A DNA stretch of 45,169 bases, taken from assembly GCF_003703475.1 (NCBI RefSeq), contig NZ_RDQM01000017.1:1-45169 (forward strand), in the 5' to 3' direction. Below the pieces are notes generated by a model. The model was not told the origin of the DNA, made no database searches, and saw nothing but the letters and a program-made list of their open reading frames with translations. Origin of the DNA: Allofranklinella schreckenbergeri (GTDB lineage: Bacteria; Pseudomonadota; Gammaproteobacteria; Burkholderiales; Burkholderiaceae_C). Both the position numbers and the translations under genes were made by a program. Below are positions 1 through 45,169 of this stretch, one piece after another; position 1 is the stretch's first letter, and the number at the start of each line of letters is the position of its first letter.

Positions 1-82
1 TGCTTTTGCGTGCGCTCTCCAGCAAAGGGCGCACATGCTCAAATTGCTCTGGGCTGATGTCGCTTGGGTATTTCGCTCTCAT
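1..82 (-). CDS. IS5-family transposase, N-terminal fragment (partial)
   Basis: Reading the minus strand from the ATG at 82 gives 27 codons beginning MRAKYPSDISPEQFEHVRPL. This matches the usual start of IS5-family DDE transposases (K/R-x-YPSDIS-x-EQFE-x-IRPLLE). The gene leaves the window, so no catalytic residue is visible. The right edge carries the C-terminus of a similar transposase in the same orientation. The two may be copies of one multi-copy IS, but they are not parts of a single gene here. Confidence 0.75.
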   Translation of the reverse strand, partial: MRAKYPSDISPEQFEHVRPLLESARKS

Positions 83-126
83 GCAACAAGCATAAACAAA
101 TTGGCAAAAAGATTTTGAACAGGTTC
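1..126 (-). mobile_element. 5' end of an IS5-family-like insertion sequence (cut by window edge)
   Basis: The first ~126 bp hold the start of a transposase gene running leftward off the window and its upstream terminal region. Read on the minus strand, the outer end begins GAACCTGTTCAAAATC. The outer end of the IS at the right edge begins GAGCGTGTTATGAAC. By eye about 12 of 18 positions agree, as expected for imperfect terminal inverted repeats of one element. The outer boundary (about position 126, followed by TTA) is inferred, not proven. Confidence 0.65.
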
Positions 127-231
127 TTACAATCGCCCGCAAACAAAAACGGCTGCGGCACGTGCGAACGGTAGCGCCAGCGCCGCCAATGAGAGGGCTG
201 TGCCCCACACAGTCCGCAACAAGCCTTGAAA

Positions 232-306
232 GCCTGCTCATGGCGAGCAGGCCTTCCCACGATGAAATCGCTGTCGATGCGTGCGTTTGGGCACGCATCG
301 GCTTTT
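232..306 (+). promoter_or_regulatory. Two consecutive hairpins upstream of the TonB-dependent receptor
   Basis: Two perfect stem-loops lie back to back in front of the receptor start at 336. The first pairs GCCTGCTC (232-239) with GAGCAGGC (245-252). The second pairs 275-284 (CGATGCGTGC) with 291-300 (GCACGCATCG) and is followed by GCTTTTGTG. The second could be a weak terminator for something upstream that the IS removed, or an attenuator in the receptor leader. I see no known riboswitch core. The rest of 127-335 shows no gene. Confidence 0.4.
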
Positions 307-335
307 GTGTGATTGCGTTTTGGGAGATTTCTTCG

Positions 336-2570
336 ATGTGTACTGCTTGCAGTGGGCCAAGCCTGAGCCGCTTGGCACTGGCGGTGTTGTTGAGTGTGCA
401 GGTTGCGCCTGCGGCGTATGCCCAGGCTGGCCAGGTGGATGCGCAAGGCCAGGCTGTGGCGGCCCAAAAGCCAAGGGCGCAGCCAGCCAAAGCGGCGCAG
501 GCGGCGCAGGCGGCGCCAGCGCAGGGTAGCGCCCAGGAGGGCGTGTTGCCTGAGGTGACGGTGGTGGGTACCAACTTGCCTGTGGATGTGCAAAGTTACC
601 CCGGCTCTGTTTCGGTGGTGCAGCAGGAGGATTTGGGGCGCACCAGCAATGTGATTGAGGCCATGGCGGCCGTGCCGGGGGTGACCACGGGCGGCGACAG
701 CGGGCGCAGCACGGGGCAGCAATTCAACATCCGCGGCTTTGGCTACCAGTCCGAGGATCGGGTCATCATCTTGCAAGACGGGGTGCGCCGCTCCACGGCG
801 CTGTATTCCAACCATGTGTCGAGCTTTCGCGCCGATCACGACCTGCTGCGGCGGGTGGAGATCGTCAAGGGTGCATCCTCCGTGCAGCACGGTGGCGGCG
901 GCATTGGCGGCGTGGTGGCGATGACGAACAAGGATGCGCGCGATTTCCTGCCCAGCGGTCAGCAGGCGGGCATGGCGGCCAAGCTGCGCTATGAGCACAA
1001 CAACCACCGCGAGGGCTATGTGGCGGGCGCCTGGGCGCCGCAGGATCGCCCGGTGGAATTGCTGGCGTATGCCAAGCGTGGCAAGACGGGCGATATCCGT
1101 TTTTCGCGCGAGTACGGCGCCAACCGCCAGGGCCAGCCCATCGATACTGCCGACAACCGGGAGAACCTGAGCGTGGCTTACGTGCAGGGCGCGGTGCGGC
1201 TGACGGGCGACCAGCGCCTGGCGCTGTCGCACTACGACTACCGCATCAAAAACAAGACCACTTGGCAGACGCTCTACCACACCAATTACGGTGAAGACCC
1301 GATACACGGCAAGCTCAGCCAGCAGGACACGGTGCTGAAATACCAGTTCCTGCCCGCGCACAACCCCTGGTTGCAATTGGAGGCTTCGGCCTACCACTCC
1401 AGGGCGGCGTACGACCGCGGTTATGTCTCTGCCTCGGGGGCGGGCATCCAGTACAAAAACGCCGACCAGCGCAGCGGCCTGCGCCTGAGCAATGAATCGC
1501 ATTTTGAGACGGGCGCCATCGCGCACCGGCTGGCCAGCGGCTTGAGCTTCGAGCGGCGCGAGGAAGATGCGGTTTACCGGCGCAATGGCAAGCTCAGCGA
1601 CTTTGGCTCCATGCCCAACACCTACAAGGATTTGGGCCTGTACGCCCACTTGGAATCGCGCCTGTGGCAAGGGCGGCTGACGACCCAGATCGGCGGGCGT
1701 TACGACCGTTTCCAGCGCCAAATCCACAACCGGCAAACGCGCTATCGGGATACGCACTTCTCCCCGCGCCTGGGCGCCAGCCTGGAGGTGGCCAGCGGCT
1801 TGTACCTGCTGGCCAACTGGTCGGAGGCGTTTCGCGCGCCCACGCCGCATGAGACCTCCATCGAAGGGCCAGTCAACCCCCATTACTGGTATTTGCCCAA
1901 CCCTGATTTGAGGCCCGAAACCATCCGCGAAACCGAGCTGGGCGCCTCGCTCACCCGCTACGGCCTGCTGGCCTCGGGCGATGTGCTGCGCACCAAGCTG
2001 ATGTACTTCAATGGCCGCATCAAGGACTTGATCACCCTGCGGGAAACCCGCAAGGGCGAAGTCTCGCCCGACGATACGCCCTATGGGCATTACGTCAACG
2101 TCGATCGCGTCAAGCGCCACGGCATCGAGTGGCAAGGCAGCTACGAGCGCGGCCCCTTTGGCCTGGGCATGAGCTATGCCACGCTGCGGCAGATCGACCA
2201 GGGCACGGGCAAAAACACGCCGCAAACCTTTGCCAACAAGCTGGCGCTGAACACCCACCTCTCGCCCCGCGCGGGGCTGAAGCTGGGGCTGGAGGTCAAC
2301 CACTGGTTCAAGCCCAAGCCCAACCCGGCCAGCACGGTCAGCCGGGGCAAGACCTATTGGTATGTGCGCAAGGACTTCACCATCACCAACGTCTATGCCA
2401 TCTGGCAACCCAACCCGCACGGCAGCGGCGCGTTCGGGCGCGACTTCAGCGTGCGCGTGGGCATCAACAACCTGTTTGATGCCTCGTACATGAACGCCAG
2501 GGATGTGGAAACAAGCTCGCGCGTGGGCAAAGGCCGCAATGTGTACGTGAATCTGGAAACCCGGTTTTGA
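336..2570 (+). CDS. TonB-dependent receptor, heme/hemoglobin-transferrin type
   Basis: Outer-membrane receptor that imports an iron source, probably heme or a heme protein, using TonB energy. The chosen ATG has GGGAGAT just upstream and gives 744 residues. A signal peptide ends near AYA-Q (about residue 29). A plug domain follows (EVTVVGTNLP, then FNIRGFG and RRVEIVKGASS), then the beta-barrel, ending in the aromatic C-terminus ETRF typical of outer-membrane proteins. The FRAP and LPNPDLRPE blocks in the barrel are characteristic of heme receptors. The same frame stays open upstream to 162, but that part has no ribosome site and would bury the signal peptide. The gene stands alone, between an IS end and a strong terminator. 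The substrate is inferred from family motifs only. No Fur box was recognised. Confidence 0.9.
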   Translation: MCTACSGPSLSRLALAVLLSVQVAPAAYAQAGQVDAQGQAVAAQKPRAQPAKAAQAAQAAPAQGSAQEGVLPEVTVVGTNLPVDVQSYPGSVSVVQQEDLGRTSNVIEAMAAVPGVTTGGDSGRSTGQQFNIRGFGYQSEDRVIILQDGVRRSTALYSNHVSSFRADHDLLRRVEIVKGASSVQHGGGGIGGVVAMTNKDARDFLPSGQQAGMAAKLRYEHNNHREGYVAGAWAPQDRPVELLAYAKRGKTGDIRFSREYGANRQGQPIDTADNRENLSVAYVQGAVRLTGDQRLALSHYDYRIKNKTTWQTLYHTNYGEDPIHGKLSQQDTVLKYQFLPAHNPWLQLEASAYHSRAAYDRGYVSASGAGIQYKNADQRSGLRLSNESHFETGAIAHRLASGLSFERREEDAVYRRNGKLSDFGSMPNTYKDLGLYAHLESRLWQGRLTTQIGGRYDRFQRQIHNRQTRYRDTHFSPRLGASLEVASGLYLLANWSEAFRAPTPHETSIEGPVNPHYWYLPNPDLRPETIRETELGASLTRYGLLASGDVLRTKLMYFNGRIKDLITLRETRKGEVSPDDTPYGHYVNVDRVKRHGIEWQGSYERGPFGLGMSYATLRQIDQGTGKNTPQTFANKLALNTHLSPRAGLKLGLEVNHWFKPKPNPASTVSRGKTYWYVRKDFTITNVYAIWQPNPHGSGAFGRDFSVRVGINNLFDASYMNARDVETSSRVGKGRNVYVNLETRF

Positions 2571-2587
2571 GGGCTTTTCCAAGCATA

Positions 2588-2666
2588 AATTACATATCAA
2601 TGTGAAATATATTTGAATGATATATTGCCAAAAAGTGGGTATTTTATTTCTTTTTGATGTGTAATT
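2588..2666 (+). repeat. AT-rich palindromic intergenic repeat, copy 1
   Basis: This 79-bp AT-rich element starts 17 bp after the receptor stop. Its ends pair imperfectly (AATTACATATCAA with TTGATGTGTAATT). The core TTGCCAAAA (2625-2633) reads on the plus strand. It is one of 11 related copies in this window and the only one immediately followed by a separate strong terminator. Confidence 0.8.
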
Positions 2667-2675
2667 AAAAACACG

Positions 2676-2712
2676 AAGAGGGCAAGCCACCATGGCTTGC
2701 CCTCTTTGTTGG
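2676..2712 (+). terminator. Hairpin terminator of the TonB-dependent receptor gene
   Basis: A perfect 14-bp stem (2676-2689 with 2693-2706) has a 3-nt loop and is followed by TGTTGG. The right arm ends in CTCTT and the left flank is AATTAAAAACACG, so the hairpin could work in either direction. It lies 105 bp past the receptor stop, just after repeat copy 1. Confidence 0.7.
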
Positions 2713-2749
2713 CGCCCTTTGTGGGCTGCGGCTGGCAGGAGTAGAGGGG

Positions 2750-2827
2750 TTTTACATTGGGGAAAATAGACTCTTTTGCTACCAAGCCGAAATGGGGCGA
2801 TTTCTTTGCTTATTGATCGATAAAAAA
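2750..2827 (+). repeat. AT-rich palindromic intergenic repeat, copy 2
   Basis: This is a diverged copy with the core AAGCCGAAATGGGGC on the plus strand, a right part reading GATTTCTTTGC, and an end at TTGATCGATAAAAAA. It lies about 35 bp downstream of the ybjQ stop codon, which is on the minus strand. The left arm is poorly conserved. Confidence 0.6.
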
Positions 2828-2861
2828 GCGCTTCTCTGCCGCGCCGACATCATGGGCGCGC

Positions 2862-3218
2862 TCAGAGCATGCGCACCGCCGTGCCGGAGACCGACACCAG
2901 CATCATGCCGTTGGTTTCGCCCAGCACCTCGTAGTCGAAATCGATGCCGACGATGCCGTTGGCGCCCAGTTTTTTGGCGGCCTCGATCATGTCGTCCAGC
3001 GCCGATTGGCGTGCGCCCGCCAAGGCGCGCTCGTAGCCGCCAGCGCGGCCGCCCACCACATCGCGCACGCTGGAGAACATGTCGCGAAACAGGTTGGCGC
3101 CGATGACGGCTTCACCGTTGACCAGTCCCAGAAACGTGCCCACCTGCTTGCCGCCCTGGCCTTCGGGCATGACGGTGGCGAGGAAAAAATCATCCGACGA
3201 TTTGCTGAACCAGCCCAT
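2862..3218 (-). CDS. YbjQ/UPF0145 family protein
   Basis: A 118-residue protein starting MGWFSKSSDDFFLATVMPEG, with AAGGAG about 9 bp before the ATG. The glycine-rich segment GLVNGEAVIGANLFRDMF and the later GANGIVGIDFDYEVLG are hallmarks of the YbjQ (DUF74) family, whose members are about 105 residues and form pentameric rings of unknown function. The reading frame is open further upstream, but the ribosome site and family length support this start. It lies 62 bp after dctM on the same strand and may be read through from the TRAP operon, although the link looks incidental. Confidence 0.88.
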   Translation of the reverse strand: MGWFSKSSDDFFLATVMPEGQGGKQVGTFLGLVNGEAVIGANLFRDMFSSVRDVVGGRAGGYERALAGARQSALDDMIEAAKKLGANGIVGIDFDYEVLGETNGMMLVSVSGTAVRML

Positions 3219-3280
3219 GAGGCAACTCCTTGCAAGGGTTTGAGTGATTGAAAAAAAGCGTGGCGCACGCACCGCCTGCG

Positions 3281-4579
3281 CTACTGCATTTGCGCGGGCA
3301 GCCACAGCGCCAGTTGCGGGAAGAACCACAGCAGCACCAGCGCCGCCGCCATCAAGAAGAAGTAAGGCGCGCAGGCATAGGCCACATAGGGCAGGTGCTT
3401 GCCCGTCATGCCTTGCAGCACAAACAGGTTAAAGCCCACGGGTGGGGTGATTTGCGCCGTCTCCACAATGATGACCAGAAAAATGCCGAACCACAGCGGG
3501 TCAATGCCTGCGGCTTGCACGATGGGCAGCACGACGGAGACGGTCAGCACGATGGTGGAGATGCCATCGAGAAAGCAGCCCAGCACGATATACAGCAGCG
3601 CCAGCATCAGCATCAGCATGCCGGGCGAGAGTTCGAGCGAGCCAACAAAGGTGGCGAGCTGGCGTGGCAGGCCGATATAGCCCATGGCCAGTGACATGAA
3701 CGCCGCGCCCGCGAGGATCAGCGCAATCATGCAATACAGCCGCGTGGCGCCCAGCAGCGATTGCTTGAAGCTCTGCCAGCTCAGCGCGCCCTGCGCCGCC
3801 GAGAGAGCGAAGGCACCCACCACGCCCACGGCGGCCGCTTCGGTGGCGGTGGCGATGCCGGTATAAATGCTGGCGATAACGCTGAGGATCAGCGCCACCA
3901 CCGGGATCAGGTGGCGCGACTCGCGCAGCTTGTGCGCCAGGCTGGAGGCTTGGCCCTCGCGCGGGATTTGGTCGGGATTGCGCAAGGCCCACAGGATGAT
4001 CCAGCCCGAAAACAGCGCTGCCAGCAGCAAGCCGGGCGCCACGCCCGCCATGAACAGCTTGGCAATCGAGACATCGGCAGCCACGCCATAGACGATGAGG
4101 ATGATGGAGGGCGGGATCAGCAGCCCCAGCGTGGCCGGCCCGCCCAGCGAGCCGACGATTTGCGTGAAGGGGTAGCCGCGGCGTTGCAGCTCGGGGATAT
4201 TCATCTTGCCCACGGTGGCGCATGTGGCCGCCGAGGAGCCGGAGACGGAGGCGAAGATGGTGCAGCCGATCACATTGGTATGCAGCAGTCGGCCCGGCAG
4301 CGCGTCCACCCACGGCGCCAGGCCGCGGAACATGTTTTCCGACAGGTTGGTGCGAAAGAGGATTTCCCCCATCCACACGAACAGGGGCAGGGCGGTGAGC
4401 GTCCAGCTACTGGCCGAGCCCCAGATGGTCAGCGCCATCGCGTCGCCAGCGGGGCGGCCGGTGAGCACCTCCATGCCAAACCAGGCCACGCCTGCCAGCG
4501 TCAGCCCGACCCAAACGCCGCCGCCCAACAGGGCAAACAGCACCAGCAACAAGGTGGCACTGATGGCAAATTCACTCAT
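3281..4579 (-). CDS. dctM: TRAP transporter large permease (DctM)
   Basis: The 432-residue inner-membrane protein is made almost wholly of hydrophobic helices. It is the large membrane subunit of a tripartite ATP-independent periplasmic transporter and couples solute uptake to the ion gradient. Family signatures include SGSSAATCATVGKMNIPEL, GGPATLGLLIPPSIILIVYG and ITPPVGFNLFVLQGMTG. The start has GGAGGTCAGCC in front and overlaps the end of dctQ by 8 bp, so the two are translationally coupled. With dctQ and dctP it makes a complete transporter. The neighbouring pxp genes suggest 5-oxoproline (pyroglutamate) as substrate. Confidence 0.93.
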   Translation of the reverse strand: MSEFAISATLLLVLFALLGGGVWVGLTLAGVAWFGMEVLTGRPAGDAMALTIWGSASSWTLTALPLFVWMGEILFRTNLSENMFRGLAPWVDALPGRLLHTNVIGCTIFASVSGSSAATCATVGKMNIPELQRRGYPFTQIVGSLGGPATLGLLIPPSIILIVYGVAADVSIAKLFMAGVAPGLLLAALFSGWIILWALRNPDQIPREGQASSLAHKLRESRHLIPVVALILSVIASIYTGIATATEAAAVGVVGAFALSAAQGALSWQSFKQSLLGATRLYCMIALILAGAAFMSLAMGYIGLPRQLATFVGSLELSPGMLMLMLALLYIVLGCFLDGISTIVLTVSVVLPIVQAAGIDPLWFGIFLVIIVETAQITPPVGFNLFVLQGMTGKHLPYVAYACAPYFFLMAAALVLLWFFPQLALWLPAQMQ

Positions 4580-5075
4580 GGCTGACCTCCTTGGCGCTGC
4601 ATTGGGCGCCGCCCCAGATGCTCATTACCAGCTCATCAATAAAGGCAATGCAGAAAACAACTGTTCCCAAAGCCATCATGGTTTGGGGAATCCACAGGGG
4701 CGTGGCATCGCTGCCTGTGGAGACGTCGTTGAACATGTAGGACTGCCATACCAGGCGGCAGGCGTAAAAAGCCAGAAAGCCCGACAACACAGAGGCAATC
4801 GCCAGCGCGGCAATCTCCACCGCGCGGCGCACGCGCCCCTTGAGCGCTCCCAGCAGCAAGGTGACGCGGATGTGTTCGCCCTTTTTCAGCGTGCCCGCCA
4901 GGGCCAGAAAGCCCGCGCCAGCCATTGCGTAGCCGGCATAAGCATCAGTGCCGGGGGCGGCGAAGTTGAGCAGGCGGCTGGCGATGGTCGTCAAAACCAT
5001 GGCCAGAATGCCAATCATGCAAAGCCCTGCCAGCCACAGGCTGGCGGCATAAAGGGTGTCAAGCAATTTGCGCAT
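4572..5075 (-). CDS. dctQ: TRAP transporter small permease (DctQ)
   Basis: This 167-residue membrane protein has four predicted helices, beginning MRKLLDTLYAASLWLAGLCM. It is the small subunit that associates with DctM. The frame is open upstream to 5183, but that extension is rich in Arg and Pro and covers the dctP-dctQ hairpin, so the ATG at 5075 is preferred. No strong ribosome site is visible. The gene sits between dctP (165 bp upstream, across a hairpin) and dctM (8-bp overlap). Confidence 0.88.
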   Translation of the reverse strand: MRKLLDTLYAASLWLAGLCMIGILAMVLTTIASRLLNFAAPGTDAYAGYAMAGAGFLALAGTLKKGEHIRVTLLLGALKGRVRRAVEIAALAIASVLSGFLAFYACRLVWQSYMFNDVSTGSDATPLWIPQTMMALGTVVFCIAFIDELVMSIWGGAQCSAKEVSHE

Positions 5076-5182
5076 GGGCGGCTGCCAAGGGCGGGAAAAC
5101 CGATAGGGGAAAGGTTGTGAAAAGAAGGTGCGGCCGCGCGTTGCGCGACCGGTACACGATTCATGTGCGGTGCGGATGTGCA

Positions 5183-5215
5183 TCAGGGCGTGTGCCGAAA
5201 CAGCACACGCCCTGA
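5183..5215 (-). promoter_or_regulatory. 13-bp perfect hairpin between dctP and dctQ
   Basis: TCAGGGCGTGTGC (5183-5195) pairs perfectly with 5203-5215 around a 7-nt loop. It lies 26 bp past the dctP stop and has no T-run on the minus strand. In operons whose first gene encodes a binding protein, such hairpins often protect the upstream mRNA or partly stop transcription. Either would let DctP be made in excess over the permeases. Confidence 0.65.
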
Positions 5216-5240
5216 CAGCTGTACCGAAGTGACGCCAGCT

Positions 5241-6224
5241 TTACTGGGCAGCCTTGTAAGCATCCAGCAGGACTTTGCCAGGCTCACCTGCTTTTTTCAG
5301 CCATTCGGCCTGCATGGTCTCGCCCACTTTGGCCAGATCGCTTTTGAGCTGGGGGCTGGGTTCGAGCACTTGCATGCCTTCGGCCTTGAGCTTTTCGATC
5401 GATTGCGCAGTGACTTCCTTGGAGCGCTGCCAGCCGCGTTGCTCTGCATCGGCAGCGGCTTTGCGCACGGCTTGCTGGGTGGCGCCATCCAGACGCTCGA
5501 AGGCCCGCTTGTTGGCCACGATGGCATTTTTGGGCAGCCAGGCCTGCACGTCGTAGTAATAGCCCATGCTTTCGTAAAGCTTTTTATCTGTGCCGGTGGA
5601 GCCAGAAGTCATCAGGCTTTCCACCACACCCGTGGCCAGAGCCTGGGGCAGCTCGGCTTCTTGAATGGTGACGGGTTGAGCACCGACCAACTCGGCGATG
5701 CGTGCGGTAGCCGGACTGTAAGCGCGCATCTTCATGCCCTTGAGCTGCTGCACCGACTCAATGGGCTTTTTGGAAAACAGCCCCTGTGGTGGCCACGGTA
5801 CGGCATACAGCAGCGTCATGCCCTGCTCGCTGAGTTTTTTCTCCAGAATGGGTTTTTGCGCTTGGTAGAGCTTGAAGGCGTCGTCATAGCTGGAGGCCAC
5901 AAACGGCAAACCGTCAGCTCCAAAAATAGGCCACTCGTTTTGGAAGTTGACCATGAGGAACTCGCCCGCCTGGGTTTGGTTACCTTGTACCGCCCGTTTG
6001 ATCTCGGGCGCTTTGAATAGGGATGCGCCGGGATGAGGGGTAATGAGAAGCTGGCCGCTTGTGGCCTCCGTCACCTCTTTGGCGAATTGAGCGATGTTTT
6101 CGGAGTGAAAGTTAAAGGCCGGATAGGCCGAGGCCAAATCCCATTTGGTTTGGGCTTGCACGCCAATTGTTGTGCCCAGCAAGGCGGCCAAGGTAGCCGC
6201 AGCCATCAGCGAACGTCTTTTCAT
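5241..6224 (-). CDS. dctP: TRAP transporter substrate-binding protein (DctP family)
   Basis: This 327-residue periplasmic solute receptor has a signal peptide, MKRRSLMAAATLAALLGTTI, cleaved near VQA-Q. The start is fixed by AAGGAAACAAG before the ATG. The segments GEFLMVNFQNEWPIFGADGL, MKMRAYSPATARIAELVGAQ and LPQALATGVVESLMTSGSTG match the DctP fold, including the conserved Arg (in MRAYSP) that usually binds a carboxylate. It is the first gene of dctPQM. Bordetella pertussis DctP6 and DctP7 are known to bind pyroglutamate. With a 5-oxoprolinase operon next door, the same ligand is a reasonable inference. Confidence 0.92.
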   Translation of the reverse strand: MKRRSLMAAATLAALLGTTIGVQAQTKWDLASAYPAFNFHSENIAQFAKEVTEATSGQLLITPHPGASLFKAPEIKRAVQGNQTQAGEFLMVNFQNEWPIFGADGLPFVASSYDDAFKLYQAQKPILEKKLSEQGMTLLYAVPWPPQGLFSKKPIESVQQLKGMKMRAYSPATARIAELVGAQPVTIQEAELPQALATGVVESLMTSGSTGTDKKLYESMGYYYDVQAWLPKNAIVANKRAFERLDGATQQAVRKAAADAEQRGWQRSKEVTAQSIEKLKAEGMQVLEPSPQLKSDLAKVGETMQAEWLKKAGEPGKVLLDAYKAAQ

Positions 6225-6259
6225 CTTGTTTCCTTATGTCTTGAAGGCGCTTGCCACAG

Positions 6260-6288
6260 CAAGCAAAAGCCCGCTTGTGAAAGCGGGC
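6260..6288 (-). terminator. Terminator or attenuator between the GntR gene and dctP
   Basis: On the minus strand GCCCGCTT and AAGCGGGC form an 8-bp stem (6269-6288) with a 4-nt loop, followed by TTTTGCTTGC. It lies 94 bp after the regulator gene and 45 bp before the dctP start. It can end the regulator transcript or act in the dctP leader. Confidence 0.65.
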
Positions 6289-6377
6289 GTGAAAATACCA
6301 CGGTATGGAGGGCTGGCGGACAGTGGACAAAAGCGCCATCCATTCGCGCAATTTTGTAGTTATTATTACCTTTTGCC

Positions 6378-6388
6378 TTGTTCAACAA
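6378..6388. promoter_or_regulatory. Candidate palindromic operator at the dctP promoter
   Basis: TTGTTCAACAA, two 5-bp arms around one base, overlaps the stop codon of the regulator gene. Just after it on the minus strand is an AT-rich stretch with a possible -10 box (AATAAT). The position suits control of dctP by the adjacent GntR-family protein. No footprint or second clear intergenic copy supports it, so this is a guess from symmetry. Confidence 0.3.
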
Positions 6389-7182
6389 ACTGACTCATGT
6401 TGTTCAACGAGTTGGTGTGGGTAAAGCGGCATGTTGACTGGCTTGGTATGCGCGTAAACGGCCAACACCATGCGCTCGGATTGCATGAGGTAGTCCTCCA
6501 GCATCTGCGCAGCCTTTTCGGTCTGCCCCATTTCCAGCAGATTCAGCAGTTGCTGGTTTTGCTCGATATATGGGGTGTAGAGGCATTCCGGGTTGTCCAG
6601 CAGCCCAAAAGCCAAGCGCAGCTCGGCGGCGAGATCGGCAAACATATTGGTCAGGCGCGAGCTATCGGCCAATGCCACGATGCCGGCGTGAAATGCCATG
6701 TTGGCCGAGCCAACAATGCGCCAGTGCCCCGCCTTTTGCGCCAACTGAGCCTGCTGCAATGCCTGCTTCATGGTGACATTGGCTGGATGGCGAGGATGGG
6801 CTTGCGCCATGGCAGAGCACTCAATGAGACGCCTGATGCGGTAGATGTCGATGATGTCGCCCATGCTGGGAATCACCACCGATACGCCTCGGTTAGGTTC
6901 ATGGCGCAGCAGGCCTTCTTTGATCAATGTTCGAAAAGCCTCGCGCAAGGTATTGCGCGAGATGGCCAGTTGCTCGCTTAAAGCGCTTTCCGATAAGTGC
7001 TGGCCTGCGCGCAGCTCGCCCTGAATAAGCTGTTGGCGAATGTGATCGGCGACGTTGTCGGTCAGGCTGTGAGAGGGTGATGTGTGTAACAACGGCATGG
7101 CAAGCTCAATCGAATCCAAATATGCGGGTAACTTGATAAAAGTTTTTAACAATTCGGTCATCATAGAGGGTTCTGTACGCAT
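6382..7182 (-). CDS. GntR-family transcriptional regulator, FCD (FadR-like) type
   Basis: The N-terminal winged helix ([20 protein letters not shown], then [20 protein letters not shown]) is followed by an all-helical FCD ligand-binding domain with the usual Asp/His metal ligands ([19 protein letters not shown]). It probably senses an organic acid. The open frame gives 266 residues. An ATG at 7098 ([12 protein letters not shown]) would give 238 and matches the family better, because the first ~28 residues have no family match. No start has a strong ribosome site. Its place between dctPQM and the divergent pxp operon makes it the likely regulator of both. Confidence 0.88.
7133..7152. promoter_or_regulatory. 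Candidate GntR operator between the regulator and pxpA
   Basis: TTGATAAAAGTTTTTAACAA is near-palindromic, with 16 of 20 positions matching their reverse complement. It lies in the divergent region between the regulator and pxpA. If the regulator starts at 7098 the site is in its upstream DNA. If it starts at 7182 the site is inside the gene. Symmetry and position are the only support. Confidence 0.35.
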
Positions 7183-7260
7183 GGCCTAAATAAAGGACAT
7201 TTCATGCCCAGGTGTGTGCAATTCAAGCCACAACTGCGTCATGCAATTGAGGAGTCTGGA

Positions 7261-8037
7261 ATGGATTTGAATAGCGATTTAGGTGAAAGCTATGGCGCCT
7301 GGCAGATGGGCGATGACGCCAGCATGTTGCAAGTGGTCACCAGCGCCAACGTCGCGTGCGGCTTTCATGCGGGCGATCCGCAGGGCATCTTGCAAACCTT
7401 GCGCGAAGCCGCAGCGCGCGGCGTGGCGGTGGGGGCGCACGTGAGCTACCCCGACCGTGTGGGTTTTGGCCGCCGCAATATGGATGTGGGCAGCGCCGAG
7501 TTGACGGCGGATGTCATCTACCAGATCGGCGCCTTGCAGGGCCTGGCGGCCGCCGCAGGCACGCGCGTGCGCTACGTCAAGCCGCACGGGGCGCTTTACA
7601 ACACCATCGCCCACGACCGCCGCCAGGCGCAAGCGGTAATTGCCGGCATTCGCGCGGTGGACGACTCGCTCATCCTGCTGGGCCTGGCAGGCTCGCCCAT
7701 CCTGCAATGGGCGGCCGATGCGGGCTTGCCCGTAGCGGCGGAGGCTTTTGCCGATCGCGCCTACACCCCGCAAGGGGAGCTGGTGTCGCGCCGCGAGCCG
7801 GGCGCAGTGCTGCACGATGCCGAGCAGGTGGCGCAGCGCATGCTGGGTTTGGTGGAATGCGGCGAGATTGAAGCCATTGATGGCAGCCGCATCCGTTTGC
7901 GGGCCGACTCCATTTGCGTGCATGGCGACAGCCCTGGCGCAGTGGCCATGGCCCAGCGCGTGCGCCAGCGCCTGCAAGAGGCTGGCGTGGCGCTGACTTC
8001 TTTTGCGCTTGATGGCTTGCCCCCGACGCCAGCGTGA
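7261..8037 (+). CDS. pxpA: 5-oxoprolinase subunit A (LamB/YcsF family)
   Basis: This is a 258-residue member of the LamB/YcsF family, subunit A of the ATP-dependent PxpABC enzyme that opens 5-oxoproline to glutamate in the cytoplasm. Conserved blocks are [10 protein letters not shown] at the start, [25 protein letters not shown] and [10 protein letters not shown]. The start is set by GAGGAG before the ATG. The open frame extends to 7204 without family support. It is the first gene of a four-gene plus-strand operon divergent from the GntR gene, and its stop overlaps the GTG of the next gene. Confidence 0.94.
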
Positions 8038-8996
8038 CGACGCCTGCCATGACAACACCACCGCCCTCCCTCGACACCCTGCGCGGCGCCTTGCTGGGCC
8101 TGGCGCTGGGCGACACCCTGGGCGCGCCGCATGAGGGCGGCTGGCTGGCGCGAGGCCTGTGGCTGGCGCTGGGCCGCACGCCGCAAGGGCTGCGCCGCTT
8201 TACCGACGACACACAAATGAGCCTGGATGTAGCCGAATCCCTGCTGGCTTGCTCCGGCTTGGATCAGGATGATTTGGCGCGGCGCTTTGCCGCCAGCTAC
8301 CAATGGCGGCGCGGTTATGGGCCGGGCGCGGCGCGGCTGCTGCGCCGCATCCGTGCGGGCATGCCTTGGCGTCAGGCCAGTCGCAGCGTGTACGCCCAAG
8401 GCTCATGGGGCAACGGCGCGGCCATGCGGGCAGCGGTGCTGGCGTTGTGGCCTTACGCCAGCCTGGACGAGGTGCAGCACGCGGCCCGGCAGCAGGCCGA
8501 AATCACCCACGCACACCCGCAAGGCATTGCGGGTGCGGTGCTGATAGCCGTCGCCACGCGTGCGTTGATGGCACCGCAAGCGAACGCTGCGCAGGTGCTG
8601 GCGGCGGTGCAAGCGCATGTGGATGAACCGGCTTTCGTCCCTGCCCTGCAGCAGGCCGCGCAATGGCTGGAGCGGCAGCGCACGCAGGGCGATGCGCCTG
8701 ATGCGCACACCGTGGCGCGCACGCTGGGCAATGGCATCACCGCGCGCAGCTCTTGCGTGACGGCGCTGTATCTGGCCCTGCGCCACCTGGAGCAAGACTT
8801 TGATGCGCTGATGCGCTTTGCCATCGCCTGCGGTGGGGATGTGGACACCATTGCCGCCATGGCGGGCGCGCTGTGGGGCGCGCACCGTGGCGGTGCGGCT
8901 TTGCCTGCGCTGGAGCTGGAGCAACAGGCGCGGCTGGAGGGCGTGGCCGCACAACTGCACGCACGCTGGCTGCAAGCGCACAAGGCCGCCGCATGA
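8034..8996 (+). CDS. ADP-ribosylglycohydrolase family protein (DraG-like)
   Basis: This 320-residue protein of the DraG/ARH family has the metal-binding signatures [31 protein letters not shown] and [17 protein letters not shown]. All di-metal Asp/Thr ligands appear present, so it should be active. Family members remove ADP-ribose from proteins or small molecules. The GTG at 8034 overlaps the pxpA stop by 4 bp, and an ATG at 8049 is an alternative. Its position inside the 5-oxoprolinase operon is unusual. It could act on a modified protein of the pathway or on a small N-glycoside, but nothing in the sequence decides this. Confidence 0.9.
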
Positions 8997-9039
8997 TTTT
9001 TCTATCCCGACCGACCCGATTCCAATCCTTGTCACGCCT

Positions 9040-10818
9040 ATGACGACGCCACCCTCTTTTTTGCGCAGCCTGCCCGCGGGCGACGCCGCCTGGCTGATGG
9101 AACTGCCCGATCTGCCGCAGGCCTTGGCCTTGTTCGAGGCTGTGCAGGCTGCCCGCCAGAGCGCGCTCGCGCCAGACGCCACGCGCCCTGCCATGCCGCA
9201 TGCCGATGCGCTGCGCGCCATCCACACCCTGGTGCCTGCCGCACGCACGGTGCTGGTGGAGTTCGCCCCGCACGCCGCCAGCGCGCAACAAGTGCTGGCT
9301 GCCGTGCGCCACATTGCCCGGATAAGCGCCCAAATCAGTGCCCAGGCAATGCCAGGCGGGCAGGGCGGGGCGGGAGGGCAGGCCCGGCGCGTTGAAATCC
9401 CCGTGCATTACGAGGGCGAAGACCTTGAAGCCCTGGCTGCGCACCTGCGCATCAGCCGCGCCGAGCTGATCGAGCGCCACACCGGATGCGATTACCACGC
9501 CGCCTTTGCCGGTTTTGCGCCTGGCTTTGTCTATCTCAGCGGCGGCCATCCGTGTTTCACCCAGGTGCCCCGGCTGGCTACGCCACGCACACGCGTGCCC
9601 GCTGGCTCCGTCGCTTTGGCGGGCGATTTCAGCGCCGTGTACCCCAAGGACAGCCCCGGCGGCTGGCAACTCATCGGCACCACGCCCTTGCAGATGTGGG
9701 ACTTGCAGCGCGCCGAGCCCGCGCTGATGCAGCCGGGCTTTCGCGTGCGCTTTGTTGATCTGGCCCAGAGGCCGCGCCATATCAGCCTGCCAGCGGCTAC
9801 GGCCACTGCTTCCGCCCCCGCGCCCGTTTCCTCAGCCCAGGCTGCAACGCCCACTCAGGTTCAAGGCGAAAGCGCTGCCGCATCCCTGCACATCATGGCC
9901 CCCGGCCTGCAAACCCTGGTGCAAGACGGCGGCCGCCGTGGCATGACGGGCATGGGCGTCTCCGCCAGCGGCGCGCTCGATGGCGCGGCCATGCGTGCGG
10001 CCAACCGCTGCGTGGGCAACCCCAGCGACGCGCCCGTGCTGGAAAACACCCTGGGCCTGCTGCGCCTGCGCTGCCAGGGGCGGGCCGTGGCCGCCGTCAC
10101 CGGCGCTTGCACCGTGCTGCGCATCACCACCGCCAGCGGCGCACAACTGCACCCGGCCTTGTACGAAGCCTTTGCGCTGGACGATGGCGATGTGCTGGAG
10201 CTGGCCGCACCTACCGCCGGGCTGCGCTGCTACGTTGCTGTGCGAGGCGGCCTGGGCGTGCCCCCGGTGCTGGGCAGCGCCGCCACCGATACGCTCGCGG
10301 ATATTGGCCCTGCGCCCTTGGCGGCGGGCGATGTCTTGCCCGTGGGGCAGGCCATCGCCGCCGCTGCGTTGCGCCCTGTTACGGCCGATGCCGTGGCCGC
10401 TGAATGCGCCGCCCACCTGCCCCGACCGGGGCAGGAAGTGATGCTGGACGTATGCCTTGGCCCGCGTGACGATTGGTTCGCACCCCAGGCCCTGGCCTTG
10501 CTGACGCAACAGCGTTGGCAGGCCACGCCCCAATCCAACCGCGTCGGCATTCGCTTGCAAGGCCAAACGCCCCTGCCACGCGCCCAGGCGTATGCCAGCG
10601 CTGAGCTGCCCAGCGAGGGCACGCCCAGCGGCGCGCTGCAAGTGCCCGCCAGCGGCCAGCCCGTGCTGTTTCTGGCCGATCACCCTTTGACGGGCGGCTA
10701 TCCCGTCATCGCCGTGCTGGCGCGCCATCACCTGGATCTTGCCGCCCAAGTGCCTCCCGGCGCGTGGCTGCGGTTTCGCCCGCTGCCGTGCGGCAAGGGC
10801 GAGGCCGATCTCGCCTGA
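9040..10818 (+). CDS. pxpBC: 5-oxoprolinase subunits B and C, fused (KipI-KipA type)
   Basis: A single 592-residue protein joins PxpB and PxpC, which are separate in E. coli. The N-terminal half is KipI/allophanate hydrolase subunit 1-like (FAGFAPGFVYLSGGHP, then VALAGDFSAVYPKDSPGGWQ). An Ala/Pro/Gln-rich linker follows at about residues 250-285. The C-terminal half is KipA-like (PGLQTLVQDGGRRGMTGMG, then SASGALDGAAMRAANRCVGN, AELPSEGTPSGALQVP and ADHPLTGGYPVIAVLA). The ATG at 9040 comes 43 bp after the previous gene and has little ribosome site. With PxpA it forms the ATP-dependent 5-oxoprolinase. Confidence 0.92.
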   Translation: MTTPPSFLRSLPAGDAAWLMELPDLPQALALFEAVQAARQSALAPDATRPAMPHADALRAIHTLVPAARTVLVEFAPHAASAQQVLAAVRHIARISAQISAQAMPGGQGGAGGQARRVEIPVHYEGEDLEALAAHLRISRAELIERHTGCDYHAAFAGFAPGFVYLSGGHPCFTQVPRLATPRTRVPAGSVALAGDFSAVYPKDSPGGWQLIGTTPLQMWDLQRAEPALMQPGFRVRFVDLAQRPRHISLPAATATASAPAPVSSAQAATPTQVQGESAAASLHIMAPGLQTLVQDGGRRGMTGMGVSASGALDGAAMRAANRCVGNPSDAPVLENTLGLLRLRCQGRAVAAVTGACTVLRITTASGAQLHPALYEAFALDDGDVLELAAPTAGLRCYVAVRGGLGVPPVLGSAATDTLADIGPAPLAAGDVLPVGQAIAAAALRPVTADAVAAECAAHLPRPGQEVMLDVCLGPRDDWFAPQALALLTQQRWQATPQSNRVGIRLQGQTPLPRAQAYASAELPSEGTPSGALQVPASGQPVLFLADHPLTGGYPVIAVLARHHLDLAAQVPPGAWLRFRPLPCGKGEADLA

Positions 10819-10850
10819 CCTCACCAACTCTCCCACTCAAAGTCTTTTTC

Positions 10851-11102
10851 ATGATGACCAAAGTTTTGATTGCCAACCGGGGCGAAAACACCTGTGTTTC
10901 GTCAAATTGGCGTGATGCGCGCAGCGCATGCGGCGATCTCGCCCTTCCCAAGGCTGTTAGTTGAAAGCCCGTTTCCATGATTACCAAAGTTCTCATTGCC
11001 AATAGGGGCGAAAACACCTGTGTTTCACCAAATCGGCGTGATGCGCGCAGCGCATGCGGCGATCTCGCCCCTCCCAAGGCTGTTAGTTGAAAGCCCGTTT
11101 CC
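10851..11102 (+). repeat. Two tandem 126-bp units duplicating the start of the biotin carboxylase gene
   Basis: Units at 10851-10976 and 10977-11102 differ at about 9 of 126 positions by my count. Each begins with the first ~35 bp of the downstream gene (ATG..ACCAAAGTT..GCCAA..GGGGCGA). It then breaks into a palindromic insert and ends with CCCAAGGCTGTTAGTTGAAAGCCCGTTTCC. The true gene follows at 11103. Each insert has two small perfect hairpins (AAACAC/GTGTTT and ATGCGC/GCGCAT). Each also has CGGCGATCTCGCCC, the exact inverse of codons 11-15 of the real gene. Each unit would encode a ~38-residue dead-end peptide starting [12 protein letters not shown] or [12 protein letters not shown]. Confidence 0.9.
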
Positions 11103-12863
11103 ATGATTACCAAAGTTCTCATTGCCAATAGGGGCGAGATCGCCGTCCGCATTGCGCGCGCCTGCGCCGATTACGGCGTGGCCTCGGTGGCGGTGTATGC
11201 CGATGCCGACCGTGATGCCCTGCACGTGCGCATGGCCGATGAAGCCTGGGCGCTGGAGGGCGAGCGCGCCGCTGATACCTATTTGCGCATCGACAAGCTG
11301 CTGGACATCGCCCGCCGCAGCGGCGCCGATGCCGTGCATCCCGGCTACGGCTTTCTCTCCGAGCGCGCCGAATTCGCCCGCGCCGTGCAGCAGGCTGGCC
11401 TGGCCTGGATCGGACCCGATCCGGCCACCATCGAAGCCCTGGGCGACAAAGTCGCTGCCCGCAAAATCGCCCAACAAGCGGGCGCCCCCCTGGTGGCGGG
11501 CACGACCGATCCCGTGCAAAGCGCCGACGAAGCGCTGGCCTTTGCCCGCCAGCACGGCCTGCCCATTGCCATCAAGGCCGCTTTTGGCGGCGGCGGGCGC
11601 GGTCTGAAAGTCGCCTGGCAACTTGACGAAGTGGCCGAGCTGTACGAATCCGCCGTGCGCGAAGCCGCCGCCGCTTTTGGCCGGGGCGAGTGCTTTATCG
11701 AGCAGTTTCTGGATCGCCCGCGCCACATCGAAGCCCAGGTCATCGCCGACCGCCACGGCAACGTCCTCGTGCTGGGCACGCGCGACTGCTCCTTGCAGCG
11801 GCGCAACCAAAAGTTGGTGGAAGAAGCGCCCGCCCCCTTCCTCTCCGACGCGCAGCGCCAGCGCATCCACCAAGCCGCGCGCGCCATCTGCGTGCAGGCC
11901 GCCTACGTCGGCGCGGGCACGGTGGAATTCCTGCTCAGCCGCGACGGGCACATCTCCTTTCTGGAAGTCAACACCCGGCTGCAAGTCGAGCACCCCGTCA
12001 CCGAGGAAGTCTTCGGCATCGATTTGGTGCAAGAGCAATTGCGCGTGGCCGATGGCCTGCCGCTGTCGGTCACCGAAACGCCCGCGCCGCGTGGCCACAG
12101 CATCGAGTTCCGCCTCAATGCCGAAGACCCAGGGCGCGGCTACCTGCCCACGCCTGGGCGCATTACGCGCTTTGACATGCCCGCAGGCCCCGGCGTGCGC
12201 GTGGACAGCGGCGTGAGCGCCGACTCCCTCGTGCCCGGCAGCTTCGACTCGCTCATGGCCAAGCTCATCGTCACCGGCCGCACCCGCGCCCAGGCGCTGC
12301 AACGCGCGCGCCGCGCCCTGGCCGAATGCCACATTGAAGGCGTGGCCAGCGTCCTGCCTTTTCACCGCGCTTTGCTGGACGAGGGCGATTTCACCAACGC
12401 CGAGGCGCTGCGCGTGCACACCCGCTGGATCGAAACCGAATTTGCGCCGCGCGTTGCCATGGTCCCCCGGCCCGAACCCGCCAGCGCCCTGGCCTGGCAG
12501 CACACCTGGATCGAAATCGACGGCCAGCGCCGCCGCTTGGGCTTGCCTGCGCAATGGCTGGGGGCGTTGAGCGCGCCCGGTGCATGGGGGGCGCCAGGGG
12601 ACGCAGAGGCTGCGAGCGCCGCGCCGCCTGCACCCGCTGCGCAAGCCGACGCCAACGCCATCACCGCGCCGCTGACGGGCAGCTTATTGGCCTGGAAAGC
12701 CGAGCCAGGCCAGGCCGTCGAAGCCGGGCAAACCGTGGCGGTGATGGAAGCCATGAAGATGGAAGTTGCCATCCCCGCCCCCCGCGCGGGCCGCCTGCAT
12801 CCGCTGGTGGAGGCGGGCAGCGCGTTGCATGCAGGCGATGCGCTGGCGCGGCTGGAGGATTGA
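11103..12863 (+). CDS. Biotin carboxylase fused to a biotin carboxyl carrier domain
   Basis: This 586-residue protein has a full biotin carboxylase N-terminal part: [20 protein letters not shown], the ATP-grasp glycine loop [12 protein letters not shown], and [20 protein letters not shown] with the catalytic Glu and Arg. The biotinyl domain at the C-terminus carries EAMKMEV with the lysine that takes biotin. An Ala/Pro-rich linker lies near residue 500. It resembles alpha subunits of acyl-CoA carboxylases, but no carboxyltransferase gene is in view. It ends the pxp operon, as biotin-carboxylase genes often do near pxp/urea-amidolyase genes. Two tandem truncated copies of its own start lie directly upstream and may affect its expression. 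Confidence 0.92.
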
Positions 12864-12928
12864 ATACCTGCTGCGCCCCTGCGCAGCGTGCAGGAGGGTA
12901 GGGGCAAAGCAGGCGTCAATGTGCTTAT

Positions 12929-13007
12929 TTTTTCAAATCAAAAAGAAATAAAATACCTTTATTTCGGCATGATGATATTAAAATCAATTTTATTTTGATC
13001 GATAAAT
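12929..13007 (-). repeat. AT-rich palindromic intergenic repeat, copy 3
   Basis: The core reads on the minus strand (TTTCGGCATGATGAT on plus). The left end is TTTCAAATCAAAAAGAAATA and the right end is TTTTGATCGATAAA. It lies about 65 bp after the biotin carboxylase stop, between convergent genes. Confidence 0.8.
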
Positions 13008-13048
13008 AATAGAGGCGCAGGCGTGCGCCTGCCCCGCAAGCGCTGGCA

Positions 13049-13087
13049 GCAAAACACAACAAGCGCCACGGCTGAGGTGGCGCTTGT
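13049..13087 (-). terminator. Terminator of the acyl-CoA synthetase gene
   Basis: An 11-bp perfect stem ACAAGCGCCAC (13059-13069) pairs with 13077-13087 around a 7-nt loop, followed on the minus strand by TGTGTTTTG. It lies about 50 bp past the stop codon of the minus-strand synthetase gene. Confidence 0.7.
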
Positions 13088-13138
13088 CGGGTTCACGCAG
13101 CGTGCGTGCGAGGGAGTTTCAGAGCGTCTTACAGGCGC

Positions 13139-14698
13139 TTACAGATAGTCTTTGCGCAGGCGGCGCTTGAGCAGCTTGCCGCTGGGGTTCTTGGGCAGGC
13201 TGTCGGCAAAGACCACGCGCTTGGGCGCCTTGAAGTGCGCCATGTGGGCGTTGCAGAAGTCGATGACCTGCTGCTCGCTCAGCTCGGCGCCGTCCTTGCG
13301 CACCACCACGGCGGTGACAGCCTCCACCCACTTCGGGTCGGGCAGGCCGATCACGGCCACTTCGCTGACTTCGGGCATGCGGTAGATCATTTCCTCCACC
13401 TCGCGGCTGGCCACGTTTTCGCCGCCGGTCTTGATCATGTCCTTCTTGCGGTCAACGACGCTGATGTAGCCCTCCTCATCAATCGTGGCCAGATCGCCCG
13501 AGTGGAACCAGCCGCCTTCGAACGCGGCGGCGGTGCGCTCCTCATCCTTGAAGTAGCCCAGCATCAGGTGCGGCGAGCGGTGCACGATCTCGCCCACCTC
13601 GCCCACGGGCACGTCCTGCATGTCGTCATCGACCACGCGGGTTTCCACATTCAGCACCGGGCGGCCGCAGGAGCCGGGTTTGCGCAACTGGTCCTCAGGG
13701 CCGAGGATGGTGGCCAGCGGCGCGATTTCGGTCTGGCCGTACAGGTTCCACAGCCGCACATCGGGCAGGCGGCGCGCCATTTCCTTCATCACCTCCACCG
13801 GCATGATGGAAGCGCCGTAATAGCCCTTGGCCAGCTTGGACAGGTCGGTCTGGTCAAACAGCGGCGAGCGCAGCAGCGCAATCCACACCGTGGGCGGAGC
13901 GAAGAAGCTGGTGATGCCATGGCGCGCCATCATGGGCAGCAGGCTATCGGGCGTTGGCTTGGAGGTGATGATGTTGGTGCAGCCCATGTAAACGGCTGGG
14001 CCGAGGAACACATCCAACTGCGCGCAGTGGTACAGCGGCAGCGCGTGCAGCAGCACGTCATCCTGGGCAATGGCGGCGTTGTTCACGCAGCTCACGTATT
14101 GCCACAGCACGGCATCGTGCGTGAGCATGGCGCCCTTGGGGCTGGATTCGGTGCCGCTGGTGTAGACGATTTGCAGCAGCCCGTCGCTGGTGGGGCCTGC
14201 GTCCTCAGGCAGTGGGTCGGTGCAGGCGGCCAGCTCGTCCAGCGTGGTCATGCCGGCCACAGGCTCGCCCGGGTCTTCGGCGGGCAGCCAGAGGAAGTGT
14301 TCGACTTGCGTATCGAGCTTGGCGGCTGCCTGGGCCAGCTTGGCCATGTTGTTGTCGGTGGCCAGCCAGCGCGCTTCGGCATGGCGCAGGATATAGGCCA
14401 CCTCATCAGCGGTGAGCATGAAGTTGATCGGCACCAGCACCGCGCCCAGGCGCGCCAGCGCAAAGCGCAGCGCCACAAAGCCATGCGAGTTGCGTGCCAG
14501 CACCGCGACCGTGTCGCCCGTGGCCACGCCACGCTGCGCCAGCCCTGCGGCTATCCGGGTGACCAGCGCGTCAAACTCCGCGTAGCTCCAGCGCACATCG
14601 CCGCAGATCACCGCGGTTTTCTCAGGCAAGCGCAGTGCCGTGCGGCGCAAGATATCGGCAACGCTTTGGCGACGGACGATAGGGGGCAGGGTGGACAT
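13139..14698 (-). CDS. AMP-dependent acyl-CoA synthetase/ligase
   Basis: This 519-residue ANL-superfamily enzyme activates a carboxylic acid to the acyl-AMP and then the CoA thioester. Motifs in order are YTSGTESSPKGAMLTH (phosphate loop), LYGQTEIAP, WFHSGDLATIDEEGYI, DRKKDMIKTGGENV and PKNPSGKLLKRRLR with the C-terminal catalytic lysine. The start at 14698 has AAGGAGA in front, and the open frame upstream (to 14770) is not needed. It resembles medium/long-chain fatty-acyl-CoA synthetases, but the substrate cannot be told. It is a single-gene unit, convergent with the pxp operon. Confidence 0.92.
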   Translation of the reverse strand: MSTLPPIVRRQSVADILRRTALRLPEKTAVICGDVRWSYAEFDALVTRIAAGLAQRGVATGDTVAVLARNSHGFVALRFALARLGAVLVPINFMLTADEVAYILRHAEARWLATDNNMAKLAQAAAKLDTQVEHFLWLPAEDPGEPVAGMTTLDELAACTDPLPEDAGPTSDGLLQIVYTSGTESSPKGAMLTHDAVLWQYVSCVNNAAIAQDDVLLHALPLYHCAQLDVFLGPAVYMGCTNIITSKPTPDSLLPMMARHGITSFFAPPTVWIALLRSPLFDQTDLSKLAKGYYGASIMPVEVMKEMARRLPDVRLWNLYGQTEIAPLATILGPEDQLRKPGSCGRPVLNVETRVVDDDMQDVPVGEVGEIVHRSPHLMLGYFKDEERTAAAFEGGWFHSGDLATIDEEGYISVVDRKKDMIKTGGENVASREVEEMIYRMPEVSEVAVIGLPDPKWVEAVTAVVVRKDGAELSEQQVIDFCNAHMAHFKAPKRVVFADSLPKNPSGKLLKRRLRKDYL

Positions 14699-15117
14699 GG
14701 TTGCGATCTCCTTGGTTGGGGGTTGGCAGGCAATGTGCCCTGCGGGGGCATTTCTCTGCTCAACCTCCACTTATGCGTTGACGGGTTGGAGTCCCCATGC
14801 CATCAGCGCTTGGGGCGTTGGTTGTGCGAGGAGAGAAAAACGGTGCAGAGCCTGAGGATCAACGGTGCGCCGCGCCTGCCAGCGCTGCGCCCGTGCTTTG
14901 GATTATGGGAGAGCGACGCGGCGCAGGCCGCGCTCTTGCCGCCCAGCGCCAGCCAGGTTGCTTGGAAGGCAGAGCCGGCAACCTCAGGCCCTGAGATCCT
15001 TCCGCAAGCTCGCTGCGTTGCCACGCTTGCCAAGGCAGCCAGCCTTGGCAAGCGTGTCGCCTTGCGATCACACGGTTTTGGGGCCAGTGCGGGGGTGCGC
15101 AAAGTGCATCACACGCT
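14699..15117. other. 419-bp intergenic stretch without a recognisable gene
   Basis: Between the synthetase start and the ygfZ stop I find no credible gene on either strand. The open frames there are short or antisense continuations. The left ~70 bp carry the synthetase ribosome site and presumably its promoter. The right part holds a 15-bp perfect hairpin (15022-15056), and an IS-end-like sequence (15097-15121) runs into the ygfZ stop. Confidence 0.6.
15022..15056 (-). terminator. 15-bp perfect hairpin downstream of ygfZ
   Basis: CACGCTTGCCAAGGC (15022-15036) pairs perfectly with 15042-15056 around a 5-nt loop. It lies about 60 bp past the ygfZ stop. No T-run follows on either strand, so it is not a standard intrinsic terminator. 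It could stabilise the mRNA end or be a remnant of a mobile sequence. Confidence 0.5.
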
Positions 15118-16179
15118 CTAAATATCTTCCAGCAAAGGGTAGGGCACGGCGTCAAGGCGAAGGGCCAGGGCTTGCCCGCCGTGCAGCCAGTGCACCGGCT
15201 CTTGTGCATGGGCGATCTTGAGCGAGACGATGGCGGCAAACGGCGCAGGCTGCCCGGCGCCGGGCTGGCTTTGCCCAGGTTGGGGCTGTGCAGGCTGGGG
15301 TTGCCATGCGGCTTGCACCAGCACGCCGCAGGGCTGCTGCGGATCCGATGGGGTGAAGATTTCCGTGCCCGGCTCGGGCAGGTGCGTCGCCAGCCCTTGG
15401 GCCAGGTAGGCGCGGCGCTTGATTGCGCCCCGGAACTGGCTGCGCGCTACCACCTCCTGGCCGGGGTAGCAGCCTTTTTTGAAGTTCACGCCGCCGATGG
15501 ATTCGTAATTGAGCATTTGCGGCACGAACTGATCGACCACGCCCTGGCTGATGGTGGCGATGCCGGAGGCCGCCTCGGACCAGGCCCAAACGGCGGCGTC
15601 GGTATCGGGGGGGAGGGCTTGGGCGTCTGCTGCGGCGCTGATCCAAAGGGCACGTGCGCTCTGGCCAGCCGGGTAAAGGCCGATCAGCCAGGCCGCCCCG
15701 CTGGCGGTCTGATCCGTCGTGCCCGTTGCTGCGTCAGGCGCAGGCCCGGCCACGGCGGCGGCGCTGGCAACAGCTTGCCAGGGCTGCAAGGGCAGGGCGC
15801 TGGCGGCGCTGCCCGCCCAGATCGGCAGCGCCGCCGCCGTGGCGATGGCGTCGCCCATCAGCCCGCGCAGGCGCCATTGCGCGCTGGCGTCGCTGATGCG
15901 GACTTTGGCGCGCAGCACGTACATCGACAGGCGTTTGTGCACCGCCGCCAGCACGCTGCGGTGCGCCAGCAGCAGCACATCGCTGGCGCCGTAGCGCACG
16001 CCGATAAAGCTCGCCTGCATGCGCCCTTTGGGGCTGAGAAAGGCGGCCAGGCGTGCGGCGTCGTGCTTGAGCAAGGCGAAATCGTTGCTGAGCTGGCGGT
16101 GCAAGAAATCCAGCGCATCGGCGCCGCTGACGTGCAGGACGCCCAAATCGTCGATAGGGGTGATGGCGTTGAGTGACAT
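15118..16179 (-). CDS. ygfZ: YgfZ, folate-binding Fe-S cluster repair protein
   Basis: This 353-residue protein is related to the glycine-cleavage T protein and helps maintain some Fe-S enzymes using a folate. The signature KGCYPGQE, with its conserved Cys, follows NYESIGGVNF, and GAIKRRAYLAQGL comes after. The N-terminus MSLNAITPIDDLGVLHVSGA, then DALDFLHRQLSNDF, also fits the family. The start at 16179 is chosen by homology because there is no good ribosome site. The frame is open upstream to 16257. It is divergent from mltG. A stretch near residues 155-185 is Ala-rich and low in complexity. Confidence 0.92.
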   Translation of the reverse strand: MSLNAITPIDDLGVLHVSGADALDFLHRQLSNDFALLKHDAARLAAFLSPKGRMQASFIGVRYGASDVLLLAHRSVLAAVHKRLSMYVLRAKVRISDASAQWRLRGLMGDAIATAAALPIWAGSAASALPLQPWQAVASAAAVAGPAPDAATGTTDQTASGAAWLIGLYPAGQSARALWISAAADAQALPPDTDAAVWAWSEAASGIATISQGVVDQFVPQMLNYESIGGVNFKKGCYPGQEVVARSQFRGAIKRRAYLAQGLATHLPEPGTEIFTPSDPQQPCGVLVQAAWQPQPAQPQPGQSQPGAGQPAPFAAIVSLKIAHAQEPVHWLHGGQALALRLDAVPYPLLEDI

Positions 16180-16361
16180 GGGGGGAAGGCTTGGATGAAG
16201 CGGCGCGCGCCGCGCCGGGTGCGCTTTGAGCAGGCTTTTGCAGCGTGCAAAAAACAAGCGCCAGAACCGCGTTGGCGATGCCCGGCAAGGGGCGCTGGCG
16301 CAGGCGGGGGCAACAGGGGATTCGTGCTATCGTGCGCGCCTTTTGGCCACGGCGGCTGCCT

Positions 16362-17396
16362 ATGGCGCGCGCCGTTTTTACCAGAGGAATAGTCGTTTTG
16401 CTGCGCAGATTGTTGTTGCTCCTGTTGCTCGTGCTGGTATTGGCTGGCGCGGCGCTGGGCTATGGGTGGTGGTGGCGGATGCAACCGCTGGAGATTGCGC
16501 CATCGCCCGCCGAGGTGACGATTGCGCGCGGCGCTTCCGCCAAAACCGTGGCGCAGACGCTGGTGGCCGCAGGCGTGTTCGACGTGCCCGTGCAAGGGCT
16601 GTATGCCTGGCTGCGCCTTTCGGGCCAGGGCAGCCAGGTCAAGGCCGGTTATTACGAATTCGCATCCGGTGACACGCCCGCGCAGGTGATGCAGCGCCTG
16701 ATCAAAGGCGAGCAAAGCCTCAAATCCATCACCTTCGTCGAGGGCTGGACGTTCGCGCAAATGCGCCAGTTGCTCGCCCAGCAGCCGCTGGCGCACGAAA
16801 CCCGGGGCCTGAGCGATGCGCAGGTGATGGAAAAACTCGGCCGCCAGGGCGTGCACCCCGAGGGGCGCTTCTTCCCCGATACCTATTTGTATGCCAAGGG
16901 CAGCAGCGATTTGGCCGTGCTCAAACAATCGCTGGAGGCGATGGAGCGCATGCTCGAAGCCGCCTGGCAGCAGCGCGAGCGCAGCCTGCCGCTGAAAACG
17001 CCCGATGAGGCGCTGATCCTGGCCAGCATCGTGGAAAAAGAAACCGGCCGCGACAGCGACCGCCGCCGCATTGCGGGCGTATTCGTCAACCGCCTCAACA
17101 AAGGCATGCTGCTGCAAACCGATCCCACCGTCATCTACGGCCTGGGCCAGCAGTTCGATGGCCGCTTGCGCAAGCGCCACCTGCAAACCGATACGCCCTG
17201 GAACACCTACACCCGCGCCGGCCTGCCGCCCACGCCCATTGCCATGCCCGGGCGGGCCTCGCTGCTGGCGGCGGTGCAGCCGGAGAAAACCACGGCGTAC
17301 TACTTCGTGGCGCGCGGCGATGGCTCCAGCGAATTCAGCGAAACCCTGCAACAGCACAACCGCGCGGTAGATCGTTACATCAGGGGCAAACCATGA
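16362..17396 (+). CDS. mltG: Endolytic murein transglycosylase MltG (YceG-like)
   Basis: This inner-membrane enzyme cuts nascent glycan strands. A single N-terminal membrane helix ([20 protein letters not shown]) is followed by a LysM-like region and the YceG catalytic domain. The active-site Glu lies in [20 protein letters not shown], and DPTVIYGLG and [19 protein letters not shown] follow. The ATG at 16362 gives 344 residues but has no ribosome site. A TTG at 16398 preceded by AGAGGAAT would give 332 and is a real alternative. Its stop overlaps the tmk start (ATGA), so the two are coupled. Confidence 0.93.
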
Positions 17397-18112
17397 ACAT
17401 GGCAGCCAGGCAAACACCCGCAGCGGCGCGCCCGCGCGGTTGGTTCATCAGTGTGGAAGGCATCGACGGGGCAGGCAAATCCAGCCACATCGAAGCCATC
17501 GCCCAGGCCCTGCAAGCGCAAGGCCAGCGCGTTTGCCTCACGCGCGAGCCAGGCGGCACGCCCTTGGGCGAGCAATTGCGCGAGCTGCTGCTGCACCAGG
17601 ACATGGACGCCTGGGCCGAAACCCTGCTGGCCTTTGCCGCCCGCCGCCAGCACCTGCGCGAAGTCATCGCCCCCGCGCTGGCCGAAGGCGTTTGCGTGGT
17701 GTGCGATCGCTATACCGATGCCACCTACGCCTACCAGGGCAGCGGCCACGGCGTGCCGTGGGAGGCCATCGCCCAGCTTGAGCGCTGGGTGCAAAGCGGC
17801 TGGCCGACCGTGGGGGCAGGCGCAGCGACGGCAGCGGGGGATCGGCCAGAGGGCGCGCTGCTTGAGCCCGATTGCACGCTGTGGTTCGACGTGCCGCCCG
17901 AAGTTGCCGCCCAGCGTCTGCAACAGGCGCGCACGCCCGACCGCTTTGAAGGCCAGGCCCGCGCATTTTTCGAGCGCGTCGCCCAAGGCTATGCCCGCCG
18001 CGCCGCCCAGGCGCCCGCGCGCATCGTGCGCATCGACGCCCATGCCCCCTTGCCCCAAGTGCAAGAGCGGGTGCTGGCCGCCTTGGCCCAGCAGGGTATT
18101 TTGCGTGCCTGA
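17393..18112 (+). CDS. tmk: Thymidylate kinase
   Basis: This cytoplasmic kinase makes dTDP from dTMP and has 239 residues. It shows the P-loop [13 protein letters not shown], the DR motif in [32 protein letters not shown] and the lid segment [11 protein letters not shown] ~15-residue Gly/Ala-rich insert (near 140-155) lies just before [11 protein letters not shown] and is absent from most homologues. The start overlaps the mltG stop by 4 bp. Downstream, an AT-rich repeat separates it from holB, its usual partner in Gram-negative genomes. Confidence 0.95.
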
Positions 18113-18120
18113 AGCCTTTT

Positions 18121-18198
18121 TATTTCAAATCAAAAAGCAAAAATATCGCCTTGTTTCGGCATGATGGTATTGAAGTCAATTTTACTTTGATTGAAATA
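18121..18198 (-). repeat. AT-rich palindromic intergenic repeat, copy 4
   Basis: The 78-bp copy starts 8 bp after the tmk stop. The ends TATTTCAAATCAAA and TTTGATTGAAATA are near-perfect inverted repeats (one extra base in the left arm). The core TTTCGGCATGATGG reads on the minus strand. It splits the tmk-holB pair. Confidence 0.85.
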
Positions 18199-18354
18199 TC
18201 TCTTGTGCCCGGCCCGGGCCGGAAAAAGGCGCGAAGCGCTCGATGGAGCAGGCTCTGAAAGAGCCGAGCGGCCCTGTCCGGCCTTCTTTGCACGCCAGCG
18301 CAATGCCAGCAAGGCAGAATCGGCAGCCTTTTCACCCTCTCGCTCAAGCCCTGC

Positions 18355-19467
18355 ATGGCCAGTAAAACCCCGCCCCCGCCCCCGCCGCCCAAACTGCCGC
18401 CGCCCATGCCTTGGCTGGCGGGCCAGCTCGACGCCTTGCTCCAGCAGCAAGGCCACGCCCTGCTGCTGGAAGGCGCTTCCGGCCTGGGCCAGTTCGAGCT
18501 GGGGCTGGCCTGGGCGCAAGCCGCGCTGTGCGAGGCGCGGGCGGCCGATGCGCCCATGCAAGCCGCATGCGGGCGCTGCGAAGGCTGCCACGCCGTGCAG
18601 GTGCGCACCCACCCGGATTTGCTGGTGCTGCTGCCCGAGGCCTTGCAAATCGAATGGGGCTGGGGTGCGCAGGAGGGCGATGCGACCGAAGCCAAGCGCA
18701 AGCCCAGCCGGGAAATCCGCATCGAAGCCATGCGCCAGATGATCACCTTCAGCCAGCGCACGGACGCGCGCGGGCGCGGCAAGGTGGTGCTGGTCTATCC
18801 CGCCGAGAGCATGAACGCCATCACCGCCAACGCGCTGCTGAAAACCCTGGAGGAGCCGCCTGGCCCCACACGCTTCGTGCTCGCCACCCAGGCGGCGCAC
18901 CGCCTGTTGCCCACCATCCGCAGCCGCTGCCACGCCTGGAAGATGCACTGGCCCGCAGCCGATGCCGTGCAGGCCTGGCTGTTGGCCGCAGGCGCGCCGC
19001 CCGAGCAGGTGCCCACCGCCGTGCAGGCCGCAGGCGGGCGCCCGCAGGATGCGTGGCAATGGTTGCAAGCGGGCTTGACGGCGCAGGATTGGCAGCGCCT
19101 GCCCAGCCAGTTGGCGCAAGGCCAGGCCGGCTTGTTGGCGCAAGCCACGCCCAGCCAGGCGGTAGCGATGCTGATGCAGGTCTGCCACGACGCCATGGCC
19201 GTCGCCGCAGGCGCTGCGCCGCGGTATTTCGAGGCGCAGGCCTTGCAGGCCGCGCTGGGCGGGGGCAGGGGCGGCAGGGCCGATGCCAAAGCGGGCGAGG
19301 CGGCCGTGCCCACATGGGCGCAGCGCCAAAAACGCCTGGCCAGGCTGAGCCAATGGTCGGTGGAACTGGCCCAGGCCGCGCGCACCAGCGAGCACACCTG
19401 GAACCCGGAGCTGATGCTGTGGGCGCTTGTGGACCAGGCGCGCGCTGCCTTACACTCGCCCGCCTGA
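18355..19467 (+). CDS. holB: DNA polymerase III delta' subunit (HolB)
   Basis: This 370-residue clamp-loader subunit of the replisome has the degenerate P-loop GASGLGQFELG, as expected since delta' does not bind ATP. A zinc-binding Cys cluster (CGRCEGCHAVQVRTHPDL) follows, then IEAMRQMITFSQ, NALLKTLEEPPG and SRCHAWKMHWP. The N-terminus is Pro-rich (MASKTPPPPPPPKLPPPMPW). It follows tmk after a repeat-filled gap of 242 bp, so transcription may be partly separate. Confidence 0.93.
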   Translation: MASKTPPPPPPPKLPPPMPWLAGQLDALLQQQGHALLLEGASGLGQFELGLAWAQAALCEARAADAPMQAACGRCEGCHAVQVRTHPDLLVLLPEALQIEWGWGAQEGDATEAKRKPSREIRIEAMRQMITFSQRTDARGRGKVVLVYPAESMNAITANALLKTLEEPPGPTRFVLATQAAHRLLPTIRSRCHAWKMHWPAADAVQAWLLAAGAPPEQVPTAVQAAGGRPQDAWQWLQAGLTAQDWQRLPSQLAQGQAGLLAQATPSQAVAMLMQVCHDAMAVAAGAAPRYFEAQALQAALGGGRGGRADAKAGEAAVPTWAQRQKRLARLSQWSVELAQAARTSEHTWNPELMLWALVDQARAALHSPA

Positions 19468-19513
19468 GTGAGCGCCCCCGGCCTTTCCCACTTCTACCAA
19501 CACACCCAACACC

Positions 19514-19885
19514 ATGTCCGCCACCGAAGACGCCCCCAAAACCGCCGCGCGCCCCAGTGTCATCCAGCTCAACATCAAGGAAAAAGCGGCGCTGTACGCC
19601 TCGTACATCCCGCTGTTCAAAGAGGGCGGCATCTTCGTGCCCACCGAGCGCGATTACCAGATGGGCGACAGCATCTTCGTCATGCTGACGCTGCCCGACG
19701 ATCCCAAGAAATACGCCATTGCAGGCACCGTGGCCTGGATTACCCCTTCGGGCGCCTCGGGCGGGCGCGTGCGGGGCGTGGGCGTGCGCTTTCCGGCGGA
19801 CGACAAATCCTCCGAGCTGCGCACCAAGATTGAAAACCGCCTGGGCACCGCCCTGGGCTTAGACCGCCCCACCCACACGGTGTGA
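19514..19885 (+). CDS. PilZ-domain protein, type IV pilus type
   Basis: A 123-residue PilZ-family protein. Segments ALYASYIPLFKEGGIFVPTE, GDSIFVMLTLPDDPKKYAIA and GGRVRGVGVRFP match the PilZ protein linked to type IV pilus assembly. That protein usually lacks the full RxxxR/DxSxxG c-di-GMP motifs, and I do not see them here. It is encoded next to holB, its usual neighbour in pseudomonads and Burkholderiales. It ends before a strong terminator. Confidence 0.9.
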   Translation: MSATEDAPKTAARPSVIQLNIKEKAALYASYIPLFKEGGIFVPTERDYQMGDSIFVMLTLPDDPKKYAIAGTVAWITPSGASGGRVRGVGVRFPADDKSSELRTKIENRLGTALGLDRPTHTV

Positions 19886-19937
19886 CTTCCCCCTTCGCGC
19901 CGCTGCCCGCGCGCCTGCGTGGGCCATCCCTTCCCCC

Positions 19938-19970
19938 CAGAGCAGCTTCGGCTGCTCTGCTGCGTTTTTC
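19938..19970 (+). terminator. Intrinsic terminator between pilZ and tatD
   Basis: CAGAGCAGC (19938-19946) and GCTGCTCTG (19951-19959) form a perfect 9-bp stem capped by TTCG, followed by CTGCGTTTTTC. This is a textbook terminator for holB-pilZ. It lies only ~10 bp before the tatD ATG, so tatD would need readthrough or a promoter further up. Confidence 0.8.
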
Positions 19971-19978
19971 CGATCTCC

Positions 19979-20788
19979 ATGTACGTCGATTCCCACTGCC
20001 ATCTCAGTTTTGCCGAGCTGCACGACCAGGTGCCGCGCATTCGCCAAGCCATGCAACAAGCCCAGGTTGATGCCGCGCTGTGCATTTGCACCACGCTGGA
20101 GGAGTTCGAGCGCGTGCACGCCCTGGCGCTGGAGAACGACAACTTCTGGTGCACCGTCGGCGTGCATCCCGACAACGAAGGCGTGACCGAGCCTGACCAG
20201 GCCACGCTGGTGGCGCTGGCCCAGCGCCCGCGCGTGGTGGGCCTGGGCGAGACGGGGCTGGACTATTACGACATGCCCGGCCGCAAAGGCGGGCGCACCA
20301 TTGCCGACATGCAGTGGCAGCGCGATCGCTTTCGCACCCATATCCGCGCGGCGCGCCAGGTGCGCAAGCCGCTGGTCATCCACACCCGCGACAGCACCGC
20401 CGACACCCTGCGCATCCTGCGCGAGGAGGGCGAAGATGGCGCGGGCAACCTCGCTGGCGGCGTGTTCCATTGCTTTGTGGAAGACGTGGCCGCGGCGCGG
20501 CAAGTGCTGGATTTGGGCTATTACGTCTCCTTCTCCGGCATCGTCACCTTCAAAAACGCCCACGCCGTGCACGAAAGCGCGCGCTTTGTGCCGCTGGATC
20601 GCCTGCTGATCGAAACCGACAGCCCCTACCTCGCGCCCGTACCCCATCGCGGCAAAACCAACGAACCGGCCTACGTCGCCCACGTCGGCCAGCACATCGC
20701 CCAGTTGCGTAACATCACCCCCCAGGCGCTGGGCGAAGCCACCAGCCGCAATTTCAAAACCCTTTTCCGTGGAGTCGATGCGTCATGA
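19979..20788 (+). CDS. TatD-family metal-dependent hydrolase
   Basis: A 269-residue TIM-barrel hydrolase/DNase. It has the metal-site motifs DSHCHLSF near the start, GVHPDN, GLGETGLDYYD, PLVIHTRDS, GVFHCFVED and IETDSPYLAPVPHRGKTNEP. Family members cut DNA exonucleolytically or cleave D-tyrosyl-type substrates; the exact role here is unknown. The ATG at 19979 is preferred over an upstream frame start at 19919 that runs through the terminator. Its stop overlaps the start of the ankyrin gene (ATGA). Confidence 0.93.
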   Translation: MYVDSHCHLSFAELHDQVPRIRQAMQQAQVDAALCICTTLEEFERVHALALENDNFWCTVGVHPDNEGVTEPDQATLVALAQRPRVVGLGETGLDYYDMPGRKGGRTIADMQWQRDRFRTHIRAARQVRKPLVIHTRDSTADTLRILREEGEDGAGNLAGGVFHCFVEDVAAARQVLDLGYYVSFSGIVTFKNAHAVHESARFVPLDRLLIETDSPYLAPVPHRGKTNEPAYVAHVGQHIAQLRNITPQALGEATSRNFKTLFRGVDAS

Positions 20789-21591
20789 AATCCCTGCGCA
20801 CCTGGATCAATCCCCTCGGGGCCGCCGCACTGGCGCTGACGATGTTGACGGCGCTGACGGTGCCGACCACCCCCGCATGGGGCCAGACCCGCCCCGGCGG
20901 CCCTCAGCCATCGAGCGCACAGGCCGCGCCATCACAAGCGGCCCACCGCGCAGAGGGGCAAAGCAGCGAGCTGTTCGTTGCCGTCACGCGCGACAACGCC
21001 AGCGCCGTCACCCGTTTGCTGGAGCGCGGCATGGATCCCAACGTGCGCGATGCCAAAGGGCAGACGCCGATGGTGCTGGCCTTGCAGTTGGGCAGCCTGC
21101 GCGCCTTCGATGCCTTGATGGCCTCGGCGCGCACCAACGTGGAATTTCGCAACGCCCACGACGAAAGCCCGCTGATGATCGCCGCCATTCGCGGCCACAG
21201 GGATGCCGTGGTGCGTCTGGAGCGCCAAGGCGCGCACGTCAATAAACCGCTGTGGACGCCGCTGCACTACGCCGCCGCTGGCACCTCGGACGAGCAGGTG
21301 CGCATCACCGACTTTCTGCTGGAAAAGCACGCCTTTATCGACGCCCAATCCCCCAACGGCACCACACCCTTGATGATGGCCGCGCAGTACGGCACCGAAG
21401 GCGTGGTGCGCCTGCTGATGGAATCCGACGCCGATCCGCTGATGAAAAACCAGCTGGGCCTGACGGCGGTGGATTTCGCCAAACGCGCGGGCCGCGAGCG
21501 CCTGGCGCAGGAGCTGGCGCGTTACGAAGAACACGTGCGCCAGCGCCGCATGCAAGGTAGCCCAACCCCGCCCGCTGCCCCGCTCCAATAA
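20785..21591 (+). CDS. Secreted ankyrin-repeat protein
   Basis: This 268-residue protein has a signal peptide (MKSLRTWINPLGAAALALTM, cleavage near AWG-Q), then about four to five ankyrin repeats, for example DAKGQTPMVLALQLGSLRAF, NAHDESPLMIAAIRGHRDAV and NGTTPLMMAAQYGTEGVVRL. The C-terminus is Arg-rich. It is likely periplasmic and binds a protein partner. Small exported ankyrin proteins are common downstream of tatD in this group. It is translationally coupled to tatD and followed by a strong terminator. Confidence 0.88.
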   Translation: MKSLRTWINPLGAAALALTMLTALTVPTTPAWGQTRPGGPQPSSAQAAPSQAAHRAEGQSSELFVAVTRDNASAVTRLLERGMDPNVRDAKGQTPMVLALQLGSLRAFDALMASARTNVEFRNAHDESPLMIAAIRGHRDAVVRLERQGAHVNKPLWTPLHYAAAGTSDEQVRITDFLLEKHAFIDAQSPNGTTPLMMAAQYGTEGVVRLLMESDADPLMKNQLGLTAVDFAKRAGRERLAQELARYEEHVRQRRMQGSPTPPAAPLQ

Positions 21592-21639
21592 TGCGTCGCC
21601 GCTGAGGCCCTGCGCGGTCGTGCGCAGCGCGGCCCATGT

Positions 21640-21687
21640 AAAAGCCCTTGCTGGCCCCGGTGTGGGCAGCAAGGGCTTTTTGTTTTT
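21640..21687 (+). terminator. Intrinsic terminator of the tatD-ankyrin operon
   Basis: AAAAGCCCTTGCTG (21640-21653) pairs with CAGCAAGGGCTTTT (21667-21680) around a 13-nt loop and is followed by TGTTTTTA. The T-tract runs directly into repeat copy 5. Confidence 0.88.
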
Positions 21688-21764
21688 ATCGATCAATAGG
21701 AAATAAAAACTGCTTGTTTCGTTATGATGGGTATAAATTGATTTTTCTTTTGGTTTGTTTTATA
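21683..21764 (-). repeat. AT-rich palindromic intergenic repeat, copy 5
   Basis: This is a more diverged copy with the core TTTCGTTATGATGG on plus (TTTCGGCATGATGG in copy 4). The left part is ATCGATCAATAGGAAATAAA and the right part is GATTTTTCTTTTGGTTTG. It lies between the terminators of two convergent genes. Confidence 0.65.
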
Positions 21765-21802
21765 AGGATTTTGCTCCAGCAGAATGCTCAGGAAAAGCCA
21801 AC

Positions 21803-21840
21803 AAAAAAGCAGCGGGGCACAATCGCCGCGCTGCTTTTTT
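21803..21840 (-). terminator. Terminator of rpmE2 (likely bidirectional)
   Basis: AAAAAAGCAGCG (21803-21814) pairs with CGCTGCTTTTTT (21829-21840). A-rich and T-rich tails lie on both sides, so it can work both ways. It sits 36 bp past the rpmE2 stop. Confidence 0.85.
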
Positions 21841-21875
21841 GTTGGGTTGCTGCCGTGAGGCAGCCCCGCATTGGC

Positions 21876-22133
21876 TTACTTGAGGCCAACCTTGCCGAAA
21901 CGGTTGCGGAACTTCTCGACGCGACCGCCCATGTTGTCCACCGACTTTTGCGTGCCGGTGTAGAAGGGGTGGGATTCGCTGGAAGTATCGAGCTTGAACA
22001 GCGGCAGCTCGCGGCCATCATCGGTTTGGCCGGTTTCTTTCGTGGGCACGCACGAACGCGTCACGAACTTGAAACCGTTGGAGAGATCCACGAACAGAAC
22101 TTCGCGGTAATCGGGGTGAATGCCTTCTTTCAT
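21876..22133 (-). CDS. rpmE2: 50S ribosomal protein L31 type B
   Basis: This 85-residue protein begins [20 protein letters not shown] and contains SCVPTKET and [20 protein letters not shown]. It is a type B L31, without the zinc-binding Cys set. Such C-minus paralogues are typically used when zinc is scarce and can be Zur-controlled. No Zur site was recognised in the short upstream region. AAGGAC precedes the ATG. The frame is open upstream, but the family start is clear. Confidence 0.95.
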
Positions 22134-22251
22134 GGCCGTCCTTCTAAGGGCAAGAACCTCGCGCCAGCCACATGCGACACCCATTGTCGCAGCACTTAGC
22201 GCACAAAACGGGCGATTATCGCACGATTGCCAAGCGCCGCAGCGCAGGCCA

Positions 22252-23058
22252 TCACGTCAGCACGTCGTCCGTGAAGGGCGAGGCTGGCTCCTCCTGGCCA
22301 GGCGCGGCCAGCGGCTCGACTTTGAGAATGGCGATGGAGATGTTGTCGCCCCCGCCGTTGGCCCGTTCGCGGGCTTTGTTGACCAGGAACATGGCGGCGT
22401 CGCGCGCACCGAGCATTTGCATGGTTTGGCCCAATTCCTGCGGGGTGAAATACGCCCACAGGCCGTCGCTGCACGCAATGATGACGTCGCCCACATCCAA
22501 CTGGCCGATGACGTGAAACGAGGCGGGCGGATCGGCCTCGCTGCCCAGGCAGCCCACCAGCACGTTGGAGTTGGGGTGGCCCACGGCCTCCTCCTCGGTG
22601 ATTTCGCCGCAATCGATGAGCGATTGCACATAGGAATGGTCTTTGGTGCGAAACACCATGCGGCCCCACTGGAAGTGGTAAATGCGCGAATCGCCCGCAT
22701 GCACCCAGTGGCATTGGCCCGAAGGCAGCACCAAAAACGCGGCGATGGTGCTGTGCGGCTCCTGCTCGGCGGAAACGGCGGTAAGCCGGATCACCAGGTG
22801 CGACTCTCTGACGATGTTTTGCAAAAACTGCTTCGGATCGTCCGTATCGGGGTCGAAACGCTCGAGCAACTGCCGCGCGCTCAGCAGCACCTGATCGGCC
22901 GCCTTACGCCCGCCGCTGCGCCCGCCCATGCCATCTGCGACCACACCCAGCACGCATTCGGCCACGCGCGGGTGTTGAAGAATGGCGACCTGGTCTTGTT
23001 GGTATTGGCGATCGCCTTTGTGCAAGCCAGTGGCTGCGGTCAGTTTGTATTGCGGCAT
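22252..23058 (-). CDS. PP2C-family serine/threonine phosphatase
   Basis: A 268-residue protein phosphatase. The metal-binding Asp residues are in [40 protein letters not shown] and [10 protein letters not shown]. The order and spacing match bacterial PP2C (Stp/PppA) enzymes, which reverse Hanks-type kinase signalling. No kinase gene is in the window. A TTG 15 bp upstream (23073) is possible, but the ATG at 23058 fits better. It is divergent from the DUF1289 gene. Confidence 0.92.
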
Positions 23059-23185
23059 AGGCGTAATGGGCAAAAATCAGGTTTTTTTTGGATGTTGGCG
23101 CGATTATGAATCTCTCCAGAGAAGCCTCTGCAGATGTTTCTGGACGTATGCAGTGGTTTCGCAGCCGCCAAGCCACAATGCGCCG

Positions 23186-23506
23186 ATGACCGCCATGCCG
23201 CAACCGCCCGACCCCGCATCTTCCGTCCCGGCATGCCCTGCTGCGTGCCCGGAGCGCCCCCCCAGGGCGCTGGCGCGCCTGGCCCGCGCGGTGCAGGCGC
23301 AAGGCTGGTTGCAAGAAAACGCGCCCAAAGCCCCGCCTTCGCCCTGCATCCGCATCTGCGCCATGACCGAGGCCGATGGGCCAGCGCCTGCGCACTGCCG
23401 CGGCTGCTACCGCCAGTTGGCCGAAATCGCCTGCTGGGGCAGCGCCAGCGCGGCAGAGCAGCGCGCCATCTGGCGGGCGCTGTTGCAACGCGCGGGCCTG
23501 GGTTGA
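23186..23506 (+). CDS. DUF1289 family protein
   Basis: A 106-residue protein with the DUF1289 Cys pattern: SPCIRICAM, then HCRGCYRQLAEIACWG and EQRAIWRALLQ. The clustered cysteines suggest metal or Fe-S binding, and the function is unknown. The N-terminal ~50 residues are Pro/Ala-rich and not conserved. An ATG 9 bp further in (23195) is an alternative. It is followed 38 bp later by the YoaA/DinG helicase and may form an operon with it. Confidence 0.82.
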   Translation: MTAMPQPPDPASSVPACPAACPERPPRALARLARAVQAQGWLQENAPKAPPSPCIRICAMTEADGPAPAHCRGCYRQLAEIACWGSASAAEQRAIWRALLQRAGLG

Positions 23507-23544
23507 GCCGGGCGCGCGCCCGGACTTGGAATGTGTGAGGCTGC

Positions 23545-25620
23545 ATGGAACTGCACGCGCTGATAGAGAGCACCTTTGCCGATGGCGGCGCGCTGGCGCA
23601 GGCCAACCCGCGCTTCAAAGCCCGCCAGGGGCAGACGGCGATGGCGCTGGCCGTGGGCGAGGCGATCGAGCAAGGTGGCGCGCTGGCGGTGGAGGCGGGC
23701 ACGGGCGTGGGCAAAACCTTTGCCTATCTGGTGCCCGCGCTGCTCAGCGGCGAGCGGGTGCTGGTCTCCACCGCCACCAAGGCGCTGCAAGACCAGATTT
23801 TTCTGCGCGACCTGCCTTTTTTGCGCCAGGCCCTGGGCATCTCGCTGCAAGCGGCGTTGCTCAAAGGCCGCAGCAGCTATTTGTGCCCTTACCGGCTGGA
23901 ATTGGCCGAGTCCGAACTCGATGGCGCCAGCGCCGCGCAGGTGCGCTGGGTCGGCCAGGTGCGCACCTGGTCGGCCACCACGCAAACGGGGGACATGAGC
24001 GAGATGCCCGGCTTTCAGGAGCGCTCGCCCTATCTGCCGCTGGTGACCTCCACGCGCGAGAACTGCCTGGGCTCGCACTGCCCGCAATTTGCCCAATGCC
24101 ACGTCAACCGGGCGCGCAAGCAGGCGCTGGCGGCCGATTTGGTCGTCATCAACCACCACCTCTTTTTTGCCGATTTGCAGGTGCGTGAAAGCGGCATGGC
24201 CGAGCTGCTGCCCAGCGTGCGCGTGGCGGTGATCGACGAAGCCCACCAATTCAACGAAACCGGCGTGAACTTCCTGGGCGAGCAGTGGAGCAACGCCCAA
24301 TTGAGCGACTTTGCGCGCGAAACCCTGCGCACCTGCAACAAACTGGCGCGCGGCCTGGGCGATTGGGCGCAACTCGTTTACGCAGTGGACGAAGCCTGCA
24401 AAGCCTGGGTGCGTTGCCTGGGAGAAGAAAGCCACCAACGCCTGGCCTGGCTAGGCCCCGCGCCCGAAGGCGTGGACGCGGCGCAATGGCAAACCGCCCT
24501 GCAAGCGCAGGCCGATGCGCTGCATGCACTGAACCTGGCCTTGCAAGGCGTCAGCGCCTCCGCCCCCGAGCTGGCGCGCCTGCACGAGCGCTGCTTGCAG
24601 CACTGGCACAAAGCGCAGTTGTTCCAGGGCGCGCCGCGCCTGGGGCGGGTGCGCTGGGTGGAGCTGGGCGGCGTGCTGGCGCGCCTGATCGAAAGCCCGC
24701 TGGACATCGCCCACGACATGCGCAGCCATTGGGGCCTGGGCGAGCACCCCGACTCTGCTCGCACCGCCGAGGACGCCCAGGACGCTGACGCCCCTTTTGA
24801 AACGCCAGCCAATACCGCCCCCGCCCGCGCCTGGATCTTCACCTCTGCCACGCTGGGCGCCGATGCGCGCCTGAGCCACTTCACCCAGGCTTGCGGGCTG
24901 GAGCAGGCGCGCATTCTGCAAGTGCCCAGCCCGTTCAACTACGCGCGCCAATCCATGCTGTACGTGCCGGCCGACATGCCCGATCCCAAGCACGTCCAGC
25001 AACACGGCCAGGCCGTGGCCGAGCTGGCCGCGCAGGGCGCGCAGGCGCTGGGCGGGCGCACGCTGGTGCTCACCACCACGCTCAAAGCCCTGCACCACAT
25101 CGGCCAGGCGTTGCGCCAGGCCCTGCTGATTTGCGAACACATCGAAGTGTTGGTGCAGGGCGAGCAATCCAAGCAGCGGCTAATGGAGCTGTTTCGCAAC
25201 CCCGCGCCCGGCAAAGGCTATGTGCTGGTGGCTTCGGCCACCTTTTGGGAAGGCTTTGACGTGCCCGGCGATGCGCTGCAACTGGTGGTGATCGACAAAC
25301 TGCCCTTCCCGCCGCCGCACGACCCGCTCATCCAGGCCCGCGCGCGCCGCTACGAGCAGCAGGGCGAAAGCGCCTTTGCGCGCCTGTTCGTGCCCGAGGC
25401 CGCCATCGCCCTCAAACAAGGCGCGGGCCGGCTGATTCGCACCGAAACCGACAAAGGCATCCTCGCCCTGTGCGACCCGCGCGTGCTGCAAAAAGGCTAT
25501 GGCCGCCAACTGCTGGCCAGCCTGCCGCCCATGGCCCGCATGCGCAGCGCCAGCCACTTTGCCGAAGCCGTGCGCCGCCTGGCCGCCGCAGCGGGCGTCA
25601 GCAATCCGCAGCCGGATTAG
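23545..25620 (+). CDS. yoaA: YoaA/DinG-family ATP-dependent DNA helicase
   Basis: A 691-residue superfamily 2, XPD-like 5'-3' helicase. It has Walker A EAGTGVGKT near residue 50 and the Fe-S cysteines SYLCPY, then CLGSHCPQFAQC. The DEAH box is VAVIDEAHQ. TSATL, ATFWEGFDVPGD and KQGAGRLIRTETDKG (motif VI) follow. The layout matches E. coli YoaA, which works with the HolC clamp-loader subunit in replication repair. GTGAGG precedes the ATG. A ~20-residue acidic/Ala insert (TAEDAQDADAPFETP) lies before the TSATL motif. The stop is directly followed by repeat copy 6. Confidence 0.93.
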   Translation: MELHALIESTFADGGALAQANPRFKARQGQTAMALAVGEAIEQGGALAVEAGTGVGKTFAYLVPALLSGERVLVSTATKALQDQIFLRDLPFLRQALGISLQAALLKGRSSYLCPYRLELAESELDGASAAQVRWVGQVRTWSATTQTGDMSEMPGFQERSPYLPLVTSTRENCLGSHCPQFAQCHVNRARKQALAADLVVINHHLFFADLQVRESGMAELLPSVRVAVIDEAHQFNETGVNFLGEQWSNAQLSDFARETLRTCNKLARGLGDWAQLVYAVDEACKAWVRCLGEESHQRLAWLGPAPEGVDAAQWQTALQAQADALHALNLALQGVSASAPELARLHERCLQHWHKAQLFQGAPRLGRVRWVELGGVLARLIESPLDIAHDMRSHWGLGEHPDSARTAEDAQDADAPFETPANTAPARAWIFTSATLGADARLSHFTQACGLEQARILQVPSPFNYARQSMLYVPADMPDPKHVQQHGQAVAELAAQGAQALGGRTLVLTTTLKALHHIGQALRQALLICEHIEVLVQGEQSKQRLMELFRNPAPGKGYVLVASATFWEGFDVPGDALQLVVIDKLPFPPPHDPLIQARARRYEQQGESAFARLFVPEAAIALKQGAGRLIRTETDKGILALCDPRVLQKGYGRQLLASLPPMARMRSASHFAEAVRRLAAAAGVSNPQPD

Positions 25621-25696
25621 TTTTACATTTCAAAATGAATTGAATTTGATTGCTAAATTGCCGAAAAAAGGAGGTTTTATTTCCTTTGATTGGTAT
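25621..25696 (+). repeat. AT-rich palindromic intergenic repeat, copy 6
   Basis: It begins at the base after the helicase stop codon. The core ATTGCCGAAAAAAGG reads on plus. The right arm TTTCCTTTGATTGG is close to copy 9. The left arm TTTCAAAATGAATTG has decayed. Confidence 0.8.
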
Positions 25697-25803
25697 ATTG
25701 GATGGCTTGGCAGTCGGCAGGCTTGCCAGGACTTGGCTCTAATGATGTCCCTCTCTCATTTATGATCGCGTTTTACGTTTTATCTTGTTGAGAGGACACC
25801 ACC

Positions 25804-26421
25804 ATGCGTTCCATTCTTTCCCGAAGCCTTGTCGGTTTGGCCTGTGCAGCCGCGTGCGGGCTGGCTCTGGCCCACGGCGATCACGGCCATGACCACGACC
25901 ACGATGACGACAAGCACGAAGCCCAGCACGCCCACGTGCACGGCGTCGCCCACCTGGATGCGGCCGTGGATGGCAAAACCCTGCAAGTGCAATTGGAAGT
26001 TTCGGCCAGCGACATCGTCGGCTTTGAATACGCGCCGCGCACCGCCGAGGAAAAGCAAAAAGTCGCTGCCGCCAAGCAGGCGCTGCTCAAAGAGGCCCCG
26101 CTGAGCGCCAATGCCGAAGCCGCCTGCACGCTGAAAAAAGCCGAAGTCGATTTCGATGACATGGACGACGACCATGACCACGACCACGACAAAGACGACA
26201 AACACCGCCACGCCAAAGACGACAAGCATGCCTCTGTGCACAGCGATGTGGAGGCCGAGTACACCTTCCATTGCGACAAGCCCCAGGCCCTGCAATCTCT
26301 GGAAGTGAACCTGGCCAAGCGCTTTGCCAGCGTGCACACCATCGAAGTGCAGCTCGCGCTGCCCCAAGGGCAATTCCGCCGCACGCTCTCGGCAGGCCAA
26401 ACACAGGTGAGCTGGAAGTAA
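25804..26421 (+). CDS. zrgA: ZrgA-like zinc-binding protein (DUF2796)
   Basis: A 205-residue secreted protein with signal peptide MRSILSRSLVGLACAAACGL, cleaved near ALA-H. Two His/Asp-rich tracts follow (HGDHGHDHDHDDDKHEAQHA near residue 24 and DDDHDHDHDKDDKHRHAKDD near 122), well suited to bind zinc. VHGVAHLDAAVDGKTLQVQL and FHCDKPQALQSLEV match DUF2796. In Vibrio cholerae, ZrgA belongs to the zinc-regulated zrgABCDE import locus. Here an ABC ATPase and a permease follow, as in that locus. GAGAGGAC lies before the ATG. I looked for a Zur site upstream and found none convincing. Confidence 0.88.
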   Translation: MRSILSRSLVGLACAAACGLALAHGDHGHDHDHDDDKHEAQHAHVHGVAHLDAAVDGKTLQVQLEVSASDIVGFEYAPRTAEEKQKVAAAKQALLKEAPLSANAEAACTLKKAEVDFDDMDDDHDHDHDKDDKHRHAKDDKHASVHSDVEAEYTFHCDKPQALQSLEVNLAKRFASVHTIEVQLALPQGQFRRTLSAGQTQVSWK

Positions 26422-26589
26422 ATGCTTGAGTGAAGGCCCTCTGAGTGGGGTCTCTTTACCCGGTCGATACCCCCGCTCGCTCGCTTGCGGGAGAGGGCAG
26501 GGCAGAGGTCGGGGCGCAAGCCCTGCGCCCGCGCTGCTCCCGCATCCGCCAACATTCTCCCGGCCCGTTCAACCCAGGGCCATTGCCCC

Positions 26590-27312
26590 ATGTCCCCCAC
26601 CATCCCCGACGCCATCCTCCGCGTGCAAGGCATGCACTACCGCTGGCCCGGTCAGGCCAGTGCTTGTTTGCTGATCGACGACTTTGCCGTGCAGCGGGGC
26701 GAAACCGTGTTTCTGCACGGCCCCAGCGGCAGCGGCAAAAGCACGCTGCTCTCACTGCTGGCGGGGGTGTTTTTGCCGCAGCAAGGCAGTGTGTGCCTGG
26801 ACGGGCGCGATTGGGCCAGCATGGGCGCGGCCGCGCGCGACCGCTACCGGGCCGACCGGCTGGGCTACATCTTTCAGCAATTCAATTTGTTGCCCTACCT
26901 GAGCGTGCGCGACAACGTGCTGCTGCCTTGCCGCTTCTCCGCCGCGCGCGCGCAGGCTGCGGCGGCCAGCCAGGGCAGCGCGCAGGCCGCGGCCGAGCAT
27001 TGGCTGCGCGCGATGGATTTGCCCGCCGCCAGTTGGGATGCGCCGGCGCGGGCGCTGTCGGTCGGCCAGCAGCAGCGCGTGGCCGCCGCGCGTGCGCTGG
27101 TGGGCGCGCCGCCGGTGGTCATCGCCGATGAGCCGACTTCGGCACTGGATGAGAACCGCCGCGACGCTTTCATGGATTTGCTGCTGGCCGCTTGCGCGCA
27201 AGCGGCCAGCACGCTGGTGTTCGTCAGCCACGATCAGCGCCTGGCGCCGCGCTTTGCCCGCCAGGTCGATCTGGCGCAGATCAACCGCGCCACAGCTCCT
27301 GCGGCATCTTAA
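26590..27312 (+). CDS. ABC transporter ATP-binding protein (MacB/LolD-like)
   Basis: A 240-residue ATPase. Walker A is HGPSGSGKSTLLSLLAG, the Q-loop is FQQFNLLPYLS, the signature is LSVGQQQRVAAARAL (V for the usual G) and Walker B is VVIADEPTSALDE. It is of the type that pairs with FtsX-like permeases and drives periplasmic work rather than classic import. The start at 26590 fits the family. The open frame extends to 26485 through sequence without homology. It follows zrgA by 168 bp. Its stop codon lies at the first bases of repeat copy 7, which separates it from its permease. Confidence 0.9.
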   Translation: MSPTIPDAILRVQGMHYRWPGQASACLLIDDFAVQRGETVFLHGPSGSGKSTLLSLLAGVFLPQQGSVCLDGRDWASMGAAARDRYRADRLGYIFQQFNLLPYLSVRDNVLLPCRFSAARAQAAAASQGSAQAAAEHWLRAMDLPAASWDAPARALSVGQQQRVAAARALVGAPPVVIADEPTSALDENRRDAFMDLLLAACAQAASTLVFVSHDQRLAPRFARQVDLAQINRATAPAAS

Positions 27313-27392
27313 TTTTATAAATCAAAAGAAATAAAATAACCATGTTTCGGCAATGTAGTAATCATTTCATTTTCACTTTGATTTGTATTTTT
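27311..27392 (-). repeat. AT-rich palindromic intergenic repeat, copy 7
   Basis: It overlaps the last two bases of the ATPase stop codon. The core is TTTCGGCAATG on plus (minus-oriented copy). The left part is AAATCAAAAGAAATAAAATA and the right part is TTCACTTTGATTTGTATTTT. It lies inside what should be one ATPase-permease operon. Confidence 0.82.
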
Positions 27393-27430
27393 GATAATGC
27401 CGCGTGTGCGCACGGCGCGAAGGGGCGGCC

Positions 27431-28723
27431 ATGATCGCCTTGTTCCGCCTGGCCTGGCAAAGCGCGTGGAATCGCCGCTTCACCCTGGCGCTGACGATTT
27501 TCTCCATCGCCCTGTCCACCTTCATGCTGCTGGGCGTCGAGCGCATCCGCACCGATGTGCGCAACGGCTTTACCTCGGCCATCTCCGGCACCGATTTGGT
27601 GGTGGGCGCGCGCACCGGCTCGGTGCAGTTGCTGCTGTACTCGGTGTTTCGCATCGGCTCGGCCACCAACAACATCCGCTTCAGCAGTGTGCAGGCCATC
27701 GAGGGCATGCGCGGCGTCGATTGGGTCGTGCCCATCTCGCTGGGCGATTCGCACCGTGGCTTTCCCGTCGTGGGCACCAGCGCGGCGTATTTCGAGCATT
27801 TCCGCTACGGCCAGCGCCAGGCGCTGCACGTGCGCGAGAGCCAGGCCAAGCTGCCCCCCGATGGCAACCCGCTGGCCGGGGCCGATTTGTACGACGCCGT
27901 GCTCGGCGCTGAAGTGGCGCGCCAGTTGGGCTACCGGCTCGGCCAGCGCATCGTGCTCAGCCATGGCTCCGGCCCCATCCAACTGACCGAGCACGACGAC
28001 AAGCCCTTTACCGTCGCCGCCATCCTCGCGCCCACCGGCACGCCGGTGGACCGCAGCGTCCACATCAGCCTGGAGGCGATGGAGGCGCTGCACGTGGACT
28101 GGCGCAGCGGCATGCGCATCCCCGGCAAAAACGTGGATGCGCAAGCCGTGCGCGAGATGGATTTGCGCCCGCGCAACGTCACCGCGCTGCTGGTGGGGCT
28201 GCAATCGCGCGCGCAGGTGTTTTCCGTGCAGCGGCAAATCAACAGCTTTCGCGCCGAGCCTTTGATGGCCGTGCTGCCCGGCGTGGCGCTCGATGAGCTG
28301 TGGGGCTTGATCGGCACGGGCGAGCGTTCGCTGCTGCTCATGTCCGCCCTGGTGGCTTTTGTCAGCCTGCTGGGCATGGTGGCCGTGGTGCTGGCCGGGC
28401 TGAACGAGCGCCGCCGCGAGCTGGCCGTGTTGCGCGCCGTGGGCGCGCGCCCCGGGCATGTGGTGGGGCTGTTGGCGATTGAAGGCGCATTGACCACCGC
28501 CGCAGGCATTGTGCTGGGCGTGCTGGCCCTGACGCTGGCCGTGCTGGCCGCCGCGCCGTGGCTGCTGGAGCGCTTTGGCCTCATCGTCACCCTCGGCGAA
28601 GTCACCCCCTTGCAAGGCTGGATGCTGCTGGGCCTGCTGCTCACCGGCTTTCTGGCCAGCCTGGCGCCCGGCTGGCGCGCCTACCGCCTCTCGCTGGTCG
28701 ATGGGCTGTCGCCGCCGGTGTAA
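27431..28723 (+). CDS. FtsX-family ABC transporter permease
   Basis: A 430-residue permease of the MacB/LolC type. It has one N-terminal membrane helix (LTIFSIALSTFMLLGV), a periplasmic domain of about 220 residues (MacB_PCD-like, SGTDLVVGARTGSVQLLLYS), then three C-terminal helices in the FtsX domain (LNERRRELAVLRAVGARPGH, then a coupling region and LTGFLASLAPGWRAYRLS). It should pair with the ATPase upstream. Together with ZrgA it may move or present zinc in the periplasm, but the substrate is unproven. The stop is 3 bp before repeat copy 8. Confidence 0.9.
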   Translation: MIALFRLAWQSAWNRRFTLALTIFSIALSTFMLLGVERIRTDVRNGFTSAISGTDLVVGARTGSVQLLLYSVFRIGSATNNIRFSSVQAIEGMRGVDWVVPISLGDSHRGFPVVGTSAAYFEHFRYGQRQALHVRESQAKLPPDGNPLAGADLYDAVLGAEVARQLGYRLGQRIVLSHGSGPIQLTEHDDKPFTVAAILAPTGTPVDRSVHISLEAMEALHVDWRSGMRIPGKNVDAQAVREMDLRPRNVTALLVGLQSRAQVFSVQRQINSFRAEPLMAVLPGVALDELWGLIGTGERSLLLMSALVAFVSLLGMVAVVLAGLNERRRELAVLRAVGARPGHVVGLLAIEGALTTAAGIVLGVLALTLAVLAAAPWLLERFGLIVTLGEVTPLQGWMLLGLLLTGFLASLAPGWRAYRLSLVDGLSPPV

Positions 28724-28726
28724 GTT

Positions 28727-28806
28727 GTTTCAATTCAAAAGAAATTAGCGTTTATATGAGAGTTGCCAAAATGGCAATGTTTTGTTTCTTTTGATTTATA
28801 TTTTTT
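28727..28806 (+). repeat. AT-rich palindromic intergenic repeat, copy 8
   Basis: This is one of the best-preserved copies. The outer arms TCAAAAGAAA (28735-28744) and TTTCTTTTGA (28785-28794) are perfectly complementary. The core TTGCCA-AAA-TGGCAA (28763-28777) is itself a perfect small palindrome. It lies between convergent genes, and its right end provides the stop codon of yqiA. Confidence 0.9.
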
Positions 28807-29434
28807 GCGAGGGCACGGAGGGCGAATAGCCCTCTGATCGCCCCAGGGTGTAGAGAAACTCCCCCAGCCGGGGCAGGTGGGTCAGGAAATCGTCGCTCAG
28901 CGCATGGTCGCCGCCTTCGAGCACGATGGTGGTGGCGTGGGCGTAGCGCTGGGCCATTTCGCGCCAGTCCAGCACCTCGTCGCCCTTGGCGATCAAAGCC
29001 ATTTGCGGCGCGCGCACAGGGGCGGCGCGGCTGTCCAGCGCGTGCAGCTCGTCGATGTGTTCGGGCAGAAAATCAAAGGCCTGCTGCGGATCGTGCCAAT
29101 GCGTGCGGGTGCCGATTTGCCCCGCCAGATCGCGCGCGGGATATACGGCGGGATTGAGCAGCACCGCCGGGCAAGGCCAATGCGCCGCCACCCAACTGGC
29201 GTAATAACCGCCCAGTGAAGACCCCATCACCGCCATGCTGTGCGCGGGCCAATCGGCCACGATGCCTTGCATCAGCGCCCCCGCCGCCCGGGGTGAAGGC
29301 GGCAATTGCGGGCAGACGAAGGCGACATCGGGATGGTGCTGGGCAAACCAGGCCTGGGTTTGCCGGGCTTTGAGCGAGCGCGGCGAGGAGCGAAAGCCGT
29401 GCAGGTACAGCAAATGGGTGAGATGGGTGGGCAT
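28796..29434 (-). CDS. yqiA: YqiA/UPF0227-family alpha/beta-hydrolase (esterase)
   Basis: A 212-residue alpha/beta hydrolase. LYLHGFRSSPRSLKARQTQA, PQLPPSPRAA, the nucleophile elbow GSSLGGYYASWVA (Ser), LLNPAVYPARDL, KGDEVLDWREM and EGGDHALSDDFL (His) align with E. coli YqiA, an esterase active on short acyl or palmitoyl-CoA-like substrates. The start at 29434 is chosen by homology. The open frame continues to 29848 over unrelated sequence. The last residues (SQKI) and the stop TAA are encoded in DNA at or within repeat copy 8, so insertion of the repeat seems to have reset the C-terminus. Confidence 0.9.
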   Translation of the reverse strand: MPTHLTHLLYLHGFRSSPRSLKARQTQAWFAQHHPDVAFVCPQLPPSPRAAGALMQGIVADWPAHSMAVMGSSLGGYYASWVAAHWPCPAVLLNPAVYPARDLAGQIGTRTHWHDPQQAFDFLPEHIDELHALDSRAAPVRAPQMALIAKGDEVLDWREMAQRYAHATTIVLEGGDHALSDDFLTHLPRLGEFLYTLGRSEGYSPSVPSQKI

Positions 29435-29544
29435 AGGGCAGGGGCAAAGTGGATGCGGTGGTGGGCGGGCGCGTGGCCCGCGCAAGATGGTAAAGCCAAG
29501 GCTGCAAAAGCCAACGCCTTGCCCGCATGAACAGGCCGCTGCAA

Positions 29545-29566
29545 AATGTAGTGCAGTCACTACATT
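29545..29566. promoter_or_regulatory. Palindromic operator of the Phd/PIN toxin-antitoxin operon
   Basis: AATGTAGTG and CACTACATT form a perfect 9-bp inverted repeat around CAGT, 12 bp before the antitoxin ATG. A -10-like TACATT overlaps the right arm. This is the expected place for autoregulation by the antitoxin or the antitoxin-toxin complex. Confidence 0.75.
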
Positions 29567-29578
29567 GTGAGGTCTGCT

Positions 29579-29851
29579 ATGCCTATTACCGTAACTTGCC
29601 GCGAATTCAACCAAAAAGCCAGCCAAATGCTGCAACTCTCGCAGCAGGAGCCGGTTTTCATCACCAAATGGGGCAAGATCGTCGGCGTTTTGTCCAGCTA
29701 TCAGGCCTACCAGCAGCGCGAAGCCCAAAGCCTGGCCGAGGCTTTCGCCAGCGGGCACGCGGCCGGGGACCTGGACGATGCGCTGGACGCCGACCTTGCC
29801 CGCATTCGCCAGCAAAGCGCCAGGCAACGCCCAAACGACTGGGGGCAATGA
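29579..29851 (+). CDS. Type II antitoxin, Phd/YefM family
   Basis: A 90-residue antitoxin. The N-terminal Phd/YefM fold MPITVTCREFNQKASQMLQL, then PVFITKWGKIVGVLSSYQAY, binds DNA. The C-terminal tail, rich in Ala, Gln and Asp, would wrap the toxin. GAGG precedes the ATG at 29579. The stop overlaps the toxin start (ATGA), so the pair is coupled. It should repress its own promoter at the 9-bp inverted repeat just upstream. Confidence 0.9.
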   Translation: MPITVTCREFNQKASQMLQLSQQEPVFITKWGKIVGVLSSYQAYQQREAQSLAEAFASGHAAGDLDDALDADLARIRQQSARQRPNDWGQ

Positions 29852-30276
29852 TGTATTTGCTCGATACCAACGTCATTTCCGAGCTGCGCAAGGCAGAAAA
29901 AGGCCGCGCCGATGCCCAGGTCATGCAGTGGTTTGCGCATATCCAGAGCCAGCAGGCGTATGTGAGCGTCATCAGCCTGGCCGAAATCCAAATCGGCATC
30001 TTGCTGCTGGCGCGGCGCGACAGCCAAGCCGCCACCACTCTGCAAGACTGGCTGGAGGCGCGCCTGCTGCCCGAATTCGCCAACCGCATCCTGCCTCTGG
30101 ATAGCCGTGCCGCCTTGCTGTCGGCGCAGTTTCACATCCCCGACAAAAGCCCGCTCAACGACGCCTACATCGCCGCCACGGCCAAGGCGCATGGTCTGAC
30201 CCTGGTCACGCGCAATGTGCGCGACTTTGAGGGCTTGGGCATCGAGGTGTTCAATCCTTTTGCGGCGGCGCGCTGA
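29848..30276 (+). CDS. PIN-domain ribonuclease toxin (VapC-like)
   Basis: A 142-residue PIN nuclease. Acidic catalytic residues are in MMYLLDTNVISELRK, SLAEIQIGI, PLNDAYIAATAKAHGL and TRNVRDFEGLG, which is the complete set of four. VapC toxins cleave initiator tRNA or rRNA; the target here is unknown. The start overlaps the antitoxin stop. A second ATG follows immediately at 29851. The module appears intact. Confidence 0.92.
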   Translation: MMYLLDTNVISELRKAEKGRADAQVMQWFAHIQSQQAYVSVISLAEIQIGILLLARRDSQAATTLQDWLEARLLPEFANRILPLDSRAALLSAQFHIPDKSPLNDAYIAATAKAHGLTLVTRNVRDFEGLGIEVFNPFAAAR

Positions 30277-30313
30277 ACATCTGTTGCATCTTTCAGGGCT
30301 TGTGCGCGCAGGT

Positions 30314-30736
30314 TCACGCGCCCGACTGCGGCGCATCCGTCAGCCAGGCCATGGCTTCGATCTTGTGCCCGTCCAGATCGCGCACAAAGCAGCCGTAGTA
30401 CTCCTTGCCATAGTGCGGGCGCGGGCCGGGCGCGCCGTCGTCGCTGCCGCCTGCGGCCAGGGCGGCGGCGTGGAAGGCGTGCACTTGCTCGGCGGTGGCG
30501 GCGAAAAAGGCGATGTGCACGCCGTTGGCGGTTTGGGCGGGCTGGCCGTCGTGCGGGGCCTGGATCCAGAACTCGGGATAGGCGCGGCCATAGGCGATGG
30601 CGGGGAACTCGTCGCTGACGTCCATCACGCGGCCAATGCCCAAAGTGGCCAGCACCTGGTCGTAAAAGGCCACAGCTTCGGCAAAACGGTTGGTGCCAAG
30701 GGAGACGTGGGAGAGGATGCTGGGGGTTTCGGTCAT
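30314..30736 (-). CDS. VOC/glyoxalase-family protein
   Basis: A 140-residue vicinal oxygen chelate protein. SHVSLGTNRFAEAVAFYDQV, PEFWIQAPHDGQPAQTANGV, HIAFFAATAEQVHAFHAAAL and YYGCFVRDLDGHKIEAMAW fit the two beta-alpha-beta-beta-beta units. Metal ligands His, His and Glu appear present. It may be a glyoxalase-like or resistance-type enzyme, with no substrate to name. AGGAG precedes the ATG. It is a single gene on the minus strand, about 35 bp from the convergent toxin gene. Confidence 0.88.
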   Translation of the reverse strand: MTETPSILSHVSLGTNRFAEAVAFYDQVLATLGIGRVMDVSDEFPAIAYGRAYPEFWIQAPHDGQPAQTANGVHIAFFAATAEQVHAFHAAALAAGGSDDGAPGPRPHYGKEYYGCFVRDLDGHKIEAMAWLTDAPQSGA

Positions 30737-30809
30737 GGGGCTGACTCCTGTGGGTTGGTGATGAATGCGGCATTTTGCCCGCCAGCGCGGGCGGAGTGCA
30801 TCGCAGGCG

Positions 30810-31733
30810 CTAATGAGCGTCCAGACTCAGCCCCAATTCATACAAGGCATTGCGTGGCGCGCCGGTGTGGGTGGCGGTGATGCGGGCGGCGCTTTTGAGC
30901 GAGACGCCTTCGGCCAGCAGCAGGCGCAGCAGGCGCTGGGCATCGTCGGGCAGGGCGTCAGTGGGGGCGGCGGGCTGGGGGTGGATGATGAGCACGAATT
31001 CGCCCTTTTGGCGCTGCGGGTCGGCGGCCAGCCAGGCGGGCATCTCTTGCGCGGGCAGGGTGTGGATTTGCTCGAACTGCTTGGTCAGCTCGCGCGCCAG
31101 CGTGACGGGGCGCTGGCCCAGCGCGGCCAGCTCTTGCGCCAGCGCGGCGATGCGGTGGGGCGCTTCCAGCAAGGCGGTGGCGCGCGCCTCGGCCTGCACG
31201 GCGGCGATGGCGGCTTGCCGCGCTTTGCCTTTGGGGGGGAGAAAGCCGGCGAAGACGTAGGCGGTGCTGTCGCCATCGGGCGCCATCAAGCCCGCGGCGC
31301 TCAAGGCGGTGCTGACGCTGCTGGCGCCGGGGATGGGCACGACCGCCAGGCCCGCCTGGCGCACTTGCGCGGCGAGGATGGCGCCGGGGTCACTGATGGC
31401 GGGGGTGCCGGCGTCGCTGACGTAGGCGACGCGCTGGCCTTGGCGCAGCCGCTCGATCAGGGCCTGGGCGGCGGCGCGCTCGTTGTGCTGGTGGGCGGCG
31501 ATGAGGGCGCCGGGGCCTTTGTCGATGCCATAGCTTTGCAGCAGTTGGCGGGTGTGGCGCGTGTCCTCGCAGGCGATGGCGTCGGCCAGTTGCAGCACAT
31601 GCAGCGCGCGCAGACTGATGTCGGCCAGATTGCCGATGGGGGTGGCGACGAGGTAGAGCGCGCCCTGCGGATAATGCTGCGCGGCGGCGGCCTGATGGGC
31701 GGCCTGCAAGGCCAGGGAGAAGGAGGCGGTCAT
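30810..31733 (-). CDS. rsmI: 16S rRNA (cytidine1402-2'-O)-methyltransferase
   Basis: A 307-residue SAM-dependent methyltransferase that modifies C1402 in the ribosomal P site. Signatures are LYLVATPIGNLADISLRAL, CEDTRHTRQLLQSYGI, YVSDAGTPAISDPGAILA and PIPGASSVSTALSAAGL. The start codon at 31733 is inside the CATG shared with the possible yraN start on the other strand. The open frame extends upstream to 32021 without homology. It is divergent from yraN, an arrangement common in Burkholderiales. Confidence 0.93.
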   Translation of the reverse strand: MTASFSLALQAAHQAAAAQHYPQGALYLVATPIGNLADISLRALHVLQLADAIACEDTRHTRQLLQSYGIDKGPGALIAAHQHNERAAAQALIERLRQGQRVAYVSDAGTPAISDPGAILAAQVRQAGLAVVPIPGASSVSTALSAAGLMAPDGDSTAYVFAGFLPPKGKARQAAIAAVQAEARATALLEAPHRIAALAQELAALGQRPVTLARELTKQFEQIHTLPAQEMPAWLAADPQRQKGEFVLIIHPQPAAPTDALPDDAQRLLRLLLAEGVSLKSAARITATHTGAPRNALYELGLSLDAH

Positions 31734-32406
31734 GCGGTTACGAAAGGCGGTGCAAGCGCTGGGGGCGATCAGGGAGAGCGAAGCGGTGGATGCGCTGCGG
31801 CGCGCGATACAGGGCAAAGTGCGCCCGTCGAGCCAACCGGACGAGCAGAGCCAACCGGGCCAGCGTGGCACGGGTGGCATGGGCGGCGGCGATGCCGGGG
31901 CGGCCATGGCGCAAGCCGGGCAGGCAGCGGGTGAGTTGCGGCAGGCACGGCAGGCGCGTGGGCTGGCCCAGCCATCCCCATCCGCCAGCGGGCAGGCGGC
32001 GCAAGGCGGGCGCAGGCCCACGCGGCGTCAGGCCGTGGGCCGCTGGGGCGAAGACCAGGCGCTGGCGTGCTTGCAAGCGCAGGGCTTGCGCCTGGTGCAG
32101 CGCAATTTCCGTGCGCCGGGCCGTGGCGGCGGCGAGATCGATTTGGTGATGCAAGCGGGCGATGGCACGCTGGTTTTCGTGGAAGTGCGCGTGCGCCGCG
32201 CCAGCGACTATGGCGGTGCGGGGGCGAGCATCGATGCCCGCAAGCGCGCACGCATTGTCTTGGCGGCGCAGCACTTTCTGGCCCGCTGGCCCGGCCCGGC
32301 CCCGGCCTGCCGCTTTGATGTGGTGCTGATCGATGGGCAGGGCCAGCCGCCCGCGTGGGTGCAGGGGGCGTTCGATGGCGGACAGGGCGGGCATGGGGCG
32401 TGGTGA
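31732..32406 (+). CDS. yraN: YraN family protein (UPF0102, endonuclease-like fold)
   Basis: A UPF0102 protein of up to 224 residues. The conserved core is GRWGEDQALACLQAQGLRLV, then GGGEIDLVMQAGDGTLVFVE and VRRASDYGGAGASIDARKRA, a restriction-endonuclease-like fold of unknown role. The ATG at 31732 has a strong AAGGAGG 8 bp upstream, but it overlaps the rsmI start codon, and the first ~100 residues are low-complexity Gln/Gly/Ala-rich. Normal YraN proteins are ~120-130 residues. An internal ATG at 31906 is a plausible alternative. Confidence 0.82.
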   Translation: MRLRKAVQALGAIRESEAVDALRRAIQGKVRPSSQPDEQSQPGQRGTGGMGGGDAGAAMAQAGQAAGELRQARQARGLAQPSPSASGQAAQGGRRPTRRQAVGRWGEDQALACLQAQGLRLVQRNFRAPGRGGGEIDLVMQAGDGTLVFVEVRVRRASDYGGAGASIDARKRARIVLAAQHFLARWPGPAPACRFDVVLIDGQGQPPAWVQGAFDGGQGGHGAW

Positions 32407-32435
32407 GCGCGCTGGGGCTGGCTGTTCGGGAAGGA

Positions 32436-32515
32436 ATATTTCAATCAAAGGAAATAAGGCTTATTGTTTGAATTGCCGAAATGGGGTTATTTTCTTTCCT
32501 TTGATTGGTAATTTT
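32436..32515 (+). repeat. AT-rich palindromic intergenic repeat, copy 9
   Basis: This copy has the longest perfect arms: AATCAAAGGAAA (32443-32454) with TTTCCTTTGATT (32495-32506). The core TTGCCGAAATGGGG reads on plus. Compared with copies 8 and 11, both arms have changed together (AAAGGAA/TTCCTTT instead of AAAAGAA/TTCTTTT). It lies 30 bp after the yraN stop. Confidence 0.9.
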
Positions 32516-32526
32516 GGCGTGGATTG

Positions 32527-32554
32527 AAAGACAAAAGCGCGCCCGAAGGCGCGC
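32527..32554 (-). terminator. Intrinsic terminator of the RidA-family gene
   Basis: On the minus strand GCGCGCC, TTCG and GGCGCGC form a 7-bp GC stem with a UUCG loop (32537-32554), followed by TTTTGTCTTT. It lies 34 bp past the stop of the minus-strand RidA-like gene. Confidence 0.88.
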
Positions 32555-32587
32555 CAAGGCAAACCGGGAAAGCGCTGGCGTGGGCAA

Positions 32588-33049
32588 TCAGTCTTCCACT
32601 TCCGCGATCAATTCGATTTCCACGCAGGCGCCCATGGGCAACTGGGCCACGCCGAAGGCGCTGCGAGCGTGCACACCCCTGTCGCCCAGGACCTCGACCA
32701 GCAGCTCACTGACGCCATTGGTGACCAGGTGGTGCTCGGTGTAGTCGGGCGAGGAGTTGACCAGGCTCAAGACCTTGACCACGCGCTTGACCTTGCGCAA
32801 ATCGCCCCCGGCAGCGGCTTGCAAGGTGGCCAGCAGATCGATGCCGGCAGCGCGCGCGGCGGCCTTGCCTTCTTCCGTCGTCATGTTCTTGCCCAACTGG
32901 CCGACCCAGGCGGCACCGTCTTTCTTGGCGATATGGCCGCTGAGAAAGACGGTGTTGCCGATGCTGGTGTACATCACATAGGCCGCGACGGGCTGGGCCA
33001 CGGGGGGCAGTTCAATGTTCAGGGCCTGGAGTTTTTCGTAGATTCCCAT
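32588..33049 (-). CDS. RidA/YjgF family protein
   Basis: A 153-residue Rid-family protein. NTVFLSGHIAKKDGAAWVGQ, RVVKVLSLVNSSPDYTEHHL, SELLVEVLGDRGVHARSAFG and LPMGACVEIELIAEV fit the chorismate-mutase-like trimer fold. The Arg within the RSAFG block corresponds to the residue that binds the imine/enamine substrate in RidA. It is longer than archetypal RidA (~128), so it belongs to a side branch and may not be a deaminase. GAAAGG precedes the ATG. It is separated from hflX by repeat copy 10. Confidence 0.9.
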   Translation of the reverse strand: MGIYEKLQALNIELPPVAQPVAAYVMYTSIGNTVFLSGHIAKKDGAAWVGQLGKNMTTEEGKAAARAAGIDLLATLQAAAGGDLRKVKRVVKVLSLVNSSPDYTEHHLVTNGVSELLVEVLGDRGVHARSAFGVAQLPMGACVEIELIAEVED

Positions 33050-33167
33050 GATGGGCCTTTCATGCTGAAGGGGAGAGAGAAGGGCGGCGTCGCCCAGCGA
33101 CGCAGCGTGCCGGGCGGGGATGATAGAGCGTGTTGCCCGGCGCGCGTTGCTGCGTTTGGGTTTGATT

Positions 33168-33249
33168 TGGTTTTCAAATCATTGAAAAAATGCTTTGAAT
33201 AGAGTTATGCCAAAATGGCATTATTTATTTTCTTTTGAATTGGAAATTC
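33168..33249 (+). repeat. AT-rich palindromic intergenic repeat, copy 10
   Basis: The core ATGCCA-AAA-TGGCAT (33207-33221) is a perfect small palindrome. Both flanking pairs differ from copy 8 (TTGCCA/TGGCAA) in a complementary way. The outer arms are TTTTCAAATCATTG and TTCTTTTGAATTGGAAA. It ends ~7 bp from the hflX stop. Confidence 0.85.
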
Positions 33250-33256
33250 TGCGGCG

Positions 33257-34474
33257 CTATGGGGCCTGCGACGCCTCTTCGGATGGATCGGCCTCGTCCG
33301 GCCCGTCCAGCTCGTCGGCTGCGGCGCTGGCGCCGAGCTGGGCATGGTGCTGCATCCACCAGTGCGAGAGCGCCTGGCGCAGGCCGTCCAGCCCCAGGCC
33401 GGTTTGGGCGCTGATGAAGACGCGCGGGATTTGGCGGCCGTCGATTTCCATGCTGTCGTGCATGGCGCGGGGTTGTTGCTCGGGCGCCAGCAGATCGAGT
33501 TTGTTGAACACCAGCAATTGCGCAATGTTGTCGGCGCCGATTTCGGCCAGCACGCGCATGACTTCCTGGATTTGCTCGGGGAAGTGCGGGTTGGCGGCAT
33601 CGACGACGTGCAGCAGCAAGTCGGCATCGACGGCTTCTTGCAGCGTGGCCTGAAAGGCTTCGACCAGCCCGTGGGGCAGATCGCGGATGAAGCCCACGGT
33701 GTCCGAGAGGGAGACGCTCACGCCCGCTTCCTGCAAATACAACTGGCGCGTGGTGGTGTCCAGCGTGGCGAAAAGCTGATCGGCGGCATAGGCGCGGGCT
33801 TTGACCAGCGCGTTGAACAGCGAGGATTTGCCCGCGTTGGTGTAGCCCACCAGGGAGATGTTGAACACCTGGTTGCGCTGGCGCTGGCTGCGCTGGGTGC
33901 GGCGTTGCTTTTTGAGCTTGACCAGGCGCTCGCGCACGCGCTTGATGGCGTCGCCAATCATGCGGCGGTCCAGCTCGATCTGGGTCTCGCCCGGGCCGCC
34001 CCTCCCGCCAATGCCGCCCCTCTGGCGCTCCAGGTGCGACCAGCGCCGCACCAGGCGGGTCGAGAGGTATTGCAGGCGCGCCAGCTCGACTTGCAGCTTG
34101 CCCTCGTGGCTGCGCGCGCGCTGGGCAAAAATCTCCAGAATCAAAAAGGTGCGGTCGTACACGGGCAGGCCGATTTCGCGCTCCAGGTTGCGCTGCTGGG
34201 CGGGGCTGAGGGCCTGGTCGAAGACGATTTCGCTGGCGCCGTGGCCTAGCGCCAGGGCTTTGATCTCCTCGACCTTGCCCTTGCCGATGAACAAGGCGGC
34301 ATCGGGCAGCTTGCGCCGCACGACGACCCGCTCGCACGGCGTCAGGCCAGCGGTTTGCACCAGCAGGCTGAGTTCTTCCAGCTCTTCGTCGAAATGGGCG
34401 GCGCCGAAATCCACCCCGACCAGCAGGGCCAGGGGCGTTTGCGCAGCGGTGGTGGTGGCGATGGTTTTACTCAA
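33257..34474 (-). CDS. hflX: GTPase HflX
   Basis: This 405-residue ribosome-associated GTPase can split stalled 70S ribosomes. The N-terminal HflX domain (VGVDFGAAHFDEELEELSLL, then GKGKVEEIKALA and FDQALSPAQQRNLE) and the Gly-rich RQRGGIGGRGGPGETQIELD precede the GTPase domain. That domain has G1 GYTNAGKSSLFNAL, G3 DTVGFIRDLPHGLVEAF and G4 FNKLDLL. The C-terminal tail is acidic. It lies downstream of hfq on the same strand, as usual in proteobacteria, with a long hairpin between them. Confidence 0.95.
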   Translation of the reverse strand: MSKTIATTTAAQTPLALLVGVDFGAAHFDEELEELSLLVQTAGLTPCERVVVRRKLPDAALFIGKGKVEEIKALALGHGASEIVFDQALSPAQQRNLEREIGLPVYDRTFLILEIFAQRARSHEGKLQVELARLQYLSTRLVRRWSHLERQRGGIGGRGGPGETQIELDRRMIGDAIKRVRERLVKLKKQRRTQRSQRQRNQVFNISLVGYTNAGKSSLFNALVKARAYAADQLFATLDTTTRQLYLQEAGVSVSLSDTVGFIRDLPHGLVEAFQATLQEAVDADLLLHVVDAANPHFPEQIQEVMRVLAEIGADNIAQLLVFNKLDLLAPEQQPRAMHDSMEIDGRQIPRVFISAQTGLGLDGLRQALSHWWMQHHAQLGASAAADELDGPDEADPSEEASQAP

Positions 34475-34530
34475 GGCAGTGTTTCAGCGTGTGATGGGGG
34501 CGATGGGGGTGCGATAGCGTCCAAACGCGA

Positions 34531-34577
34531 CTGGCCAGCCGGATGCATGGCAAAACGCAGTGCATCCGGCTGGCCAG
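34531..34577 (-). promoter_or_regulatory. 17-bp perfect hairpin between hfq and hflX
   Basis: CTGGCCAGCCGGATGCA (34531-34547) pairs perfectly with 34561-34577 around a 13-nt loop. There is no T-run after it on the minus strand. It sits 41 bp past the hfq stop and 57 bp before the hflX start. It may protect hfq mRNA or lower hflX expression. A strong GC hairpin also fits a partial terminator. Confidence 0.65.
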
Positions 34578-34617
34578 AGGGCAGGCGCGCAAGGCCCGCG
34601 TGAGGGAAAGAGCGCAA

Positions 34618-34887
34618 TCAGCTTGCAGTAGCGGGCTTTTCAGCCGCAGCAGGCTCGGCGGGCGCGCCTGCGCTGAAGTTGACGGGGCGCGCCGGCACGA
34701 TGGTGGAAATGGCGTGCTTGTAAACCATTTGCGTTACCGTGTTGCGCAACAGCACGACGTATTGGTCGAACGACTCGATCTGGCCTTGCAGCTTGATGCC
34801 GTTGACCAAATAAATGGAAACGGGGATGTGTTCACGACGCAGGGCATTCAAAAACGGGTCCTGCAAAAGTTGGCCTTTGTTGCTCAC
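34618..34887 (-). CDS. hfq: RNA chaperone Hfq
   Basis: This 89-residue Sm-like protein forms a hexamer and pairs small RNAs with mRNAs. It reads [20 protein letters not shown], then [20 protein letters not shown] and [15 protein letters not shown], with the conserved YKH. The start is GTG at 34887, with GGAG 12 bp upstream. The frame is open to 34941, but those residues are not part of any Hfq. The C-terminal tail is short and Ala-rich. Confidence 0.96.
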
Positions 34888-35050
34888 GATATGGCTCCGT
34901 GTTGGCTTTGTTGATTTGAAAGTCGAAAGAAGGCGCACCATAACACAGCCAGGACGTGGTGGTAAGGGTTCTCCCCACTCTGCGGATTGGGGCCATGTCT
35001 GGTGAAGTACTTGGCCCTGCGGTCCCAGGGTAGGGGGATAAATACCGATA

Positions 35051-35069
35051 TGTAACCTGTCAGGTTACA
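35051..35069. promoter_or_regulatory. MqsA operator upstream of mqsR
   Basis: TGTAACCTG-T-CAGGTTACA is a perfect 9-bp inverted repeat. It contains AACCT-GTC-AGGTT, the form AACCT-N3-AGGTT known for E. coli MqsA binding. A -10-like TACAAT (35066-35071) overlaps its right end. The mqsR ATG is only ~7 bp further, with no ribosome site, so the transcript may be leaderless or nearly so. Confidence 0.88.
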
Positions 35070-35077
35070 ATCCCGCC

Positions 35078-35374
35078 ATGGAAAAACGCACAGCCCATTA
35101 CCCTTTAACCGCAGTGCGGGCGGCCATTGAGGAGAAGCGCTATCGCTTTACCCACTCGGCTCGCGTTGGTGCTTTGGCGCTGGGGTTGGATGCGCAAGGC
35201 GCGCTGGCGGTGGTGGCCAGTCTCCAGCGCGCCGACTTATACAAATCCATGACTACCCATGCCGATCACCGCATTTGGCAGGACGTTTACCACGCCGATA
35301 CCCCGGGCGGTCGCGCCTACATCAAATTGACGCTGCACAATGGCCTGCTGGTCGTTTCATTCAAGGAGTTGTGA
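35078..35374 (+). CDS. mqsR: MqsR mRNA interferase toxin
   Basis: This 98-residue toxin aligns with E. coli MqsR along its length: MEKRTAHYPLTAVRAAIEEK at the start, ALGLDAQGALAVVASLQRAD, then the diagnostic YKSMTTHADHRIWQDVYH and YIKLTLHNGLLVVSFKEL at the end. The MqsR catalytic region (Lys, Tyr and Arg of a RelE-like fold) appears retained. MqsR cuts mRNA at GCU or GCA-type sites. The toxin precedes the antitoxin, the reversed order typical of mqsRA. The gap to mqsA is 2 bp. Confidence 0.95.
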   Translation: MEKRTAHYPLTAVRAAIEEKRYRFTHSARVGALALGLDAQGALAVVASLQRADLYKSMTTHADHRIWQDVYHADTPGGRAYIKLTLHNGLLVVSFKEL

Positions 35375-35376
35375 GG

Positions 35377-35808
35377 ATGATGGAAAAGACACCCCCCCCT
35401 CAACGAGGGCCAGCAACCTGCCCCGTTTGCGGGCAGAAAGCCCTTGTACACGCCGTGCGTGATTTGCCCTATGCCTACAAGGGGCGTGAAACCGTGATTG
35501 CCGCTGTGCAAGCCGATTGGTGCGATGCCTGCGGGGAGTGCTTGAGCGGACCGGAAGAAACCCACCGCATCATGCAAGCCATGGCGCAGCTACAGCGCCA
35601 GGTCAACGCCGAGCAAGGCACGCCTGCCTTTATCACGCGGGTGCGCAGCAAGCTGGGGCTTTCACAGCGTAGTGCCGGCAAGCTGTTTGGCGGCGGCCCC
35701 AATGCCTTCAACCGTTACGAGAGCGGCCTGACGCAGCCGCCGCAAGCCCTGGTGCAGTTATTGGGACTGCTGGACCGGCGTCCGGAATTGCTGGACGAGT
35801 TGCGCTAA
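35377..35808 (+). CDS. mqsA: MqsA antitoxin
   Basis: This 143-residue antitoxin and DNA-binding repressor has an N-terminal zinc domain (CPVCGQKALVHAVRDLPYAY ... CDACGECLS, two Cys pairs) that binds MqsR. The C-terminal helix-turn-helix domain (FITRVRSKLGLSQRSAGKLF, then GGGPNAFNRYESGLTQPPQA) recognises the operator. Two ATG codons in tandem (35377, 35380) follow GTGAGG. The N-terminus is ~10 residues longer than in E. coli. A small GC stem with CCCTTTTTTG just past the stop may end transcription. Confidence 0.95.
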   Translation: MMEKTPPPQRGPATCPVCGQKALVHAVRDLPYAYKGRETVIAAVQADWCDACGECLSGPEETHRIMQAMAQLQRQVNAEQGTPAFITRVRSKLGLSQRSAGKLFGGGPNAFNRYESGLTQPPQALVQLLGLLDRRPELLDELR

Positions 35809-35919
35809 GCGCCCCTTTTTTGCACGCGCGCTTACTTATATTGCGGCAGGCGTGCCCTCCAATTTGGCAGCAGGGGCTGCTGTAGTACGGTACGCCGCTT
35901 GGGTTTTCAAGGATCAGCC

Positions 35920-38682
35920 ATGAACGATAAACAGCCATTGACCGCCGCGCCTGCGGCTTTTTCTGATTTGGATGCAGGGGCGGCGCCAGCGGAGTTGGCG
36001 CTGGTGGTGCTGGGCATGTCTTGCGCGTCGTGCGTGGGGCGGGTGCAGGCAGCGTTGAAAAAGCTCGATGGCGTGGCCGATGCGCAGGTGAATCTGGTCA
36101 CGGGGCGCGCGGTGGTCGTGCCTGCCCCTGGGCACAAGCTGGAGCGCGCGGCGTTGGTGGAGGCGGTGCAGCGTGCGGGCTACGAGGTGGAGCCGGAGGC
36201 GGCGCCTGGCGCATCGGCGGGGGTGGAGCTGGCGATTGCAGGCATGTCTTGCGCCTCTTGCGTGGGGCGGGTGCAGCGGGCCTTGCAGGCGGTGCCGGGC
36301 GTGGTGGAGGCCAGCGTCAACCTGGCCACGCAGCGCGCCAGTGTGCGCGGCAGCGCCAGTGCGGCCGATTTGGTGGCGGCGGTGGCGGCTGCGGGCTATG
36401 AGGCCCAGGCCATTGCGGCCGAGGATGTGGGCAGCGATTTCGAGCGCGCCCATGCCCGCGCGGAAGAAGAGCGCGCCCACCTCGCGCGCGAGTTGCGCTG
36501 GGCGCTGCTGCTGGCGCTGCCCGTGTTTGTGCTGGAGATGGGGGCGCACATGGTGCCGGGCATGCACCACTTCATCGCCCGCACCATCGGCACGCATACG
36601 AGCTGGCTGATCCAGTTCGCGCTGACCACGTTGGTGCTGCTGGGGCCGGGGCGGCGTTTTTATCGCCTGGGCATCCCGGCCTTGTTGCGCGGCGCGCCGG
36701 ACATGAATTCGCTGGTGGCCGTGGGCACGCTGGCCGCTTATGGCTATTCGCTGGTGGCCACGTTCGCGCCCGGCTGGCTGCCAGAGGGGACGGTCAATGT
36801 GTATTACGAGGCCGCCGCCGTCATCGTGGCGCTGATTTTGCTGGGGCGTTTGATGGAGGCGCGTGCCAAGGGCCGCACGTCCGAGGCCATCCGCCACTTG
36901 GTGGGCATGCAGGCCAAGGTCGCGCGCGTGCGCCGCCCCGGCTGGGCGCAGGCACAAGAAATCGACATCGCTCAGGTGCAGCCCGGCGATGTGATCGAGG
37001 TGCGCCCCGGCGAGCGCATCCCCGTCGATGGGCTGGTGGAGGAGGGCGAGAGCTATGTGGACGAATCCATGATCTCCGGCGAACCCGTGCCCGTGGCCAA
37101 AACCCCCGGCAGCCCGCTGGTGGGCGGCACCCTCAACCAACGCGGCGCGCTGGCCTACCGCGCCAGCGCCGTGGGCGCCGATACCGTGCTGGCGCACATC
37201 ATCCGCATGGTGCAGCAGGCCCAGGGCGCCAAGCTGCCCATCCAGGCCGTGGTGGACAAGGTGACGATGTGGTTCGTCCCCGCCGTGATGGCCGCCGCGG
37301 CGCTGACCTTTGCCGCCTGGCTGATCTGGGGGCCTGAGCCTGCGCTGGCCCTGGCCTTGGTCAACGCCGTGGCCGTGCTCATCATCGCCTGCCCCTGTGC
37401 CATGGGGCTGGCCACGCCCACCTCCATCATGGTGGGCACGGGCCGTGGCGCGGAGCTGGGCGTGCTGTTTCGCAAAGGCCAGGCCCTGCAAGCGCTGCAA
37501 AGCGTGGCCGTGGTGGCGGTGGATAAAACCGGCACGCTCACCCAAGGCCGCCCCACGCTGACGGACATGTACGCCGCCGAAGGCTTTGCCCGCGACGCCG
37601 TGCTGGCTGCCGTGGCCGCAGTGGAATCGCGCTCGGAGCACCCCATCGCCCGCGCCATCGTGCAGGCCGCGCAGGACGAAGGGCTGGAGCTGCCGCGCGT
37701 GCTGGCGTTTGAATCCATCACCGGCTATGGCGTGCAAGCCCTGGTTGCGCCTGCGCAAGCCGCCGAAGGCCAAGCGCCCACGCTCATCCACATCGGCGCC
37801 GACCGTTACATGCGCCAGCTTGGCATCGACATCACCCCCTTTGCCCAGCACGCCCAGCGCTTGGGCGAGGAGGGCAAAACCCCGCTTTACGCCGCCATTG
37901 GCATGCCTGGCCGTGAGCAAGCGGCAGGCATGGCGCAAAGCGAAATGGCCAGTTGCGGCGTGCAGGAGGCCACCGAAGAAACCACGCAAGGCACAGCGAG
38001 CGGCTTGACAGACCAGGCGGACTCCACCGATGGGCTGAAAGCTGACGCCTGCGCCAAGGCCGCACATCCCCACACAAACATCGCCGCATCGCCCGGCGGG
38101 CGGCTGGCCGCCATCCTGGCCGTGGCCGACCCCATCAAGCCCGACACCCCCGCCGCCATTGCCGCGCTGCACGCACTGGGCCTGAAAGTCGCCATGATTA
38201 CCGGCGACAACGCGCGCACCGCCCAGGCCATTGCGCGCCAGTTGGGCATTGACGAAGTCGTCGCCGAAGTGCTGCCCGGCGGCAAGGTCGACACCGTGCG
38301 CCAGTTGCGCAGCCAGCATGGCGCCATTGCCTTCGTGGGCGATGGCATCAACGACGCCCCCGCGCTGGCCGAGGCCGACGTGGGCCTGGCCATTGGCACC
38401 GGCGCCGACGTGGCGGTGGAGGCCGCCGACGTCGTGCTCATCTCCGGTAGCCTGCAAGGCGTGCCCCGCGCCATCGCCCTCTCGCGCGCCGTCATGCGCA
38501 ACATCCGCCAAAACCTCTTTTGGGCCTTTGCCTACAACACCGCCCTCATCCCCGTCGCCGCCGGGGCGCTGTACCCGCTGTGGGGCCTGCTGCTCTCGCC
38601 CATGTTCGCCGCCGGGGCCATGGCGCTGTCGAGCGTGTTTGTGCTGGGCAATGCCTTGCGGCTCAAGCGTTTCAAAGCCTAG
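35920..38682 (+). CDS. copA: Copper-exporting P-type ATPase (CopA)
   Basis: This 920-residue P1B-1 ATPase pumps Cu(I) out of the cytoplasm. It has two N-terminal metal-binding domains, each with GMSCASC (about residues 32 and 107), and eight membrane helices with the transport motif CPC ([15 protein letters not shown]). The phosphorylation loop is [12 protein letters not shown], the ATP-binding HP motif SEHPIARA and the hinge [16 protein letters not shown]. An unusual ~60-residue insert (codons at 37905-38095) lies between the N and P domains. It is rich in Gln, Ser, Thr and Ala with two Cys and two His. The ATG has AAGGA upstream. No clear CueR site was found. Confidence 0.95.
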
Positions 38683-38695
38683 GCTCCCAATCCCA

Positions 38696-38777
38696 ATTTT
38701 TTCATATCAAAAGAAAAATGATTTGATTTCTATCATGCCGAAACAAGGTAATTTTTATTCTTTTGATTGGTAATTGA
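38696..38777 (+). repeat. AT-rich palindromic intergenic repeat, copy 11
   Basis: The outer arms ATCAAAAGAA (38706-38715) and TTCTTTTGAT (38758-38767) are perfectly complementary. The core CATGCCGAAACAAGG reads on plus. It starts ~14 bp after the copA stop, between two plus-strand genes. Confidence 0.9.
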
Positions 38778-38832
38778 AATGATGGCGCCAGCCCGTGGCT
38801 ACAATGCGCGCCCCTTTTGTTACCCCCCCAGG

Positions 38833-39660
38833 ATGATGACGATGCCCCCCGATAGCTCCCGCCCCGTCACCGTGCCGCGCTTGCGCGAGCTGCGCGATAC
38901 CGGCCACAAGCTCACCATGCTGACCTGTTACGACGCTGGCTTTGCCCGCACCCTGGATGCGGCCGGCATCGACTTGATGCTCATTGGCGACTCGCTGGGC
39001 ATGGTGGTGCAAGGCGCCGCCTCCACGCTGGGCGTGACGGTGGCCGACATCGCCTACCACACCCGCTGCGCCGCCGCTGCCACGCAACGGGCGCTCATCG
39101 TGGCCGATCTGCCCTTCCAGGCCGACGCCACGCCCGAGCGCGCGCTGGATGCCGCCTGCACGCTGCTGCGCGCGGGCGCAGGCATGGTCAAGCTCGAAGG
39201 CGCAGCCGGGCACAAGCTCGATGCCATCCGCTACCTGAGCGAGCGCGACATCCCCGTCTGCGCCCACCTGGGGCTGACGCCGCAATCCGTGCTGCGCCTG
39301 GGCGGCTTCAAAGTCCAGGGCCGTGGCGATGCCGCCGCCGCCCAACTGCGCGACGACGCCCAGGCCGTCGCCGCCGCAGGGGCAGAGCTGCTGGTGCTCG
39401 AAGCCGTACCCTCGCCGCTGGCCGCCGCCATCACCGCCGCCTCGCCCATCCCCACCATCGGCATTGGCGCAGGCCCCGATTGCGATGGGCAAGTGCTGGT
39501 GCTGCACGACATGCTGGGCCTGGACAGCGGCCACCGCCGCCCCCGCTTCGTGCAAGACTTTCTGGCCCAGGGCGGCTCCATCGCCGGGGCCATCCGCGCC
39601 TATATCGAGGCGGTGCAGGCCGGGCGCTTCCCCGCCGCAGAACACGGATACGCCGCATGA
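38833..39660 (+). CDS. panB: 3-methyl-2-oxobutanoate hydroxymethyltransferase
   Basis: This 275-residue first enzyme of pantothenate synthesis adds a hydroxymethyl group from methylene-THF to alpha-ketoisovalerate. Motifs are [75 protein letters not shown] and DMLGL. Of the ATGs at 38833, 38836 and 38842, the last has AGGATGA at good spacing and may be the real start. The frame is open to 38767, inside the repeat. The stop overlaps the panC start (ATGA). Confidence 0.94.
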
Positions 39661-40505
39661 ATACCTTGAACAACCTCGACGCCTTGCGCAGCCAACTGCG
39701 CCAATGGCGGCAAGCCGGCCAGCGCATCGCCCTGGTGCCCACCATGGGCAACCTGCATGCCGGCCATTACTCCCTCATCGAACTGGCCCGCCAGCACGCC
39801 GACCGGGTGGTCGCCAGCATCTTCGTCAACCCCACGCAATTTGGCCCCGGCGAAGACTTCGAGCGCTACCCGCGCACACCCGAAGCCGACGCCGCTGGCC
39901 TGGCTGCCGCCGGTTGCGACCTGCTCTGGCTGCCGCCGCTGGAGGCCATGTACCCGCTGGGCCTGGCCCAGGCCGTCAACATCCGCGTGCCCGGCATCAC
40001 CGAACTGCTCGATGGCGCCCACCGCCCCGGCCATTTCGACGGCGTCGCCACCGTGGTGACGCGGCTGTTCAACCAAGTGCAGCCCGATGTCGCCGTTTTC
40101 GGCCGCAAGGACTACCAGCAACTGGCCGTCATTCGCCACCTGGTGCAAGACCTGGCCTTCCCCATAGCCATCGTGCCCGCCCCCATCCGGCGTGAAGCCG
40201 ACGGCCTGGCCATGAGCTCGCGCAACCAATACCTCAGCCCCGACGAGCGGGCCAAAGCGCCCCTCATCCACCAAACCCTGCAAACCATGCGCGCGCAACT
40301 GCTCCAGGGCGCCGCGCTGGCAGAAGTGCAAGATGCCGCGCTGGCCGCGCTGCGCGCGGCAGGCTTTGTGCCCGATTACGCCGTCGTCCTCACCCACCAA
40401 TTCACCCCGCCCGCGCCCCACACCAACGGCCCACGCGTCGCCCTCATCGCCGCCCGCCTGGGCAGCACGCGCTTGATTGACAACCTGGAGTTTGAGGTGG
40501 GGTGA
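39657..40505 (+). CDS. panC: Pantothenate synthetase
   Basis: This 282-residue enzyme joins pantoate and beta-alanine via pantoyl-AMP. It has [20 protein letters not shown] (HxGH-type nucleotide site), [55 protein letters not shown] and [13 protein letters not shown] (KMSKS-like). It is coupled to panB by a 4-bp overlap and is convergent with the helicase gene, with 21 bp between the stops and no terminator visible. Confidence 0.95.
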
Positions 40506-40526
40506 GAAACTGAAAGGTTTGCGCCA

Positions 40527-43196
40527 TCAGGCAGAGGGTTTTTGCGGGTGTGTTGCTGTGTAAGGTGAGAAGTTAGGCGCCGCAGAGTTGATTTCTTCGA
40601 CGATCCTGGGATCGTCCCGGTTGTGCTGGGCCATACGAGGGGCAATGACGATGCCGTGCAGTTGCGAGCGCAGATCGTCCCAGCGCTGGTGCAGCACTTC
40701 CCAGTTGTAGGTGTCATAAGTGCCGTCGAAGACCACTGAGATCACCCGGATGCGTGGCCACTCATCTGGGGCTGCAGGCTCTTTTTCTGCTCGCTCGAAC
40801 AATTGGCGCTCCCACAAGCTGCCCATGCGGTCGATGCGGCCGATTTGCTGCTCGACCACGCCCGGATTCCACTCAGGGTGCAGCAATAGCACCGTGCGGC
40901 AGGCGCGGTGCAAATTCAGCCCTTCGCGCCCCACCAGCGATTGCGCCACCAGTACTTTGGGATGGCTGTTAGGGCGATTGAAGGCCAATTGCAGAAAGCG
41001 CCTTGTCGGCTGAGGTGTGCCCCCGTACATCAGCCGGGCAAAGCCACCCAGGGGCGCGCCGTACTCGTGTTGCAAGCGCTCTTGCACGTCTGACCAGTGT
41101 TCTGCCAAGCCTGTTTCGTCACTATCCAATGTTTCTTGTGCATCCAGATCGCATGCGGCCTCCATCAACTCGATGAAAGCTTGTGCGTACTCGGCCGCTT
41201 GGGCGTGCTCTTGGCCGAGCAGCTCGTGTAAAGCGCGAGCCAGCAAGGCCAGCAGGCTGGTCGGCTCGCTTTCATGGTGTGTGGCGGCGCTGGCTGATTT
41301 CTCAAATTCTCCAAACAGGCGCTGGATGTGGGCGTTCGGCTTGGGATCGAGCACTTCAAAGCCTTGTCTCAGGTGCTCCAAAAGGTGTGCACGCATGCGC
41401 TGGCGCTGGTTTTCCAGCGATTGGTATTGCGCTTGCAGTTGTTGTTGCAGTGCGGTTTTTTTCAACGCCTCGGGACGTTGCAACTGGCGATGCGCAGCGT
41501 ACAGCGCCGGCCAATCATCTTCAGCCAGTTGCGATTGCGGCCAGAACCTGCCTTGGTCAAGGCGACGCAACATTTCCCGGGCATTGAGCAATTGCACCAA
41601 GGCACGCAGCGGGCGCGTGAAGCGCCCGAATACCAGGACTTTTTCATCCTGTGCCAGGCAAATGTCTTCGATGACTTCGACGGCCTTCAACAGAGCCGGG
41701 TGCTCAAACAATGCACGCCCTGGGTCTTGTTGAAAGGGGGTCAGCAGGCGCTGCATCCACCAATCCACACGTTGGCGGCGTTTGTCGTCCGGCACTTGTG
41801 CCCGCGCTGACCGGCTGCTGGCGGCAAGCGGTTTATCTTCCGCTGCTGCTTCATTGCTATCGCCTTCGTCCTGCAACGAATGGTCGAGCAGGGCGGCAAT
41901 GCCATGCCCATTGCCGAAGCTTAGACGCAGCCGCTGAGCCAGTGGCGCATCGGCTTGGGTCGCCACGAAAGACAGGGCTTCTGCGGCGCAAACCGCCTGT
42001 TTCCATTGCGGTGGGAGTTGGGCCGCATCCACACTGGCTTTCTCCTCGCTGCGATAGGTGTGGTAGTGGGCGTTGGTTTTTTCCGCGAACAGTGTGACGG
42101 CCGAGTCTTCCCGCTTGTCGCGTCGCAGCAGGTAGGGCGTCAATGCTCGCTGGAATGTGGCTGCGGCACGCCGGAATTGCTCGCGTGTTTGCACATCGCC
42201 GGGACAGCAGCGTACCAGGGCGGCCGATTGCATGTAGTGGTTTATGGTCTGGCTGAGGTCGAGAGCCTGATCGTCTGGCAATTGAAGTTGAATGCGCTCC
42301 AGCATTTGTTGCCATTGCGCGGCATCCAGCTCAATGGGGGTTGCCGTCATGGCCAGGCGGCGGGCCCTGGCCGATTGCAAAATGACTCTGTCCAACAGTT
42401 GGTTCAAGCCACTGGAGATGCCCCTGCTTTTGTGTGCTTCATCAATGACGACTAAATCGAAAGTGCCTAGCCCGAGGCCAACGGCCTGCGCCAGCTTGGG
42501 ACGCAGTGTTGCATCGCGCTTGTAAGCGCCAGCCTGTAGTGCGCCGGGCCATGGCGTGCTTTCGGTCAACTCTTGCAAGCGCTGCCGGGCCGGGTGTTGC
42601 TTGCTGCACTTGGCGATGGCGCTGACGATGGCGTCGGCGGCATTTTTCACCCAGGGATCGCGCAGTTTGTCGTTATCGTGAAAACCTCGGGGGAAGCGCC
42701 CTTCTGCCTGCTTGCGCCACTGGGCATACAGCTCTGGCAGCAAGGCCCAGCGCCAGGCAGGAGTGTTGTCGCCCAAGCGCCAGTTGACGAAGGTGTGCGA
42801 GATTAGCACTACGGAGTGCGAAAACCAGGGGGTGTCTGGCGCGTCGGGGTTCCATGCCTGCAAGTACTGCCAGAGGCTGCGCAAAATGGGCGGCGTGTGT
42901 GGGGCGGTGGCTGTTTTCAGCTCGTCAGCCCACTGGTACCCCAGACCGGGTGGCATCAGAATGGCGACGCGACCGCCTGCTTCGGCGACGGCTTTGACCA
43001 GCATGGCGGCAATTCGGGTTTTCCCCATGCCCACCTCGTCGGCGATGATGACGCCGTTGTCCGGCAAGCGTTTGGCCAAGGCCAGCAGGCTGGCTTTCTG
43101 GCCTGCATTGAGTTGCTTGGAGGTTGACTCCTGAGAGGTCAATGTTTGAAGCATCAGGGCCACCTGCGCCCAGCCTTGGAATCGGTGTTTCTTCAT
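40527..43196 (-). CDS. SNF2-like DEAH-box helicase/translocase (accessory)
   Basis: An 889-residue superfamily 2 ATPase. Walker A is IIADEVGMGKTR (residues 50-61), motif II is VVIDEAHKSRG (DEAH at 252-255) and motif III is LAMTATPIE. The second RecA domain has VFGRFTRPLRALV. Motifs V-VI are QSLVGREGLNLHRACRTVLL and then EQQIGRIDRMGS, the RapA/SNF2 pattern. The ~250-residue stretch between the two RecA domains is helical and Gln-rich. The start at 43196 overlaps the upstream gene's stop (ATGA), so they are coupled. It probably translocates on DNA for its nuclease-like partner. The module is convergent with panC and looks accessory to the core genome. Confidence 0.9.
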   Translation of the reverse strand: MKKHRFQGWAQVALMLQTLTSQESTSKQLNAGQKASLLALAKRLPDNGVIIADEVGMGKTRIAAMLVKAVAEAGGRVAILMPPGLGYQWADELKTATAPHTPPILRSLWQYLQAWNPDAPDTPWFSHSVVLISHTFVNWRLGDNTPAWRWALLPELYAQWRKQAEGRFPRGFHDNDKLRDPWVKNAADAIVSAIAKCSKQHPARQRLQELTESTPWPGALQAGAYKRDATLRPKLAQAVGLGLGTFDLVVIDEAHKSRGISSGLNQLLDRVILQSARARRLAMTATPIELDAAQWQQMLERIQLQLPDDQALDLSQTINHYMQSAALVRCCPGDVQTREQFRRAAATFQRALTPYLLRRDKREDSAVTLFAEKTNAHYHTYRSEEKASVDAAQLPPQWKQAVCAAEALSFVATQADAPLAQRLRLSFGNGHGIAALLDHSLQDEGDSNEAAAEDKPLAASSRSARAQVPDDKRRQRVDWWMQRLLTPFQQDPGRALFEHPALLKAVEVIEDICLAQDEKVLVFGRFTRPLRALVQLLNAREMLRRLDQGRFWPQSQLAEDDWPALYAAHRQLQRPEALKKTALQQQLQAQYQSLENQRQRMRAHLLEHLRQGFEVLDPKPNAHIQRLFGEFEKSASAATHHESEPTSLLALLARALHELLGQEHAQAAEYAQAFIELMEAACDLDAQETLDSDETGLAEHWSDVQERLQHEYGAPLGGFARLMYGGTPQPTRRFLQLAFNRPNSHPKVLVAQSLVGREGLNLHRACRTVLLLHPEWNPGVVEQQIGRIDRMGSLWERQLFERAEKEPAAPDEWPRIRVISVVFDGTYDTYNWEVLHQRWDDLRSQLHGIVIAPRMAQHNRDDPRIVEEINSAAPNFSPYTATHPQKPSA

Positions 43197-45037
43197 GGCA
43201 TGACTCCCAGTGCAGGCAAAGCCTGGACGCGCCATTGCCGTTCGATGTGATCCAGCGCTCTTTCGTAGCGTTCGCCCAGCACCGATTGACCGTGCTCGGC
43301 AAAGCTGGGGCGAAAGGCGGATTCGCGCAGCGGACTTAGCGGGTTGAGCGCCAGCTCATCACGGAAATAAGCCACTACCGGGCTGCTCGCGGCTTGCGCC
43401 AGGCTTTGCTCCAGCCGGTAGCACCAAAATAGCCAGTCGAGCTCGTGCAAGCGGGTTTGCTTGGCGGCGATGCGTTCGAGCAGTGCCATCATTTGCCGTA
43501 TTGGATAGTCTCTGCCAGCGCAGGGAGTGAACCGTGTGGTGGCACTGTTTTCGATTGCCCAAAAGACTTCGTCGTCGCTGCCGTCGTCGCTGCCGTCGTC
43601 GCTACGCTCATCGTCCGGCAAGAAGGGAAAGTCGGCCAGTTGCCACCACGCCTCGTCCACATCAATGGGTGCCAAGGCGGTAGCCGCGAGGCGGCCGTAA
43701 CCGTCCATGACAGGAATGCGCGCCTCATGGCGCACGTTCTGCGCATACCAAAAGATTCTTACCACGCGAGGCCGTTCATCATGAGGCCAGCGAAAACCCT
43801 GATCGGAGGGCTGACACAGCCTGCCTCCACCTGCCATTACCGTTACACCGGCAAGCCTGGCTGCGTTTGCGTCGTTTGCGTCAAAGCGTAGTTCGCGTTG
43901 TTCCCCTGCTTCATGCCACAGCAGCCAAGGGATGGGCGGGGCGGTGTAGTCACAGCCTGCTTCCTGCGCATCGAGTTCCTCAAGTTCCTCACCGGCCAGA
44001 AGTGCCGAATGTTCATCCACTTCTTGCTCCCATTGGATGGGCAGCAGGTTCGTGACCAGCGGAAACTGCACTTTGGCTGACGTGGATTGCCAGAGCATGC
44101 GGCCGGGATCGAACACCACGCCCGCTTCGAGGTTGCCTGCTGCCGGATGCATTTTGTGGGTCAATCCAGCTTGGGTCAGGTTGCTGGAGCCGAGATAAAC
44201 CCAAGGGCTTTTGGGATGTGGGCCACCCTGGTTCGCACTGAACAGAAATTTGGCGTGCAGGCTGCGCTGCGCCCTGTTGCCAAAGATGGCGGGGGGCGTG
44301 GCGGCAGGACGTACCGTAATGCCGTGCTTGTCCCGCAAAATGGGCCACGATGCGGCGACGCTTTGGCAAGCAGAGGGGTTGACGTAGAGATCGAGTTCGG
44401 CCGTTTTGGTTAGCAGTTTGGATTGGCGTAGTTGTTCGATGATCTCCAGCGGCACGCTGGGCGTTTGCTGTGGTTCGCTACCGGACTCATAAAAGCCTGA
44501 CCCCATGGCTAGATAGCTGCGCCGCACTGGGTTGATCGCCTGGATTTTTTTCGGCAATTGCGACAATAGCGATTGCATGCGGTTATCTATGAAGCAGGGC
44601 TGGCCACTGGCCTGTTCGACACAGGCTTGAACCCATTGCTGTGCGACTTCTTCCAGGGCATGGTTAGTGATCTCCTGCTGAAGCAGACGGGTATCGAAAT
44701 GTGTTTGCAACCAAGCCAGCAAATCCCAGGCGGCCTTGAGGTCGGCGCAATGCTGCCGTGTTGTGGCATCCGGGTTGGGGGTGGCCAGTTGTTCGCTGCC
44801 GATGTCGATGCGCCAGACCAAATCCAGACTTTCTTCCAATGTTTGCCGCGTCCAGTTGCCGGTGGAAACCAGCAGGCGCAGTTGCCAATGTTCAGGGTTC
44901 TCGCGGTGACGAAACCCCAAGATGGCCACTTTGGCGTGCAGCAGGCGAAAGGGTTTGGGCAAGTGCGGCGACAGAGGCAGATGCGCCACGGCGGGCGCTT
45001 GCAACATCGATATCTGTGCATTGCCCGGATCCAGCAT
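43193..45037 (-). CDS. Tdp1/PLD-superfamily phosphodiesterase, probably N-terminally truncated
   Basis: A 614-residue protein as read. Two HKN-type catalytic motifs are visible: H34-x-K36 (RLLHAKVAIL) with N61 (VSTGNWTR), and H261-x-K263 (RSLHAKFLF) with N286 (LGSSNLTQAG), then NLEAGVVFDP. Spacing and context resemble tyrosyl-DNA phosphodiesterase 1 more than bacterial PLD nucleases. Only 33 residues precede the first HxK, where Tdp1-like domains normally have ~100, and the ATG lies 9 bp from the IS end, so the gene has likely lost its start. A ~300-residue C-terminal region of unknown fold follows. It includes an Asp-rich DDGSDDGSDD coded by a 12-bp tandem repeat (43571-43606). It is coupled to the helicase gene. 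Confidence 0.82.
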   Translation of the reverse strand: MLDPGNAQISMLQAPAVAHLPLSPHLPKPFRLLHAKVAILGFRHRENPEHWQLRLLVSTGNWTRQTLEESLDLVWRIDIGSEQLATPNPDATTRQHCADLKAAWDLLAWLQTHFDTRLLQQEITNHALEEVAQQWVQACVEQASGQPCFIDNRMQSLLSQLPKKIQAINPVRRSYLAMGSGFYESGSEPQQTPSVPLEIIEQLRQSKLLTKTAELDLYVNPSACQSVAASWPILRDKHGITVRPAATPPAIFGNRAQRSLHAKFLFSANQGGPHPKSPWVYLGSSNLTQAGLTHKMHPAAGNLEAGVVFDPGRMLWQSTSAKVQFPLVTNLLPIQWEQEVDEHSALLAGEELEELDAQEAGCDYTAPPIPWLLWHEAGEQRELRFDANDANAARLAGVTVMAGGGRLCQPSDQGFRWPHDERPRVVRIFWYAQNVRHEARIPVMDGYGRLAATALAPIDVDEAWWQLADFPFLPDDERSDDGSDDGSDDEVFWAIENSATTRFTPCAGRDYPIRQMMALLERIAAKQTRLHELDWLFWCYRLEQSLAQAASSPVVAYFRDELALNPLSPLRESAFRPSFAEHGQSVLGERYERALDHIERQWRVQALPALGVMP

Positions 45038-45045
45038 GACGGCTA

Positions 45046-45169
45046 GAGCGTGTTATGAACTTTGAGCCAACCGAATCAACGGCATGGCATTGGGCAGCAT
45101 GAGAATGGCAAAGACCACGAAGTGCAATCCCCCCAGTACGTCTGGCAATCGCTCGTAATCACGAGACAA
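45046..45169 (-). mobile_element. 3' end of an IS5-family-like insertion sequence (cut by window edge)
   Basis: The outer end begins GAGCGTGTTATGAACTTTG at about 45046, preceded by CTA (CTAG if one base is shared). It contains the tail of a transposase gene and runs off the window. Orientation matches the left-edge IS. IS5-group elements favour YTAR-like targets, which fits CTAG. No second junction is in view, so the duplication cannot be checked. Confidence 0.7.
45053..45169 (-). CDS. IS5-family transposase, C-terminal fragment (partial)
   Basis: Reading the minus strand inward gives 38 codons, including LSRDYERLPDVLGGLHFVVF near the window edge and ending IRLAQSS with TAA at 45053-45055. 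The pattern S-R-D-Y-E-R-L-P-x-x-L-x-G-L-H-F is the usual C-terminus of IS5-family DDE transposases and includes the last catalytic-region helix. The stop lies only 7 bp from the IS end. Confidence 0.8.
   Translation of the reverse strand: MSRDYERLPDVLGGLHFVVFAILMLPNAMPLIRLAQSS

Follow-up and report, generated by a model that had tools for sequence, protein, structure and literature searches.

AT-rich three-block repeats at gene ends of two Vandammella-group species, candidate DNA docking sites

Background

The stretch of Allofranklinella schreckenbergeri DNA analysed here (45,169 nt, hereafter the window) is GC-rich and contains short AT-rich blocks that recur beside stop codons. What are these blocks? 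A preliminary description of the window offered two options, a non-autonomous mobile element whose copies are tolerated where genes end, or a functional 3' element such as a terminator, an RNase site or an Hfq site. We propose, with a probability of about 0.5, that they represent an old dispersed repeat which may now serve as a DNA docking or wrapping site at gene ends, REP/BIME-like but differently built.

Results

Copies in the window

All 11 copies listed in the preliminary description were present at their places (Table 1) and could be aligned as one family, instead of the unrelated AT-rich spacers which it had allowed for. A sequence-only model (R1) trained on these copies scores each of them at 51-68 bits, and their GC content is 19-39% against 64.5% for the window. 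Up to E=1, R1 returned four extra matches in the window (6-13 bits), which represent true copies read on the other strand. Seven copies are on the + strand and four on the - strand. The statement that all of them lie near stop codons also holds: a stop was found within ~95 nt of each of the 11 copies (maximum 95 nt, copy 5), with genes called by a home-made ORF/codon-usage script, not by a standard gene finder.

Table 1. Element copies in the window, with R1 scores and gene context
Copy	Position	Strand	R1 (bits)	Context	Orthologue in sister species
1	2589..2666	+	55.8	22 nt past the stop of a TonB receptor gene; followed by a GC-rich terminator-like hairpin	
2	2754..2825	+	52.4	convergent gap shared with copy 1	
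3	12929..13006	-	59.2	behind a biotin carboxylase gene	yes
4	18121..18198	-	65.2	thymidylate kinase gene ends 11 nt before	yes
5	21684..21759	-	51.3	behind an ankyrin gene and a terminator-like hairpin	yes
6	25622..25698	+	59.2	begins at the stop codon of a helicase gene	yes
7	27313..27389	-	63.7	gap between ABC-transporter ATPase and permease genes	yes
8	28727..28803	+	52.4	behind an FtsX/MacB-like permease gene	yes
9	32437..32513	+	62.4		
10	33171..33247	+	52.8		
11	38699..38775	+	67.8	top-scoring match to the family model	

Family size and distribution

A family model was run on the genome of origin (G000) and on its relatives, as the preliminary description had suggested. The profile search gave 152 copies in 691 kb of G000 (24.5% of the genome), which extrapolates to ~620 copies genome-wide; the count of 11 is right for the window but is a small fraction of this extrapolated total. 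Copy density is similar in the sister species (G005, 80% complete), which belongs with G000 to the Vandammella group; each of the two seems to have several hundred copies. Training of the family model (e4) drew on copies of the two species, orthologues included, and a reversed-sequence control of 821 kb gave no match at E<0.01. Depending on the search, 150, 78 or 12 of the candidates in each genome were scored. With 12 scored in each of 399 family genomes, 396 had no match to the element and, besides the genome of origin, matches were found in two congeners only (1 and 4 copies); the three congener copies that were checked all lie within imported DNA. Among the genomes searched, only the two sister genomes carry many copies. 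AT-rich islands in G002 and G007 were considered as a hidden related family and rejected, these stretches having 54 and 57% GC and no family match.

Placement and orientation

In the G000 sample, convergent gaps hold 51 of the 152 copies against 25.5 expected by length, and divergent gaps 14 against 32.4; a copy is present in 45 of the 81 convergent gaps. No copy reaches 30 nt or more into a gene (0/152). Under looser gene calling, 3 of the 189 G000 and G005 copies fell within a called gene. In tandem gaps the median distance to the upstream stop is 16 nt, and the next start is nearer than the stop for 22 of 87 copies. The idea that copies never occupy a 5' promoter region is therefore correct as a tendency, given their depletion in divergent gaps, but not as a rule. 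Relative to tandem genes, 40 copies are in the same and 47 in the opposite orientation, indicating no preference. As a separate observation, copy spacing along one contig (C1) has a CV of 0.71 compared with 0.73-1.09 for random gene ends; this difference is marginal and was not used.

Architecture and constraint

The element is a block of constant length (~75 bp) composed of three blocks at constant spacing: a left TTWCAAATCAAARGGAAA motif, an asymmetric core (TGCCgAAA...GG) and an inverted right arm that carries the second, inverted TTWCAAATCAAARGGAAA motif. The arms form an imperfect inverted repeat of ~18 nt (register 72), and to this extent the element is palindromic, as the preliminary description had it; the copy as a whole is not a hairpin. 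Indeed, RNAalifold predicts a consensus structure with 0 pairs, and arm covariation is at most a trace (within-copy arm pairing is 0.603, a value reached by 9 of 1000 shuffles, versus 0.591 with arms swapped between copies).

Across 77 orthologous pairs between G000 and G005, positions with at least 1 bit of information differ in 4.4% of cases (89/2010), a value with a downward bias, since a pair could enter the comparison only if each member matched a model for which both had served as training data. Positions below 0.4 bit differ in 29.3% (604/2062), and the linker in 28.9% (311/1077) with zero deleted cells. Gaps per site amount to 0.005 within the element versus 0.05-0.09 in the flanks. 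These patterns suggest that the blocks and their spacing are now maintained by selection, a proposal that shares the even odds of the docking-site reading to which it belongs.

Excess divergence in and around copies

The free positions, at 29%, diverge about three times faster than neutral sites (8-10%), for which fourfold sites gave 9.95% (5733/57631) and intergenic DNA without the element 7.7-8.4%. For the flanks, 178 of 337 gaps were mapped and 9 were excluded for a length difference above 80 nt (2 with and 7 without the element). Non-coding flank divergence falls with distance (23.8, 17.0, 13.5, 13.0 and 9.3%); the excess outside the element dies away over 30-60 bp and extends into coding sequence: where an element is near, the final 15 coding bases ahead of it are 12.9% divergent, versus 6.9% in genes without one. 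Three copies in a third genome show the same pattern (9.1% and 11.0% versus 2.4-3.0% in flanks; 28% versus 8.6-11.9%). Motif strength and free-position divergence are not significantly correlated (rho 0.15, p 0.20). When the stronger copy of each pair was taken, rho was 0.23 (p 0.045), on which we do not rely. Gene conversion or copy replacement is not supported as a source of the divergence, the distribution between orthologues being unimodal and linkers being no closer within than between genomes.

Rhythm of the flanks

In the flanks, GC content oscillates with a 10.5-bp period in phase with the element. None of 1000 jittered sets matched the power of this rhythm on either side, and the phase is alike when the G000 copies are split into two halves, as it is in G005. 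The right-hand control is flat at 10.5 bp (0.020 versus 0.153); the left-hand control is uninformative, as the fixed stop codon produces broad-band power (0.141 at 10.5). To the right of position 112 significance is lost, 338 of 1000 sets reaching the power of the rhythm, and the mirror symmetry of the flank phasing is not significant either (reached by 129 of 500 null sets). HU/IHF-family matches number three each in G000, G005, G006, G008, G001 and G004, two in G003 and none in G009; an extra HU/IHF paralogue was thus discarded as the binder, G000 having as many as most relatives.

Mobility and history

Of 79 mappable G000 copies, 77 are scored as present also in the sister species, where the remaining 2 can be recognised by eye; one copy was lost to an insertion, and all others that could be mapped between the two species are shared. 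The search for empty orthologous sites, a check named in the preliminary description, yielded no clean case between G000 and G005, for each of which 79 copies were mapped, and none of the 77 orthologous pairs is inverted. Exact runs of at least 7 nt compatible with target duplication occur in 5 of 236 copies, as against 5.1 expected. An 8-9 nt target duplication suggested by a first scan (z 5.9) was dropped, neighbouring shifts showing a raised background and exact runs being at the level of chance; such a duplication could have been erased in copies that are old and whose flanks change fast. Solitary arms are not in excess (31 versus 26 in a control, over 24.5% of G000 and the retrieved part of G005), and no partner element was found in this sample. 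Even the closest paralogues among the sampled copies differ by 14%. Because the copies are shared, target duplications are absent and no near-identical copies occur, the element is, on the evidence of these genomes, not moving now. At the one orthologous site inspected, that of copy 4, the gap is ~50 bp and without the element in G006, G008 and G009. The mobile-element option thus survives in part: an amplification confined to this lineage is consistent with an origin by copying, but the comparison of the sister species shows no present mobility.

Terminators and RNA motifs

The view that the family has no known name stands: the window has no Rfam match at gathering, and no named family matching the element was found in the literature extracts consulted. 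At E<=0.5 over 12900-21800, a region containing 3 of the 11 copies, Rfam gave one match at the level of chance, far below the gathering score and outside the copies. Intrinsic terminators, predicted by a simple script on the retrieved G000 and G005 DNA, are overall at least as frequent beside the element as in element-free gaps. In convergent gaps shorter than 120 nt they occur in 1 of 21 with the element versus 12 of 25 without, and in those of 120-250 nt in 33 of 43 versus 7 of 13.

Discussion

From the observed family, its number in the sample, its placement without orientation preference, its blocks and fixed length, the divergence gradient and the 10.5-bp phasing, we infer protein binding, DNA wrapping, the causation of the mutations and a physiological job; as everywhere here, the inference is from sequence, nearly all of it from two species. 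In the ancestor that these two Vandammella-group species share, the family would have multiplied by copying, settled in gaps after genes, above all between converging genes, and then ceased to move. Each copy is now a candidate DNA-level docking site for a protein, or protein pair, that would bind the three blocks, and selection on the blocks and their spacing would keep it. The bound protein may bend or wrap the neighbouring DNA, which would account for the helix-phased GC rhythm, and the complex may be a mutation hotspot, which would account for unconstrained bases in and near the site changing about three times faster than neutral. The likely job would be that of REP/BIME, a topological or nucleoid anchor where the torsion of transcription accumulates. 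More tentatively, and at somewhat under even odds, ~600 putative protein docking sites of fixed geometry, specific to the lineage and spread over the genome at gene ends, may wrap DNA and also behave as mutation hotspots on a local scale. Each site would stay recognisable, while its free bases and its close surroundings, down to the last codons of the adjoining gene, would be rewritten faster than the remaining genome. If the docking reading is right, divergence at the gene ends of these species should not be taken as simply neutral, and hundreds of replicate sites would be available to test whether a bound protein or topoisomerase raises the local mutation rate in bacteria.

Among the alternatives, the copies might be fossils of a non-autonomous MITE with ~18-bp inverted ends, which spread in a single burst and then died, gene ends being simply harmless insertion sites. 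The inverted end motif, the restriction of copy-rich genomes to two sisters among those searched and the short element-free gap of three relatives at the inspected site agree with this; we nevertheless find it rather unlikely, since mere tolerance does not explain the fixed length, the blocks changing more slowly than neutral or the halo of neighbours changing faster, and target duplications, an excess of solitary arms (in the retrieved DNA of both species) and near-identical copies in the sample are missing. That the element works in the transcript, as a terminator, RNase or Hfq site, is highly improbable. Copies do lie near stop codons, and terminators are scarce in short convergent gaps with a copy, though there is little room there; but the lack of orientation preference, of RNA structure and of more than a trace of covariation, together with terminators co-occurring in longer gaps, leaves the original functional option unsupported in this form and led us to reject an RNA hairpin or motif. 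A functional element read as DNA is the better version of that option.

Two further explanations concern what acts at the site. The binder may be DNA gyrase, with the element as a strong site relieving positive supercoils downstream of genes; this is a special case of the docking reading, so that their odds overlap. A GC rhythm has been reported within 120 bp of gyrase cleavage (PMC12324340) and in a 130-bp motif, as two arms of 47 bp each (PMC12393610); the flank rhythm resembles these, and placement between converging genes would suit gyrase as well. We regard it as quite unlikely, considering that the six best offsets of the published core preference (-4G/-2A/+1G/+4C/+6T/+8C) all fall outside the element, that long specific blocks are unlike the weak preferences of gyrase, that flank phasing has no significant mirror symmetry, and that mutagenic gyrase cleavage here is a conjecture. 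A site-specific recombination or break site, at which a recombinase or nuclease would act on the core and repair would leave the mutation halo, is very doubtful. It would suit the divergence peaks right of the core (42-49% at positions 39, 43, 48 and 49, although linker position 18 also reaches 45%), the runs of at least three adjacent changes (32 versus 17.7 expected) and a transition:transversion ratio near 1:1 within 10 bp of the element; against it, no orthologous pair is inverted and the signal of gene conversion is absent. Docking by a protein that binds the three blocks remains our preferred reading.

Comparison with known systems

The element resembles MITEs in being short and repeated, with inverted ends (~18-nt arms) and no coding capacity, but differs by its constrained blocks and by the lack of target duplication and of empty sites between the sister species; no partner was found in the part of the two genomes sampled. 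Strong gyrase sites share the 10-11 bp periodic GC of the flanks, but the element has long specific blocks and lacks the core cleavage consensus. An integron attC site was dismissed on its consensus. The Beta-proteobacterial repeat element (BRE), described in Bordetella and Comamonadaceae as ~90 bp long and usually intergenic (PMC3110155), is similar in size, location and host range among related bacteria; however, Bordetella BREs average 69% GC (PMC3110155), against 19-39% for the window copies, and our element is unmatched in 396 of 399 family genomes. No match to the RAYT/Y1 transposase (PF01797) was found in G000 or in the 80% complete G005. REP/BIME are hairpin-forming palindromes linked to RAYT. 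REPs are reported as palindromes of 20-40 bp (PMC3733652), and gyrase, IHF and DNA polymerase I have been reported as binding proteins of REP/BIME (PMC1525189). In contrast to a short palindrome, the present element is ~75 bp long, AT-rich and three-block, without a predicted hairpin; like REP/BIME, it is dispersed in intergenic copies that are frequent at 3' ends and between convergent genes. If the docking reading is true, REP/BIME-like chromosome furniture would have arisen independently with another build.

Identification of the repeat family

The AT-rich blocks (n = 11) noted in a preliminary description of the window (64.5% GC over 45,169 bases) were all recovered in place and belong to one family rather than being unrelated spacers: once co-oriented, the copies align over ~80 columns and score 51-68 bits each with R1, a model derived from their sequences alone, the other R1 matches in the window up to E=1 being four on the opposite strand of true copies (13.2 bits at most). 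In the whole genome of Allofranklinella schreckenbergeri (G000; 2.82 Mb, 30 contigs), R1 gave at least 151 matches (150 of 1608 candidates scored), and an iterated profile found 152 copies at E<0.001 in 691,322 bases (24.5% of the genome, window included), which extrapolates to ~620 copies genome-wide. Infernal returned 150 rows at E<=1e-4 in the same bases, two of them being both strands of one place. The iterated profile also found 99 copies in 438,904 bases of the sister species G005, and reversed sequence (419 kb of G000 and 402 kb of G005) gave 0 matches. No name was found for the family: the window has no Rfam match at gathering, a lax Rfam search over three copies returned nothing on them, and no published description surfaced among the results listed by literature searches.

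Features located on the window and on related contigs
Feature	Sequence	Position	Strand	Remark
Direct repeat, 126 nt, two copies plus a partial third	window	10846-11144
Third occurrence of the first 47 nt of the direct repeat	window	11098-11144		start of biotin carboxylase gene (11103)
AMP-binding enzyme gene	window	13139-14770	-	most of it 91-93% identical to G006, G008 and G009; ~2 kb at this locus absent from the same place in G005
GC-rich repeat, ~112 nt	window	15009-15120		numerous copies (83-93% identity) in G005, G006, G008 and G009 among matches listed; no resemblance to the AT-rich element
Paired element copies	L135 (G006 contig)	10818-10980		~90 nt apart, same orientation, first GC-richer; pair present in G000 too
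Insertion replacing an element copy	C30 (G000 contig)	~101970-102830		~0.8 kb; IS, judged by eye

Architecture and position

The element profile has three conserved blocks, namely a left arm (TTWCAAATCAAARGGAAA), a core (TGCCgAAA, then GG) and, on the right, the left arm again in inverse orientation; 14 free positions, mostly A/T, separate the left block from the core. The palindrome described earlier thus holds as inverted repeats in sequence and fails as a stem. Since RNAalifold predicted no pair on the copies, mutual information was strongest between neighbouring positions, and the arms of a copy paired only marginally better with each other (0.603) than when swapped between copies (0.591; reached by 9 of 1000 shuffles), the arms look like two inverted putative binding sites.

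According to home-made gene calls, on which all placement counts rest, the 152 G000 copies divide among convergent, tandem and divergent gaps as 51, 87 and 14, where gap length predicts 25.5, 94 and 32.4, and none lies inside a called gene by 30 nt or more (3 of 189 in G000 and G005 under a looser definition). The element is present in 45 of the 81 convergent gaps of G000. Among tandem-gap copies, 64 are closer to the upstream stop, 22 to the next start and 1 is equidistant. The claim that copies never clearly occupy 5' regions stands as a bias in this larger sample, the divergent copies and those nearer a start being exceptions. The other earlier proposal, a functional 3' RNA element (terminator, RNase or Hfq site), is not borne out: relative to tandem genes, 40 copies have the same orientation and 47 the opposite one, no RNA pairs are predicted, and terminators are not displaced overall, intrinsic ones occurring in 48 of 79 convergent gaps with the element versus 23 of 47 without (fetched DNA of G000 and G005). 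Gaps shorter than 120 nt are the exception (1 of 21 with the element versus 12 of 25 without, both genomes).

Flank GC oscillates every 10.5 bp, in phase with the element. The signal exceeded all 1000 jittered sets at -70 to -8 and 79 to 141, was reached by 1 of 1000 at -100 to -41, and was not significant at 112 to 171 (338 of 1000); with non-coding bases alone, p was 0.010 and 0.023. On each side, phase agreed within 32 degrees among three sets, namely the G005 copies and the G000 copies split at random into two halves. In a control aligned on stops without element, the right side was flat (0.020); the left, at 0.141 for 10.5 bp and high at other periods too, was uninformative, because the shared stop codon yields power at every period. 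Mirror symmetry of the periodicity was not significant.

Divergence in and around the element

Between 77 orthologous G000-G005 pairs, free positions (<0.4 bit) differ by 29.3% (604/2062) and conserved positions (>=1 bit) by 4.4% (89/2010), the latter rate being partly built in as position classes derive from the same copies; this classing does not account for how high the free-position rate is in absolute terms. Single positions reach 49% (position 39, 38/77; position 43, 37/76), and position 18 has 35/77; neutral yardsticks are far lower, with a divergence of 9.95% at fourfold sites, 7.7-8.4% in intergenic DNA without element and 4.0-4.6% in coding DNA. The excess forms a halo: divergence in non-coding flanks steps down outward (23.8, 17.0, 13.5, 13.0%) and reaches 9.3% past 60 bp, and where the stop lies within 20 bp of the element, the last two 15-bp coding bins differ by 12.9% and 8.3% (42 genes), versus 6.9% and 5.6% in genes without element (185 genes). 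Insertions and deletions amount to 0.005 per site inside the element versus 0.093 just outside. The excess recurs with a third genome, the congener G006, where divergence from G000 is 9.1% and 11.0% for two copies of one tract (flanks 2.4-3.0%) and 28% for a third copy (flanks 8.6-11.9%). Copy exchange as the cause of divergence was not supported.

Conservation and taxonomic range

Mapping to the fetched G005 DNA, which lacks the counterpart of much of G000, succeeded for 79 of the 152 G000 copies and not for the other 73; 77 of the 79 score as shared, and the remaining 2 have weaker homologues visible in the alignment. Conversely, 78 of 79 mapped G005 copies are common to G000, the last being replaced there by an insertion (see table); no clean empty orthologous site was seen between the two genomes among the mapped copies. 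No inversion occurs among the 77 pairs, mean paralogue divergence is 36% (closest sampled pair 14%), target duplication does not exceed chance, and solitary arms are not in excess (31 versus 26 in the control). The family is therefore old, and the mobile element suggested in the preliminary description shows no sign of present movement. A dead MITE may be the origin of the element and would fit its present state less well.

With R1, at least 78 scored candidates each were found in G000 and G005 among 60 genomes (own genome included), two copies in G006, one each in the congeners G008 and G009, and none in the other 55. Among 399 family genomes, with 12 candidates scored in each, a 150-copy model (R2) matched three, all of one genus: G000, G006 (4) and G008 (1). 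In the GTDB genome collection, a search that possibly left out own-genome records gave 28 stretches with a specific pattern, of which a single MAG (Comamonadaceae bacterium S17M_Sa_44_sub) holds 27 and Vandammella animalimorsus NML 00-0135 the remaining one; viral contigs gave no pattern match. Two congeners have much lower GC (G002 54%, G007 57%, fetched stretches) than the other sampled ones (63-69%).

Three G006 copies most likely arrived in imported DNA, since their two host regions share 97% and 88% identity with G000 DNA, against 64-83% for most of the remaining G006 hits listed for the window (one further tract, 93%); among the copies of G006 (contig C12 included), G008 and G009, this tracing covers those three. 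Separately, the AMP-binding gene locus suggests that DNA recombined or was transferred between congeneric species, as the identity of most of the gene exceeds the 64-83% of most other listed matches in G006, G008 and G009, and ~2 kb here is absent at this place in G005.

Proposed function and relation to known repeats

The conserved blocks, their fixed spacing, the absence of strand preference, the helix-phased flanks and the placement in convergent gaps are consistent with a site where a bending or wrapping protein docks on DNA. Repair or replication obstructed at such a tightly bound protein could produce the mutation halo; breaks at the element would be an alternative source. In yeast, substitution is reportedly raised around bound proteins.

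Gyrases reportedly favour GC with a 10-11 bp periodicity up to 120 bp from their cleavage sites (PMC12324340), in a motif that spans 130 bp and has two 47-bp arms, both periodic (PMC12393610). However, all six top-scoring offsets for the core preference of gyrase fall outside the element, and the flank periodicity lacks significant mirror symmetry. BRE, the only published repeat of related bacteria to come up among the literature results listed, is GC-rich (PMC3110155), whereas the element is AT-rich, and the two were judged different. A REP identity was ruled out on the features tested, with no hairpin and no match to a Y1-transposase in G000. REP/BIME repeats, which are reported to bind gyrase, IHF and Pol I (PMC1525189), nevertheless resemble the element in occupying the same kind of place in other bacteria.
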